Both the position numbers and the translations under genes were made by a program. A stretch of DNA of 62,710 nucleotides from Paracoccaceae bacterium (lineage in GTDB: Bacteria > Pseudomonadota > Alphaproteobacteria > Rhodobacterales > Rhodobacteraceae), in contig CACGIS010000003.1 in NCBI GenBank assembly GCA_902573175.1, positions 1-62,710 on the forward strand, given 5' to 3'. Below are positions 1 to 62,710 of this stretch, in pieces; positions within the stretch are counted from its first letter, which is position 1, and every line of letters starts with the position of its first letter. The notes beneath the pieces are model-generated. The model searched no databases. It saw only the letters and a program-made list of their open reading frames with translations, and had not been told where the DNA came from.

Positions 1-1272
1 ATAACATTTAATGTGTATGGCTCCTCGGAAGGTGAGGAAAGGCTTATACCGTTTGATATTATTCCGCGGGTAATAACTTCCAATGAATGGAACAAAATCT
101 GCAAGGGCCTAGAACAAAGGGTTCGAGCAATAAATGCTTTTTTGTACGATATCTATCATAGCCAGGAGATAGTAAAGGCAGGTATATTACCTCTTGAGAT
201 GCTAAAAAATAATCCAGCATTTTTGTTGCAAATGATAGGTGTAAATCCGCCAGGTCAAATATACACTCATATTTCAGGTGTTGATATAATTCGAACCGAA
301 GAAAACGATTTTTATGTTCTTGAGGATAATATACGCACGCCTTCTGGAGTCAGCTATATGCTCGAAAATAGGGAAACGATGCTGCAAATGTTTCCTGAAT
401 TATTTACAAAAAATAGGGTACAGCCGATACAGAACTATCCGCAAGAATTGCTTAATTCGTTAAAGGATACTGTGCCTGAGACTGCAGAAAATAAACCGAC
501 CGTGTGTTTGCTGACGCCTGGATTATACAACTCTGCCTATTTTGAACATGCATTTTTAGCAGACCAAATGGGAATAGAGTTAGTACAGGGAAACGATTTA
601 AAAGTAGTAGATGGTTTTTTGGCTATGCGCACCACTCAAGGCCATCAAAAAGTTGATGTATTATACAAGCGTCTGGATGATAACTTTCTTGACCCTTTAA
701 ATTTTAATGAAAAAAGTAGTTTGGGTGTGCCAGGCCTGTTTGACGTATATAGAAAGGGTCGAGTTACAATTGCAAATGCACCGGGTACAGGCATTGCCGA
801 TGATAAGGCTATATATTCATTCATGCCAGAAATCGTGCAGTTTTATAGTGGAGAGTTTCCCTTATTGCAAAATGTACCTACATGGCGATGTGCAATTAAG
901 GATCAACTCCAATATGTTTTAGATAATATAAGTGAGCTAGTAATTAAACAGGTTCATGGTTCAGGAGGATATGGTATGCTAATTGGGCCGGCAGCCACCA
1001 AGAAAGATATATCAAATTTCAAAAAAAAGTTGATCGCAACACCTCAAAATTACATAGCGCAACCGACTCTAAGTTTATCTACAGTACCAATATTTACCAA
1101 CAAGGGTTTTGCTCCAAGGCACGTTGATTTAAGACCGTTCGTTCAAATGTCACCAAAAAAAATAAATATTGTTCCTGGCGGACTAACGCGAGTTGCTATG
1201 TCAAAAGGTTCACTAGTAGTAAATTCATCACAAGGAGGAGGAACCAAGGATACTTGGGTTCTAGAAAACTGA
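1..1272 (+). CDS. Circularly permuted ATP-grasp protein, 5' end cut by window
   Basis: The reading frame is open from base 1 (I-T-F-N-V-Y-G) and the family normally has about 470 residues, so the GTG at 13 is probably not the start and the N-terminus lies outside. Recognisable family blocks are PFDIIPRVI, the QRVRAINAFLYDIY stretch, VLEDNIRTPSGVSYMLENR and, near the C-terminus, KQVHGSGGYGM and DLRPFVQM. This family of ATP-grasp ligases is predicted to form amide bonds on peptide or amino-acid substrates; no substrate is established. The stop codon overlaps the start of the alpha-E gene by one base, and the four genes up to 3764 form one operon with an Anbu-type proteasome-like peptidase. Family assignment is firm; biochemical role is inferred. 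Confidence 0.93.
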   Translation: MTFNVYGSSEGEERLIPFDIIPRVITSNEWNKICKGLEQRVRAINAFLYDIYHSQEIVKAGILPLEMLKNNPAFLLQMIGVNPPGQIYTHISGVDIIRTEENDFYVLEDNIRTPSGVSYMLENRETMLQMFPELFTKNRVQPIQNYPQELLNSLKDTVPETAENKPTVCLLTPGLYNSAYFEHAFLADQMGIELVQGNDLKVVDGFLAMRTTQGHQKVDVLYKRLDDNFLDPLNFNEKSSLGVPGLFDVYRKGRVTIANAPGTGIADDKAIYSFMPEIVQFYSGEFPLLQNVPTWRCAIKDQLQYVLDNISELVIKQVHGSGGYGMLIGPAATKKDISNFKKKLIATPQNYIAQPTLSLSTVPIFTNKGFAPRHVDLRPFVQMSPKKINIVPGGLTRVAMSKGSLVVNSSQGGGTKDTWVLEN

Positions 1273-2213
1273 TGTTAGGCAATACTGCTAATGGCCTTTT
1301 TTGGACCTACAGACTTTTGGAAAGAGCTGAAAATATGTCAAGGTTGATAGAGACTGGGCAGCGAATCGCATTAACAAGATTAAGTAGCTCTGACGAACAA
1401 TGGTTATACGTAATGCAAACCTCCGCAGTATCGGAGGAATACGAGAAACAGTATTCTAAAGTCGAAAAAGAAGCTGCCGTTGATTGGATTTTGAGACATC
1501 CCGAAAATAAATCTTCGATTTTATCTAGTATTACTTCAGCGAGGCAAAACGCAAAAATGGTTCGACATGCTCTTACGACTGATGTTTGGGAAGCAATCAA
1601 TGGATCTTTTCTTGATATTCAAAAGCTTCTAAAAGCCAAGACAAGAGAAGGAGACCTTCCACTTATTATGCGTACTATTAAACAGAGCGCCGCGTTTGTT
1701 AGAGGTGCTACATATGGTACAATGTTAAGAAATGAAGAATATGATTTTTGTCGGCTAGGTACTTTTATTGAGCGGGCCGATAATACTGCGCGAATTTTAG
1801 ATGTAAAATATTACGTACTACTACCCTCTGCAAAAGCTGTTGGCACTTCGATTGATAATGTTCAATGGGAAACAATTTTGAGATCGGTATCTGCTTATGG
1901 AGGATTTAGACTGGAATATGGACATGAAGCTGGACCTGACGATATAGCTAAATTTCTTATCCTAGATAAACGTATGCCAAGAAGTTTAATATATTGCTGT
2001 GACATACTAAAACTTCATCTTTCAAGCTTATGTTCGGCTTATCGAAATAAGCCGCCATCTTTATCGCAAATCATGCAGTTGCAAAATAGGTTTTTAACTC
2101 ATGATATTGAGGCAATTTTCAAATTTGGATTGCATGACTTTCTACAAGAGATGATTTCTCTTTTTGGAAATTTAAGTGATCAAATTGAAATTGATTATAG
2201 ATTTTACGAATGA
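1272..2213 (+). CDS. Alpha-E domain protein (DUF403)
   Basis: All-helical alpha-E protein of about 313 residues, the usual length. The N-terminus MLGNTANGLFWTYRLLERAE matches the family signature (FW..R..ERAEN..RLI), and the mid-protein block FCRLGTFIERADNTARILD is typical. I chose ATG 1272, which overlaps the previous stop (TGATG) and begins at the conserved first residues; a TTG at 1254 would add six non-conserved residues. Alpha-E proteins travel with circularly permuted ATP-grasp enzymes and transglutaminase-like proteins and are thought to work with them in making or processing a peptide-like product. The exact biochemical role is unknown. Translationally coupled on both sides: its stop overlaps the next ATG (ATGA). 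Confidence 0.93.
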   Translation: MLGNTANGLFWTYRLLERAENMSRLIETGQRIALTRLSSSDEQWLYVMQTSAVSEEYEKQYSKVEKEAAVDWILRHPENKSSILSSITSARQNAKMVRHALTTDVWEAINGSFLDIQKLLKAKTREGDLPLIMRTIKQSAAFVRGATYGTMLRNEEYDFCRLGTFIERADNTARILDVKYYVLLPSAKAVGTSIDNVQWETILRSVSAYGGFRLEYGHEAGPDDIAKFLILDKRMPRSLIYCCDILKLHLSSLCSAYRNKPPSLSQIMQLQNRFLTHDIEAIFKFGLHDFLQEMISLFGNLSDQIEIDYRFYE

Positions 2214-3010
2214 AGAAGTTATACGTTACTCACAAAACAAGTTACTCTTTTGAGGCGGGGCCGCTAAGCGGTCTGCAGCAAATTAAAAAAACTCCCTATT
2301 CCGACTCTAGCCAAATGGTCTTAAATTGGTCGCTTTCACTCAAAGGAGCAAAGGAAGAATTTTCATTCATAGACTCATTTAACAATAATGTGCATTTGAT
2401 TAGAATAGAGCCGAGAACTAAGTGCCTTGTCATAGAATGTGAAGGACATGTAGAGGTAACAGATAACTTCGGAATAAGAGGCTATGAAACAAGCACTATA
2501 CCCTTATGGATTTGGACTGAGCAGACTAACATTACCAAGCCTGGATCAAATATTAGAAAATTGGTTAAAGGTCTGTCACTTAAAGATAATATTAGTGATT
2601 TTCACAAACTTATGGAGCTAATAAATCGGTCGCTGGATTTTGAGAAGAACATAACGGACGTTAAAACCACTGCAGAGGCGGCGGTCAAAAGTGGCTATGG
2701 TGTTTGTCAAGATTTCACAAATATATTCATAGCTTGTTGTAGGTTACATGGACTGCCTACGCGTTATGTATCAGGTTTTCTACTTTTAGAAAATAACCAA
2801 GTTCAAGAAGCTATGCATGCTTGGGCTGAAGTGTTTGTCAAAGGTTTAGGTTGGGTAGGTTTTGACACAGCTAATAATGTTTCGCCAGATGACAGGTATA
2901 TCCGGGTGGCACTTGGCCGAGATTACGCTGATGCCGCTCCGATTAAAGGTTTGACACGTGGCGTTCAAAATGAGTGCCTATCTGTATCCATTATGATTTC
3001 GGAGCAATAA
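2210..3010 (+). CDS. Transglutaminase-like cysteine peptidase family protein
   Basis: 266 residues with an N-terminal beta region typical of the bacterial transglutaminase N domain (residues 1-85) and a papain-like core. The catalytic triad can be read: Cys in GYGVCQDFT, His in AMHAWAEVF, and Asp in VGFDTANN. Enzymes of this type hydrolyse or transfer amide bonds. The start ATG at 2210 overlaps the alpha-E stop, so translation is coupled. In this four-gene set the predicted logic is ligase (ATP-grasp), partner (alpha-E), amidase/transglutaminase and compartmentalised peptidase (Anbu). Activity on a specific substrate is not known. Confidence 0.93.
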   Translation: MKKLYVTHKTSYSFEAGPLSGLQQIKKTPYSDSSQMVLNWSLSLKGAKEEFSFIDSFNNNVHLIRIEPRTKCLVIECEGHVEVTDNFGIRGYETSTIPLWIWTEQTNITKPGSNIRKLVKGLSLKDNISDFHKLMELINRSLDFEKNITDVKTTAEAAVKSGYGVCQDFTNIFIACCRLHGLPTRYVSGFLLLENNQVQEAMHAWAEVFVKGLGWVGFDTANNVSPDDRYIRVALGRDYADAAPIKGLTRGVQNECLSVSIMISEQ

Positions 3011-3014
3011 CGAC

Positions 3015-3764
3015 ATGAGTTACTGTGTTGGAATTTTGACAAAATTTGGTCTAGCTTTTATGTCCGATACGAGGACAAATGCCGGTTTAGACGATCTTTC
3101 GCAATTCAAAAAACTTTTTACTTGGGGCCGCTCAGATGACAGACTATTCACACTCTTGAGCGCAGGTAATCTAGCGACAACACAGGCGGTCGTATCGGAA
3201 ATTGAGCAAGATTTCAAAAAGAGTAAAGGCCGGCTACTTAATTGCAAATCGATGTTTGAAGTGGCAGAATTTGTGGGCCAGCAGTTGCATAATAAAGTAA
3301 AAAAACACTCAGAAAACGAGATAAATGCCGAAAGTACATTTAAGGCTAGCTTGATATTGGGTGGTCAGATTAAAGGATCAAAACCTTCTCTTTTTCTTAT
3401 ATACCCAGAGGGAAACTTTATAGAAGCAACTGAAGATACCCCATTTTTTCAAATAGGTGAAATAAAATACGGGCGTCCAATCCTCGTAAGAGGATATCGG
3501 CACGATCTTAGTATGAAGGATATTTTTAAACTTTTAATTGTAAGCTTTGACTCTACATTGAAAGCCAACTTAACGGTTGGTTTTCCTCTAGATTTTCAGA
3601 TTTACTTCATCGATGCCCTAGAGCCTGGTGTAGCGGGTCGTTTAAAAGAAAATGATCCTTACTTTGTCGATGTTAGTAATGCCTGGAGTAAAGGTCTTGA
3701 AGATTTATTATTGAGCCTACCAGCCTTGACGCTGCGCTCAGAGGAAAATGATCCAGCAAAATAA
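3015..3764 (+). CDS. Anbu-type proteasome-like peptidase
   Basis: 249-residue Ntn-hydrolase of the Anbu (ancestral beta-subunit) family. After removal of Met the N-terminus is Ser-Tyr-Cys-Val-Gly, so Ser is the presumed N-terminal nucleophile; Asp18 in SDTRTNAG and Lys32/33 in QFKKLFTW fit the Asp17/Lys33 positions of proteasome beta subunits. GGQIKGSKPSLFLIYPEGNF and the FFQIGEIKYGRP block are typical Anbu segments. Anbu proteins assemble into helical or ring oligomers. A GGAG at 3001-3004 lies ten bases before the ATG, and only four bases separate the gene from the transglutaminase-like gene. The genomic set matches the known Anbu neighbourhood. Peptidase activity of Anbu proteins is weak or unproven in general, so function is inferred. 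Confidence 0.92.
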   Translation: MSYCVGILTKFGLAFMSDTRTNAGLDDLSQFKKLFTWGRSDDRLFTLLSAGNLATTQAVVSEIEQDFKKSKGRLLNCKSMFEVAEFVGQQLHNKVKKHSENEINAESTFKASLILGGQIKGSKPSLFLIYPEGNFIEATEDTPFFQIGEIKYGRPILVRGYRHDLSMKDIFKLLIVSFDSTLKANLTVGFPLDFQIYFIDALEPGVAGRLKENDPYFVDVSNAWSKGLEDLLLSLPALTLRSEENDPAK

Positions 3765-4084
3765 TTTCACAGTGGACGCACACATATATAAAGTTTCGAA
3801 CTCCTCACTATCCGCCACTTTTCAGAATTTAAACATATAAAAACAATATCCTATGGGTATTTATAAATATTCGTCCCCACATTCTCCGCCAAAATCCATA
3901 AATCACCATATTTAGTATGCTATATTGGTTGAAAAAACTTATTAAAATTTGAAACTGGTTGTATAGGTGGGTGTATGGTTTATTTGATCTGTAGACTGGT
4001 TATAATCTCCACCCTAACTGATATTTACTAATCACTTGAAAAATATTTATATACTTAAAAATACTGTTAAGAACTGCGATTTAT
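3765..4084. other. AT-rich intergenic region before the TPR-sulfotransferase gene
   Basis: A 320-bp gap without a credible gene. Its right half holds a 25-bp sequence at 3952-3976 that recurs after the sulfotransferase gene, and a short direct repeat ACTGGTT at 3954-3960 and 3995-4001. I see no clear terminator for the Anbu operon and no convincing promoter. Confidence 0.6.
3952..3976 (+). repeat. Left copy of 25-bp flanking direct repeat
   Basis: Matches 6221-6245 at 23 of 25 positions, same orientation. It contains two GGGTGTAT-type octamers spaced 12 bp (GGTTGTAT at 3957, GGGTGTAT at 3969). With the right copy it brackets exactly one gene, the TPR-sulfotransferase. Tandem short repeats of this type resemble arm sites near tyrosine-recombinase attachment sites, but no integrase is present here. 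Confidence 0.75.
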
Positions 4085-6211
4085 ATGAAATTTACAATAG
4101 ATCGAGCACTACAAAAGGGCATTGAAGCTCAAAAGGCTGGCAAGGCTCAAGAAGCTGATCGTTATTACACTGCCATCCTGAAAGCTAATCCCAAGCACCC
4201 CGATGCAAATCATAACATGGGGATTTTGGCTGTTGATCTTGGTAAGGTTGAGGAAGCTCTACCTTTCTTAAAAACAGCTCTAGAGGTCAATTCGAGCATA
4301 GATCAGTACTGGCTTAGTTATATTTTTGCTTTGATAAAACTTGATCGAATAGCTGATGCAAAAGCAGTATTTAACCAAGCCAAGAGTAAAGGTGCAAAAG
4401 GGGATGGCTTTGATCAAATAGAACTACATCTAAACGCATCCTCAGTTGGTTTCAAAAATAATGAACGGGAAGCTGGGATAGCTCAGTCCAATATACTAGA
4501 TGAATTAAAACTAGATAAGGCACTAAAGTTTGCAAAACAGAAAGTTAAGGATGGCCTTAGTAAAGAAGCAAATAAGATATACCGAGATGTTCTTAAGAGA
4601 TTTCCAAAAAACAAAAAAGCTTTAGATGGAATAAAAGCATTGGCCAGCAGAACTTCAGGCAATACATCAGAAATGCAAGAGGCACCTAAAGAACTGCTGA
4701 ACTGGGTAGTTGAGTTGTACAACCAACAAAAGTTTCAGCAAGCTTTTAACAAAGCTCAAACACTAACAAAAAGATATAATAAAAGTTTAGCCCTCTGGAA
4801 CTTAATCGGCGCATCAGCAGCTAAAATTGAAAAGCCAGATGAAGCAGTCCTTGCTTTTCAAAAAGCATTGTCAATCAAACCTGACTACGCAGAGGCCCAT
4901 TACAACTTGGGTAACGCGCTTAAGGCTCAGGAAAAGCTAGAAGAAGCAATAGAGGCTTACACAAAGGCGTTGTTAATTAAGCCTGATTATGCTGAGGCCT
5001 ATAACAACATAGGCGGTATTCTAAAAAATCAAAGTAAGCTAGAAGAAGCAATAGAAGCTTATACAAAGGCGTTGTTAGTTAAGCCTGATTATGCTGAGGC
5101 CCATTACAACTTGGGTAACGCGCTTAAGGCCCAAGAAAAGCTAGAAGAAGCAATAGAGTCATATAACATGGCAATCTCCATAAAGCCCGATCATGCTGAG
5201 GCTCATCATAATCTAAGCAAGATCAAAAAGTATACTGAAGAGGATAAGCAGTTTCTTCAGGTTCAAGAGCTTTATAAAAGTGAGAACCTGAGTGAAGATA
5301 AAAGGTGCAGTTTAAGTTTCGCATTGGCTAAAATGTACGAAGACGTTGGCAAACTAGATTATGCTTTTAGTCACTTGATTGAAGGCAACGCGCTGCGCAA
5401 AAAGTTGCTGAAATACTCAATTACTCAAGACTTAGAATTTTTCAATAGATTGAAAGAGACACAACCTCATCTCTTAAAAAACTCAATGCAAATAAAAGAA
5501 AGCTCGATTGAACCCAAACCAATTTTTATTCTTGGTATGCCAAGATCAGGAACAAGCCTCGTTGAACAGATAATATCATCACATTCTGAGGTGGTAGGTG
5601 CAGGGGAATTAAATTACGTTGCACATTTCGGAAAAAAACTACCGTTTGATCCTTCATCGATAAAAATTGCAGCTATCTCTGAGTTCAGACGGAGGTACCT
5701 ATCAGAGTTAACGAAATTATCATATGGAAAGAGTTGCGTAACAGATAAGTTACCTCATAACTTTCTTTATATTCCCTTAATTCGTGCTGCTTTCCCAGAG
5801 TCTAAAATTGTTCATGTACGACGGAATGCTGCTGCTACATGTTGGTCGAATTATAAACATTATTTTACAACAAAAAATCTAGGATATTGCTATGACTTAA
5901 AGGACGTCGTTTCATATTATGCTTTATACAGCGACCTTATGCAGTTTTGGCAATTAGAATACAGTGATGGGATTTACAATTTGAACTATGAGAAACTCAC
6001 AACTAACCAAGAAAGCGAAACTAGAAAGCTTGTTGATCATCTAGGACTAGATTGGGAAGAAGCATGTTTATCGCCGCAAAAAAACAAACGTATTGTAAGA
6101 ACAGCCTCACAGCAGCAGGTTAGGCAAAAGGTTTATCAAAGCAGTTCTGAAGTATGGCGAAAATACGAACCATACCTTAATGGCGCATTTTCTAGTCTAC
6201 CCTCTTCATAG
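4085..6211 (+). CDS. TPR-repeat sulfotransferase
   Basis: 708 residues in two parts. Residues 1 to about 400 are tetratricopeptide repeats, the best conserved being three tandem 34-residue units at 266-367 (PDYAEAHYNLGNALK type). Residues about 478-690 form a sulfotransferase domain: the 5'-phosphosulfate loop is PRSGTS at 486-491 inside FILGMPRSGTSLVEQ, and the 3'-phosphate site is VRRNAAATCWSNY near residue 577. Proteins of this design transfer sulfuryl groups from PAPS to protein, glycan or small-molecule acceptors held by the TPR part; the acceptor here is unknown. No signal peptide, so it is likely cytoplasmic. It stands alone between the direct repeats at 3952 and 6221, which suggests arrival as a unit. 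Confidence 0.92.
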   Translation: MKFTIDRALQKGIEAQKAGKAQEADRYYTAILKANPKHPDANHNMGILAVDLGKVEEALPFLKTALEVNSSIDQYWLSYIFALIKLDRIADAKAVFNQAKSKGAKGDGFDQIELHLNASSVGFKNNEREAGIAQSNILDELKLDKALKFAKQKVKDGLSKEANKIYRDVLKRFPKNKKALDGIKALASRTSGNTSEMQEAPKELLNWVVELYNQQKFQQAFNKAQTLTKRYNKSLALWNLIGASAAKIEKPDEAVLAFQKALSIKPDYAEAHYNLGNALKAQEKLEEAIEAYTKALLIKPDYAEAYNNIGGILKNQSKLEEAIEAYTKALLVKPDYAEAHYNLGNALKAQEKLEEAIESYNMAISIKPDHAEAHHNLSKIKKYTEEDKQFLQVQELYKSENLSEDKRCSLSFALAKMYEDVGKLDYAFSHLIEGNALRKKLLKYSITQDLEFFNRLKETQPHLLKNSMQIKESSIEPKPIFILGMPRSGTSLVEQIISSHSEVVGAGELNYVAHFGKKLPFDPSSIKIAAISEFRRRYLSELTKLSYGKSCVTDKLPHNFLYIPLIRAAFPESKIVHVRRNAAATCWSNYKHYFTTKNLGYCYDLKDVVSYYALYSDLMQFWQLEYSDGIYNLNYEKLTTNQESETRKLVDHLGLDWEEACLSPQKNKRIVRTASQQQVRQKVYQSSSEVWRKYEPYLNGAFSSLPSS
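4880..5185 (+). repeat. Three tandem 102-bp TPR-coding units
   Basis: Units at 4880-4981, 4982-5083 and 5084-5185 each encode 34 residues. Units 1 and 3 are almost identical at DNA level over their first two thirds, while unit 2 shares its 3' part with unit 1. Similarity at silent positions indicates recent duplication or gene conversion. Confidence 0.85.
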
Positions 6212-6220
6212 ACCACCAAA

Positions 6221-6257
6221 AAACTGGGTGTATAGATGGGTGTATTAGTGGGTGTAT
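6221..6257 (+). repeat. Right copy of flanking direct repeat with three 12-bp-spaced octamers
   Basis: GGGTGTAT occurs at 6226, 6238 and 6250, exactly 12 bp apart. Bases 6221-6245 match 3952-3976 at 23 of 25 positions. It begins 10 bp after the stop codon of the sulfotransferase gene. A weak inverted repeat (6283-6292 with 6304-6313, one mismatch) follows. Confidence 0.75.
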
Positions 6258-6504
6258 TTATACTTAGACACAGATATAGAGATGCAAGGGTAGTTTTAGA
6301 AATTACCCCTGCAAACTAATAATAGAATTTCTTGAAGATAAGTTTTGTTAGCCCTCACTTTCGATGGGGTCAAAAACTAGTTGCGGTTAGGTTGCTAAGA
6401 TACTGCTCTCACATTTTTCTTGGACTAAGACGCTGAGTAATACTTTTATTTGCTGTCCAAAAAATTCAATATGTGAAGTATCTAGTAAATTGGAAAGGCT
6501 CAAA

Positions 6505-6915
6505 ATGGCTGACGATGGAGTAAGACTAGTAAAACCTGGTTTGAAATATGAAGGCGCTCAAGGTGTCACCTACGATGCTGGTGTCTCAAGAAATACAGTT
6601 GGAGCAGAAAAAGTTTGTATGAATATTTTGCCGATGCCTCCCGGTGTCAAATCGAAACCTCACATACACAGGGGCATCGAAACAATAGCCTATATGCTAG
6701 AAGGCGAATGTACGTTATTTCACGGTGAGCAGCTTGAAAACCAAACTTTAATCAAGCAGGGCGAACAGATTTTTATTCCTGATAATGTTCCTCATGCACC
6801 TTGTAACCTAAGTGATAAAAAGTGTATTTGGGTTGTTGTCCATTCATCAGGTGATGACCAAGATGAACTAGTTCGAACAACACATTTAGATTATATTCTG
6901 GAAAACTTTGGCTAA
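6505..6915 (+). CDS. Single-domain cupin protein
   Basis: About 136 residues forming one cupin barrel. Motif 1 is KPHIHRGIETIAYMLEGE (two His and one Glu as probable metal ligands) and motif 2 is IFIPDNVPHAPCN with its conserved His. The start was set at ATG 6505, preceded by GGAAAGG about 6 bases upstream; a TTG at 6490 would add five residues and place the ribosome site inside the gene. Stand-alone gene with about 290 bp of non-coding DNA before it. Small cupins of this kind are metal-binding enzymes or sensors; nothing here gives the substrate. Confidence 0.85.
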   Translation: MADDGVRLVKPGLKYEGAQGVTYDAGVSRNTVGAEKVCMNILPMPPGVKSKPHIHRGIETIAYMLEGECTLFHGEQLENQTLIKQGEQIFIPDNVPHAPCNLSDKKCIWVVVHSSGDDQDELVRTTHLDYILENFG

Positions 6916-7004
6916 GAGGCGGGTATACGTACAAATAGAAGGTCGGTATAACCAATTAGGAAATTAAGAAAAACCAAAACCTAGCCAATGTGCTATTTAT
7001 ATTT

Positions 7005-7667
7005 CTAACGAAAGTGGGCAAACCCAGTTAAAGCAAGTGTCTTTGCAATGCCTACTCCTAATTGTCTGGTGTTTTTAACATCCAAATGCAATCCATCTAC
7101 TGGGTCTGGTTCACAAAATTTGGTGGCATCCACGAAATAAGTATCCTGCTCGATGGCGAGTTCACCGTAGAGTTTAGCCAGTTTGGGCAACCACCGAGTA
7201 AGTTCATCTAACTCGGGAAAACCCTCTCCACTCACTGAAGACAATGGTAAACAATTTGGGGGAGAGACAATCATCACTTTCGGTGGCGATGTATTTGGTA
7301 CAGAGCTGCCTTGAGATGTTGGCAGGTCCCTTGTCACCTTAATTAAGGATCGCATAGCATTGACTGTATCGTGTGGTTTGCGACCAGCCTCAGCAAAGAG
7401 GTCATTTGTCCCAAGTGCTAAAATAACAAGATCTAATGGAGCAGCTTGGAGTAATGCTACAGGTAAATGTTTTAAGCCATTGCGCTCAGGTAGACTTGGA
7501 AAATCAAGATTGGTTGTTCGACCTCCAAGACCAGCTTCCCAGATTTTTACATTTTCCAAACTTGCACCAAGAACATTTGGCCAACGGTCTTCGTATTTGT
7601 GTCGATCTCTATTACTGGCATTGCGCCCCCAAACAAGGGAATCTCCATAAACTAAAATTGACTTCAT
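7005..7667 (-). CDS. SGNH/GDSL-type hydrolase
   Basis: About 220 residues with the four SGNH blocks: GDSLVWG with nucleophile Ser10, GLGGRTT with oxyanion Gly, LGTND with Asn, and the C-terminal DGLHLD with the Asp-x-x-His pair. Resembles small arylesterase/lysophospholipase-like lipases. No signal peptide is apparent. The ATG at 7667 (reverse strand) has GGGAAG 8 bases upstream; the ATG 15 bases further up would put that ribosome site inside the gene. Convergent with the cupin gene. Likely an esterase on small acyl or acetyl esters; substrate unknown. Confidence 0.88.
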   Translation of the reverse strand: MKSILVYGDSLVWGRNASNRDRHKYEDRWPNVLGASLENVKIWEAGLGGRTTNLDFPSLPERNGLKHLPVALLQAAPLDLVILALGTNDLFAEAGRKPHDTVNAMRSLIKVTRDLPTSQGSSVPNTSPPKVMIVSPPNCLPLSSVSGEGFPELDELTRWLPKLAKLYGELAIEQDTYFVDATKFCEPDPVDGLHLDVKNTRQLGVGIAKTLALTGFAHFR

Positions 7668-7949
7668 CAAATATCTTCCCACTTTTGAGAAACCATTAAA
7701 CGAAGATAAGCGATATGGCGAGTATGAGGTGTTTCATTAATCTAACTTTTCCAAAACCCAAGATTTAGATATTTTTAAGTAATAATTAGGAGCCTCTGGA
7801 TAAGATTTGCTGGAACTGTTCAAGATTAACATGTCTAAGAAATCTGAATTGTCATTAGTGCCATTTTTAAAAGATGTAATGTAAGGAGCCGCAAAATGAT
7901 ACATGTCATTCTTTCTTGCTTTGTTCGGCATCTGATATAAGCTCATATT

Positions 7950-8567
7950 ATGGCAAGTAGCACAACTTCTTACAAACTTTATGGCATACCTTATTTAGGT
8001 TCTATGGCTATTGAATTATTAATGGAAGAGGCCGGAATAAAATATGACATCATTTTTCCAACTCAAGAGGAAAGAAACTCTGCAGAATTTAAAATGATTT
8101 CGCCTCGAGGATTAGTGCCTGTTTTGATTACCCCAAGTGGGCAATCTATTTTTGAAGGGCCTGCAATTATTAATTTTCTATTAGAAACACATCATACCAA
8201 TTTAATTGCCCCTATAGGCGATCCAGATAGAGCCACGTGCTTTCAATGGCTTTCTTTCCTTTCTACAGCACTAGGAAATGCCAACAACCGTTTTTTCTTT
8301 CCTGATCGATACGGCTCTACGGAAATTGTTATCAAGGAAAAAGCTGAGTTAGATAGGAAGGCTTGTTACGATATTTTGGAGAAACACGTTGACGGTTTCT
8401 TATCAGGAAAAACTTGTGGGATTGCAGACTTCTACTTTTATGTTTTGATGAGCTGGGATAACAATAAAACAGACGAACTCGCCAAAAGACCAAATCTTGA
8501 GAAAATATTTAATCAGGTTAACGAAACCGCATCAGTCCAAAAAGTGCTAAAAAATCAAACTTCGTAG
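7950..8567 (+). CDS. Glutathione S-transferase family protein
   Basis: 205 residues with a thioredoxin-like N-terminal domain (KLYGIPYLGSMAIELLMEEAGI, then the cis-Pro block GLVPVLI and the SIFEGPAIINFLLE glutathione-gamma-Glu block) and a short, rather divergent helical C-terminal domain ending in GIADFYFYVLMSW. The probable Ser/Tyr catalytic position near residue 17 is not clear. Stand-alone gene followed by a strong hairpin at 8623-8655. Distinct from the LigF-like GSTs further right in the window. Family is well supported; substrate unknown. Confidence 0.85.
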   Translation: MASSTTSYKLYGIPYLGSMAIELLMEEAGIKYDIIFPTQEERNSAEFKMISPRGLVPVLITPSGQSIFEGPAIINFLLETHHTNLIAPIGDPDRATCFQWLSFLSTALGNANNRFFFPDRYGSTEIVIKEKAELDRKACYDILEKHVDGFLSGKTCGIADFYFYVLMSWDNNKTDELAKRPNLEKIFNQVNETASVQKVLKNQTS

Positions 8568-8622
8568 CATTAGGTCCAATGATATATCCGTCCGAACCAG
8601 CTTGTTTGAGTTTAGCTTTTAG

Positions 8623-8655
8623 ATAGACCATGTGCTGTATATTTGCATGGTCTAT
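8623..8655 (+). terminator. Hairpin after the GST gene, probable terminator
   Basis: Perfect 10-bp inverted repeat ATAGACCATG / CATGGTCTAT (8623-8632 and 8646-8655) with a 13-base loop, followed only by a short pyrimidine run (TTCCTTG). It could end the GST transcript; weak U-tract lowers confidence. Confidence 0.55.
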
Positions 8656-8755
8656 TTCCTTGTATTATAGAGATATTGCTGTGTTATATAATTTTTGCGC
8701 TTTCAGAGTTTATATCTCTTTGTTCAAATATTATTTGTATCTAAGGAGAGCTTAG

Positions 8756-10525
8756 ATGACTGAAGATCAGATTATTCGCAAAATCGCAGTTATATTTGTG
8801 ACAGACGTGGTTAATTTTAGCACCCTTATGGAAAAAAATGAGAATTCTACACTTAGAAGTCTTCGGGCCTGTCGTGATATCCTGGACCAACTTTTCAAGA
8901 AATATGATGCTCGTATTTTTAATACAGCAGGAGATTCAGTTCTTGCTGAATTCCAGAGTGCAGTAGCTGCATTAGTTTGTGCTACTGAATTTCAGGAAAT
9001 GATTAATAAACGTAATCTCTCTGTATCAGAAGATTTACAGATGCAGTTTCGTATCGGTCTTAATGTAGGTGACGTTATTGTCGAGGGGACAAACCTTTAT
9101 GGCGAAGGGGTAAATAATGCTGCACGGCTAGAAGTATTAAGCCAACCAGGGGGGGTGTCTTTATCAAAAGCAATATATGATTTTGTAAATAAAAAAGTGG
9201 AATTTAAATTTACTGACCTCGGTACTCAGAAAATAAAAAATACTGTATTACATGCTTATGACGTGATCATAGAAGGATTAGAACAGCGGGCCTTAGGGTC
9301 TTTAATTGATTCAAGCGAAACAACTGAAAGCAAGCCACCAACAATTGCTGTAATGCCGTTCAAAAATATGACTTATGATGAAGAACAAGAATACTTTGTT
9401 GATGGGGTTACAGAAGATATAATTGCTAATCTCTCTTCTTGGAAATCTTTTCCAGTTATCGCTAGAAACTCTACCTTTAGCTTCAAAGGACAAGAGATAA
9501 AACCCTCAGAGCTGGGTCAGCGATTGGGAGCGGATTATATCGTTGAGGGAAGCGTACGCAAAGGTGGCAATAAGATAAGAATTTCAGCAAGCTTAGTAGA
9601 CTCAAAAGATGATCAACAAGTTTGGTCTAAACGCTGGGATCGCTCATTGGATGATATTTTTGAGGTGCAAGACGAGGTGTCACAGGAGGTTGCAGCATTA
9701 ATTTTTCCAGCTCTTAAAGGAAAAGAGCACGAACGCATACGAAACAAATCGCCTTCATCTTTGTCTGCTTGGGACAGTTACTTGAAGGCGCTGGCTATAT
9801 ATAACCAGACATGGGCTGGTGACGACCCAGATGAAGCTGCAAACAAGGCATTTTTCGAACTTTGTGATAGAGCAATAGATATGGATCCAGATTTGTGCGA
9901 CGCTTACGTACTTAAAGCTCGACGCATTTATGGCAATTTATTTGCGTCTGTGCATCAACATCAACGCACAGAAAACGAGGTTTTATTTCATGATCTGTCT
10001 TTCAAGGCTTATTCTATCGACCCCAATAATCCTGAAGCAGTCGCTATGTATAGTAGATCTTTTAATCTTAAAAAAGATTACCCACAGCGATTGAAATATG
10101 CCAGACAGGCATTGGACCTGAACCCAAGCCACGATGGGTCAAATAATGACTACGGCTGGGCTCTATGTAATGAAAAGCGTTTTGAAGAAGCAGAATATTA
10201 TCTATTAAAAGCAATGGACATGAATCCAATTGGCAGGAGAAGCTATGAGGGATTAATGCCTTTTCTTTACATGGCAATGGCTGATTCAAATAAGAGCTTA
10301 GAGTGGTGCAATATCCTTTATGATAGGGGTTCGCATAGTCGTTATAATGGTTGGAGGGCAGCAATCTATGTTCATCTGGGAGATTTTGAGCGCGCTAGAA
10401 TATTTTTAACAAAATTTCGTGAAGAGCGTCCAGAAGTGAAGACAATAGAAGATTATAAAAAGGTTGCTCCGTCTATTTGTAAGGACTACCTAATTGACGG
10501 ACTTAGTCAAATTTGGAAAGATTGA
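8756..10525 (+). CDS. Class III adenylate/guanylate cyclase with TolB-like and TPR regions
   Basis: 589 residues. Residues 8-175 form a class III nucleotide cyclase homology domain: metal Asp17 (VTDVVNFS), second metal Asp60 (NTAGDSVLAEF), and the transition-state pair Asn120/Arg124 in GVNNAARLE, so it looks catalytically competent. Residues about 195-330 match the TolB N-terminal-like/FlgO-type region often attached to these cyclases (PTIAVMPFKNM, GADYIVEGSVR, VWSKRWDRSLDDIF). Residues 340-560 are TPR-like helices. No membrane segment, so probably cytosolic. It should make cAMP or cGMP; the choice cannot be settled by eye. A ribosome site AAGGAGAG precedes the ATG. Confidence 0.92.
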   Translation: MTEDQIIRKIAVIFVTDVVNFSTLMEKNENSTLRSLRACRDILDQLFKKYDARIFNTAGDSVLAEFQSAVAALVCATEFQEMINKRNLSVSEDLQMQFRIGLNVGDVIVEGTNLYGEGVNNAARLEVLSQPGGVSLSKAIYDFVNKKVEFKFTDLGTQKIKNTVLHAYDVIIEGLEQRALGSLIDSSETTESKPPTIAVMPFKNMTYDEEQEYFVDGVTEDIIANLSSWKSFPVIARNSTFSFKGQEIKPSELGQRLGADYIVEGSVRKGGNKIRISASLVDSKDDQQVWSKRWDRSLDDIFEVQDEVSQEVAALIFPALKGKEHERIRNKSPSSLSAWDSYLKALAIYNQTWAGDDPDEAANKAFFELCDRAIDMDPDLCDAYVLKARRIYGNLFASVHQHQRTENEVLFHDLSFKAYSIDPNNPEAVAMYSRSFNLKKDYPQRLKYARQALDLNPSHDGSNNDYGWALCNEKRFEEAEYYLLKAMDMNPIGRRSYEGLMPFLYMAMADSNKSLEWCNILYDRGSHSRYNGWRAAIYVHLGDFERARIFLTKFREERPEVKTIEDYKKVAPSICKDYLIDGLSQIWKD

Positions 10526-10741
10526 GAACCTTAAACTTTCTCGTGGATCATGAATTAAATGGTGCCCCACACTGGGGAAACATTTTCCAGTAAAGCCATC
10601 AGGTTAAGGGGTGATATTTTAGCAGAACCCAGAATGCAAACTAGAAAAGCAATAAAAAAAAGCACTGCTCATCTTGTAGTTATTCTGACTATACATCGTT
10701 CTGCACTTCGTTATTTTAACTCAAAGCATTGGAGATTAGAA

Positions 10742-12121
10742 ATGAACAGAATTTCGGAGAAATTTATAACAACCATAATTCACATTATCTTAATCTTTTT
10801 TTTGCCTTCATTAAGTTTTGCCTCAGACTTCCCAAAGCAAAAGTCCTTTATTGTTATGGATGGTAGTTGTTGCGGCGGCGAGGAGTCAGACCCTCATGCA
10901 GTTCACGGAATTCAAACAGAAAGTGGAGCGTTCGTTTTATCTGGTAAAATTATTGATAGGTCTGGTTTCGAAGATGGGTTTGTAGTTAAAGTTCCTCACT
11001 CGCTTCCTGGTGGACAAATTTTTCTTCATCAAGAAGAAGAGTTCAATTTAGACTGGACTGTAAACATCGGTAAAACGAACAAAAGAGATGGAATTAACGC
11101 TGCGGCTTCTTTGAAAGGAGCAATATTTGCTGGTGGTTATATGCAAAATACGGATGACGTGATAAACGGCTACTTGGTGAAATTAAGTGAAAATACAGGT
11201 GATTTAATTTGGGCTCGTTCTTATCCTGGCAAGGTTAAAACCAAAGAAAGTGCGATTGAGTCTGTCATTCGGTCGACTGATAATGCAATCTTAGTCGCCG
11301 GTGTTATTAATGCCGACAAGGGTACACTTGAGGGCTTTAAATCATATGGTAACCCAGTTAGTGGCGATGCATTTGTAATGTATTTTTCCGAGAAACAAGT
11401 AACTTCAGAAAACGCACCGGAAAGTCCTATCTGGGAATTAAAAATTAAAGATGCATTGGCAGTAAAGCATCTAGAGGAATTACCAAGCGGTGATGGCTTC
11501 CTGTTGGCAGTGCATGGAGATGGAGAACCAGCGACAGCCAAAGTCATAAAAATTTCCTTCGATGGTCGACCGATATGGGAACTTGATGTTCCAAACCATG
11601 GAGAATTGACGGCAATTACAGTGACCCAAAACGGATATTTTTTATCTGGGCACAAGGCTGATCGTTTTGAAGGAATTGACGCAAGTATTTCTAAAATATC
11701 ACTAAACGGTGAGTTTCTATGGAACAAATCATTTGGGAACCCAAAAGGTGGCGACCTGATATTTTCAGGATTAGACGAAGGTGATCCAAGACTAATCTAT
11801 GATGAGTGCTGGGGCATTACTGAATTTAAAAATGGTTTAGTTTTGGCTTGCGGTACTGGAATAGAGCATTGTGAAGATTTGGATCAGGACCTTACGTCAG
11901 TCTGTGAAAATGATCCACGAACTACATGGAGAAGCAATCTGATCCATGTAGACTTTTCCGGAAATCTGATTTGGCAGAGAGCGAGCTCTTTTATTTTTGA
12001 GGGAGAAGATGAGAAAGATTTACCTTCAACAGCATCTGAGTGGGTGTTCACAACAAAAAGTGGTAATCTCGCTTCTGTGGTGGATTTAAGTTTCGGTGTT
12101 GGCTTAGAAATTTTAGAATGA
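10742..12121 (+). CDS. Exported propeller-like repeat protein of unknown function
   Basis: About 459 residues. I chose ATG 10742, preceded by GGAG at a normal distance and starting a classical signal peptide: a short basic start, hydrophobic stretch IIHIILIFFLPSLS, and a cleavage-like FASD. The frame is open 61 codons further upstream but that part is not protein-like. The mature part repeats a pattern of GxFVLSGKI..DGFVVKV / IFAGGYMQ..GYLVKLS..GDLIWAR / YFLSGHKA..ASISKIS..GEFLWNKSFG, as in secreted beta-propeller proteins. CCGG near the mature N-terminus and Cys pairs at the C-terminal third suggest disulfides or metal. Periplasmic or cell surface; function unknown. Confidence 0.8.
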   Translation: MNRISEKFITTIIHIILIFFLPSLSFASDFPKQKSFIVMDGSCCGGEESDPHAVHGIQTESGAFVLSGKIIDRSGFEDGFVVKVPHSLPGGQIFLHQEEEFNLDWTVNIGKTNKRDGINAAASLKGAIFAGGYMQNTDDVINGYLVKLSENTGDLIWARSYPGKVKTKESAIESVIRSTDNAILVAGVINADKGTLEGFKSYGNPVSGDAFVMYFSEKQVTSENAPESPIWELKIKDALAVKHLEELPSGDGFLLAVHGDGEPATAKVIKISFDGRPIWELDVPNHGELTAITVTQNGYFLSGHKADRFEGIDASISKISLNGEFLWNKSFGNPKGGDLIFSGLDEGDPRLIYDECWGITEFKNGLVLACGTGIEHCEDLDQDLTSVCENDPRTTWRSNLIHVDFSGNLIWQRASSFIFEGEDEKDLPSTASEWVFTTKSGNLASVVDLSFGVGLEILE

Positions 12122-12185
12122 AGCCAATCTACTGAGGCGTTTAGAGCGAAATTTTTAAAATGTATAAATTGAGAGGAGCTAGACC

Positions 12186-12302
12186 ATGGATATGGAAGAA
12201 GTGTATCTTCGGCAGATAACTGAACATCTAAAGCGGCAGACTGAACTGCAAGAAGCAAATAACGAATTATTAAGAGAATTACTCCAAAAACTGGGAAATT
12301 AG
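12186..12302 (+). CDS. 38-residue coiled-coil small protein
   Basis: Short gene from ATG 12186 to TAG 12302 encoding 38 residues rich in Leu, Glu and Gln with heptad-like Leu spacing (a single amphipathic helix, e.g. ELQEANNELLRELLQKL). A strong AGGAG lies 7 bases upstream, which is the main reason to believe it is translated. It sits 64 bp after the exported propeller-like gene and 50 bp before the Cys-rich small gene. No known family recognised. Confidence 0.55.
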   Translation: MDMEEVYLRQITEHLKRQTELQEANNELLRELLQKLGN

Positions 12303-12352
12303 CTCTAAGATATTTTATTTGACGGACGTTAAAGCTTATGAGAGGGTTTGGT

Positions 12353-12505
12353 ATGACGTCAGATAATCAATATAATAATTGCGATTGCTGTAGTAGTGAT
12401 TGTAATTGCAGCAGCTGCAACTGTGGTGATTTAGACAACTGTGTAAGCTGTGAGTGTTGCGAAACAGATTGTACAACAGATGCAGAACATTGTCTTTGTG
12501 ACTAA
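12353..12505 (+). CDS. Cys-rich 50-residue protein, possible metal binder
   Basis: ATG 12353 to TAA 12505 encodes 50 residues with 14 Cys in C-x-C, CC and C-x-x-C spacings (NCDCCSSDCNCSSCNC at the front, CVSCECCETDC in the middle, CLC at the end), many Asp/Asn/Ser, and no signal peptide. GAGGG lies about six bases upstream; an in-frame ATG at 12338 is an alternative start. The composition recalls metallothioneins but no family signature is recognised. The frame is compositionally too unusual to be chance, although expression is unproven. Confidence 0.6.
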   Translation: MTSDNQYNNCDCCSSDCNCSSCNCGDLDNCVSCECCETDCTTDAEHCLCD

Positions 12506-12653
12506 AAACAAGTAATATTTTAAAGCACTATCTCCTGCGCGAGTGTTGATTAACTCATATTTAAAATAGATATTTAAGAGGCGAGGCTATTATTATTCTC
12601 ATCTTTTATAGATTAGGTGACTTGAATGTCGTGAAGGTTTTTTGTTAGATAGT

Positions 12654-14555
12654 TTACCTTTTTGAAGGCGTAACATCATCTGAGATATTAACATTTAAGG
12701 TATAATTTTGAAACAACTCTACTAAATCGTCTTCTTTAACAATCATTGCCCCTACCGACTGAATACGTTCAGAAACTTTTTCAAATCGATTGTTAAAGTA
12801 TTTACGATCTTTTTCCGCTACTTTTTTAATAGAAGATACATCATTTTTTATATGTTTGGCTAATTCAGAATTCTTTTCTTTTACCACACCCTTTAAAATA
12901 CTTAGCTCACCAGATAGCGACTTGAACTCTCCTGAGAGTAGATCGCGGACTTCATAGATCTTTTTAGAGAGATATTCATTCGTTTTAAGTTCACTTTCTT
13001 TTATTTTCTTATCGATGTCGGCTTTAAGCTCTCTTTTATACGCAAATATTTCTTGTTTAAGTGAGCTAACATTTTTCTCAATTTTCTTCGCCTGAGCAGC
13101 AATTTTATCTTCCTGACTATCCGTTAAAGATAAAACATACTTTTGGACCGACGTGCTTAAATCACCTATCTGATTTTCAATTTGTTCTTCTACTTTTTTC
13201 AAATGAAATGAAATATGTTCAAATTTATCGAGCATTTCCGTCTCTAGGCTGCTACTTTTATTTGCAAATTCGCGAGCTATTTCCGAGACCTGTCGCTGTG
13301 TGTCTGCACTTAATAATGATATTCTGTCTCCGTTTTGCTGCAGTTTTTCATAAAAGTTATCTTCCAAAGAACTCTGGCGTTCTTCAACAGAGTTTTCAAA
13401 GTTTGATAACTTATCAGAATTGTTCTTAAGCTCTGTTTCGATCTTCTCATTTACAGAAGAAAGTCTTTTTGCCACAGAGCTAATATCCATTTCAAGGGAG
13501 CGATTGAGTTCGTCTAGCCGTTCTTTTAGAGCTTTATTTTCCTGTGACGAACTTATAACACTATCGCTTACAATCTGCTCTATCTCATTAATCTTAGACT
13601 TACTTTCTGCGGAAGTATGTTCAAGTTTTTCGAGCATTTCCGTCTCTAGGCTGCTACTTTTATTTGCAAATTCGCGAGCCAGTTCAGAGATCTGTCGTTG
13701 CGTGTCTGTACTTAATAATGTTATTCTGTCTCCGTTTTGCTGCAGTTTTTCATAAAAGTTATCTTCCAAAGAACTCTGGCGTTCTTCAACAGAGTTTTCA
13801 AAGTTTGATAACTTATCAGAATTGTTCTTAAGCTCTGTTTCCATATTGAAAGATATTTCAGAAAGCTTTTTGTGTGTATCAGCGTTTGATAATGATATTT
13901 TATCTTCGTTTTGCTGCAGCTTTTCATAAAAGCTCGCTTGCATAGAATTTTGTCGGTGCTCAACTGAATTTTCAAAGTTTGACAACTTATCAATATTGTT
14001 TTGAAGTTCTGTTTCAATTTTTTGATTTGCTGAAGAAAGCCTTTGTGACACGGAGCTAATGTCCAATTGAAGGGCACGATTGAGTTTTTGTAGCTCTTCT
14101 TTAAGAGATTCATTTGCTTGAGATGAACTTACATTACTATTATTTACAAGATTCTCTATCCCATTAATCTTAGAATTGCTTTCTCCGAAAGTTTGTTCAA
14201 GTTTTTCGAGTATTGCGGTTTCAAGACTGCCAAGTTTGCTTGTAAATTCGAGAACTATTTCAGAAATCTGTTTCTTGGTATCTGCACTCAGAGTTGATAT
14301 TCTATCATCATATTGTTGAAACTTTTCAGAAGAGCTTGCTTTTTGAGGTTTTGCTGGTTCTGCTTGAGGTTTTGCTGGTACTGCGCCCCTGGATGAATCC
14401 TCTTTCTTCTGCAAGACTTTAGATTTTTTTTCTGCCAAATCATTGTCTTGTGCAGTTTCTTGGATTTTATTTTCAGTAGAATTTTTATCAGAGTCGTTAA
14501 AGATGCGGTCCCGCATCTCTTTAATTCGGTCTCTTGTTTCTTCTGGAGTGGCCAT
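12654..14555 (-). CDS. Long repetitive coiled-coil protein
   Basis: About 633 residues, starting MATPEETRDRIKEMRDRIF at ATG 14555 (an upstream ATG at 14594 adds 13 residues without a ribosome site). After an acidic, Lys/Gln/Pro-rich low-complexity segment (to about residue 80) nearly the whole protein is heptad coiled coil with repeated units NSDKLSNFENSVE..., FYEKLQQN and ..SSSLETEML.KLEH. A 134-residue unit is duplicated almost exactly. No signal peptide or membrane segment is seen, so it is probably a cytoplasmic fibrous or scaffold protein. No named family recognised. Confidence 0.8.
   Translation of the reverse strand: MATPEETRDRIKEMRDRIFNDSDKNSTENKIQETAQDNDLAEKKSKVLQKKEDSSRGAVPAKPQAEPAKPQKASSSEKFQQYDDRISTLSADTKKQISEIVLEFTSKLGSLETAILEKLEQTFGESNSKINGIENLVNNSNVSSSQANESLKEELQKLNRALQLDISSVSQRLSSANQKIETELQNNIDKLSNFENSVEHRQNSMQASFYEKLQQNEDKISLSNADTHKKLSEISFNMETELKNNSDKLSNFENSVEERQSSLEDNFYEKLQQNGDRITLLSTDTQRQISELAREFANKSSSLETEMLEKLEHTSAESKSKINEIEQIVSDSVISSSQENKALKERLDELNRSLEMDISSVAKRLSSVNEKIETELKNNSDKLSNFENSVEERQSSLEDNFYEKLQQNGDRISLLSADTQRQVSEIAREFANKSSSLETEMLDKFEHISFHLKKVEEQIENQIGDLSTSVQKYVLSLTDSQEDKIAAQAKKIEKNVSSLKQEIFAYKRELKADIDKKIKESELKTNEYLSKKIYEVRDLLSGEFKSLSGELSILKGVVKEKNSELAKHIKNDVSSIKKVAEKDRKYFNNRFEKVSERIQSVGAMIVKEDDLVELFQNYTLNVNISDDVTPSKR
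13232..13842 (-). repeat. Pair of about 207-bp near-identical direct repeats, offset 402 bp
   Basis: DNA at 13232-13438 recurs at 13634-13840 with only scattered differences, spaced exactly 402 bp (134 codons). A third, more diverged copy covers part of 13858-14300. The high silent-site identity shows recent duplication or ongoing recombination within the coiled-coil gene. Confidence 0.85.
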
Positions 14556-14804
14556 ATTGAGCTCTCTATTTTTCTTTAACAGCGCAAAAAACATGCCATA
14601 CTAAACTATTCTAGGTTTTAGTTTTATGAGCGCTCCCAAAGACACTATTAAGTGGGATAATTTTCCACAAAAGTGCCATAAGATCAGCAAACAGAATGAA
14701 GCTTTTTTCGAGCCTAAATTTTGGACTATCTTCCGCTATGATTTAAATCACCACTTGATATTTCAGAGATGAAGAGGCATCACTTTACTGGAGTAGTGAA
14801 CTTT

Positions 14805-16685
14805 ATGGCAATAGAACTAAATTTTGAAATCATTTTAATATTAGCTGTCTTAGGTGTGACTATTTTTTTGTTTGTCACTGAGCTGTTTAGAATTGATTTT
14901 ACAGCGATTGTCGTAATGGTAGCCCTTGGTATCTTTAACCAATTTCCAAATATTAACCTTTTCCCCGATCCTTCAGACCTTTTTTCTGGCTTTTCATCTA
15001 ATGCAGTTTTGTCAATCATTGCTGTTATGATTATTGGAGCTGGTCTGGATAAGACGGGCCTAATGAGTAGAGTTGCTGCGGCAATATTGAAGCACGGTGG
15101 AAAAAGCGAAGCACGTATTGTTCCTATTGTTTCAAGTAGCGTAGGTGTAATTTCTAGTTTTATGCAAAATGTTGGCGCTGCAGCACTGTTTTTACCTGTC
15201 GTAAGCAGAATTTCTGTAAGAACCGAAATTCCACTGTCGCGCCTTTTAATGCCTATGGGCTTTTGTGCTATTTTAGGTGGGACAATGACTATGGTGGGCT
15301 CATCACCTTTAATTTTGTTAAACGACCTAATCGTAAGTTCTAACCAACTTCTTCCTGTTGATTTAAAAATGAAAACGTTTTCCTTGTTTTCCGTAACACC
15401 TATTGGAATTTGCTTAGTTATAACAGGTATTTTATATTTTGTACTTCTTGGTAGATGGGTTTTACCAACTCTTTCCTCAAGAGGAGCGGGAAGCGCAGGT
15501 TACTCCGTACGAGATTATCTTAAAAAGATATATGGACTTAAATCAGACTTGGTAGAGGTGATTGTTCCGGAAGGTTCAATTCTAAGAGGCCATACCTTTG
15601 CGGATATAATGGTATCTCACAATCTCTACATAATTGGATCATATCATCGAGGGCAGCGTTTTTTCACGCCGGTAATAGATACCGTAATTGAAGATCCTTG
15701 CAGACTAGCTGTGCTAGGAAGGCGCAAAGTCATTCAAAGAATGGCTGACGACTTTGGTTTGGAAATTTTACCAGAGCTTGATATTTTTTCTGAAGCCTAT
15801 GCCCCAACAGTTGCTGGTGTTGCTGAAGTTGTAATTCCTCCAGATTCTAGCCTAATTGAAAAGCGAGCTCGTGAAATAAGAATGAGAAAGACTCATGGTT
15901 TGGGTCTTTTGGCTATCCATCGAGGTGGGGAAACACTGAGTCTAGTTGAGACAAAGGAACATGAAGCCACTGATATTGCGGAAGTGCCATTCAAAGCGGG
16001 TGATACATTAGTTTCATTTACTTCATGGGAAAATTTAGCAAGGCTGGAGCAATCCAGAGATTTTGTTGTAGTTACGTCTGATTATCCAAAAGAAGAGCTG
16101 CGACCAAATAAAGTTGCCTGGGCAATATTGTTTTTTTGCATCTCACTATTTTTGATCCTGTTTACTGATTTAAAGTTATCTTTAGCGCTTTTAACAGGCG
16201 CTTGTGGAATGATTGCTTCAAATGTTTTGAGGATTGACGAAGCTTATGACGCCGTTAGTTGGCCAACCGTTTTTCTTTTAGCCAGCTTAATACCATTAGG
16301 CCAAGCTGTGCAAAATACTGGAACGGCTGAGTGGATAGCTCAAAATATATTAATTTTTCTAGATGGTTGGCCAATCTGGGGATTACAAGCAGCACTTGCA
16401 GTACTCGCAACTGCATTTACACTTGTTATGTCAAACGTTGGCGCCACCGTGCTCCTGGTTCCATTGGCTGTCTCGATAGCATTGGCATCAGGCGGCAACC
16501 CTGCTCTTTTTGCTCTCACTGTAGCTATTTCAACCTCTAATTCGTTTTTAATTCCCACACACCAGGTTAATGCTCTGATAATGGGGCCCGGCGGCTACAA
16601 AGTTACAGACTTTATTAAAAGCGGGGGAATTATGACTATTTTGTTTTTAATAGTTTCCCTTAGCGTAATGAATATTTTATTCTGA
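14805..16685 (+). CDS. SLC13/DASS-type permease with RCK_C domains
   Basis: About 626 residues. Transmembrane helices at both ends flank a soluble central region (about residues 195-420) containing two TrkA-C/RCK_C-like modules (LVEVIVPEGSILRGHTFAD and GVAEVVIPPDSSLIEKRAREI). Membrane halves include the helix-hairpin segments FMQNVGAAALFLPVV and MSNVGATVLLVPLAVSIA, where SNVGATV/QNVGAAA resemble the Na+/substrate-binding loops of the divalent-anion symporter family. Likely imports an anion such as sulfate or a dicarboxylate. Start at ATG 14805 follows GGAG; ATG 14769 is possible and adds 12 residues. Confidence 0.88.
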   Translation: MAIELNFEIILILAVLGVTIFLFVTELFRIDFTAIVVMVALGIFNQFPNINLFPDPSDLFSGFSSNAVLSIIAVMIIGAGLDKTGLMSRVAAAILKHGGKSEARIVPIVSSSVGVISSFMQNVGAAALFLPVVSRISVRTEIPLSRLLMPMGFCAILGGTMTMVGSSPLILLNDLIVSSNQLLPVDLKMKTFSLFSVTPIGICLVITGILYFVLLGRWVLPTLSSRGAGSAGYSVRDYLKKIYGLKSDLVEVIVPEGSILRGHTFADIMVSHNLYIIGSYHRGQRFFTPVIDTVIEDPCRLAVLGRRKVIQRMADDFGLEILPELDIFSEAYAPTVAGVAEVVIPPDSSLIEKRAREIRMRKTHGLGLLAIHRGGETLSLVETKEHEATDIAEVPFKAGDTLVSFTSWENLARLEQSRDFVVVTSDYPKEELRPNKVAWAILFFCISLFLILFTDLKLSLALLTGACGMIASNVLRIDEAYDAVSWPTVFLLASLIPLGQAVQNTGTAEWIAQNILIFLDGWPIWGLQAALAVLATAFTLVMSNVGATVLLVPLAVSIALASGGNPALFALTVAISTSNSFLIPTHQVNALIMGPGGYKVTDFIKSGGIMTILFLIVSLSVMNILF

Positions 16686-16713
16686 TCACTCAAATCAATT
16701 TATTGGAGTTTAT

Positions 16714-19700
16714 ATGAGCAATGATCCTGAAATTGATTTCGAAGAGTTTTGGGCATCAGCTTTTAAAACCCATTGGGGTATCGAGGCGAAATTATCTGCA
16801 TTACCTGGCGAACTCGATCAAAATTTCTTAACCCAACAGAAGGATGGTACAAAGTACATTCTGAAAATAATGCGCAACGAATGTCCACATTGGCTGATTA
16901 AAGCTCAGATTGAAGCCAGTGAGCATCTTTATAAAAAAGATCATTCGCTCAAATTCCCAAAGGTTTTGAAGTCATCTAAGGGCGCGTCTTTTATTCGTGA
17001 GGTGGACTGGTCTGGCAATGAGCGTTTGATTTGGGTGCAGGAGCATATTCCAGGTAAATGCTACGCTGAAATTAAACAAAAATCCCCAGCTATTTCCTTT
17101 GATATAGGGGTTGCTTTAGGCAACATAGCTAAGGCTTTAGCTGATTACAAAAATGATAGTTTGATCCGCGATTTTAAATGGAATTTGCCAGGATCGCTTT
17201 GGATAAAAAAATATCTTCCAGTTATAGAAAATTCTTCGCAGCTTGAAATTATTTCTAAAATTGCTGACGAATTTGAAGAAATTTTACCAAAACTTTCTAG
17301 TTTGGGACAGCAGACGATCCATAACGATCCAAATGATTACAATATTTTGATATCTGGAGAAAAATACCAATCCTTAACCGTGTCAGGGATTATAGACTTT
17401 GGAGATATCTGTGTAGCCCCAAGAGTTTGTGATTTATCAATTGCTGGTGCCTACATAGTTTTGGATAATGCAGAACCAGAAAAAATGCTGGAAGCATTTG
17501 TTTCGGGTTACCATAGTGTTTACCCACTTAACGCTGAAGAAGTTGACTTGGTTTGGCGTCTATTACGGATGCGCTTGGCGGTAAGTGTTGTCAATTCAAC
17601 TCTTTTAGCATCAAAAAATTCAGATGATGCCTATATAACAATTTCTCAAGCTCCTGCTTGGAAGTTTTTAGAAAATTTGAACATCAATGAGGGTTTGATA
17701 AAAGCAAGGCTTAGAAATACTTGTGGAATGCCGGTGGTCGAAGGTGCTGATCGGATCATGGATTGGATAAAAAAAGAGTCCAATAATTTTTCGCCACTTT
17801 TTGGAAATAATTTGGCTAATTTAGAAATTAAATCTTTATCGGTTGAAAACACATCAGTTCCCCAGAACCCATTCGAATTAAAAAGTGATGAAGCAAAAAA
17901 TATTGGGTTTGAAATTAGTGATCGAGCTAATTTTTGGTTGGGTTACTACAACGAGCCACGTCTAATTTATACGGCTCCAGCTTTCAGACTGGGTCCATGG
18001 AAAGCCAGTAACAGGCGAACTGTTCATATTGCAATTGATGTTTTTACTAATCAGGGTGCAGAATTGTTTGCCCCTCTAGAAGGTGAAGTCGTTACGGCTG
18101 AATATCGCGATAACCCACTGGATTACGGCGGTGTAATTATTTTAAAGCATACTACGCCAAATAAAGACGAATTCTTTACGTTATATGGACATCTCGATCC
18201 AAAATTTTTGAGTAAACTCAAAGTCGGCGATAAAATTGGGAAGGGACAAAGCTTTTGTCAATTAGGCGCCTCCAAAGTGAACGGCGGTTGGGCACCCCAT
18301 GTCCATTTTCAACTAGCACTAACCACAGATGGAATGGAGGCTGACTGGCCAGGTGTAGCTGACCCTGACGATTTGAGCTTCTGGAATTCTATTTGTCCAA
18401 ACCCAGCCTCGCTATTAAATTTAAAAGAAATTGATTGCATTTATAAGCCGAGCAATAAAAAGGAAGTTCTAAATGATCGAATAAACCACTTTGGTGGAAA
18501 TTTAAGTATTTCTTATGATGATCCTATATTAATATCGAGGGCATGGAAGCATCATATTTTTGATGAATGGGGAAGGCCTTATCTTGATGCCTATAATAAT
18601 GTTCCCCACGTGGGACATTCGCATCCTAGGATCAATCAAGTCGCGTTAGACCAACTTAATAGGGTGAATTCAAACACTCGTTACCTAAATCCATCGCAAA
18701 CTAAATTTGCAAAAAAAATATTGTCCAAGCTCCCAAGTGGGTTTGAAGTATGTTATTTTGTAAATTCGGGGTCTGAGGCTAATGAGTTAGCTTTACGTTT
18801 AGCTCAAGCTCATTCTGGTAAAAAAGGAATTGTTACACCCGATGAAGGTTACTTTGGCAATACAACAGGTGCCTTAAGCATCTCAGCCTACAAGTTTAAA
18901 AAGCCTAATGGGGTAGGGCAGGCTGACTGGGTTGAAATTATAGAGTTGCCCGACGACTACAGGGGTTCATTTAAAAAAGACGATCCAGATCGTGCCATTA
19001 AATTTGCTAATTTGGTTGATGCTGCAATCGAAAGATTAAATTTGAAAGGTATTGGGTTATCTGGGTTCATAATGGAAACATTTCCATCCGTAGGTGGACA
19101 AATTATCCCTCCAAAAGGATATTTAGAGCAAGTTTATAGCAAGATAAGAAAACAGGGCGGAGTATGTATTGCCGATGAAGTGCAAACAGGCTTGGGGCGT
19201 TTGGGAGATTATTACTTTGGGTTTGAGTTTCAAAAGGTAAAACCTGACATTGTCGTTTTGGGCAAGCCCTTAGGAAATGGTCATCCAATTGGGGCTGTTA
19301 TTACCACTCGAGAGATTTCTGAAAGCTTCGATAATGGCATCGAATTTTTTTCAACCTTTGGTGGTTCAAATTTATCATGCAGAATTGGCACCGAAGTTTT
19401 GGACATCGTCGATGACGAGAAACTTCAGAAGAATGCAAAGACAGTTGGTGATTTTTTAATTTCTGGGTTGCGTGAGTTAAAAAAGAATTTTGATTTTATT
19501 GGCGATGTTAGGGGAATGGGTTTGTTTATCGGTGTAGAAATAATCAGGGGTGATGGAACAGAAGATTCAGAATTATGCGGTTATATAAAAAACAAAATGC
19601 GAGAAAATAGAATTTTAATTGGCAGTGATGGACCAAAGGATAACGTTATTAAAATTAGACCGCCACTCACAATTGAACTTGAGGATGCACAGATGTTACT

Positions 19701-19746
19701 AGCTACCCTGTCAGAAATCCTTGAGGGAACTTTAGACTGGACCTAG
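16714..19746 (+). CDS. Kinase - M23-like - class III aminotransferase fusion protein
   Basis: 1010 residues with three domains. Residues 1-340: APH/choline-kinase-like phosphotransferase with the catalytic loop IHNDPNDYNIL and the metal Asp in GIIDFGDI. Residues about 400-560: M23-like beta fold with HIAID (His437, Asp441) and HVHF near residue 528, the ligand pattern of LytM-type metallopeptidases. Residues about 590-1010: class III PLP aminotransferase fold with GSEANELALRLA, ADEVQTGLGR and Lys851 in LGKPLGNGHP as PLP lysine. The C-terminal domain resembles the ethanolamine-phosphate/phosphohydroxylysine phospho-lyase branch, so kinase plus phospho-lyase converting an amino alcohol to an aldehyde is a reasonable inference. 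The role of the M23-like domain is unclear. Confidence 0.9.
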   Translation: MSNDPEIDFEEFWASAFKTHWGIEAKLSALPGELDQNFLTQQKDGTKYILKIMRNECPHWLIKAQIEASEHLYKKDHSLKFPKVLKSSKGASFIREVDWSGNERLIWVQEHIPGKCYAEIKQKSPAISFDIGVALGNIAKALADYKNDSLIRDFKWNLPGSLWIKKYLPVIENSSQLEIISKIADEFEEILPKLSSLGQQTIHNDPNDYNILISGEKYQSLTVSGIIDFGDICVAPRVCDLSIAGAYIVLDNAEPEKMLEAFVSGYHSVYPLNAEEVDLVWRLLRMRLAVSVVNSTLLASKNSDDAYITISQAPAWKFLENLNINEGLIKARLRNTCGMPVVEGADRIMDWIKKESNNFSPLFGNNLANLEIKSLSVENTSVPQNPFELKSDEAKNIGFEISDRANFWLGYYNEPRLIYTAPAFRLGPWKASNRRTVHIAIDVFTNQGAELFAPLEGEVVTAEYRDNPLDYGGVIILKHTTPNKDEFFTLYGHLDPKFLSKLKVGDKIGKGQSFCQLGASKVNGGWAPHVHFQLALTTDGMEADWPGVADPDDLSFWNSICPNPASLLNLKEIDCIYKPSNKKEVLNDRINHFGGNLSISYDDPILISRAWKHHIFDEWGRPYLDAYNNVPHVGHSHPRINQVALDQLNRVNSNTRYLNPSQTKFAKKILSKLPSGFEVCYFVNSGSEANELALRLAQAHSGKKGIVTPDEGYFGNTTGALSISAYKFKKPNGVGQADWVEIIELPDDYRGSFKKDDPDRAIKFANLVDAAIERLNLKGIGLSGFIMETFPSVGGQIIPPKGYLEQVYSKIRKQGGVCIADEVQTGLGRLGDYYFGFEFQKVKPDIVVLGKPLGNGHPIGAVITTREISESFDNGIEFFSTFGGSNLSCRIGTEVLDIVDDEKLQKNAKTVGDFLISGLRELKKNFDFIGDVRGMGLFIGVEIIRGDGTEDSELCGYIKNKMRENRILIGSDGPKDNVIKIRPPLTIELEDAQMLLATLSEILEGTLDWT

Positions 19747-19762
19747 AGGTAAATTATTTTAA

Positions 19763-20959
19763 TCACTTTCTTGCAGATAGGATTGAAATTTCGGTTAATT
19801 TTTCAACATCCTCAATTTGAGCAACTCTCGGATTTGTTCCTGTTGCGCTATCAAGCATAGCCTTTTCTGCTATTCTTTTTTTACATGCCAAGGGAACGCC
19901 TATTTCTGACAACGATCTTGGTATATCAACATAATTAAGTATTTTTTCAATTTCTTCGGTGATAAGATCTGATGAGGCATCTTTTAAACCCATCGCGTGA
20001 GATATGAACCTTACCTTTTCCCCGACATGGGGTAGATTAAATTTCATTACAACGGGTAGGATGATAGCGTTCGTCAAACCATGTTGTGTGTTGTACTCGG
20101 CGCCGATCATATGAGATATTGAATGTACTAGGCCAAGACCTTTCGTAAACGCTACTCCCCCCAAGCATGATCCAATTAACATTCCGCCTCTAGCGTTAAT
20201 ATTTTCTGGTTGGTCAAAGGCGACTTTCAACCATTTTGAAATAAGTTTTAAAGCTTCAAGGGCTGCTCCATCGCACAGCGGATTAAGTCCTGGTACAAGA
20301 TAAGCTTCTAATGCGTGTGTTAATGCGTCCACGCCAGTCCAAGCTGTTAAATTGGCAGGTAATTCAAGTGTCAATTCTGGGTCTAGAATAGCAAGTGCTG
20401 GACGCATGCCCAAATGTGCAAGGCAAAATTTCATACCCTGGACGGTGTCTGTTACCATAGCAGTGCTTTCAGTTTCCGCTCCAGTACCTGCAGTGGTTGG
20501 GATTGTTATGAAAGTTGGAAAGCAGTCCAGAGAATTTAAAATAGGTGCAGGCTTTCTATATTCAAAATCCCAAAGGCTGACACCACTGTTTACAGTCATG
20601 CCTATCGCCTTGGCTCCATCCAAAGCACTTCCGCCTCCTATTGCGATTATTCCATCGTGATTTCCTTTACGATATGCAATACAGCCAGCGTTAATTTCGT
20701 TATCGCGAGGATTAGGAGATATCCCATAAAATAATTTGCTTTTGATAGAGGCATTTTCTAGTAAAGCCGCTAATCGATTAACAAATGGAAGCTTTTTGCT
20801 GCCTTTATCTGTCACGATAAGTGGATTGGATATTTTGAATTTGTTACAAAAGTCACTTATCTCATTTAATCTTCCAGGGCCATAAGCAATTGGAATAGGA
20901 AACTCCCAATCGATGTTTTTATTCAAAAAGTTTTCATCATTTTGCGCAGCTGATAGCAT
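19763..20959 (-). CDS. Iron-containing alcohol dehydrogenase
   Basis: 398 residues of the group III (iron-type) alcohol dehydrogenase family. Seen: NAD(P)-binding GGGSALDGAKAIG, TTAGTGAETESTAMV, THALEAYL, and metal-binding His residues in the LGLVHSISHMIGAEYNTQHG block. It oxidises an alcohol or reduces an aldehyde. It faces the fusion gene tail-to-tail (16 bp apart) and shares its strand with the MaoC-like gene 30 bp upstream, with which it is probably co-transcribed. If the fusion protein yields an aldehyde, this enzyme is a candidate for its next step; that link is inference. Confidence 0.92.
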   Translation of the reverse strand: MLSAAQNDENFLNKNIDWEFPIPIAYGPGRLNEISDFCNKFKISNPLIVTDKGSKKLPFVNRLAALLENASIKSKLFYGISPNPRDNEINAGCIAYRKGNHDGIIAIGGGSALDGAKAIGMTVNSGVSLWDFEYRKPAPILNSLDCFPTFITIPTTAGTGAETESTAMVTDTVQGMKFCLAHLGMRPALAILDPELTLELPANLTAWTGVDALTHALEAYLVPGLNPLCDGAALEALKLISKWLKVAFDQPENINARGGMLIGSCLGGVAFTKGLGLVHSISHMIGAEYNTQHGLTNAIILPVVMKFNLPHVGEKVRFISHAMGLKDASSDLITEEIEKILNYVDIPRSLSEIGVPLACKKRIAEKAMLDSATGTNPRVAQIEDVEKLTEISILSARK

Positions 20960-20989
20960 TCTATTTTCCTTTAAATCAAAATAGTTGAT

Positions 20990-21514
20990 TCATATTTTGA
21001 CTAGGTAGCGCTGAATTCCTTGCAATGCCAATTCTTTATTTTGCTTGAATATCTTAACGTCTAGACCCATGACCCCTGTTGATTTATTTGGTTTTAATTC
21101 GCTGATTTCAAAAACTGGGTAAATTGTGTCTCCGCAGTAAACGGGTTTCAGAAATTGAGATGATTGATCTATAAATCCAATTAGGTTTTTTCCTAAACTA
21201 TGGGCTAAAGGTGATGCCCCAATAGCAGCTTGAATAAGTGTCATAAATCCATGCGCCATAAGGTTTGGATGACCTAGTTCAGCTAGATAATTTCTATCAT
21301 AGTGGATAGGGTGATTGTCTCCACTAGCAGCCTGGAAGGTCGTAAAAACACCTTCGGTCATTGTTCGTGATGGAGCGAAGAACTGCTCACCTATTTTGAA
21401 GTCATAAAACCCCCGCAATGGGACTATGCTGTGTTGTGAAGGATTAAAATGTTTATCTCTCGTCAACTCGCTCTCCAATGTTAAAATTTTTTCGTTTAGA
21501 TGATTTATCACCAA
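20990..21514 (-). CDS. MaoC family (hot-dog fold) dehydratase
   Basis: 174 residues. The R-specific enoyl-CoA hydratase motif is present: ASGDNHPIHYDRNYLAELGHPNLMAHG, with catalytic Asp and His in GDNHPIHYD. An acyl-CoA hydratase/dehydratase role is likely. The N-terminal 35 residues precede the fold core. The gene is followed 30 bp later by the iron alcohol dehydrogenase gene on the same strand. The region upstream of its start holds the structured segment at 21565-21688 in the opposite direction. Confidence 0.88.
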   Translation of the reverse strand: MVINHLNEKILTLESELTRDKHFNPSQHSIVPLRGFYDFKIGEQFFAPSRTMTEGVFTTFQAASGDNHPIHYDRNYLAELGHPNLMAHGFMTLIQAAIGASPLAHSLGKNLIGFIDQSSQFLKPVYCGDTIYPVFEISELKPNKSTGVMGLDVKIFKQNKELALQGIQRYLVKI

Positions 21515-21527
21515 GCTTACAGTGTAA

Positions 21528-21557
21528 TTGACAAAACAGTAAATTATAGTTTACGAA
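21528..21557 (+). promoter_or_regulatory. Possible promoter for the structured RNA
   Basis: TTGACA at 21528-21533 followed, 18 bp later, by TACGAA at 21552-21557. The predicted start would fall at about 21564, the base before the first hairpin of the candidate RNA. The -10 match is poor, so this is tentative. Confidence 0.3.
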
Positions 21558-21564
21558 TTTAATT

Positions 21565-21688
21565 GTGGTGTTCGCTTCGGCTAAAGGCTCGCACCACATG
21601 CCTCAAGGTATGAGCTGTCGTGGGCTCATTCTTTGACTCCCCAGAGCATCTGCGTGCGCCAACAGGCGCAGATGTTCATCTAAGGGGA
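21565..21688 (+). ncRNA. Candidate structured RNA between htpG and the MaoC gene
   Basis: No gene is seen here, yet the segment is richer in G and C than its surroundings and folds. GTGGTG/CACCAC at 21565-21570 and 21592-21597 close the first hairpin; ATGAGC/GCTCAT pair at 21610-21615 and 21624-21629, competing with a 6-bp hairpin 21597-21602/21607-21612. A strong element follows: TCCCC (21638-21642) pairs with GGGGA (21684-21688) around an 11-bp stem 21644-21654/21667-21677. Two of these helices need G-U pairs that exist only in plus-strand RNA, arguing for plus orientation. It does not match 4.5S, tmRNA or RNase P signatures that I know. Function unknown. Confidence 0.4.
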
Positions 21689-21752
21689 ACGATGCAAAAT
21701 GTCTTTATTCCAAGTTGTGTTTTGGGCAAAAACCAATCTTTCAAAGATCAAC

Positions 21753-23594
21753 TTAATCGTTTAAACTTACAATAATTAAATCTTCCGAAAATTTTTGAGC
21801 GTCTGAGGGCATTTCTCCATCAAGAATTCTAGCTTGTTCAAAAAGCACCCTACTGAGCGCTTTTTGTACTTTTGTCGATTTCTTGGATAGTTTTTTAATT
21901 AATTCGTGGCTTGTGTTGATTTCGAGTACCTTTTTGGTTCCTTCATATTCAGGATTTTGGGCCTTGAGAATTCTTTCTAAATTGAAATCTAAACCGCCCT
22001 CACTGGCTACGAGCCTCACTGGACTATCAACTAAGCTTGTTGACTCTACAACATCTGCCACCAATTCCTCTATATGAGATTTAATCAGCTCAATTGTTCC
22101 CTTTGCGGCTTTTGATTTTTTGGGTTTCTTGGCTCCTTTTGACCCAATCTCGGACAAATCGTATGTGTCTCTGGAAATTGAAACAAATTTCTTATCATTA
22201 AATTGCGCCATCTGGGACATCCAAAAGGCATCGATAGGATCCGTCATAAGCAACACATCTATGCCTTTTGATTTGAAGCCCTCCAAGTGTGGGCTCGAAA
22301 GTGCCTGTTTTAGCGTGTCCGCAGTCAAATAGTAAATTGAGTCTTGTCCATCTGCCATATTTTCCAAATATTCTTGCATTGTGATGTTATCGTTTTCTTT
22401 ATTTGAAAATACTCTGATTATCTCAATGATTTTGTCTCTATTTTCAAAATCTTCATACAAGCCCTCTTTAATTACTTTGCCAAACTGTGACCAAAAAGCG
22501 TCGTACTCTTTTGGATCTTTTTTGAGATTTTTCTTAAGCTCAGATAAAACTCTTTTTGTTATTGATTTTGAAATTTTTCGTAACACAGGACTATTTTGGA
22601 CAAGTTCACGGCTTACATTCAAATCAAGACTAGTAGTATCCAAAATACCTTGTACAAATCTTAGCCATGTTGGGATCAATCCGTCTATGTCTTTGCTGAT
22701 GAATACTCGGTTAATGTATAAACTTAACCGAGTTTTACGCTCAGGTTCAAAAAGATCGAATGGCGCTGTTTTGGGAATAAAAAGTAAGTTAGTAAAATCA
22801 ATCGAACCTTCTGTTTTATTATGAATTTTTAAATATGGGTCGTCGAATGCTCCGAAATTACTTTTGAAAAATTCTACGTATTCTTCATGTTTTATAGAGC
22901 TGCTCGAACGTGTCCAGAGAGCTTGCGCACTATTTGCTTGCTCTGCATCATTTTCATTATCTTTAATCGTTATTGGAACAGTAATATGATCTGAATACTT
23001 TTTTATTAAAGTTCTTAATTTTGCCAGGTCCAGATATTCTTTGGCATCTTTCCTTAAAAACAATTTGATTGAAGTGCCAACATTTTGGGATTGATCGCTT
23101 TGCGAAATATCAAAACCATTTTGGCCGTCACTTTCCCAAATAAATGTTTTTGAGGTTCCTGCCTTTGTCGAAATTACTTCGACTTTTTCAGCCACCATGA
23201 AAGCTGAATAAAACCCAACCCCGAACTGTCCAATAAGTGTTTTCGCTGCATCTTTATTGTTATCACCATCGGAAAGTTCTTCTAAAAATGATGACGTACC
23301 TGATTTGGCGATTGTGCCTAAAGTTTCAGCTAGTTCGGTTTCAGCTAAACCTATACCCGTATCTGCAATCTCGATAGTTTTTTGCTTTTTATTGATTTCA
23401 ACTTCAATTTTATCGTCTGATTTATTTAATATAGCAGGGTTCGTTTGACCTGAAAATTTTCTCTTATGAATAGCATCTGATGCATTTGATAAAAGTTCTC
23501 TCAAAAATATATCGCGATCTGAATAGAGAGAATTGATGACTATATTTAAAATTTTTCCTGTATCGGCTTCAAAACCCTGTGAATATTTATTCAT
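21753..23594 (-). CDS. htpG: Molecular chaperone HtpG (Hsp90)
   Basis: 613 residues, the usual bacterial Hsp90 length. N-terminal ATPase (GHKL) motifs: ELLSNASDAIHKRKF with the catalytic Glu, IADTGIGLAETEL, GTIAKSGTSSF and IGQFGVGFYSAF. The middle domain carries LFIPKTAPFDLFEPE and YINRVFISKD...LIPTWLRFVQGILD, ending with NVSREL. The start ATG at 23594 has an excellent GGAGG six bases upstream; the ATG four codons before would contain that site. ATP-driven refolding of client proteins in the cytoplasm. Monocistronic. Confidence 0.98.
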   Translation of the reverse strand: MNKYSQGFEADTGKILNIVINSLYSDRDIFLRELLSNASDAIHKRKFSGQTNPAILNKSDDKIEVEINKKQKTIEIADTGIGLAETELAETLGTIAKSGTSSFLEELSDGDNNKDAAKTLIGQFGVGFYSAFMVAEKVEVISTKAGTSKTFIWESDGQNGFDISQSDQSQNVGTSIKLFLRKDAKEYLDLAKLRTLIKKYSDHITVPITIKDNENDAEQANSAQALWTRSSSSIKHEEYVEFFKSNFGAFDDPYLKIHNKTEGSIDFTNLLFIPKTAPFDLFEPERKTRLSLYINRVFISKDIDGLIPTWLRFVQGILDTTSLDLNVSRELVQNSPVLRKISKSITKRVLSELKKNLKKDPKEYDAFWSQFGKVIKEGLYEDFENRDKIIEIIRVFSNKENDNITMQEYLENMADGQDSIYYLTADTLKQALSSPHLEGFKSKGIDVLLMTDPIDAFWMSQMAQFNDKKFVSISRDTYDLSEIGSKGAKKPKKSKAAKGTIELIKSHIEELVADVVESTSLVDSPVRLVASEGGLDFNLERILKAQNPEYEGTKKVLEINTSHELIKKLSKKSTKVQKALSRVLFEQARILDGEMPSDAQKFSEDLIIVSLND

Positions 23595-23787
23595 TATTTC
23601 CTCCAAAATCCGACACAGATTTAATATCTTATTTCAAAAATTCAAGCAGCTAAGTTAGAAAATACTGTATCAAGAGTTGATATTACATCAATGGTGCAAA
23701 GTCATTTAATGCTCTTTTTCATTTTGTTGATAAGGTTCAAGTTTTTATTTAATAATGGGCCTAGTAGATAATTGTCAGGAAGTTAGG

Positions 23788-23970
23788 ATGGAGAATTTCA
23801 CATCGTATATTGTGATTTTTGTTTTACTTGTTGGCATACCTATTTTTGTTCGCTTTTTCTTTAGAAAGAACTCAGAAGACAGCAATGTAACCGATAGAAT
23901 GCTTGAATGGCAGCAGAAGAAGCATGAGGATAGAGTTAAAAAGCAACATAGCCCGTGGACTGGGGAATAG
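23788..23970 (+). CDS. Small single-span membrane protein
   Basis: 60 residues: a hydrophobic helix YIVIFVLLVGIPIFVRFFF at residues 5-23 followed by a charged, Lys/Glu/Gln-rich cytoplasmic tail (DRMLEWQQKKHEDRVKKQ). ATG 23788 is preceded by AGGAAG. An ATG at 23755 would add 11 residues before the membrane span. Divergent from htpG. Function not recognised. Confidence 0.6.
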   Translation: MENFTSYIVIFVLLVGIPIFVRFFFRKNSEDSNVTDRMLEWQQKKHEDRVKKQHSPWTGE

Positions 23971-24101
23971 CCCAGTTTTTTGTGGAAAAGTAATAAGTGT
24001 TTTCGAATAAAAAATATATTTCGCTTTACCACAGTGATTTAAAAAGCTTAATTTAGTTTACAAGATTAACAGATAATTTGTTTTTCATTAGGGCAAGACT
24101 T

Positions 24102-24923
24102 ATGGCGTTAATTATTAAATCAGATCAAGTTACAGGCTCAGACTTCGTTCCAGGAGTTCTACAAAAGCTACTACTCGAAAAGGAAAAAACGGGTCAGGAA
24201 AGATTGCAAATAAAGCAGTTTGAGTTTCTAGAAGAAATCCAATTTGATTTTAAAACAGAAGAAGGTTCCCTGAGCTGGCTAATGCCATTGACGAGTAATC
24301 TAAAATATAATGGATTAGATTTAGATAAGAATGCATTACTGATTTTACCCCCAAATTTTTCCTTAAAGATTGAAGGTCGCGTAGGTGAAAAATTTATTGT
24401 TTTTTCGGCGCTAGAGGTTGAGCGCTTTATGGCAAATTATGATCAAATGCCCTTAGACATAAAATGTGTAGATTGGTCAGTAGAGCCTGTTCTTTTATCA
24501 GAATTTGATTCTCGAAAGAGAATTTATCTCGCTAGCCCCGTCCTTTGGGATGGTTTGGATTGTGTCAAAGGAGAAATGATTTATTATCCAAAAGGTGGCA
24601 CTGCTCCGCCTCATTATCACACTGGAGCAGAACATTTCCAATTTGTGATTGAAGGCTCTGGAACCGCCTATGTAAATGGCTCTTCCGAAGTTGTTACCGA
24701 AGGTGATATTATTTACAGCTTCGAGGACGAAACGCATTGGTTTGAGAATTATATCTCTGATAGTTTTGTATTCGCCGAGTTCTTTGTGCCTGGTAATTAT
24801 AAAACAATTTGGGAGAACCCTGAAAAAGTGTGCACTTGGGTTCCGACAGGTAAAGATATTTCTGGCCGGCCTGCCGCTCGGAGTATTGCTAAGCATGTTG
24901 CAGGTCAAGGTAAAGACGTTTAG
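24102..24923 (+). CDS. Bicupin-like cupin protein
   Basis: About 273 residues. A first half (residues 30-115) has a degenerate barrel-like pattern without metal ligands. The second half has a clear cupin: motif 1 PPHYHTGAEHFQFVIEGSG with His-x-His-x-Glu-type ligands and motif 2 GDIIYSFEDETHWFEN with the late His. ATG 24102 follows AGGG; an ATG at 24078 would add eight residues. Stand-alone gene. Likely a dioxygenase, isomerase or sugar-binding cupin; substrate unknown. Confidence 0.82.
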   Translation: MALIIKSDQVTGSDFVPGVLQKLLLEKEKTGQERLQIKQFEFLEEIQFDFKTEEGSLSWLMPLTSNLKYNGLDLDKNALLILPPNFSLKIEGRVGEKFIVFSALEVERFMANYDQMPLDIKCVDWSVEPVLLSEFDSRKRIYLASPVLWDGLDCVKGEMIYYPKGGTAPPHYHTGAEHFQFVIEGSGTAYVNGSSEVVTEGDIIYSFEDETHWFENYISDSFVFAEFFVPGNYKTIWENPEKVCTWVPTGKDISGRPAARSIAKHVAGQGKDV

Positions 24924-25088
24924 CGTTAAGCTTCTTTCTAAAAACCGAACTAAGTTAATCTTACAATTGTTGCTTTTTTTTCAAAAAAGATGAGGTTATG
25001 AGCTGTATGATTTTAGCATAATGAAACAAATTTTGAAGAAGCACGCAAAGTTGTTTCACTGATAAATAGAATTTAGGACTTTGATTGC

Positions 25089-25679
25089 ATGTTAACTTTC
25101 GCCATTTCGGTATTTTTGTTAATCATTACGCCAGGACCTGGTGTCTTGAGTACTGCCGGTTTTGGAGCTGCATATGGTTTTAAACAGTCATTGCGCTATG
25201 TATTCGGGCTATTTCTTGGGACAAATTTGGTTTTCTTAGCAGTTGCTTCAGGTCTGATCGCAGTATTACTATCAGTTCCTTCTCTTAGGATATTTTTATT
25301 GGTTTTATCAACTTGCTATCTCTTTTACTTAGCTTCTAAGATTGCTTTAGCGGGCTCAAATATTGCATTTATAAAGGCTAAAGCACCCCCTGGAATTGCT
25401 TCTGGTGTTTTACTTCAAGCTATCAACCCAAAGGCATATGTGGTAAACACTACGTTTGTATCTGGTTTTGCTTTCTATCAATCAAGTTTTGCTATCGAAT
25501 TAATCATTAAATTTTTTATTATTAATTCGATCTGGATCCCTTTACACTTTCTTTGGTTGTATGCCGGCACTGTGTTGCACGAGTTAAACTTATCAAATAA
25601 AAATCAAAGGATAATAAATTTAATGCTGTCGTTTTCGATGATTGCCGCCGTTGTAATCTCAATTTTATATTCGTTTTAA
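25089..25679 (+). CDS. LysE/RhtB family amino-acid exporter
   Basis: 196 residues, six hydrophobic segments, opening with ISVFLLIITPGPGVLSTAGFGAAYGFKQSLRY, the family signature (TPGP followed by G...G). LLQAINPKAY is the conserved Asn-Pro-Lys loop. Members export amino acids such as lysine, threonine or homoserine lactone. Three bases separate it from a second LysE gene, so the two are co-transcribed; pairs of different LysE genes are common and they may act separately or as one unit. Cargo unknown. Confidence 0.9.
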   Translation: MLTFAISVFLLIITPGPGVLSTAGFGAAYGFKQSLRYVFGLFLGTNLVFLAVASGLIAVLLSVPSLRIFLLVLSTCYLFYLASKIALAGSNIAFIKAKAPPGIASGVLLQAINPKAYVVNTTFVSGFAFYQSSFAIELIIKFFIINSIWIPLHFLWLYAGTVLHELNLSNKNQRIINLMLSFSMIAAVVISILYSF

Positions 25680-25682
25680 GAT

Positions 25683-26321
25683 ATGGCGTTATCTGATTGG
25701 TTTTTACTGGCTATGGTTTGTTTGGCTGGCGCAGCATCTCCGGGACCAAGCATAATTTTATTAATAAATTCTGTTATTAAAGATGGTCGGAAAGCCGGTG
25801 TGGCCTTCGGCATCGCCCATGGGCTTGGAATATTTGTCTATGCTGCATTGGTTACATCTGGATTAATAATTTTTCTTTCAGTTGTTCCCTGGTTTTCTAT
25901 TGCTCTAGAGTTTGCTGGTTTAATATTTTTGCTCTGGCTTTCCATATCAATGATCAAGAATAGTTTTCAAAAGGTGCCGATCGATGAGACAGGTTCTGAC
26001 CATTTATCAGCGCCGTTGTTTGAATATGTCCGTAACGGTTTTTTAATTGTTTTTCTAAATCCTAAAATAGCGGCCTTTTACTTGGCTATATTTAGCCAGT
26101 TTTTAGACGCTGCCTCTAATTTCGAGTATAAAATTTTAATGGTGGTTACTGCAACCGTGATAGATGGACTTTGGTATATATTATTAACTTTTGTTATAGC
26201 CGTACCAAAATTTATAACATTTTTTAAGTTAAGCGCGAAGAAAATTGAATTTTTCTTGGGTGTAGTACTACTTCTTGTTAGTTTCGTTTTAGGAATTAAT
26301 ATTACAATAACATTTTTTTAA
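25683..26321 (+). CDS. LysE/RhtB family amino-acid exporter, second copy
   Basis: 212 residues with the same architecture: signature AGAASPGPSIILLINSVIKDGRKAGVAFG and the conserved FLNPKIAAFYLAIF loop. It lies 3 bp after the first LysE gene but the two are clearly diverged, so this is an old duplication or independent recruitment. Inner-membrane exporter; cargo unknown. Confidence 0.9.
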   Translation: MALSDWFLLAMVCLAGAASPGPSIILLINSVIKDGRKAGVAFGIAHGLGIFVYAALVTSGLIIFLSVVPWFSIALEFAGLIFLLWLSISMIKNSFQKVPIDETGSDHLSAPLFEYVRNGFLIVFLNPKIAAFYLAIFSQFLDAASNFEYKILMVVTATVIDGLWYILLTFVIAVPKFITFFKLSAKKIEFFLGVVLLLVSFVLGINITITFF

Positions 26322-26345
26322 AAAGTGTGGCAGGAGAGCTTTCAG

Positions 26346-26384
26346 ATGAACAAATTAGAAAAAGTTGATGAATTTATAAGGTAA
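26346..26384 (+). CDS. 12-codon micro-ORF, possible leader peptide
   Basis: ATG 26346 to TAA 26384 encodes 12 residues (MNKLEKVDEFIR), preceded by a good AGGAGAG, and ends two bases before the next gene's ATG. It could couple translation of the zinc-ribbon protein. Very short frames arise often by chance. Confidence 0.25.
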   Translation: MNKLEKVDEFIR

Positions 26385-26386
26385 AG

Positions 26387-26581
26387 ATGCAGATGGATAA
26401 CCTTTTAAACCCTAATAATGAATTTATTCAGAGGTGTCCGAGGTGCTCAGCACCTTTAAAAACTATTGTTGTTCATGGCCATGAAGCCTGCAGTACCTGT
26501 AAATCAAATATCATGGAGTGCTGTACGGGAGACAACTGTAAAACAGATTACAATTTGGCAGTTGGCTATGAAAGGGCCTAG
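26387..26581 (+). CDS. Small zinc-ribbon-like protein
   Basis: 64 residues. Cys spacing CPRC ... CSTC resembles a zinc ribbon, followed by ECCTGDNCKTDYN with three further Cys. Charged, no membrane segment. Starts at ATG 26387 or ATG 26393 (MDNLLNPNN). Sits 65 bp after the LysE pair and 37 bp before the VOC gene, all on the same strand. No named family recognised; probably a metal-binding small protein. Confidence 0.7.
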   Translation: MQMDNLLNPNNEFIQRCPRCSAPLKTIVVHGHEACSTCKSNIMECCTGDNCKTDYNLAVGYERA

Positions 26582-26618
26582 AAACATAATCACTAGAATT
26601 TATCATTGTGTTTTTTAA

Positions 26619-27035
26619 ATGAAACTTGAATTTCACCATATTAATTTTGTATCTAAAGATGTCGGTAAATTGCACGATTTTTATACCAAAATCTTGCAGT
26701 TAGAAAATATACCAATTGAAAACTTTCCACGACCTCAAGAAACAAAAAACACTGGCTACAGTGGCGAGATAAAGTTTGCAACAGATGGGTTTATGCAAAT
26801 GCATTTAGCGGAAAAAGATTTGAATGTTGCGGCAAAGCATAACATGCACATTAATCCAGTGGAAAAAGGTCATATTGCTTTTAGAACTGATGATCTAAAG
26901 ACATTTTTGAAGGTGCTTAAAGAAAACCAAATTCCATATGCGGACTATGGAACGACTTTTGCCAAAGAATGGCATCAAGTCTTTTTTCATGACCCTGAGG
27001 GGAATGTAATCGAAGTTCATCAAAAAGTTGATTGA
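26619..27035 (+). CDS. VOC superfamily (glyoxalase/dioxygenase fold) protein
   Basis: 138 residues with two beta-alpha-beta-beta-beta modules: FHHINFVSKDVGKLHDFYTKIL at the front and HIAFRTDDLKTFLKVLKE later, ending QVFFHDPEGNVIEVHQ. Probable metal ligands are His6, the His in GHIAF and the Glu in VIEVHQ. Such proteins are isomerases, dioxygenases or resistance proteins. Stand-alone; convergent with the PNPOx-fold gene. Substrate unknown. Confidence 0.88.
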   Translation: MKLEFHHINFVSKDVGKLHDFYTKILQLENIPIENFPRPQETKNTGYSGEIKFATDGFMQMHLAEKDLNVAAKHNMHINPVEKGHIAFRTDDLKTFLKVLKENQIPYADYGTTFAKEWHQVFFHDPEGNVIEVHQKVD

Positions 27036-27040
27036 GCTAT

Positions 27041-27598
27041 TTACGGTGCAAGCCAAGTTCCAGACCACTTACTTTCTCTCGTAAATAGAGCTCGGGTGTG
27101 GCGGGTGCCAAGGTGCGTTAAATCCATTTCCTCGATTTTTAACTCTATAACACAAAATCTTTCAAAGTTAGCTGGTTTTTCATAGGAAAATGAAGTCGAT
27201 ATCGACGTACCAGGGGCAGGGCGTGTGCCGTAGGATATACGGGATTTGTAAGGTACTTTGTCCCATTTTTCTCTTAAAGTTTCGCCTGTTTTTATTTCTG
27301 AAACCGCTTTAAAACGAATTTGTAATTTATTTTTTGGAAACCAGATGTGTAAACCGACTTTAGGGTTCATTTTTAGTTCCTCAATTTTTCTACTCTTTAA
27401 ATCCGTGTGCACTTCAAGTGTTGCAGCCATTTGGTCGGCTTGCCTCAAGACAACCGTTCGCAGTTCTGGCATTCCTTTCAATCCAACGGTTCCAAAAGTT
27501 GGATGAAGCGCTGGGGATTTTTTATCAACAGTTCCTCTTGTGATTAAACCCCAAGCATACTCGTGCATAACTTTGAGATTATCAAATTCATTTTTCAT
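27041..27598 (-). CDS. Pyridoxamine 5'-phosphate oxidase-like flavoprotein
   Basis: About 185 residues of the split-barrel flavin-binding fold: GMPELRTVVLRQADQ near the N-terminus (FMN-binding Arg), ...PKVGLHIWFPKNKLQIRFKAVSEI in the middle, and LTHLGTRHTRALFTRESKWSGTWLAP at the end. ATG 27598 has AGGTGA upstream; the upstream ATG at 27631 lies inside the preceding ABC1 gene and would overlap it. Probably a heme/flavin reductase or PNPOx relative. Co-directional with and 7 bp downstream of the ABC1 gene. Confidence 0.88.
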   Translation of the reverse strand: MKNEFDNLKVMHEYAWGLITRGTVDKKSPALHPTFGTVGLKGMPELRTVVLRQADQMAATLEVHTDLKSRKIEELKMNPKVGLHIWFPKNKLQIRFKAVSEIKTGETLREKWDKVPYKSRISYGTRPAPGTSISTSFSYEKPANFERFCVIELKIEEMDLTHLGTRHTRALFTRESKWSGTWLAP

Positions 27599-27605
27599 AG
27601 AGCGT

Positions 27606-28949
27606 TCACCTGTTTTGGAGTGTTTTATCATATTCTTTTATTATATTGAGGATTGGAATTGAGGCGTTTATCGATTTAAAAAACAAAAGAAATCCCAAAA
27701 TTTTTCGTTGTATGAAAATGAAATCTGGATCAAAAAGAGTTTGAGGGATTATTTTTTGAAATTCTTTTATTTTATCTGCTTCAATTAAATCAAACAGCTT
27801 AGAGTCAGCAAAATTAAAATTTTCACTAAATTTCAATTCCTCTATCACCGTATCAATTAATTCATTTATGAAATCATCTAAATTTTTATCTATATTATTT
27901 GGTAGAAACCCATTTCTATTGAGAAAGTTTTTTATTTTTTTTCGATTTAAGGTCAGCCCCACATTTAGCAAACCTTTATATAAATCTTTTGTGTCATTCG
28001 ATACATTTGAACAAGAGCCAAAATCTAGCAGGACAACTTTATAGTCGGCTGATTTCAATAAAAAGTTTGAAAGGTTTGGATCGGTTTGTACAAACTGAAA
28101 GATAAAAATTTCATCTAATAATAATTTAATTAGTAACTCAGCTATTTTATTTTTCTTCAACTTTATTATGGAATTTTGTGAGGAAAGTTCAGAGCCATCT
28201 TCAAATGACATTGCTAATATCTGGTCTGTTGAGAGTTCACTAAAAACTGTTGGAACTCGTAGATTTTCATTAGCTTTGCAAAATGCTGAGTATGTCCTAA
28301 TATTTTCGGCTTCTAAAATGTATTCACTCTCTGCTATTAATTGCTCTTCACATATCTTGAAATAATAATCTGAGTCGAAATCTTGAGGTAGAAATTTGGC
28401 TTTGTTAACTAAGAAGCGAAGCGACCGCATATCGTTTTTAATTGTCTCACGAATATTTGGAAATTGGATCTTAATTGCTAGTTCTAAACCATTTTTTAAT
28501 TTGGCTTTGTGCACCTGCCCTATGGAAGCTGCAGCAAAGGGTTGCACCTCAAAACTATCAAAATTTCTTAGCCACCCTGGTCCCCAGTTTTTATCTAAGA
28601 TTTTCTTAACTTGGCGCGGTGGCATCGAGTAACCAGAGGATCTTAATTGTCCAATAATTTGTGAAATTTCAGGTGTAAAAATTAATTGATCATCTATAGA
28701 AATAAGCTGCCCAAATTTCATAGCAGCACCTCTGAGTTGCTTGAGGGTTTCAACTGTTGAGTAGGCATTTTTTGTTGAAAAAAGTGATTTGTTTAAATTT
28801 ACAGATTTACCCATGAAAAGGTCTGAGATCATATTTCCCGATGTTTGAAGGCCAATCCTTATTAATAGATTTGTTGTTTTAAAATTTCGCTCAATTAAGG
28901 AACTTGGCAGGCGCTTTGGAGGATTTGACTTCCGGGTTTTGTTATCCAT
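27606..28949 (-). CDS. ABC1/UbiB-type atypical kinase
   Basis: 447 residues. UbiB-family marks: RGAAMKFGQLISID (KxGQ motif), the Ala-rich loop in PFAAASIGQVHKAKLK, LAIKIQFPN with the catalytic Lys, QTDPNLSNFLL in place of the usual DPNxxN loop, and VVLLDFGSC with metal-binding Asp. These proteins support ubiquinone biosynthesis or lipid homeostasis. No C-terminal transmembrane pair is obvious. Transcribed into the PNPOx-fold gene. Could be a non-ubiquinone ABC1 family member; exact substrate unknown. Confidence 0.9.
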   Translation of the reverse strand: MDNKTRKSNPPKRLPSSLIERNFKTTNLLIRIGLQTSGNMISDLFMGKSVNLNKSLFSTKNAYSTVETLKQLRGAAMKFGQLISIDDQLIFTPEISQIIGQLRSSGYSMPPRQVKKILDKNWGPGWLRNFDSFEVQPFAAASIGQVHKAKLKNGLELAIKIQFPNIRETIKNDMRSLRFLVNKAKFLPQDFDSDYYFKICEEQLIAESEYILEAENIRTYSAFCKANENLRVPTVFSELSTDQILAMSFEDGSELSSQNSIIKLKKNKIAELLIKLLLDEIFIFQFVQTDPNLSNFLLKSADYKVVLLDFGSCSNVSNDTKDLYKGLLNVGLTLNRKKIKNFLNRNGFLPNNIDKNLDDFINELIDTVIEELKFSENFNFADSKLFDLIEADKIKEFQKIIPQTLFDPDFIFIQRKILGFLLFFKSINASIPILNIIKEYDKTLQNR

Positions 28950-29044
28950 TTTATTATCGTTATTCCAAAGTTTTTTTATCTTGCACTAAGTTATGAGATA
29001 TTTTTAGGTCGAAAGGTACTTAACTCAATTTATTTGATAAAATA

Positions 29045-29145
29045 ATGCAAATACAAAAAAACCTTCCTGTTGGAAGGTTTTTTGCACAGATCGGGGGAGG
29101 AACCTTTCTGTCTTTTAAAGTCACGAAGGGAGGATCGCAACCACA
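29045..29145 (-). ncRNA. Candidate Cuckoo/CcsR-like small RNA
   Basis: Minus-strand RNA would contain, in order, a 7-bp stem GUUGCGA/UCGUGAC (29141-29135 with 29126-29120) with loop UCCUCCCU; then ACAGA/UCUGU closing a second hairpin whose loop holds UUCCUCCC; then a perfect 12-bp terminator and a U-tract. The first stem needs two G-U pairs that exist only on the minus strand. Two anti-Shine-Dalgarno CCUCCC loops plus terminator is the layout of Cuckoo/CcsR RNAs of Alphaproteobacteria. No DUF1127 gene is seen beside it, and the 5' end is not defined. Confidence 0.5.
29056..29083 (-). terminator. Strong intrinsic terminator, readable both ways
   Basis: A 12-bp perfect stem, AAAAAACCTTCC (29056-29067) with GGAAGGTTTTTT (29072-29083), loop of four bases. 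In the minus direction the stem is followed by TTTTTTTGTATTTG. It ends the small RNA candidate and insulates the ABC1 operon. Confidence 0.8.
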
Positions 29146-29457
29146 AATTTAATTTAGAGCGCTCTTCACTCCTAAACCACTATAACTTTGACATACTCGC
29201 TATGCGTAACCTGCATACCTATACCTGCAGTACCTAGTGACTTTATCTGCTGTTAATTAAAGCCCAAGCAAGTATTTTAGCATTTAAGGTTTGAGTATTT
29301 GAATTGAATTGGAACAAAATTAATCAATTTTAATCTTAACGATTAATTAATAATCCATTCTTATTTCTAACGTGCTTGAGCATCTGATTAATAATAAGGT
29401 CTTGTAAGTATTTTTTGATAGGCTAAATCTTTTGGTACAAAAAGGGAGATTTTACTA

Positions 29458-30465
29458 ATGAAACGTAATTTGGGAAAATTTGTCACCTTGGCACTTGGCT
29501 TAGGGTTGGCAACTGAGTCATTTGCAGAAGAATGGAATGTATCAACTTGGGGAAAGCGCCGTGCTTTCACGGAACACATTGAAAAGTTAGCCGAACTTGT
29601 ATCAGCTAAAACAAATGGTGAGTTCACAATGAATGTAAGTTATGGTGGCTTGTCGAAAAACCGTGAAAATTTGGATGGTATATCTATTGGTGCCTTCGAG
29701 ATGGCACAATTTTGTGCTGGTTATCATCGTGATAAAAACAGAGCAATAACAGTGCTTGAATTGCCATTCCTGGGTGTTGAAACTTTAGACCAAGAAGTAG
29801 CCGTTAGTCACGCCGTTTATGATCATCCAGCCGTAAAAGATGAAATGGCTCAGTGGAATGCAAAGATCATTATGACATCGCCAATGCCTCAGTACAATTT
29901 AGTTGGAACAGGTGAACCCAGAGACACTTTAGCCGAGTTCAACGGGATGCGCGTTCGTGCAACGGGCGGATTAGGTGCAGCTTTTAAAGCAGTTGGAGGA
30001 GTTCCTACTTCAGTTACTGCGACCGAAGCTTTTCAAGCAATGGAAAGCGGTGTTGTCGATACGGTAGCTTTCGCTCAGCATGCACATTTATCCTTTGGCA
30101 CTATAAACCAAGCGGACTGGTGGACTGCTAATCTTAACCCCGGAACCGTTAACTGCCCTGTTGTTGTAAATATTGATGCATACGAAGGTCTATCAGCAGC
30201 GCACCGGGAAGCACTTGATAGTTCTATTGATGAAGCAATTGCGCATTATCTCAAAAACTATGGAGAACTGCTTGAAAAGTGGGATGGCATTCTTGTAGAA
30301 AAGAATGTCAAAAAAGTAATGATTGATCCAGCAGTCATAGAAGAGTTTAAAGCTGCGGCGGCGGTTCCAGCAAGGGATGCTTGGATAGCTGATATGTCTG
30401 CGCAGGGTTTGCCCGCTCAGGATTTATATGATCTGGTTCAGACAACCTTAGCAGCGGCTAAATAA
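29458..30465 (+). CDS. TRAP transporter solute-binding protein (DctP type)
   Basis: 335 residues with a signal peptide (MKRNLGKFVTLALGLGLATESFAEEW). Periplasmic binding protein of the TRAP family: MRVRATGGLGAAFKAVGGVPTSVTATEAFQAMESGVVDT contains the conserved Arg that grips the ligand carboxylate and the conserved G...VDT block. Binds an organic acid. A terminator-like hairpin at 30475-30500 lies directly after it, then DctQ and DctM genes: a usual way to make more binding protein than permease. GGGAG precedes the ATG. Ligand unknown; located at the edge of the catabolic island. Confidence 0.94.
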   Translation: MKRNLGKFVTLALGLGLATESFAEEWNVSTWGKRRAFTEHIEKLAELVSAKTNGEFTMNVSYGGLSKNRENLDGISIGAFEMAQFCAGYHRDKNRAITVLELPFLGVETLDQEVAVSHAVYDHPAVKDEMAQWNAKIIMTSPMPQYNLVGTGEPRDTLAEFNGMRVRATGGLGAAFKAVGGVPTSVTATEAFQAMESGVVDTVAFAQHAHLSFGTINQADWWTANLNPGTVNCPVVVNIDAYEGLSAAHREALDSSIDEAIAHYLKNYGELLEKWDGILVEKNVKKVMIDPAVIEEFKAAAAVPARDAWIADMSAQGLPAQDLYDLVQTTLAAAK

Positions 30466-30474
30466 TAAAATTTT

Positions 30475-30500
30475 GGGGGCACTTTAGCCCCCTTTTTTTT
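30475..30500 (+). terminator. Intercistronic terminator/attenuator after dctP-like gene
   Basis: GGGGGC / GCCCCC stem (30475-30480 and 30487-30492), six-base loop, then eight T residues. It should end most transcripts after the binding-protein gene, with partial read-through to the permease genes. Confidence 0.85.
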
Positions 30501-30546
30501 AAAATAATATTTTCTATTCAAACCACACGGAAAAGATGACTGGATT

Positions 30547-31176
30547 ATGGCTGGAAACGCATCAGTTCTAGAGGATCATTCACTTCTAAGTAAATTGGAT
30601 AAAAATCTCCTTAAAATTGAAAAGGCTTTCGCTTTAATATCGGGATTGGCTATCTTTTCTTTAATGGTTTTGGCCGTACGTTCTGTTGGTGGGCGAGAAT
30701 TTTTTGAGTGGCCATTAAGCGGCTATGTTGACTGGATAATGCAACTGATGCCACTTATTGCTATTTTAGCAGTAAGTTATGCAATGAGGGACGGTACTCA
30801 CATTCGGATGGATATTTTTGTATCTCAACTATCAGGAAGAATACTATGGACGTTTGAACTTATTACTACAAGCATAGTGTTAATTTTGATGCTGCTATTG
30901 CTATGGGGTAGTTGGGCTCATTTCGATCGCGCTTTTGATTGGAACGCACCGTTTTTTAGTCGAGATAGTACAATTGATATTGGACTCCCAATTTGGCCTT
31001 CAAAAATATTAGTTCCAATCGGGTTCGCAGTTTTGTGCTCACGACTTTTATTGCAGAGTTATGGCTATGCCCGTGCATTAATTTTTGGTTTGAGTAAACC
31101 TGTAGGCGTTCCAATAATAAAAGACGCGGCTGCACAGGCAGCAGCAGAAGCTGATAACCTTATTAAAAAAGGCTGA
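30547..31176 (+). CDS. TRAP transporter small permease (DctQ type)
   Basis: 209 residues with four hydrophobic segments (ALISGLAIFSLMVLAVRSVGG, WIMQLMPLIAILAVSYAM, LITTSIVLILMLLLLWG, ILVPIGFAVLCSRLLLQSYGY). YAMRDGTHIRMDIFV is the conserved loop of the small subunit. Forms the membrane complex with the large subunit encoded 7 bp downstream. Confidence 0.93.
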   Translation: MAGNASVLEDHSLLSKLDKNLLKIEKAFALISGLAIFSLMVLAVRSVGGREFFEWPLSGYVDWIMQLMPLIAILAVSYAMRDGTHIRMDIFVSQLSGRILWTFELITTSIVLILMLLLLWGSWAHFDRAFDWNAPFFSRDSTIDIGLPIWPSKILVPIGFAVLCSRLLLQSYGYARALIFGLSKPVGVPIIKDAAAQAAAEADNLIKKG

Positions 31177-31183
31177 TTGATAA

Positions 31184-32584
31184 ATGGATCAAATACAGAT
31201 TGGTCTTTGGGTTACCGCTGGATTACTTGTTATGGTTGTAATGGGAATGCGTGTGGCCTTCGCTGCAGCTTTGGCGGGTGTTGTCGGATTAATCTTGATT
31301 TTTTGGGCCAAAAAAGACTTTGATCCTGAAAAATTTGGTTGGGCCTTGACTGTGGCAGTCAAGCAAGCGGGACAAGTGCCTCACTCTAAGGTGGCAAGTC
31401 ATGAATTAAGTTTAATCCCGACGTTCATTTTAATTGGATACCTTGCATATTACGCTGGTTTAACTCACTCACTATTTGAAGCGGCTAAACGTTGGATTGC
31501 CTGGCTTCCAGGAGGATTGGCGGTTTCTACTATTTTTGCTACAGCTGGGTTTGCAGCAGTTTCGGGAGCATCTGTAGCAACGGCTGCCGTATTTGCAAGA
31601 ATAGCTATACCGGAAATGCTTAAAATTGGCTATCGCAAGGAATTTGCTGCCGGTGTTGTTGCAGCCGGTGGCACACTTGCGTCACTTATTCCTCCATCCG
31701 CCATTTTAGTTATATATGCCATTATTGTTGAGCAAAATGTGGGTAAACTTCTTTTGGCTGGATTTGTTCCTGGAGCATTTTCAGCATTAATTTATGGTAT
31801 TTTAATTGTGGGTATAGCTGTAATTTTTAAATCTGTAGGGCCGCCGGTGGGGGGATTTACGTTTAAACAAAAACTCGAAAGCCTTCCTGGGGCATTACCA
31901 ATTGTGGCTGTAATCGTGATTATAATATGTTTTGTTTATAATCCATTTGGTGAAGACGCTTGGGGTACGCCGACTGAAGGTGGAGCTATAGGAGCGTTTA
32001 TCGTCTTTTGTATGGCTCTGTGGAAAAAAATGCGATGGGTCGAATTTAAGGAAGCTCTTATAGAGACCGCAAAACTGACAGTTATGATTTTTACAATCAT
32101 ATGGGGTGTTTTAATCTATGTCAGGTTTCTTGGATTTGCGGATTTGCCGGGAGCATTTTCAAATTGGATCACATCATTAAATGCTTCGCCAATGATGATT
32201 TTGGTTTGCATACTTCTGGCCTATGCTGTTCTTGGCATGTTTATGGATGCTATTGGCATGTTGCTATTAACCCTACCTGTAGTTTACCCGGCAGTCATGG
32301 CCCTAAATGGCGGCGAGGATGTGCTAGCTTCCGAGAGCGCTTTTGGTATGTCGGGAGAAATGTGTGCAATTTGGTTTGGGATTTTAGTGGTAAAAATGGC
32401 AGAGTTTTGCCTTATTACACCTCCGATTGGATTGAACTGTTTTGTAGTTGCAGGTGTGAGAGATGACATTACAGTTCAGGATGTTTTTAAAGGTGTTACA
32501 CCGTTTTTTATTGCAGATGCTTTTACCATTGCAGGTCTCGTGGCTTTTCCAGGAATAGTACTCTGGTTGCCATCGCTAGCCTAA
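31184..32584 (+). CDS. TRAP transporter large permease (DctM type)
   Basis: 466 residues, about 12 hydrophobic segments. Family blocks: GFAAVSGASVATAAVFARIAIPEM, GGTLASLIPPSAILVIYAIIVEQNVGKLL and LITPPIGLNCFVVAGV near the C-terminus. Na+-coupled uptake of the substrate delivered by the DctP-like protein. The three genes form a complete TRAP system; it precedes the Nu-class GST gene by 112 bp, and no operator of the LacI type was found in front of it. Confidence 0.94.
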   Translation: MDQIQIGLWVTAGLLVMVVMGMRVAFAAALAGVVGLILIFWAKKDFDPEKFGWALTVAVKQAGQVPHSKVASHELSLIPTFILIGYLAYYAGLTHSLFEAAKRWIAWLPGGLAVSTIFATAGFAAVSGASVATAAVFARIAIPEMLKIGYRKEFAAGVVAAGGTLASLIPPSAILVIYAIIVEQNVGKLLLAGFVPGAFSALIYGILIVGIAVIFKSVGPPVGGFTFKQKLESLPGALPIVAVIVIIICFVYNPFGEDAWGTPTEGGAIGAFIVFCMALWKKMRWVEFKEALIETAKLTVMIFTIIWGVLIYVRFLGFADLPGAFSNWITSLNASPMMILVCILLAYAVLGMFMDAIGMLLLTLPVVYPAVMALNGGEDVLASESAFGMSGEMCAIWFGILVVKMAEFCLITPPIGLNCFVVAGVRDDITVQDVFKGVTPFFIADAFTIAGLVAFPGIVLWLPSLA

Positions 32585-32696
32585 TGATTTTTACTGTAAA
32601 TTTATTTAAATTTTCATGTTGGCTTAACTATTTTTGTCCCTTGTGAAAGCAAAATTATGCCAATAAACCGGCAGAAATAATATAAAGGGGAAGATT

Positions 32697-33545
32697 ATGC
32701 CTAATGGTGAAAACTATTCCGTTCCCGATGTTTGGTCTTGGGATGAAGAAAGTGGAGGAACATTTGGTTCAATAAATAGACCATTTGCTGGTGCCACTCA
32801 TGAGGAAGATTTGCCCGTTGGAAAACATCCTCTTCAGTTGTATTCACAAGGCACGCCGAATGGTGTTAAAGTGACCATTCTCCTTGAAGAACTATTGGCA
32901 GCTGGCCATCAGGGTGCGGAGTATGATGCTTGGTTGATAAAAATTGGCAAGGGAGATCAGTTCTCAAGTGGTTTTGTCGAAATCAACCCAAATTCAAAAA
33001 TACCCGCTCTAGTAGATCATTCAGCAGCGGAACCGCAACGAGTTTTTGAAAGCGGTGCTATACTTCTTTATTTAGCCCAAAAATTTAATGCATTTATTCC
33101 AACTTCTTCATCTGAATACACGGAAATGATGTCTTGGCTATTTTGGCAAATGGGTAGCGCACCTTATTTGGGCGGTGGTTTTGGGCATTTTTATGTTTAT
33201 GCCCCAGAAAAATTTAAATATCCAATAAATAGATACACCATGGAAGTTAAGCGACAATTAAGTGTTCTGGATCAAAGATTATATAACAGTGAATTTATTT
33301 CAGGTCCGACCTATACTATTGCTGATATGGCTATTTGGCCTTGGTATGGTCGGCTCGTTCTTGGGAGGCAATATGGTGCTGGCGAGTTCTTGAATGTTTC
33401 AGAATATGAGAACATTAAAAGATGGGCTAGCAATTTAGACTTGAGGAAGCCCATTGTCAGGGGGCAAATGGTTAACAAAACTTCTGGAGAGCCGGCAGAG
33501 CAATTACGGGAGCGACATAATTCTGCTGATTTTGACTTAAAATAG
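32697..33545 (+). CDS. yghU: Nu-class glutathione transferase / disulfide-bond oxidoreductase, YghU-like
   Basis: 282 residues, very close to E. coli YghU over its length: VPDVWSWDEESGG, NRPFAGATHE, LPVGKHPLQLYSQGTPNGVK, GDQFSSGFVEINPNSKIPAL, LGGGFGHFYVYAPEK and TIADMAIWPWYGRLVLGRQ. The TPNG loop binds the glutathione thiol. YghU-class enzymes bind two glutathiones and have disulfide-bond reductase activity; a Nu-class relative from Novosphingobium (NaGSTNu) removes glutathione from a lignin-derived adduct. An AAAGGGG site precedes ATG. It lies between the TRAP operon and the operator-controlled FAD gene. Confidence 0.93.
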   Translation: MPNGENYSVPDVWSWDEESGGTFGSINRPFAGATHEEDLPVGKHPLQLYSQGTPNGVKVTILLEELLAAGHQGAEYDAWLIKIGKGDQFSSGFVEINPNSKIPALVDHSAAEPQRVFESGAILLYLAQKFNAFIPTSSSEYTEMMSWLFWQMGSAPYLGGGFGHFYVYAPEKFKYPINRYTMEVKRQLSVLDQRLYNSEFISGPTYTIADMAIWPWYGRLVLGRQYGAGEFLNVSEYENIKRWASNLDLRKPIVRGQMVNKTSGEPAEQLRERHNSADFDLK

Positions 33546-33586
33546 TAAAGAACAGAGGTTGAGTTCCTCCAATAAACTTATTTTGT

Positions 33587-33615
33587 TTGACACTATCTTA
33601 TCGGTCGCTAATAAT
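33587..33615 (+). promoter_or_regulatory. Promoter of the FAD-oxidoreductase gene
   Basis: TTGACA at 33587-33592, 17-bp spacer, AATAAT at 33610-33615 (five of six bases of TATAAT). The palindromic operator starts five bases after the -10, over the expected transcription start, as for a repressor site. Confidence 0.7.
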
Positions 33616-33619
33616 TTTC

Positions 33620-33631
33620 GCAAACGTTTGC
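33620..33631. promoter_or_regulatory. LacI-type operator, site 1 (GCAAACGTTTGC)
   Basis: Perfect 12-bp palindrome centred on CG, 17 bp before the ATG of the FAD oxidoreductase. Matches the other three sites in this window (36450, 45689, 60383) at 11 or more of 12 positions. Probable target of the LacI-family protein encoded at 44575-45594. Confidence 0.75.
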
Positions 33632-33647
33632 ATATAAATGAAAAGAA

Positions 33648-35222
33648 ATGATGACAGATTTTGTTATAGCTGGGGCGGGACACAACAGTTTAATAACTGC
33701 CTGTTATCTTACAAAGGCTGGATTTTCTTGTACGATAATTGATGCCCGACATATCCCTGGAGGAGGTTGCGCAACTGAGGAAGTACTTGGTCAAGGCTAT
33801 AAAATAGATACTTGCTCGACGGGACATACTCTTATCTTGCAAAACCCTATAATCAGTCAAGATGAACTGGGTTTAGTGAAAGAATTTGGTCTATCGTATC
33901 TACACCCCGATCCGGTTGCTCACGTAGCCCTTCCTGATGGTGAGCAAATAACAATGACCCTCGATCCTCAAGAAACAGCTATGGAATTTTCGCGGTATTC
34001 GCAAAAGGACGCTGAAAGCTATTTAACGCTTTTAAAAGAATTTGATGAACTTAAGCCAATGTTGGGACAAGCCCGGTCGCAACCATTGGGAATGGGGCCA
34101 TCTTTAAAACAGTTATTAGAAGGGCACAAAAGGGGTGCAATTTGGCAAAGACGTCAAGCTATGAGCGCGCGTGACGTAATCATGCGTGAGTTTGAAAGTG
34201 AGCATGTCCGTGCATTTATGGGTTGGATGGCCTTTCAAACGGCAGTCCCTATAGATCAGGCGGGGACGGGTTTTCTTCCCTATCAAATCACTGCGCCTAG
34301 GCAGGCACGCAGTTGGTCTATACCAAAAGGAGGTTCCGGAAAACTTACTGACGGATTAGTAAGCTATTTAACTTCAAGGGGTGCTCGTTTTGAACTCAGT
34401 AAAAAAATTGAAAAATTGATTTTTGATGGGCGTAAATGCGTGGGCGTGGCCTGCTCCAATGGAAAAGAATATAAGGCAAAGCAAGGAGTTGTATCGACAA
34501 TACATGTTAAGCATTTAATTGATATGGCGCCCAATGATTTTTGGGATGAAAATTTTAGGTTTTGTGTTGATACTTATAATGTTGGTGTTCCATTTTTCGC
34601 TAGCTACCTAGCTACGACAACAGCGCCTATTTTTGAAACTCCACGTGGCCCTAAATCTGCAGTTTCTGCGGGCTATGCGGGTTGGTTGAGTGATTTAGTG
34701 CAGTCGGGCCGCGATATTTATGATGGTAAGTTATCTTCTGATATTTCGTGGCTGCTTGTAGCCACGCCGACATTAGTTGACCCCGATCGGGCGCCAAATG
34801 GCAATCACACTGTAAAGTTTCTTACTCACACAATTTATGATCTGCCTGGATCTGGAGCAAATGGTTGGAGTTCATTTAAGGAAGAATTTACAGATCGTCT
34901 TATTAAAAAAATACAAAAGTTTTGTCCTACTTTTACGGATGATGTAATTTTAAACAAACTTATTAAATCACCAGTAGATATCGAAGCTTGGAACCCCCAT
35001 ATGATAAATGGCGCTCCTCACGGAGGGGATCGTTCAATAACTTTCTCCGGAGAACAAAGACCTGTTCCTGGGTGGGCACAACACAGGATGCCAATTGAAG
35101 GACTTTGGCAAACGGGAGGGACTACTCATCCTGGTGGTTCAATCACTGGCTATCCAGGAAGAAATGCGGCCAAGGTTATTTTTTCTGACCTCGGAATAGA
35201 CCCATCTAAGCACATGTTTTAA
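33648..35222 (+). CDS. FAD-dependent oxidoreductase, phytoene desaturase-like
   Basis: 524 residues. Rossmann FAD site at the N-terminus: FVIAGAGHNSLITACYLTKAGF followed by IIDARHIPGGGC. The middle (GGSGKLTDGLVSYLTSRGARFELSKK) and C-terminal (HPGGSITGYPGRNAAKVI) blocks are those of the phytoene desaturase/amine-oxidase-like superfamily that also includes many uncharacterised marine oxidoreductases. Starts at ATG 33648 with a second ATG at 33651. A single gene under its own operator, opposite in direction to the next gene. Substrate unknown; a role in the first oxidation of the imported compound is possible. Confidence 0.9.
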   Translation: MMTDFVIAGAGHNSLITACYLTKAGFSCTIIDARHIPGGGCATEEVLGQGYKIDTCSTGHTLILQNPIISQDELGLVKEFGLSYLHPDPVAHVALPDGEQITMTLDPQETAMEFSRYSQKDAESYLTLLKEFDELKPMLGQARSQPLGMGPSLKQLLEGHKRGAIWQRRQAMSARDVIMREFESEHVRAFMGWMAFQTAVPIDQAGTGFLPYQITAPRQARSWSIPKGGSGKLTDGLVSYLTSRGARFELSKKIEKLIFDGRKCVGVACSNGKEYKAKQGVVSTIHVKHLIDMAPNDFWDENFRFCVDTYNVGVPFFASYLATTTAPIFETPRGPKSAVSAGYAGWLSDLVQSGRDIYDGKLSSDISWLLVATPTLVDPDRAPNGNHTVKFLTHTIYDLPGSGANGWSSFKEEFTDRLIKKIQKFCPTFTDDVILNKLIKSPVDIEAWNPHMINGAPHGGDRSITFSGEQRPVPGWAQHRMPIEGLWQTGGTTHPGGSITGYPGRNAAKVIFSDLGIDPSKHMF

Positions 35223-35224
35223 TA

Positions 35225-36361
35225 TTACATATTTTTAGCTAACCATTGGAATGCTATGGGTCCCCATTCTGCTTGATGATCAAAAGCGCAATGGCCTGAT
35301 CCTTTGTAAACTTTGGCACTCCTCATGCCGGGTTTACCGGACTGTAGCATAAAGTAAATATTGCTAGCAGGGGCCAGGCCATCTTCGTCCCCATTAATCA
35401 TAAGTACGGGCATACTTATTTTATCGACTAATCCGAGCGAGTCTAATGACCATTTCTTTGACATTTCATACTCCTGTTCTGGCGACCAAGCAGGAACCCA
35501 ACTTGGACCATCTTTGTCCCCGAATTGAAATTGTGCTCGCTCGTTTCTCGTTTTAACTATTTCCTCCATATCTTTTTTTGATGGTTCGTTATGAAAAGGG
35601 TGCCCAGCAACAGCAACCACTGATTTAATTTTGGCTGGCGCAGTTCCAGCAAGTTGAAGGACCGAGTATCCCCCTCTGCTAATACCAAAAGCTCCAACTC
35701 GATTTGAATCAACTTCTTTTCTTGCCATTAAGTAGTCTACTGCTGCTTCCCAGGCTACTACAGATTCGGGAGCCCAAGGAAATTCATTCTCGCCAGTCCC
35801 GGGAGCATCCATAACTAGTGCAGCAAGTCCATTCTCAAGAGCTAGTTCTGCGGCCCAACCCCGGTCTTCTTTAAAGACGTCAGCGCCACACATAATCAAT
35901 ACCGCAGGCACAGGTGAATCACACTTTGGAACTCTGAAGTGTGCTCTGACGGTTAAACCATTGCAAACGATTTCTGCTATTTCAATTTTTGGTTCCAAAT
36001 GTCTACACGCTTTTTCATAAGCTCTGGAGCAATCCTGGCTAATTTCCCTTTTTAAATCAGTTATTTCAGATGGAAATCGTCCAATGGCATAGTGGGTTTT
36101 GGCAAGTAAATATTGGTTTCTAGCATCTTCAAAATTTCCCGCTTTCTCAGCTTCATCGCCGAGTTTCTCAAATTTTCGACCTGCTTGTCGCCAAACTGGT
36201 ACCCAGTTGGTTTGTAATGTTGTGTCTAGTTGCTTAACGGTAAATTCAAATTCTTCAATATTATCAATCATTTGAATCCATCTTCTGTAAAATCCACCAC
36301 GCGCAACAATAAACGGATTTTCGCCAGGAATATGTGGTAGATCGGAAATTTTTTTGCTCAT
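35225..36361 (-). CDS. FrsA-type alpha/beta hydrolase
   Basis: 378 residues. An N-terminal helical cap (residues 1-130) precedes an alpha/beta hydrolase core. Nucleophile Ser is in GAFGISRGGYSVL; acidic residue in NGDEDGLAPAS and His in GSGHCAFDHQ. It resembles the FrsA/DHPON-hydrolase group, like the gene at 48048. Its start (36361) is divergent from the ABC operon whose operator lies at 36450, so both may be controlled together. Ends 2 bp from the FAD oxidoreductase gene. Cleaves a C-C or ester bond; substrate unknown. Confidence 0.88.
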   Translation of the reverse strand: MSKKISDLPHIPGENPFIVARGGFYRRWIQMIDNIEEFEFTVKQLDTTLQTNWVPVWRQAGRKFEKLGDEAEKAGNFEDARNQYLLAKTHYAIGRFPSEITDLKREISQDCSRAYEKACRHLEPKIEIAEIVCNGLTVRAHFRVPKCDSPVPAVLIMCGADVFKEDRGWAAELALENGLAALVMDAPGTGENEFPWAPESVVAWEAAVDYLMARKEVDSNRVGAFGISRGGYSVLQLAGTAPAKIKSVVAVAGHPFHNEPSKKDMEEIVKTRNERAQFQFGDKDGPSWVPAWSPEQEYEMSKKWSLDSLGLVDKISMPVLMINGDEDGLAPASNIYFMLQSGKPGMRSAKVYKGSGHCAFDHQAEWGPIAFQWLAKNM

Positions 36362-36449
36362 ATTTTAAACCTTAGACTGATAAAATAAAATTTCACAACT
36401 TCCTAGAGTCATTCTAGACTCTATCTACTTCATTTGCTAGCGTTACTTA

Positions 36450-36461
36450 GAAAACGATTGC
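36450..36461. promoter_or_regulatory. LacI-type operator, site 2 (GAAAACGATTGC)
   Basis: Reverse complement of GCAATCGTTTTC: 11 of 12 bases of the 45689/60383 operator. It lies 70 bp before the ABC binding-protein gene and 89 bp before the divergent hydrolase gene. A second half-site-like TCGTTTTG follows at about 36465. Confidence 0.65.
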
Positions 36462-36530
36462 ATAGTCGTTTTGTTAAACTAACTTTAAGATTAGAAATTC
36501 AAGAATTTTCAACATTAAAGGGAGACAAAA

Positions 36531-38189
36531 ATGAATAATAGCATAAGCAAAAAGGGTATATTAACTTTGCTGGCTAGTGCATTTTTTGCATTTACGGCAC
36601 CTGTCGTTTCGCTAGCGAATGTTAAAAATCCTGGACTTTTGGTTCATGCGGCTGACGATGAGGCGACTACGCTGGACCCCGCGCAAGTTGAGCCTGGAGA
36701 AGGTGGTGAAACGATTATTCTTCAAGTTTATGATCGACTTCTAGACATTGATCCATACAGCCCAAATCTAGTTCCTTCTCTTGCAACGGAAGTACCCACA
36801 GTTGGTAATGGTGGTATTTCTTCAGACGGATTGACCTACACTTTTAAATTACGTGAGGGTGTCACTTTCCATGATGGAACAGGCTTTACTGCTGATGATG
36901 TAAAGTTTTCTTGGGACCGCGCGATGGAAATGGATTTACCTGAAGGAAATGCCGGAGCTTTGTCTGATGTGGTGGCATCGACGGAAGTTGTGGATGATTA
37001 TACTTTCCGCGCTACACTTTCCGAACCGGTTGCGGATTTTTTAAATTCTGTGGTAGTTTCAATGGTTTCCTCGATTGTAAGTCAAGATGCTGTAGAAGCA
37101 AATGGCGGGGTTGAGGCTGGAGTTCCGAATGAATTCATGGCTGGTAATATGGTGGGCACTGGGCCCTACAAATTTGTTGTTTGGAATAGAAATGAAAATG
37201 TCCAACTAGAAGTTAATGATAGCTACTGGGGTGAAAATGCAAAGTTAGACGTGCGAATTGAAATTGGTGGTGATCCTGATGTTCGAGTTTTGGGCTTAAG
37301 AGCTGGTGAGTTCGATACTGTAGAAACTGATCCATCATTTGTTGCAGATCTGGAAGGCGCTGATGGTGTAACTATTTATACCGGTGGATTGCTTTTAGAG
37401 CCTCTTCACATTGGTTTTAATTTGAACATTCCTGAAGGTTCATTGCCTGATGGTGATACAATTCCAGAAGACTTTTTCCATGACCCTCGTATTCGACAAG
37501 CGTTCAACCACGCTTTCCATTATGAGGCTTTCTTGAATGGACCACTTGCCGGGTACGGTGCCTTTAATCCTCATTATACGCCTATCGGTATTTTTGGACA
37601 TGATCCTTCAGCGTCGGTATATTCAAAGCAAAATTACGCTGAGGCAGAGCGCCTGTTTAAAGAAGCTGGTGTCTGGGATGAGGGTTTTTCAGTATCAGTA
37701 ATAACTGAAGAGGGTAATCTTTTTGCACTTATGTGTCTTGTACTCAAAGATTCAATTGAGAAGCTTAACCCAAAGTTCCGAATTAATGTACTCGCAGTGG
37801 CTGAAGCTGTTTTTGACGATGCGCATGCTCAGAATCCGCTCGAATACGCTATGTGGGCCAAAAATGCTGATCCAGCTGCAGATCCAAATTTTTACATGCA
37901 GGCGTATCAGCATCCAGATGGTGAGTGGGGGGAAGTTCACGGCTTCGCTAACGGGTATAAGGATGCCGATAAGGTTGCAGAGCTTATAGATGCAGCTGCA
38001 GTTGAACTAAACCCTGATAAGCGTGCTGCTTTATATAAAGAATTGAACGAAATTCTTTACAATGACCCTATGTGGCTCATTGGAGCTCAGGAGGGTGTAG
38101 TAATGGCGCATCGTGACTGGCTGAAGGGGTTTGTTCAAAATCCACTGTGGCCACGTCCAAGCCTAAAATTTTCTTTATTTGATAAGTAA
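36531..38189 (+). CDS. ABC transporter substrate-binding protein, family 5
   Basis: 552 residues with a signal peptide (hydrophobic core ILTLLASAFFAFTAPVVSLA). Peptide/opine/nickel-type (family 5) binding protein: DPAQVEPGEGGETIILQVYDRLL, LREGVTFHDGTGFTADDVKFSWDRAME and NMVGTGPYKFVVWNRNENV are characteristic. Delivers a peptide-like or other amine-containing compound to the permeases encoded next. AAGGGAG precedes the ATG. Intercistronic hairpin at 38207 follows. First gene of a six-gene operon (36531-43589) under operator site 2. Confidence 0.94.
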   Translation: MNNSISKKGILTLLASAFFAFTAPVVSLANVKNPGLLVHAADDEATTLDPAQVEPGEGGETIILQVYDRLLDIDPYSPNLVPSLATEVPTVGNGGISSDGLTYTFKLREGVTFHDGTGFTADDVKFSWDRAMEMDLPEGNAGALSDVVASTEVVDDYTFRATLSEPVADFLNSVVVSMVSSIVSQDAVEANGGVEAGVPNEFMAGNMVGTGPYKFVVWNRNENVQLEVNDSYWGENAKLDVRIEIGGDPDVRVLGLRAGEFDTVETDPSFVADLEGADGVTIYTGGLLLEPLHIGFNLNIPEGSLPDGDTIPEDFFHDPRIRQAFNHAFHYEAFLNGPLAGYGAFNPHYTPIGIFGHDPSASVYSKQNYAEAERLFKEAGVWDEGFSVSVITEEGNLFALMCLVLKDSIEKLNPKFRINVLAVAEAVFDDAHAQNPLEYAMWAKNADPAADPNFYMQAYQHPDGEWGEVHGFANGYKDADKVAELIDAAAVELNPDKRAALYKELNEILYNDPMWLIGAQEGVVMAHRDWLKGFVQNPLWPRPSLKFSLFDK

Positions 38190-38206
38190 AAAACTACTTA
38201 AAAATA

Positions 38207-38230
38207 CACAGGCCCATTTTTGGGCCTGTG
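38207..38230 (+). other. Intercistronic hairpin after the binding-protein gene
   Basis: Perfect 10-bp stem CACAGGCCCA / TGGGCCTGTG (38207-38216 and 38221-38230), loop TTTT, with no T-tract behind it. More likely an mRNA-stabilising element raising binding-protein yield than a full terminator. Confidence 0.7.
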
Positions 38231-38246
38231 ACTTGGAGAAAGATTA

Positions 38247-39260
38247 ATGCAATTACGCGATTATATTTTGCGCCGTCTAATGGTGCTCCCATTTTTGATA
38301 ATTGGTGTCAGTATAGTTGTTTTCACTTTGACGCGTGTTGGTGGGTCTCCAATTGGTATTTATCTAAGCCATGAAATGACGCCAGATGAAGTGCTTGAGA
38401 TAGAACAGCGATTTGGCTTAGATAAACCCGTCTGGGTTCAGTATTTGCAGTGGGCAAAAGGTGTGCTGAGCGGGGACTTTGGATGGTCGGGCATATCCGC
38501 GGCTCCAGTAGCAGACGTTTTCCCTTTGAAATTAGCTGCCACTATGGAATTGGCTGCTGCTTCGGGTCTTGTAGCCCTTTTTCTTGGAATATTTTTGGGA
38601 ACCTTTGCTGGTGCCCGGCGAAATCGAGCTCCAGATCACATCACCCGCATTGTTGCGGTAAGCGGTGCTAGTTTACCTCAGTTTTGGTTTGGAATTCTAT
38701 TACTAATCGTTTTTTGGGCAAATCTTGGTATAGCTCCGATAGGGAGATCAGATGCGACTGTTTTTGCATCAATAAATCATCCCACTGGTCTATATACTTT
38801 AGACGCTATTTTAGCGGGATCGCCTCGAGCCTTTTGGGATGCGATATGGCATTTAATGTTGCCAGCAATTACTCTCGGCTATGGGGCGACAGCAATCATT
38901 GCCAGAATGATGCGATCAGCTCTCGTCGAAGAACTTCAGCAAGACTACGTTGATGCTGCTCGAGCCAAAGGTTTGGCTGAAAAATTAGTATTAAAGAAGC
39001 ACGCAAGGAGAAACGCTCTTGTTCCGACGATAACTGTAATCGGTCTAACTTTTGGCTTTCTTTTGCAGGGAACGATTACAGTTGAAATTATTTACAGATG
39101 GCCAGGATTGGGTCGTTGGATGGCTGCAAGTGTCGTAAGAGGAGACCAAGGCACATTAATGACTTACGTTCTTTTTACTTCTGTATTGTTTTTAATAGTA
39201 AATCTCATTGTGGATGTGGTTTATGCAAACTTGGATCGAAGAGTTACTCTTGGAAAATAA
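38247..39260 (+). CDS. ABC transporter permease, DppB/OppB type
   Basis: 337 residues, six membrane segments. RLMVLPFLIIGVSIVVFTLTRVGG is the usual first helix; DYVDAARAKGLAEKLVLKKHARRNALVPTITVIG is the EAA loop that contacts the ATPases; GTITVEIIYRWPGLGRWM is typical of the family. Pairs with the next permease, which begins 1 bp after its stop. Confidence 0.95.
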   Translation: MQLRDYILRRLMVLPFLIIGVSIVVFTLTRVGGSPIGIYLSHEMTPDEVLEIEQRFGLDKPVWVQYLQWAKGVLSGDFGWSGISAAPVADVFPLKLAATMELAAASGLVALFLGIFLGTFAGARRNRAPDHITRIVAVSGASLPQFWFGILLLIVFWANLGIAPIGRSDATVFASINHPTGLYTLDAILAGSPRAFWDAIWHLMLPAITLGYGATAIIARMMRSALVEELQQDYVDAARAKGLAEKLVLKKHARRNALVPTITVIGLTFGFLLQGTITVEIIYRWPGLGRWMAASVVRGDQGTLMTYVLFTSVLFLIVNLIVDVVYANLDRRVTLGK

Positions 39261-39261
39261 A

Positions 39262-40182
39262 ATGAACGAAAGAGCTTTCGATAATTTGCATTACGATGGT
39301 GACACGGCTTTTCGGGTTAGGATAAGAAGGTTTGGTGCTCTTCTCGGTAGGCTGTGTTCTAATCCCACCACTGTTATAGGATTAATCATTATAGGATTGA
39401 TGATGGCAATGGCGATCTTTGCTCCATGGATTACTGAAGCTAATGTTCCTGATCCATATCAAATGCCGAGGGATTGGGGTGCGGTAAGGAAACCTCCAGG
39501 GACCCCTGGTTTTCTGTTGGGAACAACTAATGAGGGTGGGGATGTTTTTTATGGAGTGGTATGGGGAAGCCGAACTTCTCTTCAGTTATCGCTTTACGTA
39601 GTAGGCTCAACAATGATTATTGGAACGATTATTGGTTCACTGGCTGGGTTGTTAGGTGGTTGGGTTGACGAATTTTTGATGCGTTTAGTTGATGTATTTC
39701 TTTCAATACCAGAACTCATCTTCGCTTTGGCGATTGCTGCTGTTTTGGGGCCCTCTTTTACAAATATTATTATAGCACTCTCGATGGTAATTTGGGTGAA
39801 ATATGCGAGAATTATGAGGGCTCAAGTACTTCAAGTAAAGCAAAACGAATATGTGGAAGCAGCCAAGGTGATTGGCGATACTAAGCTGAATATTTATCTG
39901 AAAGACATTTTGCCTAATGCCGTTACGCCAGTAACGGTACAAGCGACGCTTGATATGGGAAATGTTGTCTTAATCGGTGCAACGCTAAGTTTCATTGGCT
40001 TGTCGGAAGCTGGAATAGCTGAATGGGGTGTCTTAGTAAGCGAGGGTCAAGCCGGTATAGCATCTGGCAGATGGTGGGCGTCAACCTTCCCAGGTATGAT
40101 GATATTTTTGTGGGCGCTCGCTTTCAATTTAGTGGGGGATGGTTTGAGGGATGCACTTGACCCTAGGACGGAAGGTCGATGA
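39262..40182 (+). CDS. ABC transporter permease, DppC/OppC type
   Basis: About 306 residues. Starts at ATG 39262, one base after the previous stop; the longer frame begins inside the previous gene and is not needed. Blocks: TVIGLIIIGLMMAMAIFAPWI, LGTTNEGGDVFYGVVWGSRTSL and the EAA loop NEYVEAAKVIGDTKLNIYLKDILPNAVTPVTV. Its stop overlaps the next ATG (ATGA). Confidence 0.94.
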   Translation: MNERAFDNLHYDGDTAFRVRIRRFGALLGRLCSNPTTVIGLIIIGLMMAMAIFAPWITEANVPDPYQMPRDWGAVRKPPGTPGFLLGTTNEGGDVFYGVVWGSRTSLQLSLYVVGSTMIIGTIIGSLAGLLGGWVDEFLMRLVDVFLSIPELIFALAIAAVLGPSFTNIIIALSMVIWVKYARIMRAQVLQVKQNEYVEAAKVIGDTKLNIYLKDILPNAVTPVTVQATLDMGNVVLIGATLSFIGLSEAGIAEWGVLVSEGQAGIASGRWWASTFPGMMIFLWALAFNLVGDGLRDALDPRTEGR

Positions 40183-41393
40183 TGTTAGATACATCCGACC
40201 AGAAAAACTTCGTTGCTAAGGTCGATGACCTAAAAGTGTATTTTAATTCAAAGCGTGGGACGGTTCATGCGGTTGATGGGATTAGCTTTGATGTCTACAA
40301 GGGGGAGACGTTAGGACTGGTAGGAGAAACTGGATGTGGAAAATCAGTCACTGGGCGTTCTTTCTTACAACTTTTACCAATCCCACCAGGTGTGCTTGCT
40401 GGTGGCAGTATTACTTATAATCAACAGACAAATTCCTCCCAACGGATTGAAACTGGCTCCAAACCTGGGTTTCCAAATAGTAGAAATTTTGAATTCAAAA
40501 AAGTAGATCTTCTGACTTTAACAGGTGAAGAAATCAGAAAAATTCGTGGCGACAGTATTGCAATGATTTTTCAGGATCCAGGCAAGTCACTTAACCCAAC
40601 CTTAACTATCGGTGCACAGCTTTCAGAAGTTTTTCTACAGCATAGAACTGAAGAGATTTTGGAAATGGCCGGTCTTGGCAGTGAGGCTCCCGGCGCGATA
40701 AGAAGATTTGCATCACAGCGCAATAGAATATTCGATAAGTGGTTGGTGAATTTGTCAGGCAACCGTTTAACGAAATCTCGAGTAGAAAAAGCAGTTGCTG
40801 ATCTGGTTGCAAAAGCACTTTCAGATACACAAGTCCCAAACCCGGTAAAGCTTATGGATCGATATCCACATGAGCTATCGGGTGGGATGAAGCAGAGAGT
40901 TATGATTGCTCAAGCTTTGGCTTGTAATCCAGATATATTAATAGCTGATGAGCCAACAACTGCTTTGGATGTAACTGTGGAAGCTAGGATACTAGATTTG
41001 ATCCAAGATTTACAGCAGAGGCGCCAGACTAGTGTTGTTTACATAAGCCATGATTTATCGCTAGTTCGACGAATTTGCGACAGAGTGGCCGTAATGTATG
41101 CTGGTCGAATTGTTGAGATTGGCACTAATAATGAAATCTTTAAAAATCCTCGCCACCCATACACGATAGGATTGATGAAGGCATTGCCTTCTGCCGATAC
41201 AGCTCGGGGGGAACTACTTGCTATACCTGGTAATGTTCCAGAACTCATTAATCCTCCTCAAATGTGTAGGTTTTCTTCAAGATGCGCATTTGCAACAGAT
41301 AAGTGTAAAAACCAGGACCCTCAGCTTGAAAAAGTGACAAACTCTCACTCGGTAGCATGTTTTGCAGATGTTGCTGAAATTTCTGGCAAATGA
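40179..41393 (+). CDS. ABC transporter ATPase, OppD type, with inserts
   Basis: 404 residues, about 70 longer than usual OppD. Walker A GETGCGKS, Q-loop MIFQDPGKSLNP, signature LSGGMKQR, Walker B ILIADEPTTALDV and H-loop YISHDLSL are intact, and the C-terminal zinc-finger-like RFSSRCAFATDKC is present. Extra segments occur between Walker A and the Q-loop (residues about 82-115) and between Q-loop and signature (about 160-215, including RRFASQRNRIFDKWLVNLSG). Start overlaps the preceding stop. Confidence 0.94.
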   Translation: MMLDTSDQKNFVAKVDDLKVYFNSKRGTVHAVDGISFDVYKGETLGLVGETGCGKSVTGRSFLQLLPIPPGVLAGGSITYNQQTNSSQRIETGSKPGFPNSRNFEFKKVDLLTLTGEEIRKIRGDSIAMIFQDPGKSLNPTLTIGAQLSEVFLQHRTEEILEMAGLGSEAPGAIRRFASQRNRIFDKWLVNLSGNRLTKSRVEKAVADLVAKALSDTQVPNPVKLMDRYPHELSGGMKQRVMIAQALACNPDILIADEPTTALDVTVEARILDLIQDLQQRRQTSVVYISHDLSLVRRICDRVAVMYAGRIVEIGTNNEIFKNPRHPYTIGLMKALPSADTARGELLAIPGNVPELINPPQMCRFSSRCAFATDKCKNQDPQLEKVTNSHSVACFADVAEISGK

Positions 41394-41418
41394 CTATTTA
41401 TGATTTGGAAGATAATAA

Positions 41419-42669
41419 ATGATTAGTAAAAAAGATAATGTTGGGCAGCCTATTTTATCTATAAGTGATGTCGCTAAGCATTACCCAATCAGAGAAGGGG
41501 CTCTTCAAAGGGTTGTTGGCCATGTTAGGGCCGTTGATGGTGTTAGTTTTGATATTTTTCCTGGTAAAACTGTTGGGCTTGTAGGTGAAAGTGGATGTGG
41601 AAAGAGTACTTTGGGAAAGGTAGTTGCAGGTTTGACTGATCCAACTAGCGGGTCTGTTCGCTACAATTTTAATACCCAATTAGTTTCTATAAGTAGTTTA
41701 GAAAAAAATAAATTTAAGAATTTTCGACGAAACTGCCAAATGGTCTTTCAAGATAGTTTTGCTTCTTTAAATCCGCGCCATTTAGTTTTTGATATTGTCG
41801 GTAGACCTTTGAAAGTTTATAAAGAGGTCTCAGGTTATGATCTTGTGGAAAAAGTAGTTTCACTTCTAAATCAAGTAGGGTTGGGCCGCGAGCATCTTTA
41901 TAGATACCCTCACCAATTTTCTGGAGGACAGAGGCAAAGAATATCCATTGCAAGAGCGCTAGCTTTAAATCCCGAAATAATAATTCTCGATGAACCAACC
42001 TCAGCTCTAGATGTTTCTGTGCAAGCCCAGATATTAAATCTTTTGAATGAACTTCAAAAAGCTCGTAATTTAGCTTATCTATTTGTAACGCATGATTTAT
42101 CTGTTGTAAGGCACATGGCTGACTCTTTAGTTGTGATGTATCTTGGTAAAATCGCAGAGGCTGGTGAAACTCAAGCCATTTTTGCTAAACCCTACCACCC
42201 TTATACTAAGGCACTGATGGATGCCAAACCTAGCTTTGATGAGGGTCAAAACTCTAAAGCGAAAGGGTTAGAAGGTGTGGTCCCAGACCCTGCTCGCCCC
42301 CCGCAAGGTTGTCGTTTCCATACAAGATGTAGCTTGGCTACTGACAAGTGTGGATGGGAAGTGGACGATGTGGTTCGTTGGCTTGAAGATACTCCCGGCA
42401 TGTTTGAAAGTCTTACAGCGGTTGAACGTAAATCAGAATTTTCGGCTGTTCTCAGTTTTTCTGATGAAAGTTCAGCTGCAAATTTGAAACAGGAAATGCG
42501 TTCTGAAAAGCTGCCTGCCTCTATGCGCAAAGCTTTAAACAAGGTCAACATTAATGAAAAAAATGTACAAATTGAATTTGAGCCGGTCGAGGAAATCTTA
42601 TTACGGGAAAAAGATGGAAGACATGCCGCGTGCATTATTGAACCAAAAAAAGTCAATCAAGAGGCCTAG
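41419..42669 (+). CDS. ABC transporter ATPase, OppF type, with C-terminal extension
   Basis: 416 residues. Walker A GESGCGKS, Q-loop MVFQDSFASLNP, signature FSGGQRQRISIARALALNPEIIILDEP and the C-terminal HTRCSLATDKC block are present. After that block about 90 extra residues follow (VDDVVRWLEDTPGMFESLTAVERK onward) that are not part of the standard OppF domain. Two bases separate the stop from the next ATG. Confidence 0.94.
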   Translation: MISKKDNVGQPILSISDVAKHYPIREGALQRVVGHVRAVDGVSFDIFPGKTVGLVGESGCGKSTLGKVVAGLTDPTSGSVRYNFNTQLVSISSLEKNKFKNFRRNCQMVFQDSFASLNPRHLVFDIVGRPLKVYKEVSGYDLVEKVVSLLNQVGLGREHLYRYPHQFSGGQRQRISIARALALNPEIIILDEPTSALDVSVQAQILNLLNELQKARNLAYLFVTHDLSVVRHMADSLVVMYLGKIAEAGETQAIFAKPYHPYTKALMDAKPSFDEGQNSKAKGLEGVVPDPARPPQGCRFHTRCSLATDKCGWEVDDVVRWLEDTPGMFESLTAVERKSEFSAVLSFSDESSAANLKQEMRSEKLPASMRKALNKVNINEKNVQIEFEPVEEILLREKDGRHAACIIEPKKVNQEA

Positions 42670-42671
42670 AT

Positions 42672-43589
42672 ATGGAAATTAATACAAGTGAACTCAGTTT
42701 TTTTGAAGAAGTTGAAGGTAAGAAGGTTGAGTATTCAATGGTCGAAACGTGGGATGGTTTGTACACCCCTGTTGCAGTAAGGAAGCCGAGTGGAGATGAT
42801 GGGCCGTTTCCGATTGTGCTAATGGCCGCTGGCAACGGAGGTGAAGGCTTACCTTGGTTAATGGATGCTATTAGGAATAGAGCATACACAATGGATCGTT
42901 TGGTAGAAGCAGGTTTCGCCTGTGCCTGGTTAAGATACAGAACGGAAGTGGAGTTAGGTTATAATAACGGGGGCAAAATGGTCCGCGATATGCGCCAAGG
43001 TCGCGAAATGTTTAATAGGTCACCTTTGGAATATGAAGATGAGATAGCAATTATCGATTATTTTAAGACAAAATCCTGGGTAGATTCAAATAGAATTGGT
43101 GTAATTGGAATGAGCCATGGTGGCGAAATGGCTCTAAAAATTGTTTCTGAATATCATGGGCTTGCGGCAGCGGTGGCTAGTGAACCTGCTAGTCATGAAT
43201 ATTTAGCCCTTATGCCTGATGACACTGCTTTTGTTAACAAAAAAACAGGGCTCAGGAATATTGAAGAAATGCAAATGGCGGAAGTTGAAAAAGTTCGAAA
43301 AAGAATTGATATGATCATTGCTAAAGAACGCATAGAAGGAATAACTACACCTGTATTAGTGATGGGTAGGGATGAAGATCATTTGCAAGGCATCTTTAAA
43401 ACATCTTTTGACCTACTAAATGAGGCCGGCAAAAATGTTGAGTGGGTAAGTTATGATCACGACTACCATGGTTATGTTTTCCCAATTAAAGGCGATGATG
43501 GCAAATATATTTTAAATGATGTTCAAATCTGCGCCATAGATCACGTAGTTAGTTGGTTGGGTGAAAAATTTAGCGAGTCAAAATTATAA
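42672..43589 (+). CDS. Alpha/beta hydrolase, dienelactone/prolyl-oligopeptidase-like
   Basis: 305 residues. GMSHGGEMAL carries the nucleophile Ser, GRDEDH the acidic residue and the YDHDYHGYVFP stretch the His. Last gene of the ABC operon (2 bp after OppF), so it probably acts on the imported compound or its first product in the cytoplasm. Convergent with the amidohydrolase gene, overlapping it by 6 bp. Substrate unknown. Confidence 0.88.
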   Translation: MEINTSELSFFEEVEGKKVEYSMVETWDGLYTPVAVRKPSGDDGPFPIVLMAAGNGGEGLPWLMDAIRNRAYTMDRLVEAGFACAWLRYRTEVELGYNNGGKMVRDMRQGREMFNRSPLEYEDEIAIIDYFKTKSWVDSNRIGVIGMSHGGEMALKIVSEYHGLAAAVASEPASHEYLALMPDDTAFVNKKTGLRNIEEMQMAEVEKVRKRIDMIIAKERIEGITTPVLVMGRDEDHLQGIFKTSFDLLNEAGKNVEWVSYDHDYHGYVFPIKGDDGKYILNDVQICAIDHVVSWLGEKFSESKL

Positions 43590-44546
43590 TTTTAAGATTT
43601 TCGAAGTATTTTCAAAAAATATCTTATTTTTTATTCGCTGGCTAATAGGTGCTTTAGATAACCAATTTACACCAGCTTTATTGTCGGCATAAGGCCAATC
43701 AACTGCAAATAGGATTTTATCATCTCCAAGAACTTTCAGGCATAAATCCAGAGCATTATCGGAGAAAAATCCACTAGTTGTTACCCAAAAATTTTTCTTG
43801 AATATAGCATCAAAATTGATTTTTTCATTTCCAGGACGAGCTAAGCTTTCGTGTATTCGGGGTAACCAAAAAGGTAGTGCCTCTCCCAAATGGCCCAAAA
43901 CTATTTTGAGTTTTGGATGCCGTTCAAAAATACCTGAAAGAATCATTCGAACTGCTAAAGTTCCTGTTTCAACCCCAAATCCCCAAGCAGCCCGAGTGAT
44001 CATGGGGTGACTTTGGTGATAGGGAGAATAGTATCTGTCGGTCACTGTTTTATCCGGGTCAGCTGGGTGTAAATAAATAGGGACATCTAATTCTTCTGCT
44101 TTAGCAAAAATTGGCCAAAATTTACTTTCGTCAACCATTTCACCGTCACTTAATCCATGAAGCATAGCGCCTTTTAAACCGAGTTGTTTAACTGCTCTAT
44201 CCAATTCTTTAGCGGCTAAATCTGGCAAGTTGGAAGGAACCATCGCAAATCCATCAAATCTTTCAGGGTATTTTGAAATTATTGAAGCTAGCTCATCGTT
44301 TGACTTCTGACAGGCCGATACGGCCACATTACTTGATAACCTTTGGCTTCCTGGTGATTGATGAGATAGTATTTGCACATCAATTCCAGCCTGATTCATC
44401 TCATCAATTCTGATACTTGTAAAATCATAAAGTCGGGATTTAATTTTTTCAGGATGATGACCGACCTCGTTAAAATGGTCGGTTAGGGAAGAATGCATAA
44501 AATGCTCCTCTACCGCTATTATTTTTGTTTGTTTTTTATAAGACAT
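43584..44546 (-). CDS. Amidohydrolase, 2,3-dihydroxybenzoate/gamma-resorcylate decarboxylase-like
   Basis: About 320 residues, TIM-barrel amidohydrolase_2 family. IAVEEHFM fits the ExH metal signature of the non-oxidative decarboxylases of dihydroxybenzoates, and later YLHPADPD, GHLGEALPFWLPRI and FAVDWPYADNKAGV supply the other metal and catalytic residues. Such enzymes decarboxylate hydroxybenzoic acids. Start set at ATG 44546; the longer frame would overlap the regulator gene. Downstream of the LacI gene by 28 bp on the same strand, so probably co-transcribed. Could alternatively hydrolyse a lactone. Confidence 0.85.
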   Translation of the reverse strand: MSYKKQTKIIAVEEHFMHSSLTDHFNEVGHHPEKIKSRLYDFTSIRIDEMNQAGIDVQILSHQSPGSQRLSSNVAVSACQKSNDELASIISKYPERFDGFAMVPSNLPDLAAKELDRAVKQLGLKGAMLHGLSDGEMVDESKFWPIFAKAEELDVPIYLHPADPDKTVTDRYYSPYHQSHPMITRAAWGFGVETGTLAVRMILSGIFERHPKLKIVLGHLGEALPFWLPRIHESLARPGNEKINFDAIFKKNFWVTTSGFFSDNALDLCLKVLGDDKILFAVDWPYADNKAGVNWLSKAPISQRIKNKIFFENTSKILKL

Positions 44547-44574
44547 TTTTGACCATGTTTGTGCAAAGTTTATA

Positions 44575-45594
44575 TCAAACTCGAAGTGATACGCTACCCC
44601 TCTCAATGACGGTAACAGGCATTATCGTCGTTTCAGGAATAGCAAGATCTGTTTGACTTATTTTTTTCAATAAAAGTTCTGCCGAAATTCTTCCAACATC
44701 GAACTGTAAGACACGAACAGTCGTTAATCCTGGAGGTATACGGTCACTCATTGGTATATCATTAAAACCTGTAACAGAGATATCTTTAGGGCATTCAAGC
44801 CCACGTTCTGCAAGTGCCTCAAGGGCGCCAATGGCCAGTCTATCATTGGCACAAAGTATTGCTGTAATTTCAGAATTTCTTTCTAATAAAAGATCAGCGC
44901 ATTTAGATCCTTCATCTTCGGAGTATTTAACCGCAAAGATACTATTTTCTGGTTTTGCATCAATTCCATGAATTTTTGAAGCTTCTAAAAAACCATCATT
45001 TCTTGCGTTACCTGTAGATAGATACTGGGGCCCGCCAATGTAACCTATTTCGCTATGGTTATTTTTAACTAATAGATCAAATATAGATTTTATTCCACCC
45101 GCATCATCATTTACAACCGAGGGAATTCCTGATCCAAAAGCCCTTCTATTTGCAGTAACAACTGGTATTTGATCCGCAATTTTTGCAGCAGCTAGATCAT
45201 GGCTGCTCACGGCTGCGTCAATTATGCCATCAACACCTCTTTCTAAAAGGATCTCCAAAAGCTTTTCTTCTCGCTTTGGGTCACCGTCCGTGTCCACAAG
45301 GATAGAAGCATAACCCTCCGGTTCGAGAACAGATTCTACGCCTCTGACTATTGGAGGGTATAATGAGTTTGTAATATCAGGAATAATAATACCGATTAAC
45401 ATGGTTTTATTTGTTCTCAAACCTGATGCAATTCGATTGGGTCTGTAACCCATATCTTTTGCTATATTTCTTACCCTTTCTACTACCTCGGTTGATAGCG
45501 ATGCTCGAGCGTTGGGCGACAACGCTCTTGAAACCGTTGATACGTGGACGCTCGCTTTTTTAGCTACATCTTTAATTGTAATATTTTTTTTCAT
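44575..45594 (-). CDS. LacI family transcriptional regulator
   Basis: 339 residues. N-terminal LacI helix-turn-helix TIKDVAKKASVHVSTVSRALSPN and hinge YRPNRIASGLRTNKTMLIG, then a periplasmic-binding-protein-like effector domain (IIPDITNSLYPPIVRGVESVL, VNDDAGGIKSIFDLL, CANDRLAIGALEALAERG). Probably the repressor for the operators at 33620, 36450, 45689 and 60383; the 45689 site is 95 bp before its own ATG in the divergent region, so self-control is likely. The effector is unknown but should be the substrate or an intermediate of this pathway. Confidence 0.95.
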   Translation of the reverse strand: MKKNITIKDVAKKASVHVSTVSRALSPNARASLSTEVVERVRNIAKDMGYRPNRIASGLRTNKTMLIGIIIPDITNSLYPPIVRGVESVLEPEGYASILVDTDGDPKREEKLLEILLERGVDGIIDAAVSSHDLAAAKIADQIPVVTANRRAFGSGIPSVVNDDAGGIKSIFDLLVKNNHSEIGYIGGPQYLSTGNARNDGFLEASKIHGIDAKPENSIFAVKYSEDEGSKCADLLLERNSEITAILCANDRLAIGALEALAERGLECPKDISVTGFNDIPMSDRIPPGLTTVRVLQFDVGRISAELLLKKISQTDLAIPETTIMPVTVIERGSVSLRV

Positions 45595-45664
45595 AATTTT
45601 CTCAACTAAGTAAGATTATCATTTAGCGACTTTTACAAACTATTGCTATAGTCTATTGACCGAT

Positions 45665-45693
45665 TTGACTGTAATTGCTAAGCTCAATGCAAT
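45665..45693 (+). promoter_or_regulatory. Promoter of the long catabolic operon
   Basis: TTGACT at 45665-45670, 17-bp spacer, TGCAAT at 45688-45693. The -10 lies inside operator site 3. A further TTGACC lies at about 45655. Confidence 0.55.
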
Positions 45694-45700
45694 CGTTTGC
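45689..45700. promoter_or_regulatory. LacI-type operator, site 3 (GCAATCGTTTGC)
   Basis: Identical to site 4 at 60383 over all 12 bases. Lies between the divergent LacI gene and the OsmC-led operon and overlaps the predicted -10 box, as expected for repression of both directions. Confidence 0.75.
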
Positions 45701-45734
45701 GAATACAGCCTGTAAGGATTTGGGGAGATCTTTT

Positions 45735-46223
45735 GTGTCGAACGTTGTCAATCAAATTGATTTTTCTAAACCTGTAGTGAGAAAAAAAATTATCACCGCT
45801 TCAAACGATGGATCAATGGCCACTAAAATAAATTTTGGAGACTTTCCTGATTTCACATTTGACGAGCCTTCTGCACATGGTGGGAGCGACTTAGGTCCAA
45901 CCCCATTAACTGGTGTTTTGGCCTCACTTTGTGCTTGTGAGGCGGTAACATTTAACAGAACTGCAAAAGAGCTAGATTTTAGATATAACGGAATAGAATT
46001 TTCAGCTGCTTTCACAATTGATATTCGTGGACGCTCTGGTTTAAGGGGCGTGGTACCTCATTTTCAAACAGTTAAGGTTGAAGCTGAAATAACTACCGAA
46101 GAAGAAATTTCTTTTCTTGAGAAAGTTGTTCATGAAACAGAAGCAAGATGCCCAGTTTATAATTTAATCAAAGATGCGGGCGTGAAAATTGAAACAGTTT
46201 GGGTTAGGCGCTCTCAAAACTGA
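45735..46223 (+). CDS. OsmC family protein
   Basis: About 162 residues. Start is GTG 45735, with GGGGAG at 45722-45727; an ATG at 45675 lies before the operator and cannot be the start of a regulated transcript. OsmC fold marks: GGSDLGPTPLTGVLASLCACEAVTFNRTAKEL (with reactive Cys) and the late TEARCPVYNLIKDAGV (second Cys). OsmC/Ohr proteins reduce organic hydroperoxides, though some OsmC family proteins have other roles. First gene of the eleven-gene operon. Confidence 0.87.
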   Translation: MSNVVNQIDFSKPVVRKKIITASNDGSMATKINFGDFPDFTFDEPSAHGGSDLGPTPLTGVLASLCACEAVTFNRTAKELDFRYNGIEFSAAFTIDIRGRSGLRGVVPHFQTVKVEAEITTEEEISFLEKVVHETEARCPVYNLIKDAGVKIETVWVRRSQN

Positions 46224-46252
46224 TATAGAGTAAGATTTAGAGAGGGGAAATA

Positions 46253-47218
46253 ATGACTACAATGCAAATTGGATGGATTGGCATGGGGCGAATGGGATTT
46301 CCTATGGCCGAGCGATTGGTAAAGGCCGGTTATTCTGTGAAAGTTTGGAACCGAACAAGGTCGAAAGCTGAGCCTTTGCAAGACTCTGGAGCAATTTTGG
46401 TTGATCAACCTTCTGACCTCGCCGGCGTAGATGTATTGGCAACGATGGTTTCTACAGGTCGAGACGTGGAGCAATTATATTTTGGCGATGATGGTGTTTT
46501 ATCTGGAACAGGTATGCCGAAGATTTTCTTAGATTTCTCGTCAATTGGTGTCGACCAATCAGCTGAGATCAGAAAGTCTTTGGCTGATAAGGGTTCTGAA
46601 TTGGTTTGCTGTCCTGTTTCGGGAAATGGAAAGTGTGTTAAGGCGGGTAAGCTTTCAGCCGTTGCCTCGGGTCCGAAAGCTGCTTTTGAACAGGTGGAGG
46701 ATATAATATCATCGATTGCAACAATGGGAGTTTCATATGTGGGAGAAGGAGAGTTAGCAAGATTTTGTAAAATTGCTCATAACATAATGCTAGGAGTTGT
46801 TACTCAAAATTTAGCTGAAATTACGATACTTGCCCAGAAAGCAGGTGTTCCCAGAAGGGCATTTCTTGATTTTATGAACAACTCAGTTATGGGTTCTGTT
46901 TTTACCAGGTACAAAACCAATGCCTTTGTAAACTTGGATTGGACTACAACATTTACGCCTACGCTATTGCGCAAGGACTTAGATCTTGGACTTTCGGCTG
47001 GAAGGGAGTTTAATGTCCCCATGCCAGTTACAGCGGCGATGAGGGAAGCGTTACAATCTCATTTTGGTGCTGCAAACCTAAAAAATGACCCGGATTCTTA
47101 TATTGAAGGAGATTTTGCGGCATTGTTAGAAACGGTAGCTCTTGCATCTGGCATTGAATTAGAGAGTGAAAATTCGCCTTATCCAACTGGCTTAGAGATT
47201 CCGCAGGCCTCTGAATAA
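46253..47218 (+). CDS. NAD(P)-dependent beta-hydroxyacid dehydrogenase
   Basis: 321 residues. Rossmann start GWIGMGRMGFPMAERLVKAGY, and the 3-hydroxyisobutyrate/6-phosphogluconate-like catalytic block RFCKIAHNIMLGVVTQNLAEI with Lys. It should oxidise a beta-hydroxy acid or reduce a semialdehyde. Lies 29 bp after the OsmC gene. Substrate unknown; the operon also encodes an aldehyde dehydrogenase and a molybdenum hydroxylase. Confidence 0.9.
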   Translation: MTTMQIGWIGMGRMGFPMAERLVKAGYSVKVWNRTRSKAEPLQDSGAILVDQPSDLAGVDVLATMVSTGRDVEQLYFGDDGVLSGTGMPKIFLDFSSIGVDQSAEIRKSLADKGSELVCCPVSGNGKCVKAGKLSAVASGPKAAFEQVEDIISSIATMGVSYVGEGELARFCKIAHNIMLGVVTQNLAEITILAQKAGVPRRAFLDFMNNSVMGSVFTRYKTNAFVNLDWTTTFTPTLLRKDLDLGLSAGREFNVPMPVTAAMREALQSHFGAANLKNDPDSYIEGDFAALLETVALASGIELESENSPYPTGLEIPQASE

Positions 47219-47281
47219 GTCCTCATTTTGTGAAAATTATATGAATTAATTAAGTTTAAATGAAATTAACTAGGACGTCTT

Positions 47282-48055
47282 ATGTCAGAGTTTATATTGT
47301 ATAACGCGCCTCAGTCGACTTGCAGTCAACGTGTAAGGTATGTGCTGCATGAAAAAGGTTGTGACTTTGAGGAGATAAGGCTGGATCTCTTTTCTGGTGA
47401 TCAGCTTAAACCCGAGTATTTGGCAATCAATCCAAATGGGGTGGTGCCGTCACTAGTGCACTTTGGAAATAATATAATAGATAGTCTGGTTATAGTTGAG
47501 TACTTGGAAGATATTTTTCCGCATTTTTGCCCTCTTCGACCTGAAAATCCAATTGAAAAGGCTAAAATGAGGGCGCAATTAAAATTCATCGATGAAGTCC
47601 CTGGGCCTGCAATACGTATTCCTTCATATAATTTGGCGTTTTTGCCTCATTTTCAAAATATGACAGAAGAAGAGTTTGAAGAGCTTTGCAATAGTAAACC
47701 ATTGCGCCGTGAGTTTTTAAAAAGCATGGGCCGTACAGGTTTTTCTGAAGGTGAAATGGATGAGTCTATAAACAGGCTCAAAAGAGCAATAAATCGAATG
47801 AATGAATGGCTTGAAGATAGCAGTGGGCCTTGGTTAATGGGTTCAAAAATGACAATTTCAGATATTGCAATTATGCCAGTTATTATCCGTATGGATGATA
47901 TAAATTTAAGTGAACTTTGGAAAGAATTTCCCCTTATTGAAAATTGGTTAAAAAATATCAAAAAAACTCATTCTTTTCAGCAAACCTATTATTTCGGTTC
48001 ACTTTTAACTGAGAAATATCCTCATCTAAAAAAGATGGGAAAAAAGAATGAATAA
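47282..48055 (+). CDS. LigF-like glutathione transferase (beta-etherase type)
   Basis: 257 residues. N-terminal thioredoxin fold LYNAPQSTCSQRVRYVLHEKGC, cis-Pro block NPNGVVPSLVH, then DSLVIVEYLEDIFP. A long helical domain includes MTEEEFEELCNSKPLRREF and GFSEGEMDESINRL, a layout shared with the lignin beta-etherase LigF (MSDEEFEEHI...GFPQEMLDE). Second copy at 59535. Such enzymes use glutathione to cleave ether bonds or remove groups from aromatic substrates. Overlaps the next gene by 8 bp. LigF-like is a family call; the actual substrate is unknown. Confidence 0.85.
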   Translation: MSEFILYNAPQSTCSQRVRYVLHEKGCDFEEIRLDLFSGDQLKPEYLAINPNGVVPSLVHFGNNIIDSLVIVEYLEDIFPHFCPLRPENPIEKAKMRAQLKFIDEVPGPAIRIPSYNLAFLPHFQNMTEEEFEELCNSKPLRREFLKSMGRTGFSEGEMDESINRLKRAINRMNEWLEDSSGPWLMGSKMTISDIAIMPVIIRMDDINLSELWKEFPLIENWLKNIKKTHSFQQTYYFGSLLTEKYPHLKKMGKKNE

Positions 48056-49121
48056 AGTTGAAAAAGACTCCCGAATCATTGCTGCGGCTGCACATTGGTC
48101 CCATAGAATGGTAACAAACGGTGTTCCATTAGCAGATTTCCAAGATGTAACAAATAATACAAATCGCTGGGAGGACTGGTGTTCTGCTTGGTGTGAGCGC
48201 GGCTTAATTCATGAGAATTTGGGAAAGAAGGCTTTAGACGATGAGAGATTTATTTCCTATGTGGATCACCAAGCTACTGCCGCTGCATGTTATCACTTTG
48301 GAAAATTTTTATTCGTAAATGATATAAAACAAATGAAGTTGGCCCATAACAAAGCGATCTTTTCTCATAGAGAGGCGTTGAAATATATTAGACATCCTGG
48401 TGAGCGTGTGGAGATACCTTTTGAAGGGAAAACACTCATTGGTAATTTGCGAAAACCTGATGGTATTAAAAATCCACCGATTGTTGTGATGTGTATGGGT
48501 TTAGACAGCACAAAAGAGGAAATGCTGACTAACGAGTCCATTTTTCTAGAGAGAGGATTGGCTACCTTTGCATTTGATGGTCCAGGACAAGGTGAAGCAG
48601 AGTATGATTTGCCGATTAGATACGATTATGAAGTACCAGTTGGTGCAGTAATAGATTGGCTGCAGTGCCGAAAGGACATTAACGGGTCGCGCATCGGTGT
48701 ATGGGGAGTGAGCCTTGGAGGGTACTATGCACCCCGTGCAGCGGCCTTCGAAACTCGAATAAAAGCGTGCATTTCTTTGACTGGACCATTTAATTTTGAT
48801 GAGGCCTTTGCTAGGGTGCCTGGTCTTACTCGACAAGCATTTATAGTTAGAAGTCATTCAAACAATGATGCTGAAGCAAAAAAATTAGCAAAAAAGATGG
48901 ATTTGAGCGATGCTGCGCCAAAGATTGTTTGCCCACTGTATATAGTTGGTGGGGCTTTGGATAGGGTAATACCTCCAGATCATGCCAAAAAATTGGCTAA
49001 AGCTTCCAATGGTGAAGTAGTATTGAATATGGTTTCTGATGGAACACACGTGGTAAATAATCGTCCTTATAAGTATCGACCTGAGACTGGCGATTGGATG
49101 GCAAAAATCTTGTATAATTAA
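48048..49121 (+). CDS. Alpha/beta hydrolase, 2,6-dihydroxypseudooxynicotine hydrolase-like
   Basis: 357 residues. Helical N-terminal cap (1-125) then alpha/beta hydrolase. Nucleophile Ser in GVWGVSLGGYYAPRAA, acidic residue in GGALDRVIPPDHA, His in DGTHVVNN. Domain order and length match 2,6-dihydroxypseudooxynicotine hydrolase and FrsA relatives, which cleave C-C bonds next to a ring or ester bonds. A sister is at 35225. Its gene overlaps the GST by 8 bp and lies 11 bp before the M24 gene. The true substrate may be quite different. Confidence 0.85.
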   Translation: MNKVEKDSRIIAAAAHWSHRMVTNGVPLADFQDVTNNTNRWEDWCSAWCERGLIHENLGKKALDDERFISYVDHQATAAACYHFGKFLFVNDIKQMKLAHNKAIFSHREALKYIRHPGERVEIPFEGKTLIGNLRKPDGIKNPPIVVMCMGLDSTKEEMLTNESIFLERGLATFAFDGPGQGEAEYDLPIRYDYEVPVGAVIDWLQCRKDINGSRIGVWGVSLGGYYAPRAAAFETRIKACISLTGPFNFDEAFARVPGLTRQAFIVRSHSNNDAEAKKLAKKMDLSDAAPKIVCPLYIVGGALDRVIPPDHAKKLAKASNGEVVLNMVSDGTHVVNNRPYKYRPETGDWMAKILYN

Positions 49122-49132
49122 AGGAATTTGAA

Positions 49133-50440
49133 ATGAAAAAAAGAAGCACGGCACTTACACCAAATGTTTTGACACCGCAGGATTTAGATCCAAACTGGAG
49201 ATGGGAGGCGCGCCTACCTGCGTGGGGTCACACTAGTGTCGACTTCGAGCGCAGGATCGATCATGATCGTTTACGTCGGTACCGACTTAGTAGAACCAGA
49301 GAGGCTCTTAAAAATTCTCCTGCAGGTACTCTTCTACTTTTTGACGTAAATAATATTCGTTATGTTTCAGCTACTAAAATTGGAGAATGGGAGCGAGATA
49401 AAATGTGCAGGTTTTGCCTTCTCACTGGAGATGATAGTCCTTATGTTTGGGATTTTGGCTCAGCTGCAGTACATCATCAAAAATACTCTGACTGGTTAGA
49501 GCCGGATCACTGTTTAGCCGGCGTAGTAGGCATGCGAGGGACAATTCCGCCAGAATTTGGTCTAATGAAAAAATATGCGAAACAAATAGCTGGTTTAATT
49601 AAGGATGCAGGTATGGCAGATATGCCGGTTGGAGTAGATTATGCTGAAACTGCTATGTTTCATGCACTGCAAGAGGAGGGCATCAACGTTATTGATGGGC
49701 AACAAATCATGTTGGCAGCTAGAGAGATCAAGAACTGGGATGAGATCCAACTTTTGACACAAGCTGCAAGTATGGTGGATGGCGTTTATCACATGATCTA
49801 CGAGGAGTTAAAGCCAGGCGTGAGAGAAAATGACATCGTAGCGTTATCAAATAAAATGCTGTACGAGATGGGATCTGATGACGTGGAAGCCATTAACGCA
49901 ATCTCTGGAGAGAGGTGTAATCCGCACCCACATAACTTTACAGATAGATATTTCCGTCCTGGGGACCAAGCATTTTTTGATATTCTTCAATCATATCAAG
50001 GATATAGGACTTGTTACTATCGGACCTTTAACATTGGTCGTGCGACTTCAGAGCAAAATGACGCATATGTTAAATGCCGGGAATGGTTGGATGCCTCAAT
50101 TGCTATGATTAAACCTGGGGTGACCACAGATAAAGTTGCAGAAGTTTGGCCAACGGCGGAGAGTTTGGGCTTTCCAAGTGAGGATGCTGCATTTGGCCTA
50201 CAGTTTGGACACGGCCTAGGCTTAGCTCTGCACGAAAGACCTATTATTAGCAGAGCAATTTCATTAGAGCATCCAATGGAGATCAAAACAGGTATGGTCT
50301 TTGCTCTTGAGACGTATTGTCCTGCAAAGGATGGTTTCTCAGCTGCTCGAATTGAAGAAGAGGTGGTTGTTACGGATACCGGTTGTGAGGTTATTTCCCT
50401 ATTCCCGGCAGAGGAACTTCCAATCTCTAACAAGTATTAA
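49133..50440 (+). CDS. M24 family (pita-bread fold) protein with altered metal site
   Basis: 435 residues. N-terminal creatinase-like domain (residues 20-190) and pita-bread catalytic domain. Metal positions: Asp283 in AFFDILQSYQGY is present, the second Asp 11 residues later is Cys294 in GYRTCYYRTF, His360 in FGHGLGLALHE is present, and the two Glu (ALETYCPAKD and ARIEEEVVVT) are present. M24 proteins include aminopeptidase P, creatinase and DMSP lyase DddP. With one ligand lost the classical two-metal aminopeptidase centre is incomplete, so this may be a one-metal or metal-free member. Not safely assignable to DddP. Confidence 0.88.
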   Translation: MKKRSTALTPNVLTPQDLDPNWRWEARLPAWGHTSVDFERRIDHDRLRRYRLSRTREALKNSPAGTLLLFDVNNIRYVSATKIGEWERDKMCRFCLLTGDDSPYVWDFGSAAVHHQKYSDWLEPDHCLAGVVGMRGTIPPEFGLMKKYAKQIAGLIKDAGMADMPVGVDYAETAMFHALQEEGINVIDGQQIMLAAREIKNWDEIQLLTQAASMVDGVYHMIYEELKPGVRENDIVALSNKMLYEMGSDDVEAINAISGERCNPHPHNFTDRYFRPGDQAFFDILQSYQGYRTCYYRTFNIGRATSEQNDAYVKCREWLDASIAMIKPGVTTDKVAEVWPTAESLGFPSEDAAFGLQFGHGLGLALHERPIISRAISLEHPMEIKTGMVFALETYCPAKDGFSAARIEEEVVVTDTGCEVISLFPAEELPISNKY

Positions 50441-50489
50441 TTTAGTAAAGACTTTTAACAGAATCTGGTTTCTCAAAAGGGCTCAAGGT

Positions 50490-51476
50490 ATGGCAAAAAA
50501 AATAAATACAAACTCAGAGAGTTATCTGAAAATGTATAGCCAAATGGTTAAGATTAGATCTTTTGAAGATCAAGCTAATCAACTTTACCTTGACGCTAAG
50601 ATGCCAGGCCTGACCCACATGTATTCTGGCGAAGAAGCGGTGGCGGTTGGTATATGCGAAGCATTGACCGTTAAGGACAAAATTACTTCTACTCATCGTG
50701 GACATGGGCATTGTGTTGCCAAAGGCGCAGAACTAAAACAGATGTTTTGCGAATTACTTGGAAAAGAAGAGGGTTATTGCCGAGGCAAAGGAGGCTCTAT
50801 GCATATTGCTGATCAGTCCAATGGAAATTTGGGAGCAAATGCCATTGTCGGCGGTTCAATGGGAATAGCGACTGGGTCTGCACTGCGAGCAAAGCTAAAC
50901 GGCGATAGCGATGTAACCGTATGCTTTTTTGGAGATGGTGCTACTGCCCAAGGCCTTTTGTATGAGGTTATGAATATGGCAGCGCTATGGAACTTACCCG
51001 TAATTTATGCTTGTGAAAACAATGGTTACTCCGAATATACAGCCACTGATGAGATAGCCGCTGGTGATATTCTGGATAGGGCGCGTGCTTTTGGAATAGA
51101 GGCCCATAAAGTTGATGGACAAGACGTTCTTGCTGTCAACAAGCTAGCAACTGATCTAGTAGCCAGAGCTCGCAAAGGCGAAGGTCCCTTTTTTATAGAA
51201 CTTATAACATACCGGTATCATGGACATCATGTAGGCGATATCAATCGCACGTATTATCGCTCAAAAGAGGAAGAAGAAGATTGGAAAAAAAATAAAGATC
51301 CAATTAAAATTTTGGGTGACTGGTTAGTTTCAGAAAAAATTGCAAGTGATGATGAGTTGAAAATTATTAGAGATGATATTGCTGCTGAGGCTCATGTCGC
51401 CGTTCAATATGCACTTGAAGCAAGCTATCCGAATTCAAATGAAGTTGATATGCATGTATACATGGAGGCTAACTAA
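50490..51476 (+). CDS. Thiamine-diphosphate dehydrogenase E1 component, alpha subunit
   Basis: About 328 residues. ATG 50490 (MAKKINTNSESYLKMY) is the sensible start; the frame stays open upstream inside the M24 gene. Marks: RGHGHCVAKGAELKQMFCELLG, KGGSMHIAD and the TPP motif FFGDGATAQG... ending at ENNGYSEYT. Works with the beta subunit; decarboxylates a 2-oxo acid, or cleaves acetoin. TAATG overlap with the next gene. Pyruvate versus another 2-oxo acid cannot be settled. Confidence 0.93.
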   Translation: MAKKINTNSESYLKMYSQMVKIRSFEDQANQLYLDAKMPGLTHMYSGEEAVAVGICEALTVKDKITSTHRGHGHCVAKGAELKQMFCELLGKEEGYCRGKGGSMHIADQSNGNLGANAIVGGSMGIATGSALRAKLNGDSDVTVCFFGDGATAQGLLYEVMNMAALWNLPVIYACENNGYSEYTATDEIAAGDILDRARAFGIEAHKVDGQDVLAVNKLATDLVARARKGEGPFFIELITYRYHGHHVGDINRTYYRSKEEEEDWKKNKDPIKILGDWLVSEKIASDDELKIIRDDIAAEAHVAVQYALEASYPNSNEVDMHVYMEAN

Positions 51477-52471
51477 TGCGGTCGATCACGCTTTCTCAGG
51501 CTGTCAATGAAGCCATTGCCGAGGAGATGAGACTGGATAGCTCGGTATTTCTTATCGGCGAAGACGTTGCAGAGGCGGGCACTCCTTTCAAGATTACTTC
51601 TGGTCTGGTGGAAGAATTTGGAACTGAAAGGGTTATTGATACTCCAATTTCTGAGCCAGGCTTCATGGGACTCGCCGTTGGCGCGGCTATGACGGGATCG
51701 CGCCCAATTGTGGATATTATGTTTGGTGATTTTCTATTTTTAATAATGGATCAGCTTTGTAATCAGGCCGCGAAGGCTCACTATATGTCTGGTGGTAAAT
51801 TAAATGTGCCTCTAGTTGTCCGTACAAATCTAGGAGCTACTAGAAGGTCCGCGGCTCAGCATAGTCAATCGCTGCATGCTTTAGTATCTCACATTCCAGG
51901 TCTCAAGATCGCGATGCCTTCATCCGCTTATGAGGCCAAAGGTCTGCTAAAAACCGCAATCAGAGATGATAATCCTGTTGTTATATTTGAAGACAAATTA
52001 ATGTATCAAGACAAAGCTGATGTGCCCGAAGATGAGTATCTAATTCCTTTTGGAGAAGCTGCTGTTCTGCAGGAAGGCAATCAGGTCACGTTAATTGGAA
52101 CATCTTCAATGAGGCAAGTCTGCGAAGAAGCTGCTCTTATTCTTGCGGATGAAAAAATTAGTGTTGAGATAATAGATCCAAGAACTTTGGTTCCACTGGA
52201 TGAAAAGACAATTTTAAATTCAGCAAAAAAAACAGGAAGAGTAGTTGTGGTTGATGAAGGTCATCAAAATTTTGGCGTTACCGCAGAAATAGCTTCTCGC
52301 ATTTCTGAAAAGGCTTTTTATTATTTGGATGCCCCAGTAATTAGAATGGGGGCTATGGATGTGCCTGTTCCTTTTAGTCCTGTTTTAGAGGATTTGACTG
52401 TTCCAACTGCAGAGAAAGTTGCTTCGAATGCGCGGAAGATTATAGCGGGAGAGCTGGTGCATGAGTTATGA
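51476..52471 (+). CDS. Thiamine-diphosphate dehydrogenase E1 component, beta subunit
   Basis: 331 residues. EEMRLDSSVFLIGEDVAEAGTPFKIT, VIDTPISEPGFMGLAVGAAMTG and VVDEGHQNFGVTAEIASRI are diagnostic. Completes the E1 heterotetramer with the preceding gene, to which it is coupled. Its 3' end overlaps the E2-like gene by 11 bp. Confidence 0.94.
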   Translation: MRSITLSQAVNEAIAEEMRLDSSVFLIGEDVAEAGTPFKITSGLVEEFGTERVIDTPISEPGFMGLAVGAAMTGSRPIVDIMFGDFLFLIMDQLCNQAAKAHYMSGGKLNVPLVVRTNLGATRRSAAQHSQSLHALVSHIPGLKIAMPSSAYEAKGLLKTAIRDDNPVVIFEDKLMYQDKADVPEDEYLIPFGEAAVLQEGNQVTLIGTSSMRQVCEEAALILADEKISVEIIDPRTLVPLDEKTILNSAKKTGRVVVVDEGHQNFGVTAEIASRISEKAFYYLDAPVIRMGAMDVPVPFSPVLEDLTVPTAEKVASNARKIIAGELVHEL

Positions 52472-53441
52472 AGTAAAAATGCCTCAGTTAGGAATGAACC
52501 AAGATACTGCGTTGGTAGTTGCATGGTTTAAAAAAGAAGGTGACAAAATTGAGAAGGGGGACCCTTTATTTGAGGTGGAAACTGATAAAGCCACCATGGA
52601 GGTAGAAGCTCAAAAAGAAGGTTATTTATCGAAAATTAAGGTTGATGAGGGATCTGAAGTACCCGTTGGTCAACTTTTGGCGTTAATTTCTGATACTAAT
52701 GAGGATAGTCATAATGGCCAAACAGATTTGGCCGGCTCTGATGCATTTGAGCCGATGGAACCTGACGCTGAACCCATTAATGATAAAAGTATAGAAAATG
52801 AGGTTCAAAACATTGAAGATCCTTCCGATAGAAAGGAACTAGTTAACAGGATTACCAGGAACAATGTGGGTAGTGCAGGCGGTAAAGTTTTAGCTTCTCC
52901 TAAAGCTAAGTTTGCAGCTAAAGAGATGGGCTTTGATCTTGCTGAATTGAGAAATTCTGGAATTGCAGAACCTTTTCATTTTGCCGATCTAGGCCGTGTG
53001 CCCCAAAGCCCGAGCTTTTCGTCTATTTATATGCAAGTTTCGGCTGAAGCGTTTGATGCTCTTATTTTGAAATCGGAAACTGCAAAACGGAGTTTATTGT
53101 TTTCAAAGTTTACCAGTAGTGCCTGGAGTTTTGTTTTTGAAGATAGTTTCTTGGAGGTAATATTTAAAGATACAAACGGTGAAAGTTATGTTGAAACTAC
53201 TACTGAAGCTGTCAGTTCTAGTGATGTAGCAAATACTATAACGCTTATCGATCTTTGTGACACTAGAATAAGTGCATATGAAACTGGGTCCAATAAACTC
53301 ACTTTGAGTTTTTCCCAATTGCGAAATGAACTCACTATCTGTTTTTCTTTCAATGAAAGGATTTTAAAATTTCCGGATGCTGTAAAATTTTTGAACGAAT
53401 TGGGGGCAAGGATAGAGGACCCTATACTCCAACTTATTTAA
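52461..53441 (+). CDS. E2-like lipoyl protein with degenerate catalytic domain
   Basis: 326 residues instead of about 420. Lipoyl domain 1-80 with Lys43 in VETDKATMEV, a flexible linker, an E3-binding domain at about 138-175 (VLASPKAKFAAKEMGFDLAELRNSG), and only about 145 residues of acyltransferase fold. The DHRxxDG active site is replaced: FNERILKFPDA puts Asn298-Glu299-Arg300 where Asp-His-Arg belongs, so catalytic His is missing. The end IEDPILQLI still matches E2 C-termini. It probably carries the lipoyl arm but cannot transfer acyl to CoA in the usual way. No E3 gene is nearby. Confidence 0.88.
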   Translation: MSYEVKMPQLGMNQDTALVVAWFKKEGDKIEKGDPLFEVETDKATMEVEAQKEGYLSKIKVDEGSEVPVGQLLALISDTNEDSHNGQTDLAGSDAFEPMEPDAEPINDKSIENEVQNIEDPSDRKELVNRITRNNVGSAGGKVLASPKAKFAAKEMGFDLAELRNSGIAEPFHFADLGRVPQSPSFSSIYMQVSAEAFDALILKSETAKRSLLFSKFTSSAWSFVFEDSFLEVIFKDTNGESYVETTTEAVSSSDVANTITLIDLCDTRISAYETGSNKLTLSFSQLRNELTICFSFNERILKFPDAVKFLNELGARIEDPILQLI

Positions 53442-53454
53442 GGAATAATTTAGA

Positions 53455-54888
53455 ATGAGCTTTTTGAATAAACTGTATATTGGAGGTGAGTGGCGAGAGG
53501 CATCAGATGGGGGTACTTTCGAAGTTCTAAACCCTGCAGATGAAAGTGTTATAACAAAAGTCTCTAGCGGGACGACAGAGGATGCAGTAGCCTGTGTAAA
53601 TGCGGCTGAGGCTGCATTCGATGGCTGGGCTGGATTAAGTCCTAGAGAACGTGGAGAGATTTTAAGAAAAGCATATGAGCTTTTCATAAAGAAAATCGAT
53701 GATATTGCTCAACTTATCACTCTAGAAAATGGAAAAGCCGGTGGCGATGCAATCGGCGAAGCAAGATATGCTGCTGAATTTTTCCGTTGGTATGCAGAGG
53801 AGGCTGTTAGATCCGATGGCCATTTAGGAATGGCACCGGCAACGGGAGCTAGAATTTTGGTACATCAGAAGCCTGCTGGGATTTCCGTGCTAGTCACACC
53901 ATGGAATTATCCGGCGGCAATGGGTACTAGGAAAATCGGACCGGCGCTCGCGGCAGGATGCCCAGTAATCGTAAAACCAGCATCTGAAACGCCTTTAACT
54001 ATGCTAGCTTTAATGCCTATCCTTTCTGAAGCGGGCGTCCCGCCGGGAGTTGTAAATGTTCTTCCGTCAAGATCATCGGGGGCAGTGGTTTCTAAAATGC
54101 TTTCAGATTCTAGGGTCAGGGTGGTTAGTTTCACAGGTTCCACGGAAGTTGGCAGAAAGTTATTACATGCAGCTGCTGACAATATTGTTAAACCAGCAAT
54201 GGAATTAGGTGGAAACGCTCCATTTATTGTTTGTAAAGATGCGAACATTGAAGCTGCAGCAGACGGCCTAATGGTGGCAAAAATGCGAAACCTTGGCGAA
54301 GCCTGTACTGCAGCGAACAGGATATACGTACATGAAAGTTTAAAAGACAAATTCATAGCTTTATTTTCAAAGAAAATGGCTGCGCTTAAGATGGGAAATG
54401 GGGTTGAGCCCGATGTTGACGTTGGACCATTGGTGAATGCAGAGACACGAGACAAAGTCGAGTATTTTGTTTCAGATGCTATTTCCAAAGGTGCTAAATT
54501 GGAAGTAGGCGGTGTTAGGCCAAATATTCCAGGTTTTTTCTATCCTCCAACCGTTTTGAGTAATGTGCCGGATGATGCGGATTGTCTATCGGATGAAATA
54601 TTTGGACCTGTTGCTGCCATACAAACCTTTGCTGATGAAAAAGAAGTCATCGAAAGATCAAATTCAACAGAATATGGTTTGGTTGCATACTTGTACACTG
54701 AAGATGTTCGACGAGGCTTAAGTTTATCAGAAAAACTCGAGTTCGGTATGATTGGACTAAATAGAGGTTTGGTATCTGACCCTGCTGCACCTTTTGGTGG
54801 AGTTAAGCAGTCTGGCTTGGGGCGAGAGGGCGGCAAAGAGGGAATGTTGGAATTTCAGGAAACACAATATATTTCAACTGAATGGTAG
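53455..54888 (+). CDS. NAD(P)-dependent aldehyde/semialdehyde dehydrogenase
   Basis: 477 residues. TPWNYPAAMGTRKIGPALAAGCPVIVKPASETP, the glycine loop FTGSTEVGRKLL, catalytic Glu in MELGGNAPFIV and Cys in LGEACTAANRI are present. Closest in pattern to succinate-semialdehyde and related dehydrogenases. Thirteen bases after the E2-like gene in the same operon. Oxidises an aldehyde intermediate; substrate unknown. Confidence 0.93.
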   Translation: MSFLNKLYIGGEWREASDGGTFEVLNPADESVITKVSSGTTEDAVACVNAAEAAFDGWAGLSPRERGEILRKAYELFIKKIDDIAQLITLENGKAGGDAIGEARYAAEFFRWYAEEAVRSDGHLGMAPATGARILVHQKPAGISVLVTPWNYPAAMGTRKIGPALAAGCPVIVKPASETPLTMLALMPILSEAGVPPGVVNVLPSRSSGAVVSKMLSDSRVRVVSFTGSTEVGRKLLHAAADNIVKPAMELGGNAPFIVCKDANIEAAADGLMVAKMRNLGEACTAANRIYVHESLKDKFIALFSKKMAALKMGNGVEPDVDVGPLVNAETRDKVEYFVSDAISKGAKLEVGGVRPNIPGFFYPPTVLSNVPDDADCLSDEIFGPVAAIQTFADEKEVIERSNSTEYGLVAYLYTEDVRRGLSLSEKLEFGMIGLNRGLVSDPAAPFGGVKQSGLGREGGKEGMLEFQETQYISTEW

Positions 54889-54991
54889 ATTGGTGCTTCA
54901 ACCTAAAAGTAAATTGATCCTCTTAATAATGGTTTTTAGTTATCGCAGAAACGAGGTCAAACTTAGACTTAGAGAGTGAGAGAAAAAATAA

Positions 54992-55471
54992 ATGCAAAGT
55001 GAATTAAGGTGCACGATCAACGGAGTTGTGCATGCTATCGACGGTTTTAGTAGTGAACCACTCCTTTTTTTTCTCAGGGATAAAATAGGTCTTAGATCAA
55101 CGAGATATGGCTGCGGCCAAGGGACATGTGGATCTTGTACTGTAATAATTGATGGTGAGGCCAAAATGTCGTGTGAGACAATCACTAAGGACGTTTCGGG
55201 AAAAACCATAGAAACAGCTGAGGTTTTTGAAAATCAACATGAACATCCATTAGTTAAATCATTTATTGAATTTCAAGCCGGCCAATGTGGTTATTGTCTG
55301 CCAGGAATTTTAATGGCTTCCAAATCGCTACTTGATAAAAAACAAAATCTCTCAAGGTTGGAGATAGCAGAAGCTTTGGATGCAAATCTTTGTAGATGCG
55401 GAGCTCACTCTCGCATTCTTGATGCTATTGAGAAAGCTCATCAATTATCAAATGAAAAAGGCACCCAATGA
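54992..55471 (+). CDS. [2Fe-2S] subunit of a molybdenum hydroxylase
   Basis: 159 residues with two iron-sulfur clusters: ferredoxin-like CGQGTCGSCTVIIDG plus a further Cys, and the C-terminal QCGYCLPG...LCRCGAHSRI motif. Small subunit of xanthine-dehydrogenase/isoquinoline-1-oxidoreductase type enzymes. Its stop overlaps the start of the large subunit by 4 bp. About 100 bp after the aldehyde dehydrogenase gene, the largest gap in the operon, so an extra promoter is possible. Confidence 0.93.
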   Translation: MQSELRCTINGVVHAIDGFSSEPLLFFLRDKIGLRSTRYGCGQGTCGSCTVIIDGEAKMSCETITKDVSGKTIETAEVFENQHEHPLVKSFIEFQAGQCGYCLPGILMASKSLLDKKQNLSRLEIAEALDANLCRCGAHSRILDAIEKAHQLSNEKGTQ

Positions 55472-57579
55472 AAAATCAAGTGCCTAAACCTCTTCTTGAT
55501 TATCCGAAATTAGGTGATTGGCTGAAAGTAACTCCCGAAAAAAAATTAGTATTCTTTTCGGGCAGGGTTGAGCTCGGTCAGGGTAACATCACCGCTTTGC
55601 TAATGATGATTTCTGATGAACTGGGGATTGAGCCAGAAAAAATTTCTTTACAGACTGCTAGAACGGATATGACGCCCAATGAGGGTTTCACAGCAGGAAG
55701 TATGTCTATAGTTCATGGTGGTCAATCTCTTAGATCGGCTGTCGCGACTTTGCGGCAGCAAATTCTAAATATAAGTGCTTCACGGTTGGGAGTTGATGCT
55801 ATTGAACTCGATCTGTCAAGTGGGCAGATTCTTCAGAAGGGATCATTTTGTTTCTCTATCGATGAGGTTTTAGATCAGATTGATCTATCAAGTGAAATTC
55901 CAGCAGGCGCAAAAATAAAGGAACCTTCGCAAAGATGGGTTCAGTTTAGAGAGATTGACCGAGTTGATTTGGTGGAGAGAATGACGGGAGCTCCTTTTGT
56001 TCATGATATGATAGAGGAGGGCATGCTTTTTGGGGCACCAGTGCATCCCGCTAATATGTATTCTAAACTTTTGAACTTAGATGTTATCGCTTTGTCAAAA
56101 AGGCCTGGGGTTATTAAAGTTGTTCAGGATGGATCATTTGTTGGAGTTTTAGCGACAAGTCAGAGATTTGCATTAGAAGCGGCTGAGTGGGCAAGAGAAA
56201 AGTCTGAATGGAAAGAAATTGACAGAAAGATTGAAAATCCAATTTCTCATTTAATGTCACAGAGCCATGACTTTGAAATTGTTTCCGAAACAGGGGACGT
56301 AAATAAAAACTCTGGTGAGTGGTACGAACTGACAGTATCGCGACCATATATTTTCCATGGTTCAATTGGGCCAGCAGCAGCAGTTGCAAAATGGGAAAAC
56401 GAGAAACTTACAGTTTGGACACACAGTCAAGGTGTTTTCCAGTTAAGAGATGCTCTAGCTGGCGTTTTTGAAACAGCAGAAGAAAATATAACCGTAATAC
56501 ACAAAGCTGGGTCAGGCTGTTATGGCCACAATGGTGCTGATGACGCCGCATTGGATGCTGCAATTTTGGCTAAAGAAGTTGAAGGAATACCTGTCAAAGT
56601 TGTATGGTCTAGGTATGATGAGTTTCATGCAGCTCCTATGGGGGCCGCTATGTCAACAAAATCAAGAGCTCACTTGGATCAAGATGGATATATAACGGCA
56701 TTTGATGTTGAAGTTACTTCTGTACCACATTCATCTCGCCCTGGCACTGGCGGGACACCAAATTTACGTTCTGCTGTCCTTATTAAAAATTCAAAATTGC
56801 CCGCCAAATCTCCTGATGTTCCAGCTATTAGGGGAGGTGGAGCTGAAAGAAATGCCGTGCCGTCTTATGAATTTGGCCCAGTTCGGGTGAAGAAAAGACT
56901 AGTACATGATCTACCCTTCCGGGCCTCAGCATTAAGATCTCTTGGTGCATATAATAATGTAATCGTAAACGAGGGGCTGATTGATGAAATAGCCCATAGA
57001 AATGGAGAGGATCCTTTAGCTTTTAGAATTAAACATTGTGTCGATGATAGGTCGAAAGAATTGTTATTAAGATTAGATAGTGAAACCAAAAGGTATAAAG
57101 AAAATCTCAAGGAAAGTCAGGGTTGGGGCGTTGGGTATGCTCGATATAAAGGTATTTCAGGTCTGTGCGCTGTCTTTGTCAATGTAACTGTTGATGAGGG
57201 GGTTGTCGTTGACAACGTAGTTTCAGTTTCTGATGTCGGTGAGGCCATAAGCCCAGATGGTGTAAAAAACCAAATAGAAGGCGGGATAGTCCAATCTATT
57301 AGTTGGACGCTTAAAGAAGCTGTAAAAACAGATGGACTTTCTACAACTGTAGATAGTTGGTTCGATTATCCAATTATAAAATTTAGTGAAATTCCATCTT
57401 TAAATACAATACTGATAGAGCGTCCATCTGAAAAACCTTTGGGCGCTGCAGAGATTTCTCAAGGTCCAGCAGGGGCAGCCGTTTCGAATGCAGTAAGACA
57501 TGCACTAGGTGTTAGAATTACAGAGCTTCCCATTACAAGAGAGGCTATAATTAATTCACTATTATCTAATGAAATTTAA
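55468..57579 (+). CDS. Molybdopterin-binding subunit of a molybdenum hydroxylase, IorB/NicB-like
   Basis: 703 residues. The protein opens with [16 protein letters not shown] (GQG motif) and then [13 protein letters not shown]...GAPVHP, an order seen in isoquinoline 1-oxidoreductase/nicotinate dehydrogenase large subunits. [17 protein letters not shown] is a cofactor loop, and the catalytic Glu is in [18 protein letters not shown] near the C-terminus. No Tat signal is visible, so it is likely cytoplasmic. Hydroxylates a ring carbon beside nitrogen or oxidises an aldehyde. Last gene of the operon; convergent with pckA, overlapping by 4 bp. Confidence 0.9.
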
Positions 57580-59180
57580 AAAACCAAAGCATCCTTAACA
57601 TCGTTATCAACGCTCGGCAGATATTGTTCAAAATTTGAAATAAAAAGGCCTACAAGCTTTTTTGCAGCTTGATCATAAGCAGCTTTATCTTCCCATGTGT
57701 TTCTGGGGTTTAAATACTTTGGATCCACTCCTGGCACAAACTTAGGAACCTCAAAACCAAAATTTTCATCTTTGACAAATGTTGCGGTGTTCAAGTTGCC
57801 GTCAATGGCAGCTGCCAACAGAGATCTAGTCACATTTATTGGCATCCTAGAGCCTATTCCATGCCCACCACCTGTCCAGCCTGTGTTAACTAGCCAGCAA
57901 AAGGTTTTATTTTCTGAAATCTTCTTTTTAAAAAGGTTCCCGTAGACTTGCGGTGGTCTGGGAAGAAACGGAGCGCCAAAACAGGTAGAAAACGTTGGCT
58001 CTGGTTCTGTCACTCCCCTTTCGGTACCTGGAGCTTTAGAAGTAAAACCTGACAGAAAATGATACATGGCTTGCGCAGGTGTTAGTTTAGCCAAAGGAGG
58101 CATCACGCCAAACGCGTCGCAGGTAAGTAAGATCACATGTTTGGGGTTTGCCGCCAACCCAGTTTCGCTAGAATTAGGTATGTAGTGCATCGGATAAGCA
58201 GCCCGCATGTTAGCCGTGAGACTGTCATCTTCAAAATTCAACTTTTTAGTCCTTTGATCGTAAACCATATTTTCAATAACCGTAGAAAACAAAGAGGTCG
58301 TTCTATAGATATCGGGTTCTGAGTTCTCTGAAAGGTTAATTGTCTTGGCATAACATCCACCTTCAAAATTAAATATGCCCTTATCAGACCAACCATGCTC
58401 GTCATCGCCAATTAAAATCCGGCCTGGATCCGACGATAGAGTTGTTTTTCCGGTACCTGATAATCCAAAAAAGATCGCAGAATTTGAGGGATCTTTCTTT
58501 GAAATATTTGCGGAGCAGTGCATTGGCATTATTCCAGCCTCGGGCAATATATAATTAAGCAGCGTAAATACGGCTTTCTTGTTCTCTCCTGCGTATTCAG
58601 TTCCACCGATCAAAATAAGTTTTTTATCAAAATTTATTGCTATAACCGTTTCAGAACGGCATCCGTGTTTTTCAGGGTCAGCAAAAAATCCAGGAAGGTT
58701 TATTATTGAGAAGTCACAAACAAAATCTTTAATTTGATTTTGTTCTGGTCTTATTAAAAGATGTCTTATGAATAAATTGTGCCAGCATAGTTCAGAGATT
58801 ACCCTTACACCTATTCTATTTTCTGGATCTGCTCCGCCAAAAAGGTCTTGCACATATAAATCTTTTCCATCCACATAATGCAGCATATCCTTGTGCAATC
58901 TGTTAAAAGCATCGGTTGACATTCTTGCATTGCGCTCCCACCATACCGAGTTTTTGGTCGCCTCACTGACAACAATATGCTTATCTTTAGGGGACCTACC
59001 CGTAAATTTTCCTGTCTTTACAAGGAGGGTTCCTCCAATGCCGAGCTCACCTTCTTTACGCATCAGTGAGTGTGCAATTAAATCGGGCTCTGTAAGATTA
59101 AAATAGGCGTTTCTGAAGCCGTCAATTCCTTGATTGATTAAGTTGAGCTTTGGATTGTACAGTCCGTGAGCAGCGGTCAT
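57576..59180 (-). CDS. pckA: Phosphoenolpyruvate carboxykinase (ATP)
   Basis: 534 residues. P-loop [43 protein letters not shown], and the ATP-type hallmarks [20 protein letters not shown] and [15 protein letters not shown] are present. Converts oxaloacetate to PEP for gluconeogenesis, fitting growth on non-sugar carbon such as this island would supply. Upstream region holds two 17-bp identical direct repeats (59253 and 59275) that may be its control site. Monocistronic. Confidence 0.98.
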
Positions 59181-59252
59181 GGTTCAGTCCTTTTATAAAC
59201 TCTGATATTCTAAATAATTTAAAAACGCTGGAAGTGAAATGCCTCTGGGAGA

Positions 59253-59291
59253 TTGTTAGCGCAAACTTTCACACTTGTTAGCGCAAACTTT
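59253..59291. repeat. Tandem 17-bp direct repeats upstream of pckA, possible operator
   Basis: TTGTTAGCGCAAACTTT occurs at 59253-59269 and 59275-59291, identical, 22 bp apart (two helical turns). The core TTAGCGCAAA is palindrome-like with a central CG, as in LacI/GntR-type operators. Located 73-111 bp before the pckA start codon, so it could bind a regulator of gluconeogenesis. Confidence 0.6.
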
Positions 59292-59450
59292 TAAATCTAC
59301 CCAAAATTACTTTCGGATTCAAAAAGATTTTAGCTTAAAATAAACAAGAACCGCCCATTTTTAGCACTCAGAGATCAAAAAAAGAATCATATAATTTTAA
59401 TTTTTTTGGAACTCTAAAAAGATAAATTTTTTATACAAACCAATTTGTTT

Positions 59451-59498
59451 TATGCGTAGCGATAATATTGATCTATGTGTAGCGATAATAATCGATCT
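59451..59498. repeat. Tandem 23-bp direct repeats behind the GST gene
   Basis: TATGCGTAGCGATAATA begins at 59451 and TATGTGTAGCGATAATA at 59474: 16 of 17 bases identical, then GATCT in both. Adjacent units, period 23 bp. It lies just past the 3' end of the GST gene and about 270 bp upstream of pckA. Confidence 0.7.
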
Positions 59499-59534
59499 AA
59501 AAAGTCTTCGGTTTAAATTTACCAAAAAATTGGG

Positions 59535-60341
59535 TTAATTACTTTTCAAATATTTTTCGACTATAGAACTGTTTGCTCCCCTGCCTAGACTTAGTTCAGG
59601 AAATTGTTCTGACAATCTACTACCTCTATAGAAAGCGATTTTAGAAGCTGGCCTAGTCTGTGCTTTTTCGAGCCAATGTTTGACACCTTCAAATCTGTTG
59701 TTCCACAAGTCATCAAGTCCTAAGTCTTCCATCCTATCGATGGAAGGTAAAATTGCCATATCGCCAATGGTATAATCTTTTCCCATTAACCAAGGACCAC
59801 CAAACTCTTTTAAAAGATATTCCATCCTTATGAAGGTTCGCTCAAATATGGAAAATGATGTAAATATATCTTTTTCAGAAAAACCTGAGTTTTTATCGAA
59901 GGAATTATAGAATTCTTTTTTCAGTGGGCGTTTTTCCTTGAGTTCATCAAATTTTTCTTGTGACATTTTCTTAAATTTTTCTAATAAGCCGCCGAAGTGG
60001 AACGAAGGTGTTCTGACTGCAGGTGCGGGCCAAACATCAACAAAAATTAACCAAGCCCTTAATTGGCTGCAAAGAAAGGGATCGGTTGGACGGAATTTTT
60101 TCTGTCTGAACTCATCTTCTAAATATTCTAAAATTGCGGTGGACTCATAAATTGGTTTTCCGTTGTGTAATAATGTTGGCACAACACCGTTTGGGTTCAA
60201 TTTCAAATACCAATCTGATAAATGTTCATTATCAGAAGATATAAGCCTTTTATCCGTCCAGGTTATCTCTTTTTCCGCTAGCTGTAGTCTAACTTTTAAG
60301 CTGCAAGTTGATTGAGAGAAATTATAGAGTTCTAGCGACAT
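59535..60341 (-). CDS. LigF-like glutathione transferase, second copy
   Basis: About 268 residues, same architecture as the GST at 47282: LYNFSQSTCSLKVRLQLAEKEI, LNPNGVVPTLLH, ESTAILEYLEDEF, then MSQEKFDELKEKRPLKKEF and GFSEKDIFTSF. Start set at ATG 60341 (MSLELYNF); the longer frame would run through the operator at 60383. The two GSTs are clearly diverged, so probably different substrates or stereochemistry. Divergent from the Gfo/Idh gene with operator site 4 between them. Confidence 0.85.
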   Translation of the reverse strand: MSLELYNFSQSTCSLKVRLQLAEKEITWTDKRLISSDNEHLSDWYLKLNPNGVVPTLLHNGKPIYESTAILEYLEDEFRQKKFRPTDPFLCSQLRAWLIFVDVWPAPAVRTPSFHFGGLLEKFKKMSQEKFDELKEKRPLKKEFYNSFDKNSGFSEKDIFTSFSIFERTFIRMEYLLKEFGGPWLMGKDYTIGDMAILPSIDRMEDLGLDDLWNNRFEGVKHWLEKAQTRPASKIAFYRGSRLSEQFPELSLGRGANSSIVEKYLKSN

Positions 60342-60382
60342 GCCTAATCTCAATTTGTCAAAGATTTTTTGAATTAATACGC

Positions 60383-60394
60383 GCAATCGTTTGC
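60383..60394. promoter_or_regulatory. LacI-type operator, site 4 (GCAATCGTTTGC)
   Basis: Identical to site 3. One base before the -35 of the rightward promoter (60396) and 42 bp before the leftward GST start codon, so it can control both divergent units. Confidence 0.75.
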
Positions 60395-60395
60395 A

Positions 60396-60423
60396 TTGAC
60401 AACAGGGTGTACCAAGTTATTCT
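60396..60423 (+). promoter_or_regulatory. Promoter of the Gfo/Idh-creatininase operon
   Basis: TTGACA at 60396-60401, 16-bp spacer, TATTCT at 60418-60423. Operator site 4 ends at 60394, directly before it. GGAGG at about 60432 provides the ribosome site for the ATG at 60446. Confidence 0.7.
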
Positions 60424-60445
60424 TTTGATGTGGAGGTGAGAAACG

Positions 60446-61510
60446 ATGAGCGAGAAGATCAAATTAGGAATTGTGGGATTGGGCAGATGGGCAAAGGTTT
60501 TAACCGCTGCCGCCAAAACTTCAGAAAAAATAGAAATTGTTGCTGGGCACTCACGATCACAAGAAAAGAGAGATGCTTATACCGAAGATTTCGGCATTAA
60601 AACCTATGATAGTTTAGACAAGCTTTTAAAGCTCAACGAAATCGAAGGTGTTATTATCACTGTTCCCAATGAACAACATTATTCAGTAGCAAAGCAGATT
60701 GCTGAGGCTGGAAAGCATGTTTACACAGAGAAGCCAATTTCCAATATACTAGAAGATGGTCTGCGTATGCAGGATTTACAGAAAAAGCATAATATTACTG
60801 TAACTGTCGGGCATAGCGCTAGACTGTTACAAGGTATAAAAATGATGAAAGATGCTTTGGATTCAGGTGAGTTGGGAAAACTTTCATTTATCGAGGCAAA
60901 TTTTTCAAATGAACGAGCTTTAGAGCTTACGCCAGATACTTGGCGTTGGTACCGTGATAGAGCTCCGGGAGGACCGCTATCCCAATTGGCAATTCATATG
61001 TTTGATATCGTTCATTATTTGGCAGGTGATGTTGAGTGTGTATCGTCAATTGCTTCAAAGTTATCACCTGTTGGCGCTGAAGTAGATGATCAGTCAATGT
61101 CCACCGTGAAATTTAAAAATGGAGTGTTGGGCTATGTGGGTAGTTGTTGGACATCACCTGGGATTTTTTCGACACGAGTTTTTGCCCAGAAGGGACTTAT
61201 GCATTTTGAACTCGATTTTTCCACTTGGGACAACCCTGATAAAATTCATGAAAGTTCAAAAATATATATCCAGCGCGGTAAGGATGGCTATGGTTTAAGA
61301 GAAGACCTGACAATGCCTGCCGGTAACATGTTCAGAGACGAGTTGGAAATCTTTGGTGACGCGTGTAGGTCTGGTAATGCTGAGCAACTCACTGCTCATG
61401 ATGGAAATGTTGCTGTTGCAATGGTTTACTCAGCATTGAAATCAATAGATAAAGGTTCACAAGTTGTATCAGTTGACTCGGTTATGAATGAAGCAAAAAA
61501 TAATCTGTAA
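60446..61510 (+). CDS. Gfo/Idh/MocA family oxidoreductase
   Basis: 354 residues. Rossmann start LGIVGLGRWAKVLTAAA, NEQHYSVAKQIAEAGKHVYTEKPIS with the catalytic Lys in EKP, and the C-terminal domain GGPLSQLAIHMFDIVHYLAG. NAD(P)-dependent oxidation or reduction of a sugar, inositol or other hydroxyl compound; substrate unknown. Strong AGGTGAG site before ATG. First of at least three genes in an operon under operator site 4. Confidence 0.92.
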   Translation: MSEKIKLGIVGLGRWAKVLTAAAKTSEKIEIVAGHSRSQEKRDAYTEDFGIKTYDSLDKLLKLNEIEGVIITVPNEQHYSVAKQIAEAGKHVYTEKPISNILEDGLRMQDLQKKHNITVTVGHSARLLQGIKMMKDALDSGELGKLSFIEANFSNERALELTPDTWRWYRDRAPGGPLSQLAIHMFDIVHYLAGDVECVSSIASKLSPVGAEVDDQSMSTVKFKNGVLGYVGSCWTSPGIFSTRVFAQKGLMHFELDFSTWDNPDKIHESSKIYIQRGKDGYGLREDLTMPAGNMFRDELEIFGDACRSGNAEQLTAHDGNVAVAMVYSALKSIDKGSQVVSVDSVMNEAKNNL

Positions 61511-61568
61511 ACACCTCACTAGCTTGAAAATGATATCTTAAATAGACAGTAACAGGATTGAAAAGAAA

Positions 61569-62369
61569 TTGAATAACAGACGATTAGAGTACCTAACCCA
61601 ACCAGAAGTTGCAGATCAATTAAAAAGAAATCCACTGGTTATTCTTCCTGCTGGCAGTGTTGAACAACATGGCCCGCACCTACCTGCTGGAACTGATATT
61701 TTTGCCGCCAATATAATAGCTGAAGCAGTGGCAGAAAAAATGGATGGTTTAGTTATACCTGGCGGACCCTTGGGGGTAACACCTTTTCATATGCCTTTTG
61801 AAGCTACTATTACATTATCTCATGAAACCTACATCAGAGTTGTGGTGGAAACTTGTCAATCATTGGCTCAGCATGGAGCTAGAAGGTTAATGATTTTGAA
61901 TTGGCATGAAGGAAATTCATCATCTTTAGCAATTGCAGCTGAAAGGCTTCACAGAGAATTTGGTTTAAGTGTTCTAACTGTTCAGGCCTGTTATGTGGCT
62001 CAAGAAATGTATGGGCCGACTTCGGGGGGCTTAACGCATGGTGGGGAAATTGAAACTTTGGCAATAATGGCTTCTTATCCAGATCTTGTGTATTTAGATA
62101 GAGTGAATTCGTCTTCTGATGGAGGTCATGGTTCCAAAATGGATAAATTAAGGAGAACCAGAGCTTATCAGCCTGTTCTTTCAGATATTAGAGCTATTGC
62201 TCCTACTGGTTGGTATGGTCAACCGGAAAAAGCAACTATTGATAAAGGTCAGAAAATGGTAGCAGACTTAGCATCAGCAATTTCTGAAAGATCTAGTGAA
62301 ATTTTTGACTTACTCGACGAAGTAAATGGTGGTTTAGCAACATTAGATAGGCTTGAAAAAGGGTCTTAA
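61569..62369 (+). CDS. Creatininase family amidohydrolase
   Basis: 266 residues from a TTG start (61569). Metal-site motifs are intact: LPAGSVEQHGPHLPAGTDIF (Glu, His, Asp), ILNWHEGN (His, Glu) and GGLTHGGEIETL. Family members are amidohydrolases on cyclic amides or formamides, and also include inosose-type hydrolases. Lies 58 bp after the Gfo/Idh gene and 1 bp before the cupin gene. A strong AGG is 8-10 bases before the TTG. Could open a lactam made by the molybdenum hydroxylase; that is inference. Confidence 0.9.
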   Translation: MNNRRLEYLTQPEVADQLKRNPLVILPAGSVEQHGPHLPAGTDIFAANIIAEAVAEKMDGLVIPGGPLGVTPFHMPFEATITLSHETYIRVVVETCQSLAQHGARRLMILNWHEGNSSSLAIAAERLHREFGLSVLTVQACYVAQEMYGPTSGGLTHGGEIETLAIMASYPDLVYLDRVNSSSDGGHGSKMDKLRRTRAYQPVLSDIRAIAPTGWYGQPEKATIDKGQKMVADLASAISERSSEIFDLLDEVNGGLATLDRLEKGS

Positions 62370-62370
62370 T

Positions 62371-62710
62371 TTGGCGTTAAAAATAACTGAAAAAGAAGCA
62401 TTGCTTCTGAACTTACCGGGTCGTATTTCCAGAGAGTATGTATCAGGTAGAAATGGGTCTAAAAATGTGGCTTTACGACTAGTTGAGATCCAACCATTGG
62501 GCGGAGAGACCACTCGGTCTATGCATTTTCATCCTGATACCGAAGAGTGCATTTATGTTCTTGAGGGGACCGGAATAACTGAAACACCAAATGGGTCATA
62601 TAAATTGAGTGTTGGCGATGTCTTGGTTGTGCCTCCCATGGAAAAGCACAGAACTACCAACACTGGAAATTCTGTATTAAAATTATTATGTTTTTTCCCT
62701 ACTGATGAAG
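62371..62710 (+). CDS. Cupin domain protein, 3' end cut by window
   Basis: Open frame to the last base. TTG 62371 follows the creatininase stop by one base, with AAGGG about 8 bases upstream. Seen so far: MHFHPDTEECIYVLEGTG (cupin motif 1, with His-x-His and Glu) and VLVVPPMEKHRTTNTG (motif 2 His). Third gene of the Gfo/Idh operon. The C-terminus lies outside. Confidence 0.85.
   Translation, partial: MALKITEKEALLLNLPGRISREYVSGRNGSKNVALRLVEIQPLGGETTRSMHFHPDTEECIYVLEGTGITETPNGSYKLSVGDVLVVPPMEKHRTTNTGNSVLKLLCFFPTDE

Follow-up and report, generated by a model that had tools for sequence, protein, structure and literature searches.

A candidate LacI-family regulon of scattered uptake and breakdown genes in a Paracoccaceae bacterium

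Results

Genes of the locus

The window analysed here is a stretch of 62,710 nucleotides from a Paracoccaceae bacterium. It carries a set of uptake and breakdown genes and a LacI-family gene (Table 1). In this LacI protein both the HTH (PF00356) and the periplasmic-binding-protein-like sensor domain (PF13377) are present, and, in line with the initial annotation, Pfam searches with 30 ORFs of the 27.6–62.4 kb segment, small ORFs being covered in part, gave no second DNA-binding regulator. It reaches none of the 19 NCBIfam cut-offs listed for named LacI groups (RbsR, CcpA, CytR, UriR, GntR, MalI, GalS, PurR and others), the best score being 205 vs 382 bits, for RbsR.

Table 1. Genes and candidate control elements of the cluster, in window coordinates
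Feature	Coordinates	Strand	Remarks
Promoter-like element, FAD oxidoreductase gene	33587..33615	+	TTGACA-17-AATAAT; 11/12 consensus matches
Operator 1	33620..33631	.	GCAAACGTTTGC; 4 nt past -10 element; matrix rank 1; kept in G001
CrtO/amine-oxidase-like FAD oxidoreductase	33648..35222	+	PF01593, PF13450; NCBIfam CrtO match below cut-off
FrsA-like alpha/beta hydrolase (FrsA1)	35225..36361	-	PF06500; best solved relatives Ayg1-type hydrolases
Operator 2	36450..36461	.	GAAAACGATTGC; one mismatch; matrix rank 4; kept in G001
SBP_bac_5/Dpp-type ABC importer (binding protein, two permeases, two ATPases)	36531..42669	+	PF00496, PF00528, PF00005, PF08352
Alpha/beta hydrolase 2	42672..43589	+	PF00326 and related
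Amidohydrolase 2, aromatic-decarboxylase type, downstream of lacI	43584..44606	-	PF04909
LacI-family regulator, 339 aa	44575..45594	-	PF00356, PF13377 above curated cut-offs
Second, degenerate operator	45635..45646	.	ACAAACTATTGC; 54 bp from operator 3
Promoter-like element between paired operators	45656..45684	+	TTGACC-17-TAAGCT; read by eye, absent from promoter-scan list
Operator 3	45689..45700	.	GCAATCGTTTGC; 4 nt past proposed -10 element; matrix rank 3
OsmC-like protein	45735..46223	+	PF02566; GTG start proposed, listed from 45675
Beta-hydroxyacid dehydrogenase (HIBADH-like)	46253..47218	+	PF03446, PF14833
GST2, LigF-like glutathione transferase	47282..48055	+	Best solved relative LigF, 6.2e-23
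FrsA-like hydrolase (FrsA3)	48048..49121	+	Best solved relative 2,6-dihydroxypseudooxynicotine hydrolase, 3e-38
M24 metallohydrolase	49133..50440	+	PF00557
E1alpha, E1beta, lipoyl-domain protein of 2-oxoacid dehydrogenase-like complex	50301..53441	+	PF00676, PF02779/PF02780, PF00364
Aldehyde dehydrogenase (SSADH-like)	53455..54888	+	PF00171; below SSADH cut-off
Two-subunit molybdenum hydroxylase	54992..57579	+	PF01799; PF20256, PF02738
PEP carboxykinase (ATP)	57576..59180	-	PF01293; own operator not found
GST3, LigF-like glutathione transferase	59535..60386	-	Best solved relative LigF, 2.8e-26
Operator 4	60383..60394	.	GCAATCGTTTGC; between divergent GST3 and Gfo/Idh genes; matrix rank 2; kept in G001
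Promoter-like element	60396..60423	+	TTGACA-16-TATTCT; 10/12 matches
Gfo/Idh/MocA dehydrogenase	60446..61510	+	PF01408, PF22725
Creatininase-family hydrolase	61569..62369	+	PF02633

Gamma-resorcylate and 5-carboxyvanillate decarboxylases are the best functionally named solved relatives of amidohydrolase 2. LigF matches residues 14–196 of GST2 (E 6e-23), whose Cys-Ser pair aligns with Asn-Ser of LigF; GST2 is rejected as a member of the NCBIfam beta-etherase model (NF042997; 20 bits vs a cut-off of 440), and no match to this model is listed for GST3. In the window, the gap that separates the aldehyde dehydrogenase gene from those for the molybdenum hydroxylase does not contain the catalytic E2 gene present in G010. 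Two listed gene starts may need revision: the OsmC ORF as listed contains site 3, and the GTG at 45735 fits better as its start; the true GST3 start probably lies inside the listed ORF, whose listed start overlaps site 4.

Candidate operator sites in the window

The initial annotation had described four operators in the window, and all four 12-mers stand where it had placed them, although it overlooked the degenerate second operator at 45635, whose counterpart in the near relative G001 reads GCAAACTATTGC. G001 has all four sites in place, and the letters of operator 2 recur unchanged beside FrsA1 in G129 (locus L098, 3849). Exact matches to GCAAWCGWTTGC number three in the window vs 0.02 expected, and sites with at most one mismatch number five vs 0.68, counts reached in 0 of 100 shuffles in either case; at up to two mismatches the excess is weak (17 sites vs 10.8, matched by 4 of 100 shuffles). 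For the TRAP-GST1 genes, which immediately precede site 1, even a tolerance of two mismatches gives no site. An extra one-mismatch match at 35963 was rejected as an operator and is probably due to chance, since it lies within the FrsA-like gene and is without a counterpart (at most one mismatch) in G001.

The whole-assembly scan that the annotation had suggested came out in favour of its sites: there are three exact 12-bp matches in the 1.53-Mb assembly (G000), which is 58.8% complete and in which all site counts cover that part, and all three lie inside the window. With one mismatch allowed, the same 58.8% complete assembly gives 19 matches, five of them in the window, vs seven for the reversed pattern, so that one-mismatch matches outside the cluster say little and such whole-genome scans are uninformative away from it. 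When a scoring matrix built from 37 sites of other genera was run over the 62,691 positions of the window, the same four sites took ranks 1 to 4, with scores of 22.8, 22.2, 20.9 and 14.4, the fifth-best position scoring 9.5 and the degenerate operator at 45635 coming eleventh with 6.5. The maxima of 100 Markov windows had a median of 12.8 and a highest value of 18.6; site 2 scores lowest among the four operators, at a value expected 0.28 times per Markov window.

Among promoter-like matches, the element at 33587 is the best of 31 in the region scanned, a total at shuffle level (31 vs 28.2), and that at 60396 is the best of nine, a total not above shuffles (9 vs 14.8). A TTGAC-type -35, read by eye, is kept at the lacI/OsmC region of G001, G010 and G029.

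The regulator and its palindrome

Among 394 family genomes, 18 have this LacI at E<=1e-60 and 15 at E<=1e-80. The 18 were fetched and the 15 called orthologues, a cut chosen afterwards at a gap in identity; the remaining three LacI proteins, 36–38% identical, were placed among other LacI genes. To the orthologues were added G010 and ten of 23 plasmid records (L125–L127, L131–L137), four of whose LacI proteins, 38–43% identical, were kept after their neighbourhoods and sites had been seen; G001 was omitted as a near-copy. In a tree of 50 rows the resulting 26 group together, with support 93/82.

De novo enumeration of palindromic 12-mers upstream of the orthologues' lacI genes (24 regions, the window and G010 left out) put GCAATCGATTGC first, in 19 of 24 regions, with GCAAACGTTTGC in 11 and the next unrelated 12-mer in two. 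At up to one mismatch the CG-centred palindrome lies upstream of lacI in 23 of 26 orthologues, window included, while 33 other LacI-family genes have no exact site and a single one-mismatch site upstream. The link that the annotation had drawn between regulator and sites is thus borne out by a palindrome that orthologues from other genera yield de novo and that is near-absent at those 33 genes. The three exceptions (L109, L127 and L134) have no site at up to one mismatch in the 250 bp that precede lacI (192 bp for L109) and carry sites near other cluster genes. Operator pairs, at up to two mismatches, stand 53–57 bp apart in 17 of the 26.

At the level of genomes, at least three exact sites are found in 10 of 15 with this LacI vs 32 of 379 without it (p 1.3e-7, counts read by eye), and in 10 of 18 vs 32 of 376 if all 18 are taken as carriers. 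At least one exact site is present in 185 of the 379 genomes without this LacI, where the sites presumably belong to other LacI proteins or arise by chance; G170 has the LacI and no exact site.

The gene set in relatives

That the units belong together, as the one-regulon proposal implies, is corroborated by G010 and G129, in which the window's genes form one cluster. In both, the Gfo/Idh and creatininase genes lie directly behind hydrolase 2, itself behind the importer genes in G010; in the window the pieces are apart, each with its own operator. Sites precede co-localised catabolic and transport genes in the window, G001, G010, G129 and others. In the draft assemblies G104 and G203 the HIBADH/GST2 operon is on another contig than lacI and has two one-mismatch sites with a spacing of 54 bp, while none are present at L141, L144 and L145, three M24 loci next to a gene for a sugar-binding protein. 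The decarboxylase-like amidohydrolase is part of the cluster in relatives, and in several of them PEP carboxykinase is linked either with the cluster or with lacI (L105, L108, L114, L140), with a GTP-type PEP carboxykinase gene in L131 and L132.

At E<=1e-70 GST2 is found in 12 of 394 family genomes, which are 12 of the 15 with this LacI (E<=1e-80) and none of the 379 without (Fisher 1.8e-20), or 12 of 18 vs 0 of 376 with all 18 taken as carriers; three of 17 LacI genomes (G119, G170, G369) have no GST2 match at E<=1e-50. M24 has a match at E<=1e-100 in 65 of the 394 family genomes, and in all but one of the other carriers it is 80–94% identical. Together with the 2-oxoacid-dehydrogenase-like complex and the aldehyde dehydrogenase it occurs in the window and relatives, and a Streptomyces stretch has the M24 form without GST.

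Five of seven fetched Rhizobiaceae loci combine the LacI with GST2, a Liv-type importer and a hydroxyquinol-type dioxygenase. This dioxygenase and a BKACE enzyme occur in several Rhizobiaceae and, among the Rhodobacteraceae examined, in G106 and G110; the rhizobial-like dioxygenase was not found in G000, G001, G010 or G129. At E<=1e-20 more distant relatives (37–44%) appear in 6 of 17 genomes, on contigs other than that of lacI in five and, in G029, on another contig as well as on lacI's contig, ~57 kb off.

Discussion

We consider it probable (about 0.8) that a local LacI-family repressor regulon governs these scattered uptake and breakdown genes. The sites, their conservation and their link to the LacI clade and to the cluster genes are there in the sequence; from them we infer LacI binding, repression, an inducer, operon limits, reaction order and substrate class. 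A LacI dimer would bind the CG-centred palindrome with its GCAAWCGWTTGC core. In the lacI/OsmC divergent region it would sit on a pair of operators, one on either side of the promoter, with a spacing of 54 bp or about five helical turns. This pair would repress lacI and the amidohydrolase that follows it and, in the other direction, the long gene run that extends from OsmC as far as the molybdenum hydroxylase. The FAD oxidoreductase gene and the FrsA1/importer and GST3/Gfo-Idh divergent regions would each be repressed from a single operator. An inducer derived from the imported substrate would bind LacI, and all units would open together.

The gene set suggests a compound that is imported and then oxidised. 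The LigF-like GSTs may cleave an ether- or thioether-type bond with glutathione, the FrsA-like hydrolases and the creatininase-like enzyme may open C-C bonds, and the products would pass through M24, the E1/lipoyl complex and the aldehyde dehydrogenase into central metabolism, with PEP carboxykinase serving gluconeogenesis. As substrate we tentatively prefer an aromatic or phenolic ether, with a cyclitol or sugar second. The leaning towards aromatics comes from the nearest solved relatives, which are LigF, aromatic decarboxylases and a nicotine-pathway hydrolase, and from the rhizobial loci that pair this LacI with a hydroxyquinol-type dioxygenase; since no intradiol dioxygenase was found among the 30 ORFs (27.6–62.4 kb), nor the rhizobial type in the four genomes named above, an aromatic ring would need another opening. 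Still more tentatively, the LacI clade might mark an undescribed glutathione-dependent pathway whose substrate is a natural cyclic ether, of phenolic or cyclitol-like type, and in which the same repressor and operators are kept and the lower halves are interchangeable: one would consist of the hydroxyquinol-type dioxygenase and BKACE, the other of M24, the 2-oxoacid-dehydrogenase-like complex and the aldehyde dehydrogenase. The annotation had not recognised the gene set as a described pathway, and in the open-licence papers searched it is likewise without description. Mycosporine-like amino acids were considered and are not proposed as substrate; the term was not met in the literature searched.

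The alternative that survives best, though we think it rather unlikely, leaves the regulon as it is and makes the substrate a cyclitol or a rare sugar derivative, which the Gfo/Idh and HIBADH-like enzymes would oxidise. A 1,3-diketone ring would be opened by the creatininase- and FrsA-like hydrolases, and the open chain would go to the E1/lipoyl complex and the aldehyde dehydrogenase. LacI proteins are mostly sugar regulators, according to a survey of the family (PMC4052901), the IolG and IolN models match the Gfo/Idh and creatininase-family proteins below cut-off, and in roseobacters the M24-E1-ALDH module adjoins sugar ABC transporters; however, the LigF-like GSTs, the aromatic-decarboxylase-like amidohydrolase and the hydroxyquinol-type dioxygenase of the rhizobial version speak against this reading. 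It is improbable that this LacI works with a co-repressor, as PurR does, or activates at some sites, so that a ligand would close the units or open one: operator 4 stands immediately before a -35-like element, where activation is possible, but operators 1 and 3 begin 4 nt after a -10-like element (that of site 3 read by eye), which is a repressing position, and the paired operators flank the promoter.

Ownership of the sites by a global LacI-family regulator of central metabolism, of the GapR or PckR type, is very improbable. Both are LacI proteins predicted, in the survey, to control pckA (PMC4052901), a gene that lies in the cluster and adjoins lacI in relatives; GapR is given there as present in 13 of 13 Rhodobacteraceae surveyed, whereas this LacI is in just 18 of 394 genomes (E<=1e-60) and the exact sites of G000 are confined to the window. 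This distribution, set against the published spread of GapR, is the ground on which GapR and PckR are rejected as owners of the sites. Chance palindromes, to which the weak enrichment at up to two mismatches might point, are ruled out by the shuffles, the orthologue enumeration and the other-genera matrix, with the confinement of exact sites to the window, their conservation in G001 and the operon pairs of G104 and G203 adding to the case, and have a negligible probability.

The repressor regulon that we favour would place some 25 genes, the role of many of them unclear, under a single switch; following one promoter in a culturable relative would then be a way to look for the substrate, and the M24 enzyme would become testable through the regulon. 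If the ether reading is true, a glutathione-dependent route for natural cyclic ethers is added in alphaproteobacteria.

Comparison with known systems

The DddP DMSP lyase shares the M24 family with our metallohydrolase, although the similarity is weak and this identity is rejected (107.9 bits vs a cut-off of 600). As in the IolG/IolN inositol route, Gfo/Idh and creatininase-family genes are adjacent, and they are assigned neither as inositol 2-dehydrogenase IolG (115 vs 355 bits) nor as the 3-dehydro-scyllo-inosose hydrolase IolN (67.9 vs 245 bits). With hydroxyquinol and gamma-resorcylate catabolism the cluster has in common the decarboxylase-like amidohydrolase of the window and the dioxygenase of the rhizobial version, from which G000, G001, G010 and G129 differ in having no rhizobial-like dioxygenase. 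The beta-aryl ether pathway of sphingomonads involves LigD, LigF, LigE and LigG, LigD being of the short-chain dehydrogenase type. LigF is the nearest solved relative of both GST2 and GST3, but the window differs in having no short-chain dehydrogenase of the LigD type among the 30 ORFs.

The closest likeness in control is to the local LacI-family regulons of the RegPrecise type (PMC4052901), with which the cluster shares a CG-centred even palindrome, a site by the regulator's own gene, a divergent operon and an importer together with catabolic enzymes. It differs from those compared in the survey's main text in that its gene content corresponds to no recognised sugar pathway, and, unlike such regulons, its operators, four in the window and five in G001, are spread over 27 and 35 kb respectively, with a conserved operator pair.

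Predicted operators of one LacI clade

We strongly favour a LacI-controlled regulon and commit ourselves only weakly to a substrate class, because the substrate evidence is mixed and none of the specific functions considered for the cluster enzymes was reached at the curated cut-off. Of 26 LacI orthologues (38–100% identical, window included; an uneven set, six of them from Rhizobiaceae that are close kin, with four distant ones retained after their neighbourhoods had been seen), 20 have an exact site in the 250 bp upstream of lacI, against 0/33 other LacI-family genes (25–39%); with up to one mismatch, 23/26 orthologues have a site over the same distance, against a 1-mismatch site in one of the 33. 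When each of the 4096 palindromic 12-mers was counted de novo over 24 upstream regions, excluding the window and the relative G010 and making no use of the initial consensus, GCAATCGATTGC ranked first (19/24) and its sister GCAAACGTTTGC second (11/24), every other 12-mer being present in at most two. A matrix of 37 sites from other genera, picked by the initial consensus at one mismatch and hence not blind, gave the window's four predicted operators its top four scores; operator 2, the fourth, was the only one equalled in 100 Markov windows (0.28 per window). In a tree of 50 rows, made of all 26 orthologues plus 24 of the 33 other genes, the orthologues form one group with moderate support (93/82), several of the other LacI-family genes having very long branches. 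By genome, and with counts read by eye, at least three exact sites occur in 10/15 LacI genomes against 32/379 other family genomes, and at least one in 14/15 against 185/379.

The four near-identical 12-mers that the initial annotation had taken for operators are all present where it placed them. GCAAWCGWTTGC occurs exactly three times in the window (0.02 expected), five times with at most one mismatch (0.68 expected) and 17 times with at most two (10.8 expected), so the strict form alone is informative. Across the 1.53-Mb assembly all three exact copies fall inside the window, and five of the 19 sites with at most one mismatch do (7 in a reversed control). Because this assembly is 58.8% complete, relatives were brought into the comparison (G001, 75%; G010, 90%; G129, 97%). 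The near relative G001 keeps all four sites in the same places, has a better second site at lacI than the window, and carries a fifth past the position matching the window's end; both exact matches of G010 lie on its cluster-bearing 36-kb contig, and the one exact match of G129 is at lacI.

The predicted fifth operator, GCGAACGTTTGC, has identical letters in these three relatives. It precedes an NMT1-type ABC transporter in G001, with TauE genes on the opposite side and two further glutathione transferase genes near, and an ABC ATPase gene in G010.

Between lacI and the divergent OsmC gene, two predicted operators are spaced 54 bp apart; pairs spaced 53–57 bp (at most two mismatches) are found in 17/26 orthologues, and a TTGAC-type -35 element lies between the paired operators in the window, G001, G010 and G029. 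The geometry of predicted operators 1 and 3, each starting 4 nt after a -10-like element (that at operator 3 is our own reading and absent from the promoter-scan output), fits repression. Predicted operator 4 stops just short of a -35-like element of the Gfo/Idh gene. Over the scanned regions, promoter-like matches showed no excess over shuffles. Directly upstream of operator 1 lie a TRAP transporter and then a glutathione transferase gene, GST1, with no site of their own at up to two mismatches.

A rearranged cluster

G010 and G129 have the window's genes gathered in one cluster, and the window probably has one regulon in rearranged form: its piece with GST3 (a LigF-like glutathione transferase), Gfo/Idh and creatininase genes lies about 15 kb from lacI, with its own operator. 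A stronger test of regulon unity than this comparison is provided by G104 and G203, in which the operon of HIBADH (a beta-hydroxyacid dehydrogenase) and GST2 (also LigF-like) stands apart from lacI (other contig, draft assembly; preceded by several kilobases of other sequence) and yet has a pair of 1-mismatch sites spaced 54 bp. GST2 (E<=1e-70) was found in 12/394 family genomes, all 12 among the 15 with this LacI at E<=1e-80. Three loci where the metallohydrolase gene M24 adjoins a sugar-binding-protein gene (L141, L144, L145) lack any site with at most one mismatch, and so do two further pieces with M24 that lie at the ends of contigs (L142, L143) and look like continuations of the split operons.

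PEP carboxykinase recurs next to lacI or with other cluster genes (L105, L108, L131, L132, L140), as the ATP type and, in two Rhizobiaceae, the GTP type; perhaps the pathway ends below PEP, requiring gluconeogenesis.

Predicted operators, associated features and the order of the G010/G129 cluster
Feature	Location	Content
Operator 1	window 33620
Operator 2	window 36450
Second operator at lacI	window 45635
Operator 3	window 45689
Operator 4	window 60383
Fifth operator (G001, G010, G129)	L021 2791; L118 16054; G129 C5:2356
TRAP transporter and GST1	window 29458-33545
E2 place compared	window 54888-54992; L020 9245-9352; L022 2878-3633
Molybdenum hydroxylase large subunit	window 55468-57579
M24 relative, Paenarthrobacter plasmid	L129 11980-13362
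Cluster, first part		GST3, FAD oxidoreductase, FrsA1, importer (G010 only), hydrolase 2, Gfo/Idh, creatininase
Cluster, middle		2-hydroxyacid dehydrogenase, amidohydrolase, LacI, OsmC, HIBADH, GST2, FrsA3, M24
Cluster, last part		E1alpha, E1beta, lipoyl protein, aldehyde dehydrogenase, E2 (G010 only), molybdenum hydroxylase
Cluster, end		PEP carboxykinase (G129)

Two lower halves

Ten of 23 matched records of plasmid loci with this LacI were fetched. Shinella, Rhizobium, Ensifer, Sinorhizobium and Bosea have sites with at most one mismatch upstream of lacI; Skermanella and Streptomyces have theirs near other cluster genes only, none upstream of lacI. In five of seven Rhizobiaceae loci (L125, L126, L131, L135, L137), LacI adjoins a Liv-type importer, GST2 (64–69% identical), a zinc alcohol dehydrogenase, a BKACE enzyme and an intradiol dioxygenase (that of L126 closest to PnpC and hydroxyquinol 1,2-dioxygenases). 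L132, also from Rhizobiaceae, is without importer and GST2, and L136 has the importer, fragments of the zinc dehydrogenase and a more distant dioxygenase (39%). The Streptomyces LacI neighbours are instead HIBADH (46%), M24 (59%) and aldehyde dehydrogenase (54%), with an E1/E2 pair only about 30–34% like the window's E1beta and G010's E2. Thus, the LacI switch occurs with two different lower halves, dioxygenase-type in several Rhizobiaceae and M24-type in the window, its relatives and Streptomyces. Among 17 LacI genomes searched, only G106 and G110 have the close dioxygenase (67% identical), and neither has an M24 gene at E<=1e-100; these two cases are suggestive of modules that replace each other.

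M24 matches occur in 65/394 family genomes. A module of SDR, M24, E1alpha, E1beta, lipoyl protein, SSADH-like enzyme and E2 adjoins sugar ABC transporters (L016, L017, L018, L128, L144), on roseobacter plasmids and, for L144, in another genome. The M24 relative on a Paenarthrobacter plasmid (52% identical) adjoins RidA, a HIBADH-like gene and lpdA; sulR, a gene for sulfonamide flavin reductase, is on the same plasmid. A catalytic E2 acyltransferase gene (PF00198) follows the aldehyde dehydrogenase in G010 and likewise in roseobacter plasmids, and is absent from that place in the window and G001; in the lipoyl-domain protein, nothing past about residue 80 matches Pfam. The large subunit of the molybdenum hydroxylase has an unusual domain order, its best MoCoBD_2 stretch being N-terminal (18-136), followed by MoCoBD_1 (286-418) and a xanthine-dehydrogenase-type C-terminal match (568-699).

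Candidate substrate

Judged from sequence likeness, the substrate may tentatively be placed among aromatic or phenolic ethers. We lean this way because the closest solved relative of GST2 and GST3 is LigF, that of the FrsA-like hydrolase FrsA3 is 2,6-dihydroxypseudooxynicotine hydrolase, those of FrsA1 are Ayg1-type hydrolases, and those of the amidohydrolase, after one entry named only amidohydrolase, are gamma-resorcylate and 5-carboxyvanillate decarboxylases; on pBAM2 and on a Cupriavidus plasmid, more distant GST2 relatives (33–36%) also lie amid genes of aromatic catabolism. However, four points speak against such an ether: (i) LacI proteins usually sense sugars; (ii) Gfo/Idh and creatininase resemble the IolG/IolN pair; (iii) the M24 module has sugar transporters as neighbours in roseobacters; and (iv) no recognised ring-cleavage dioxygenase was found among the ORFs examined.

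Comparison with known regulons

In the open-licence literature we found no description of this gene combination, of LacI with beta-ether or lignin catabolism, or of the operator letters as a site for such a regulon. Three papers contain the letters, one of them on how purines control competence, a setting in which a PurR-type site would be expected. Local LacI regulons are themselves of a known kind: a 2014 survey of more than 1300 LacI proteins, whose main text does not contain the words aromatic, glutathione or dioxygenase, describes nearly 90% of them as local sugar regulators (PMC4052901).
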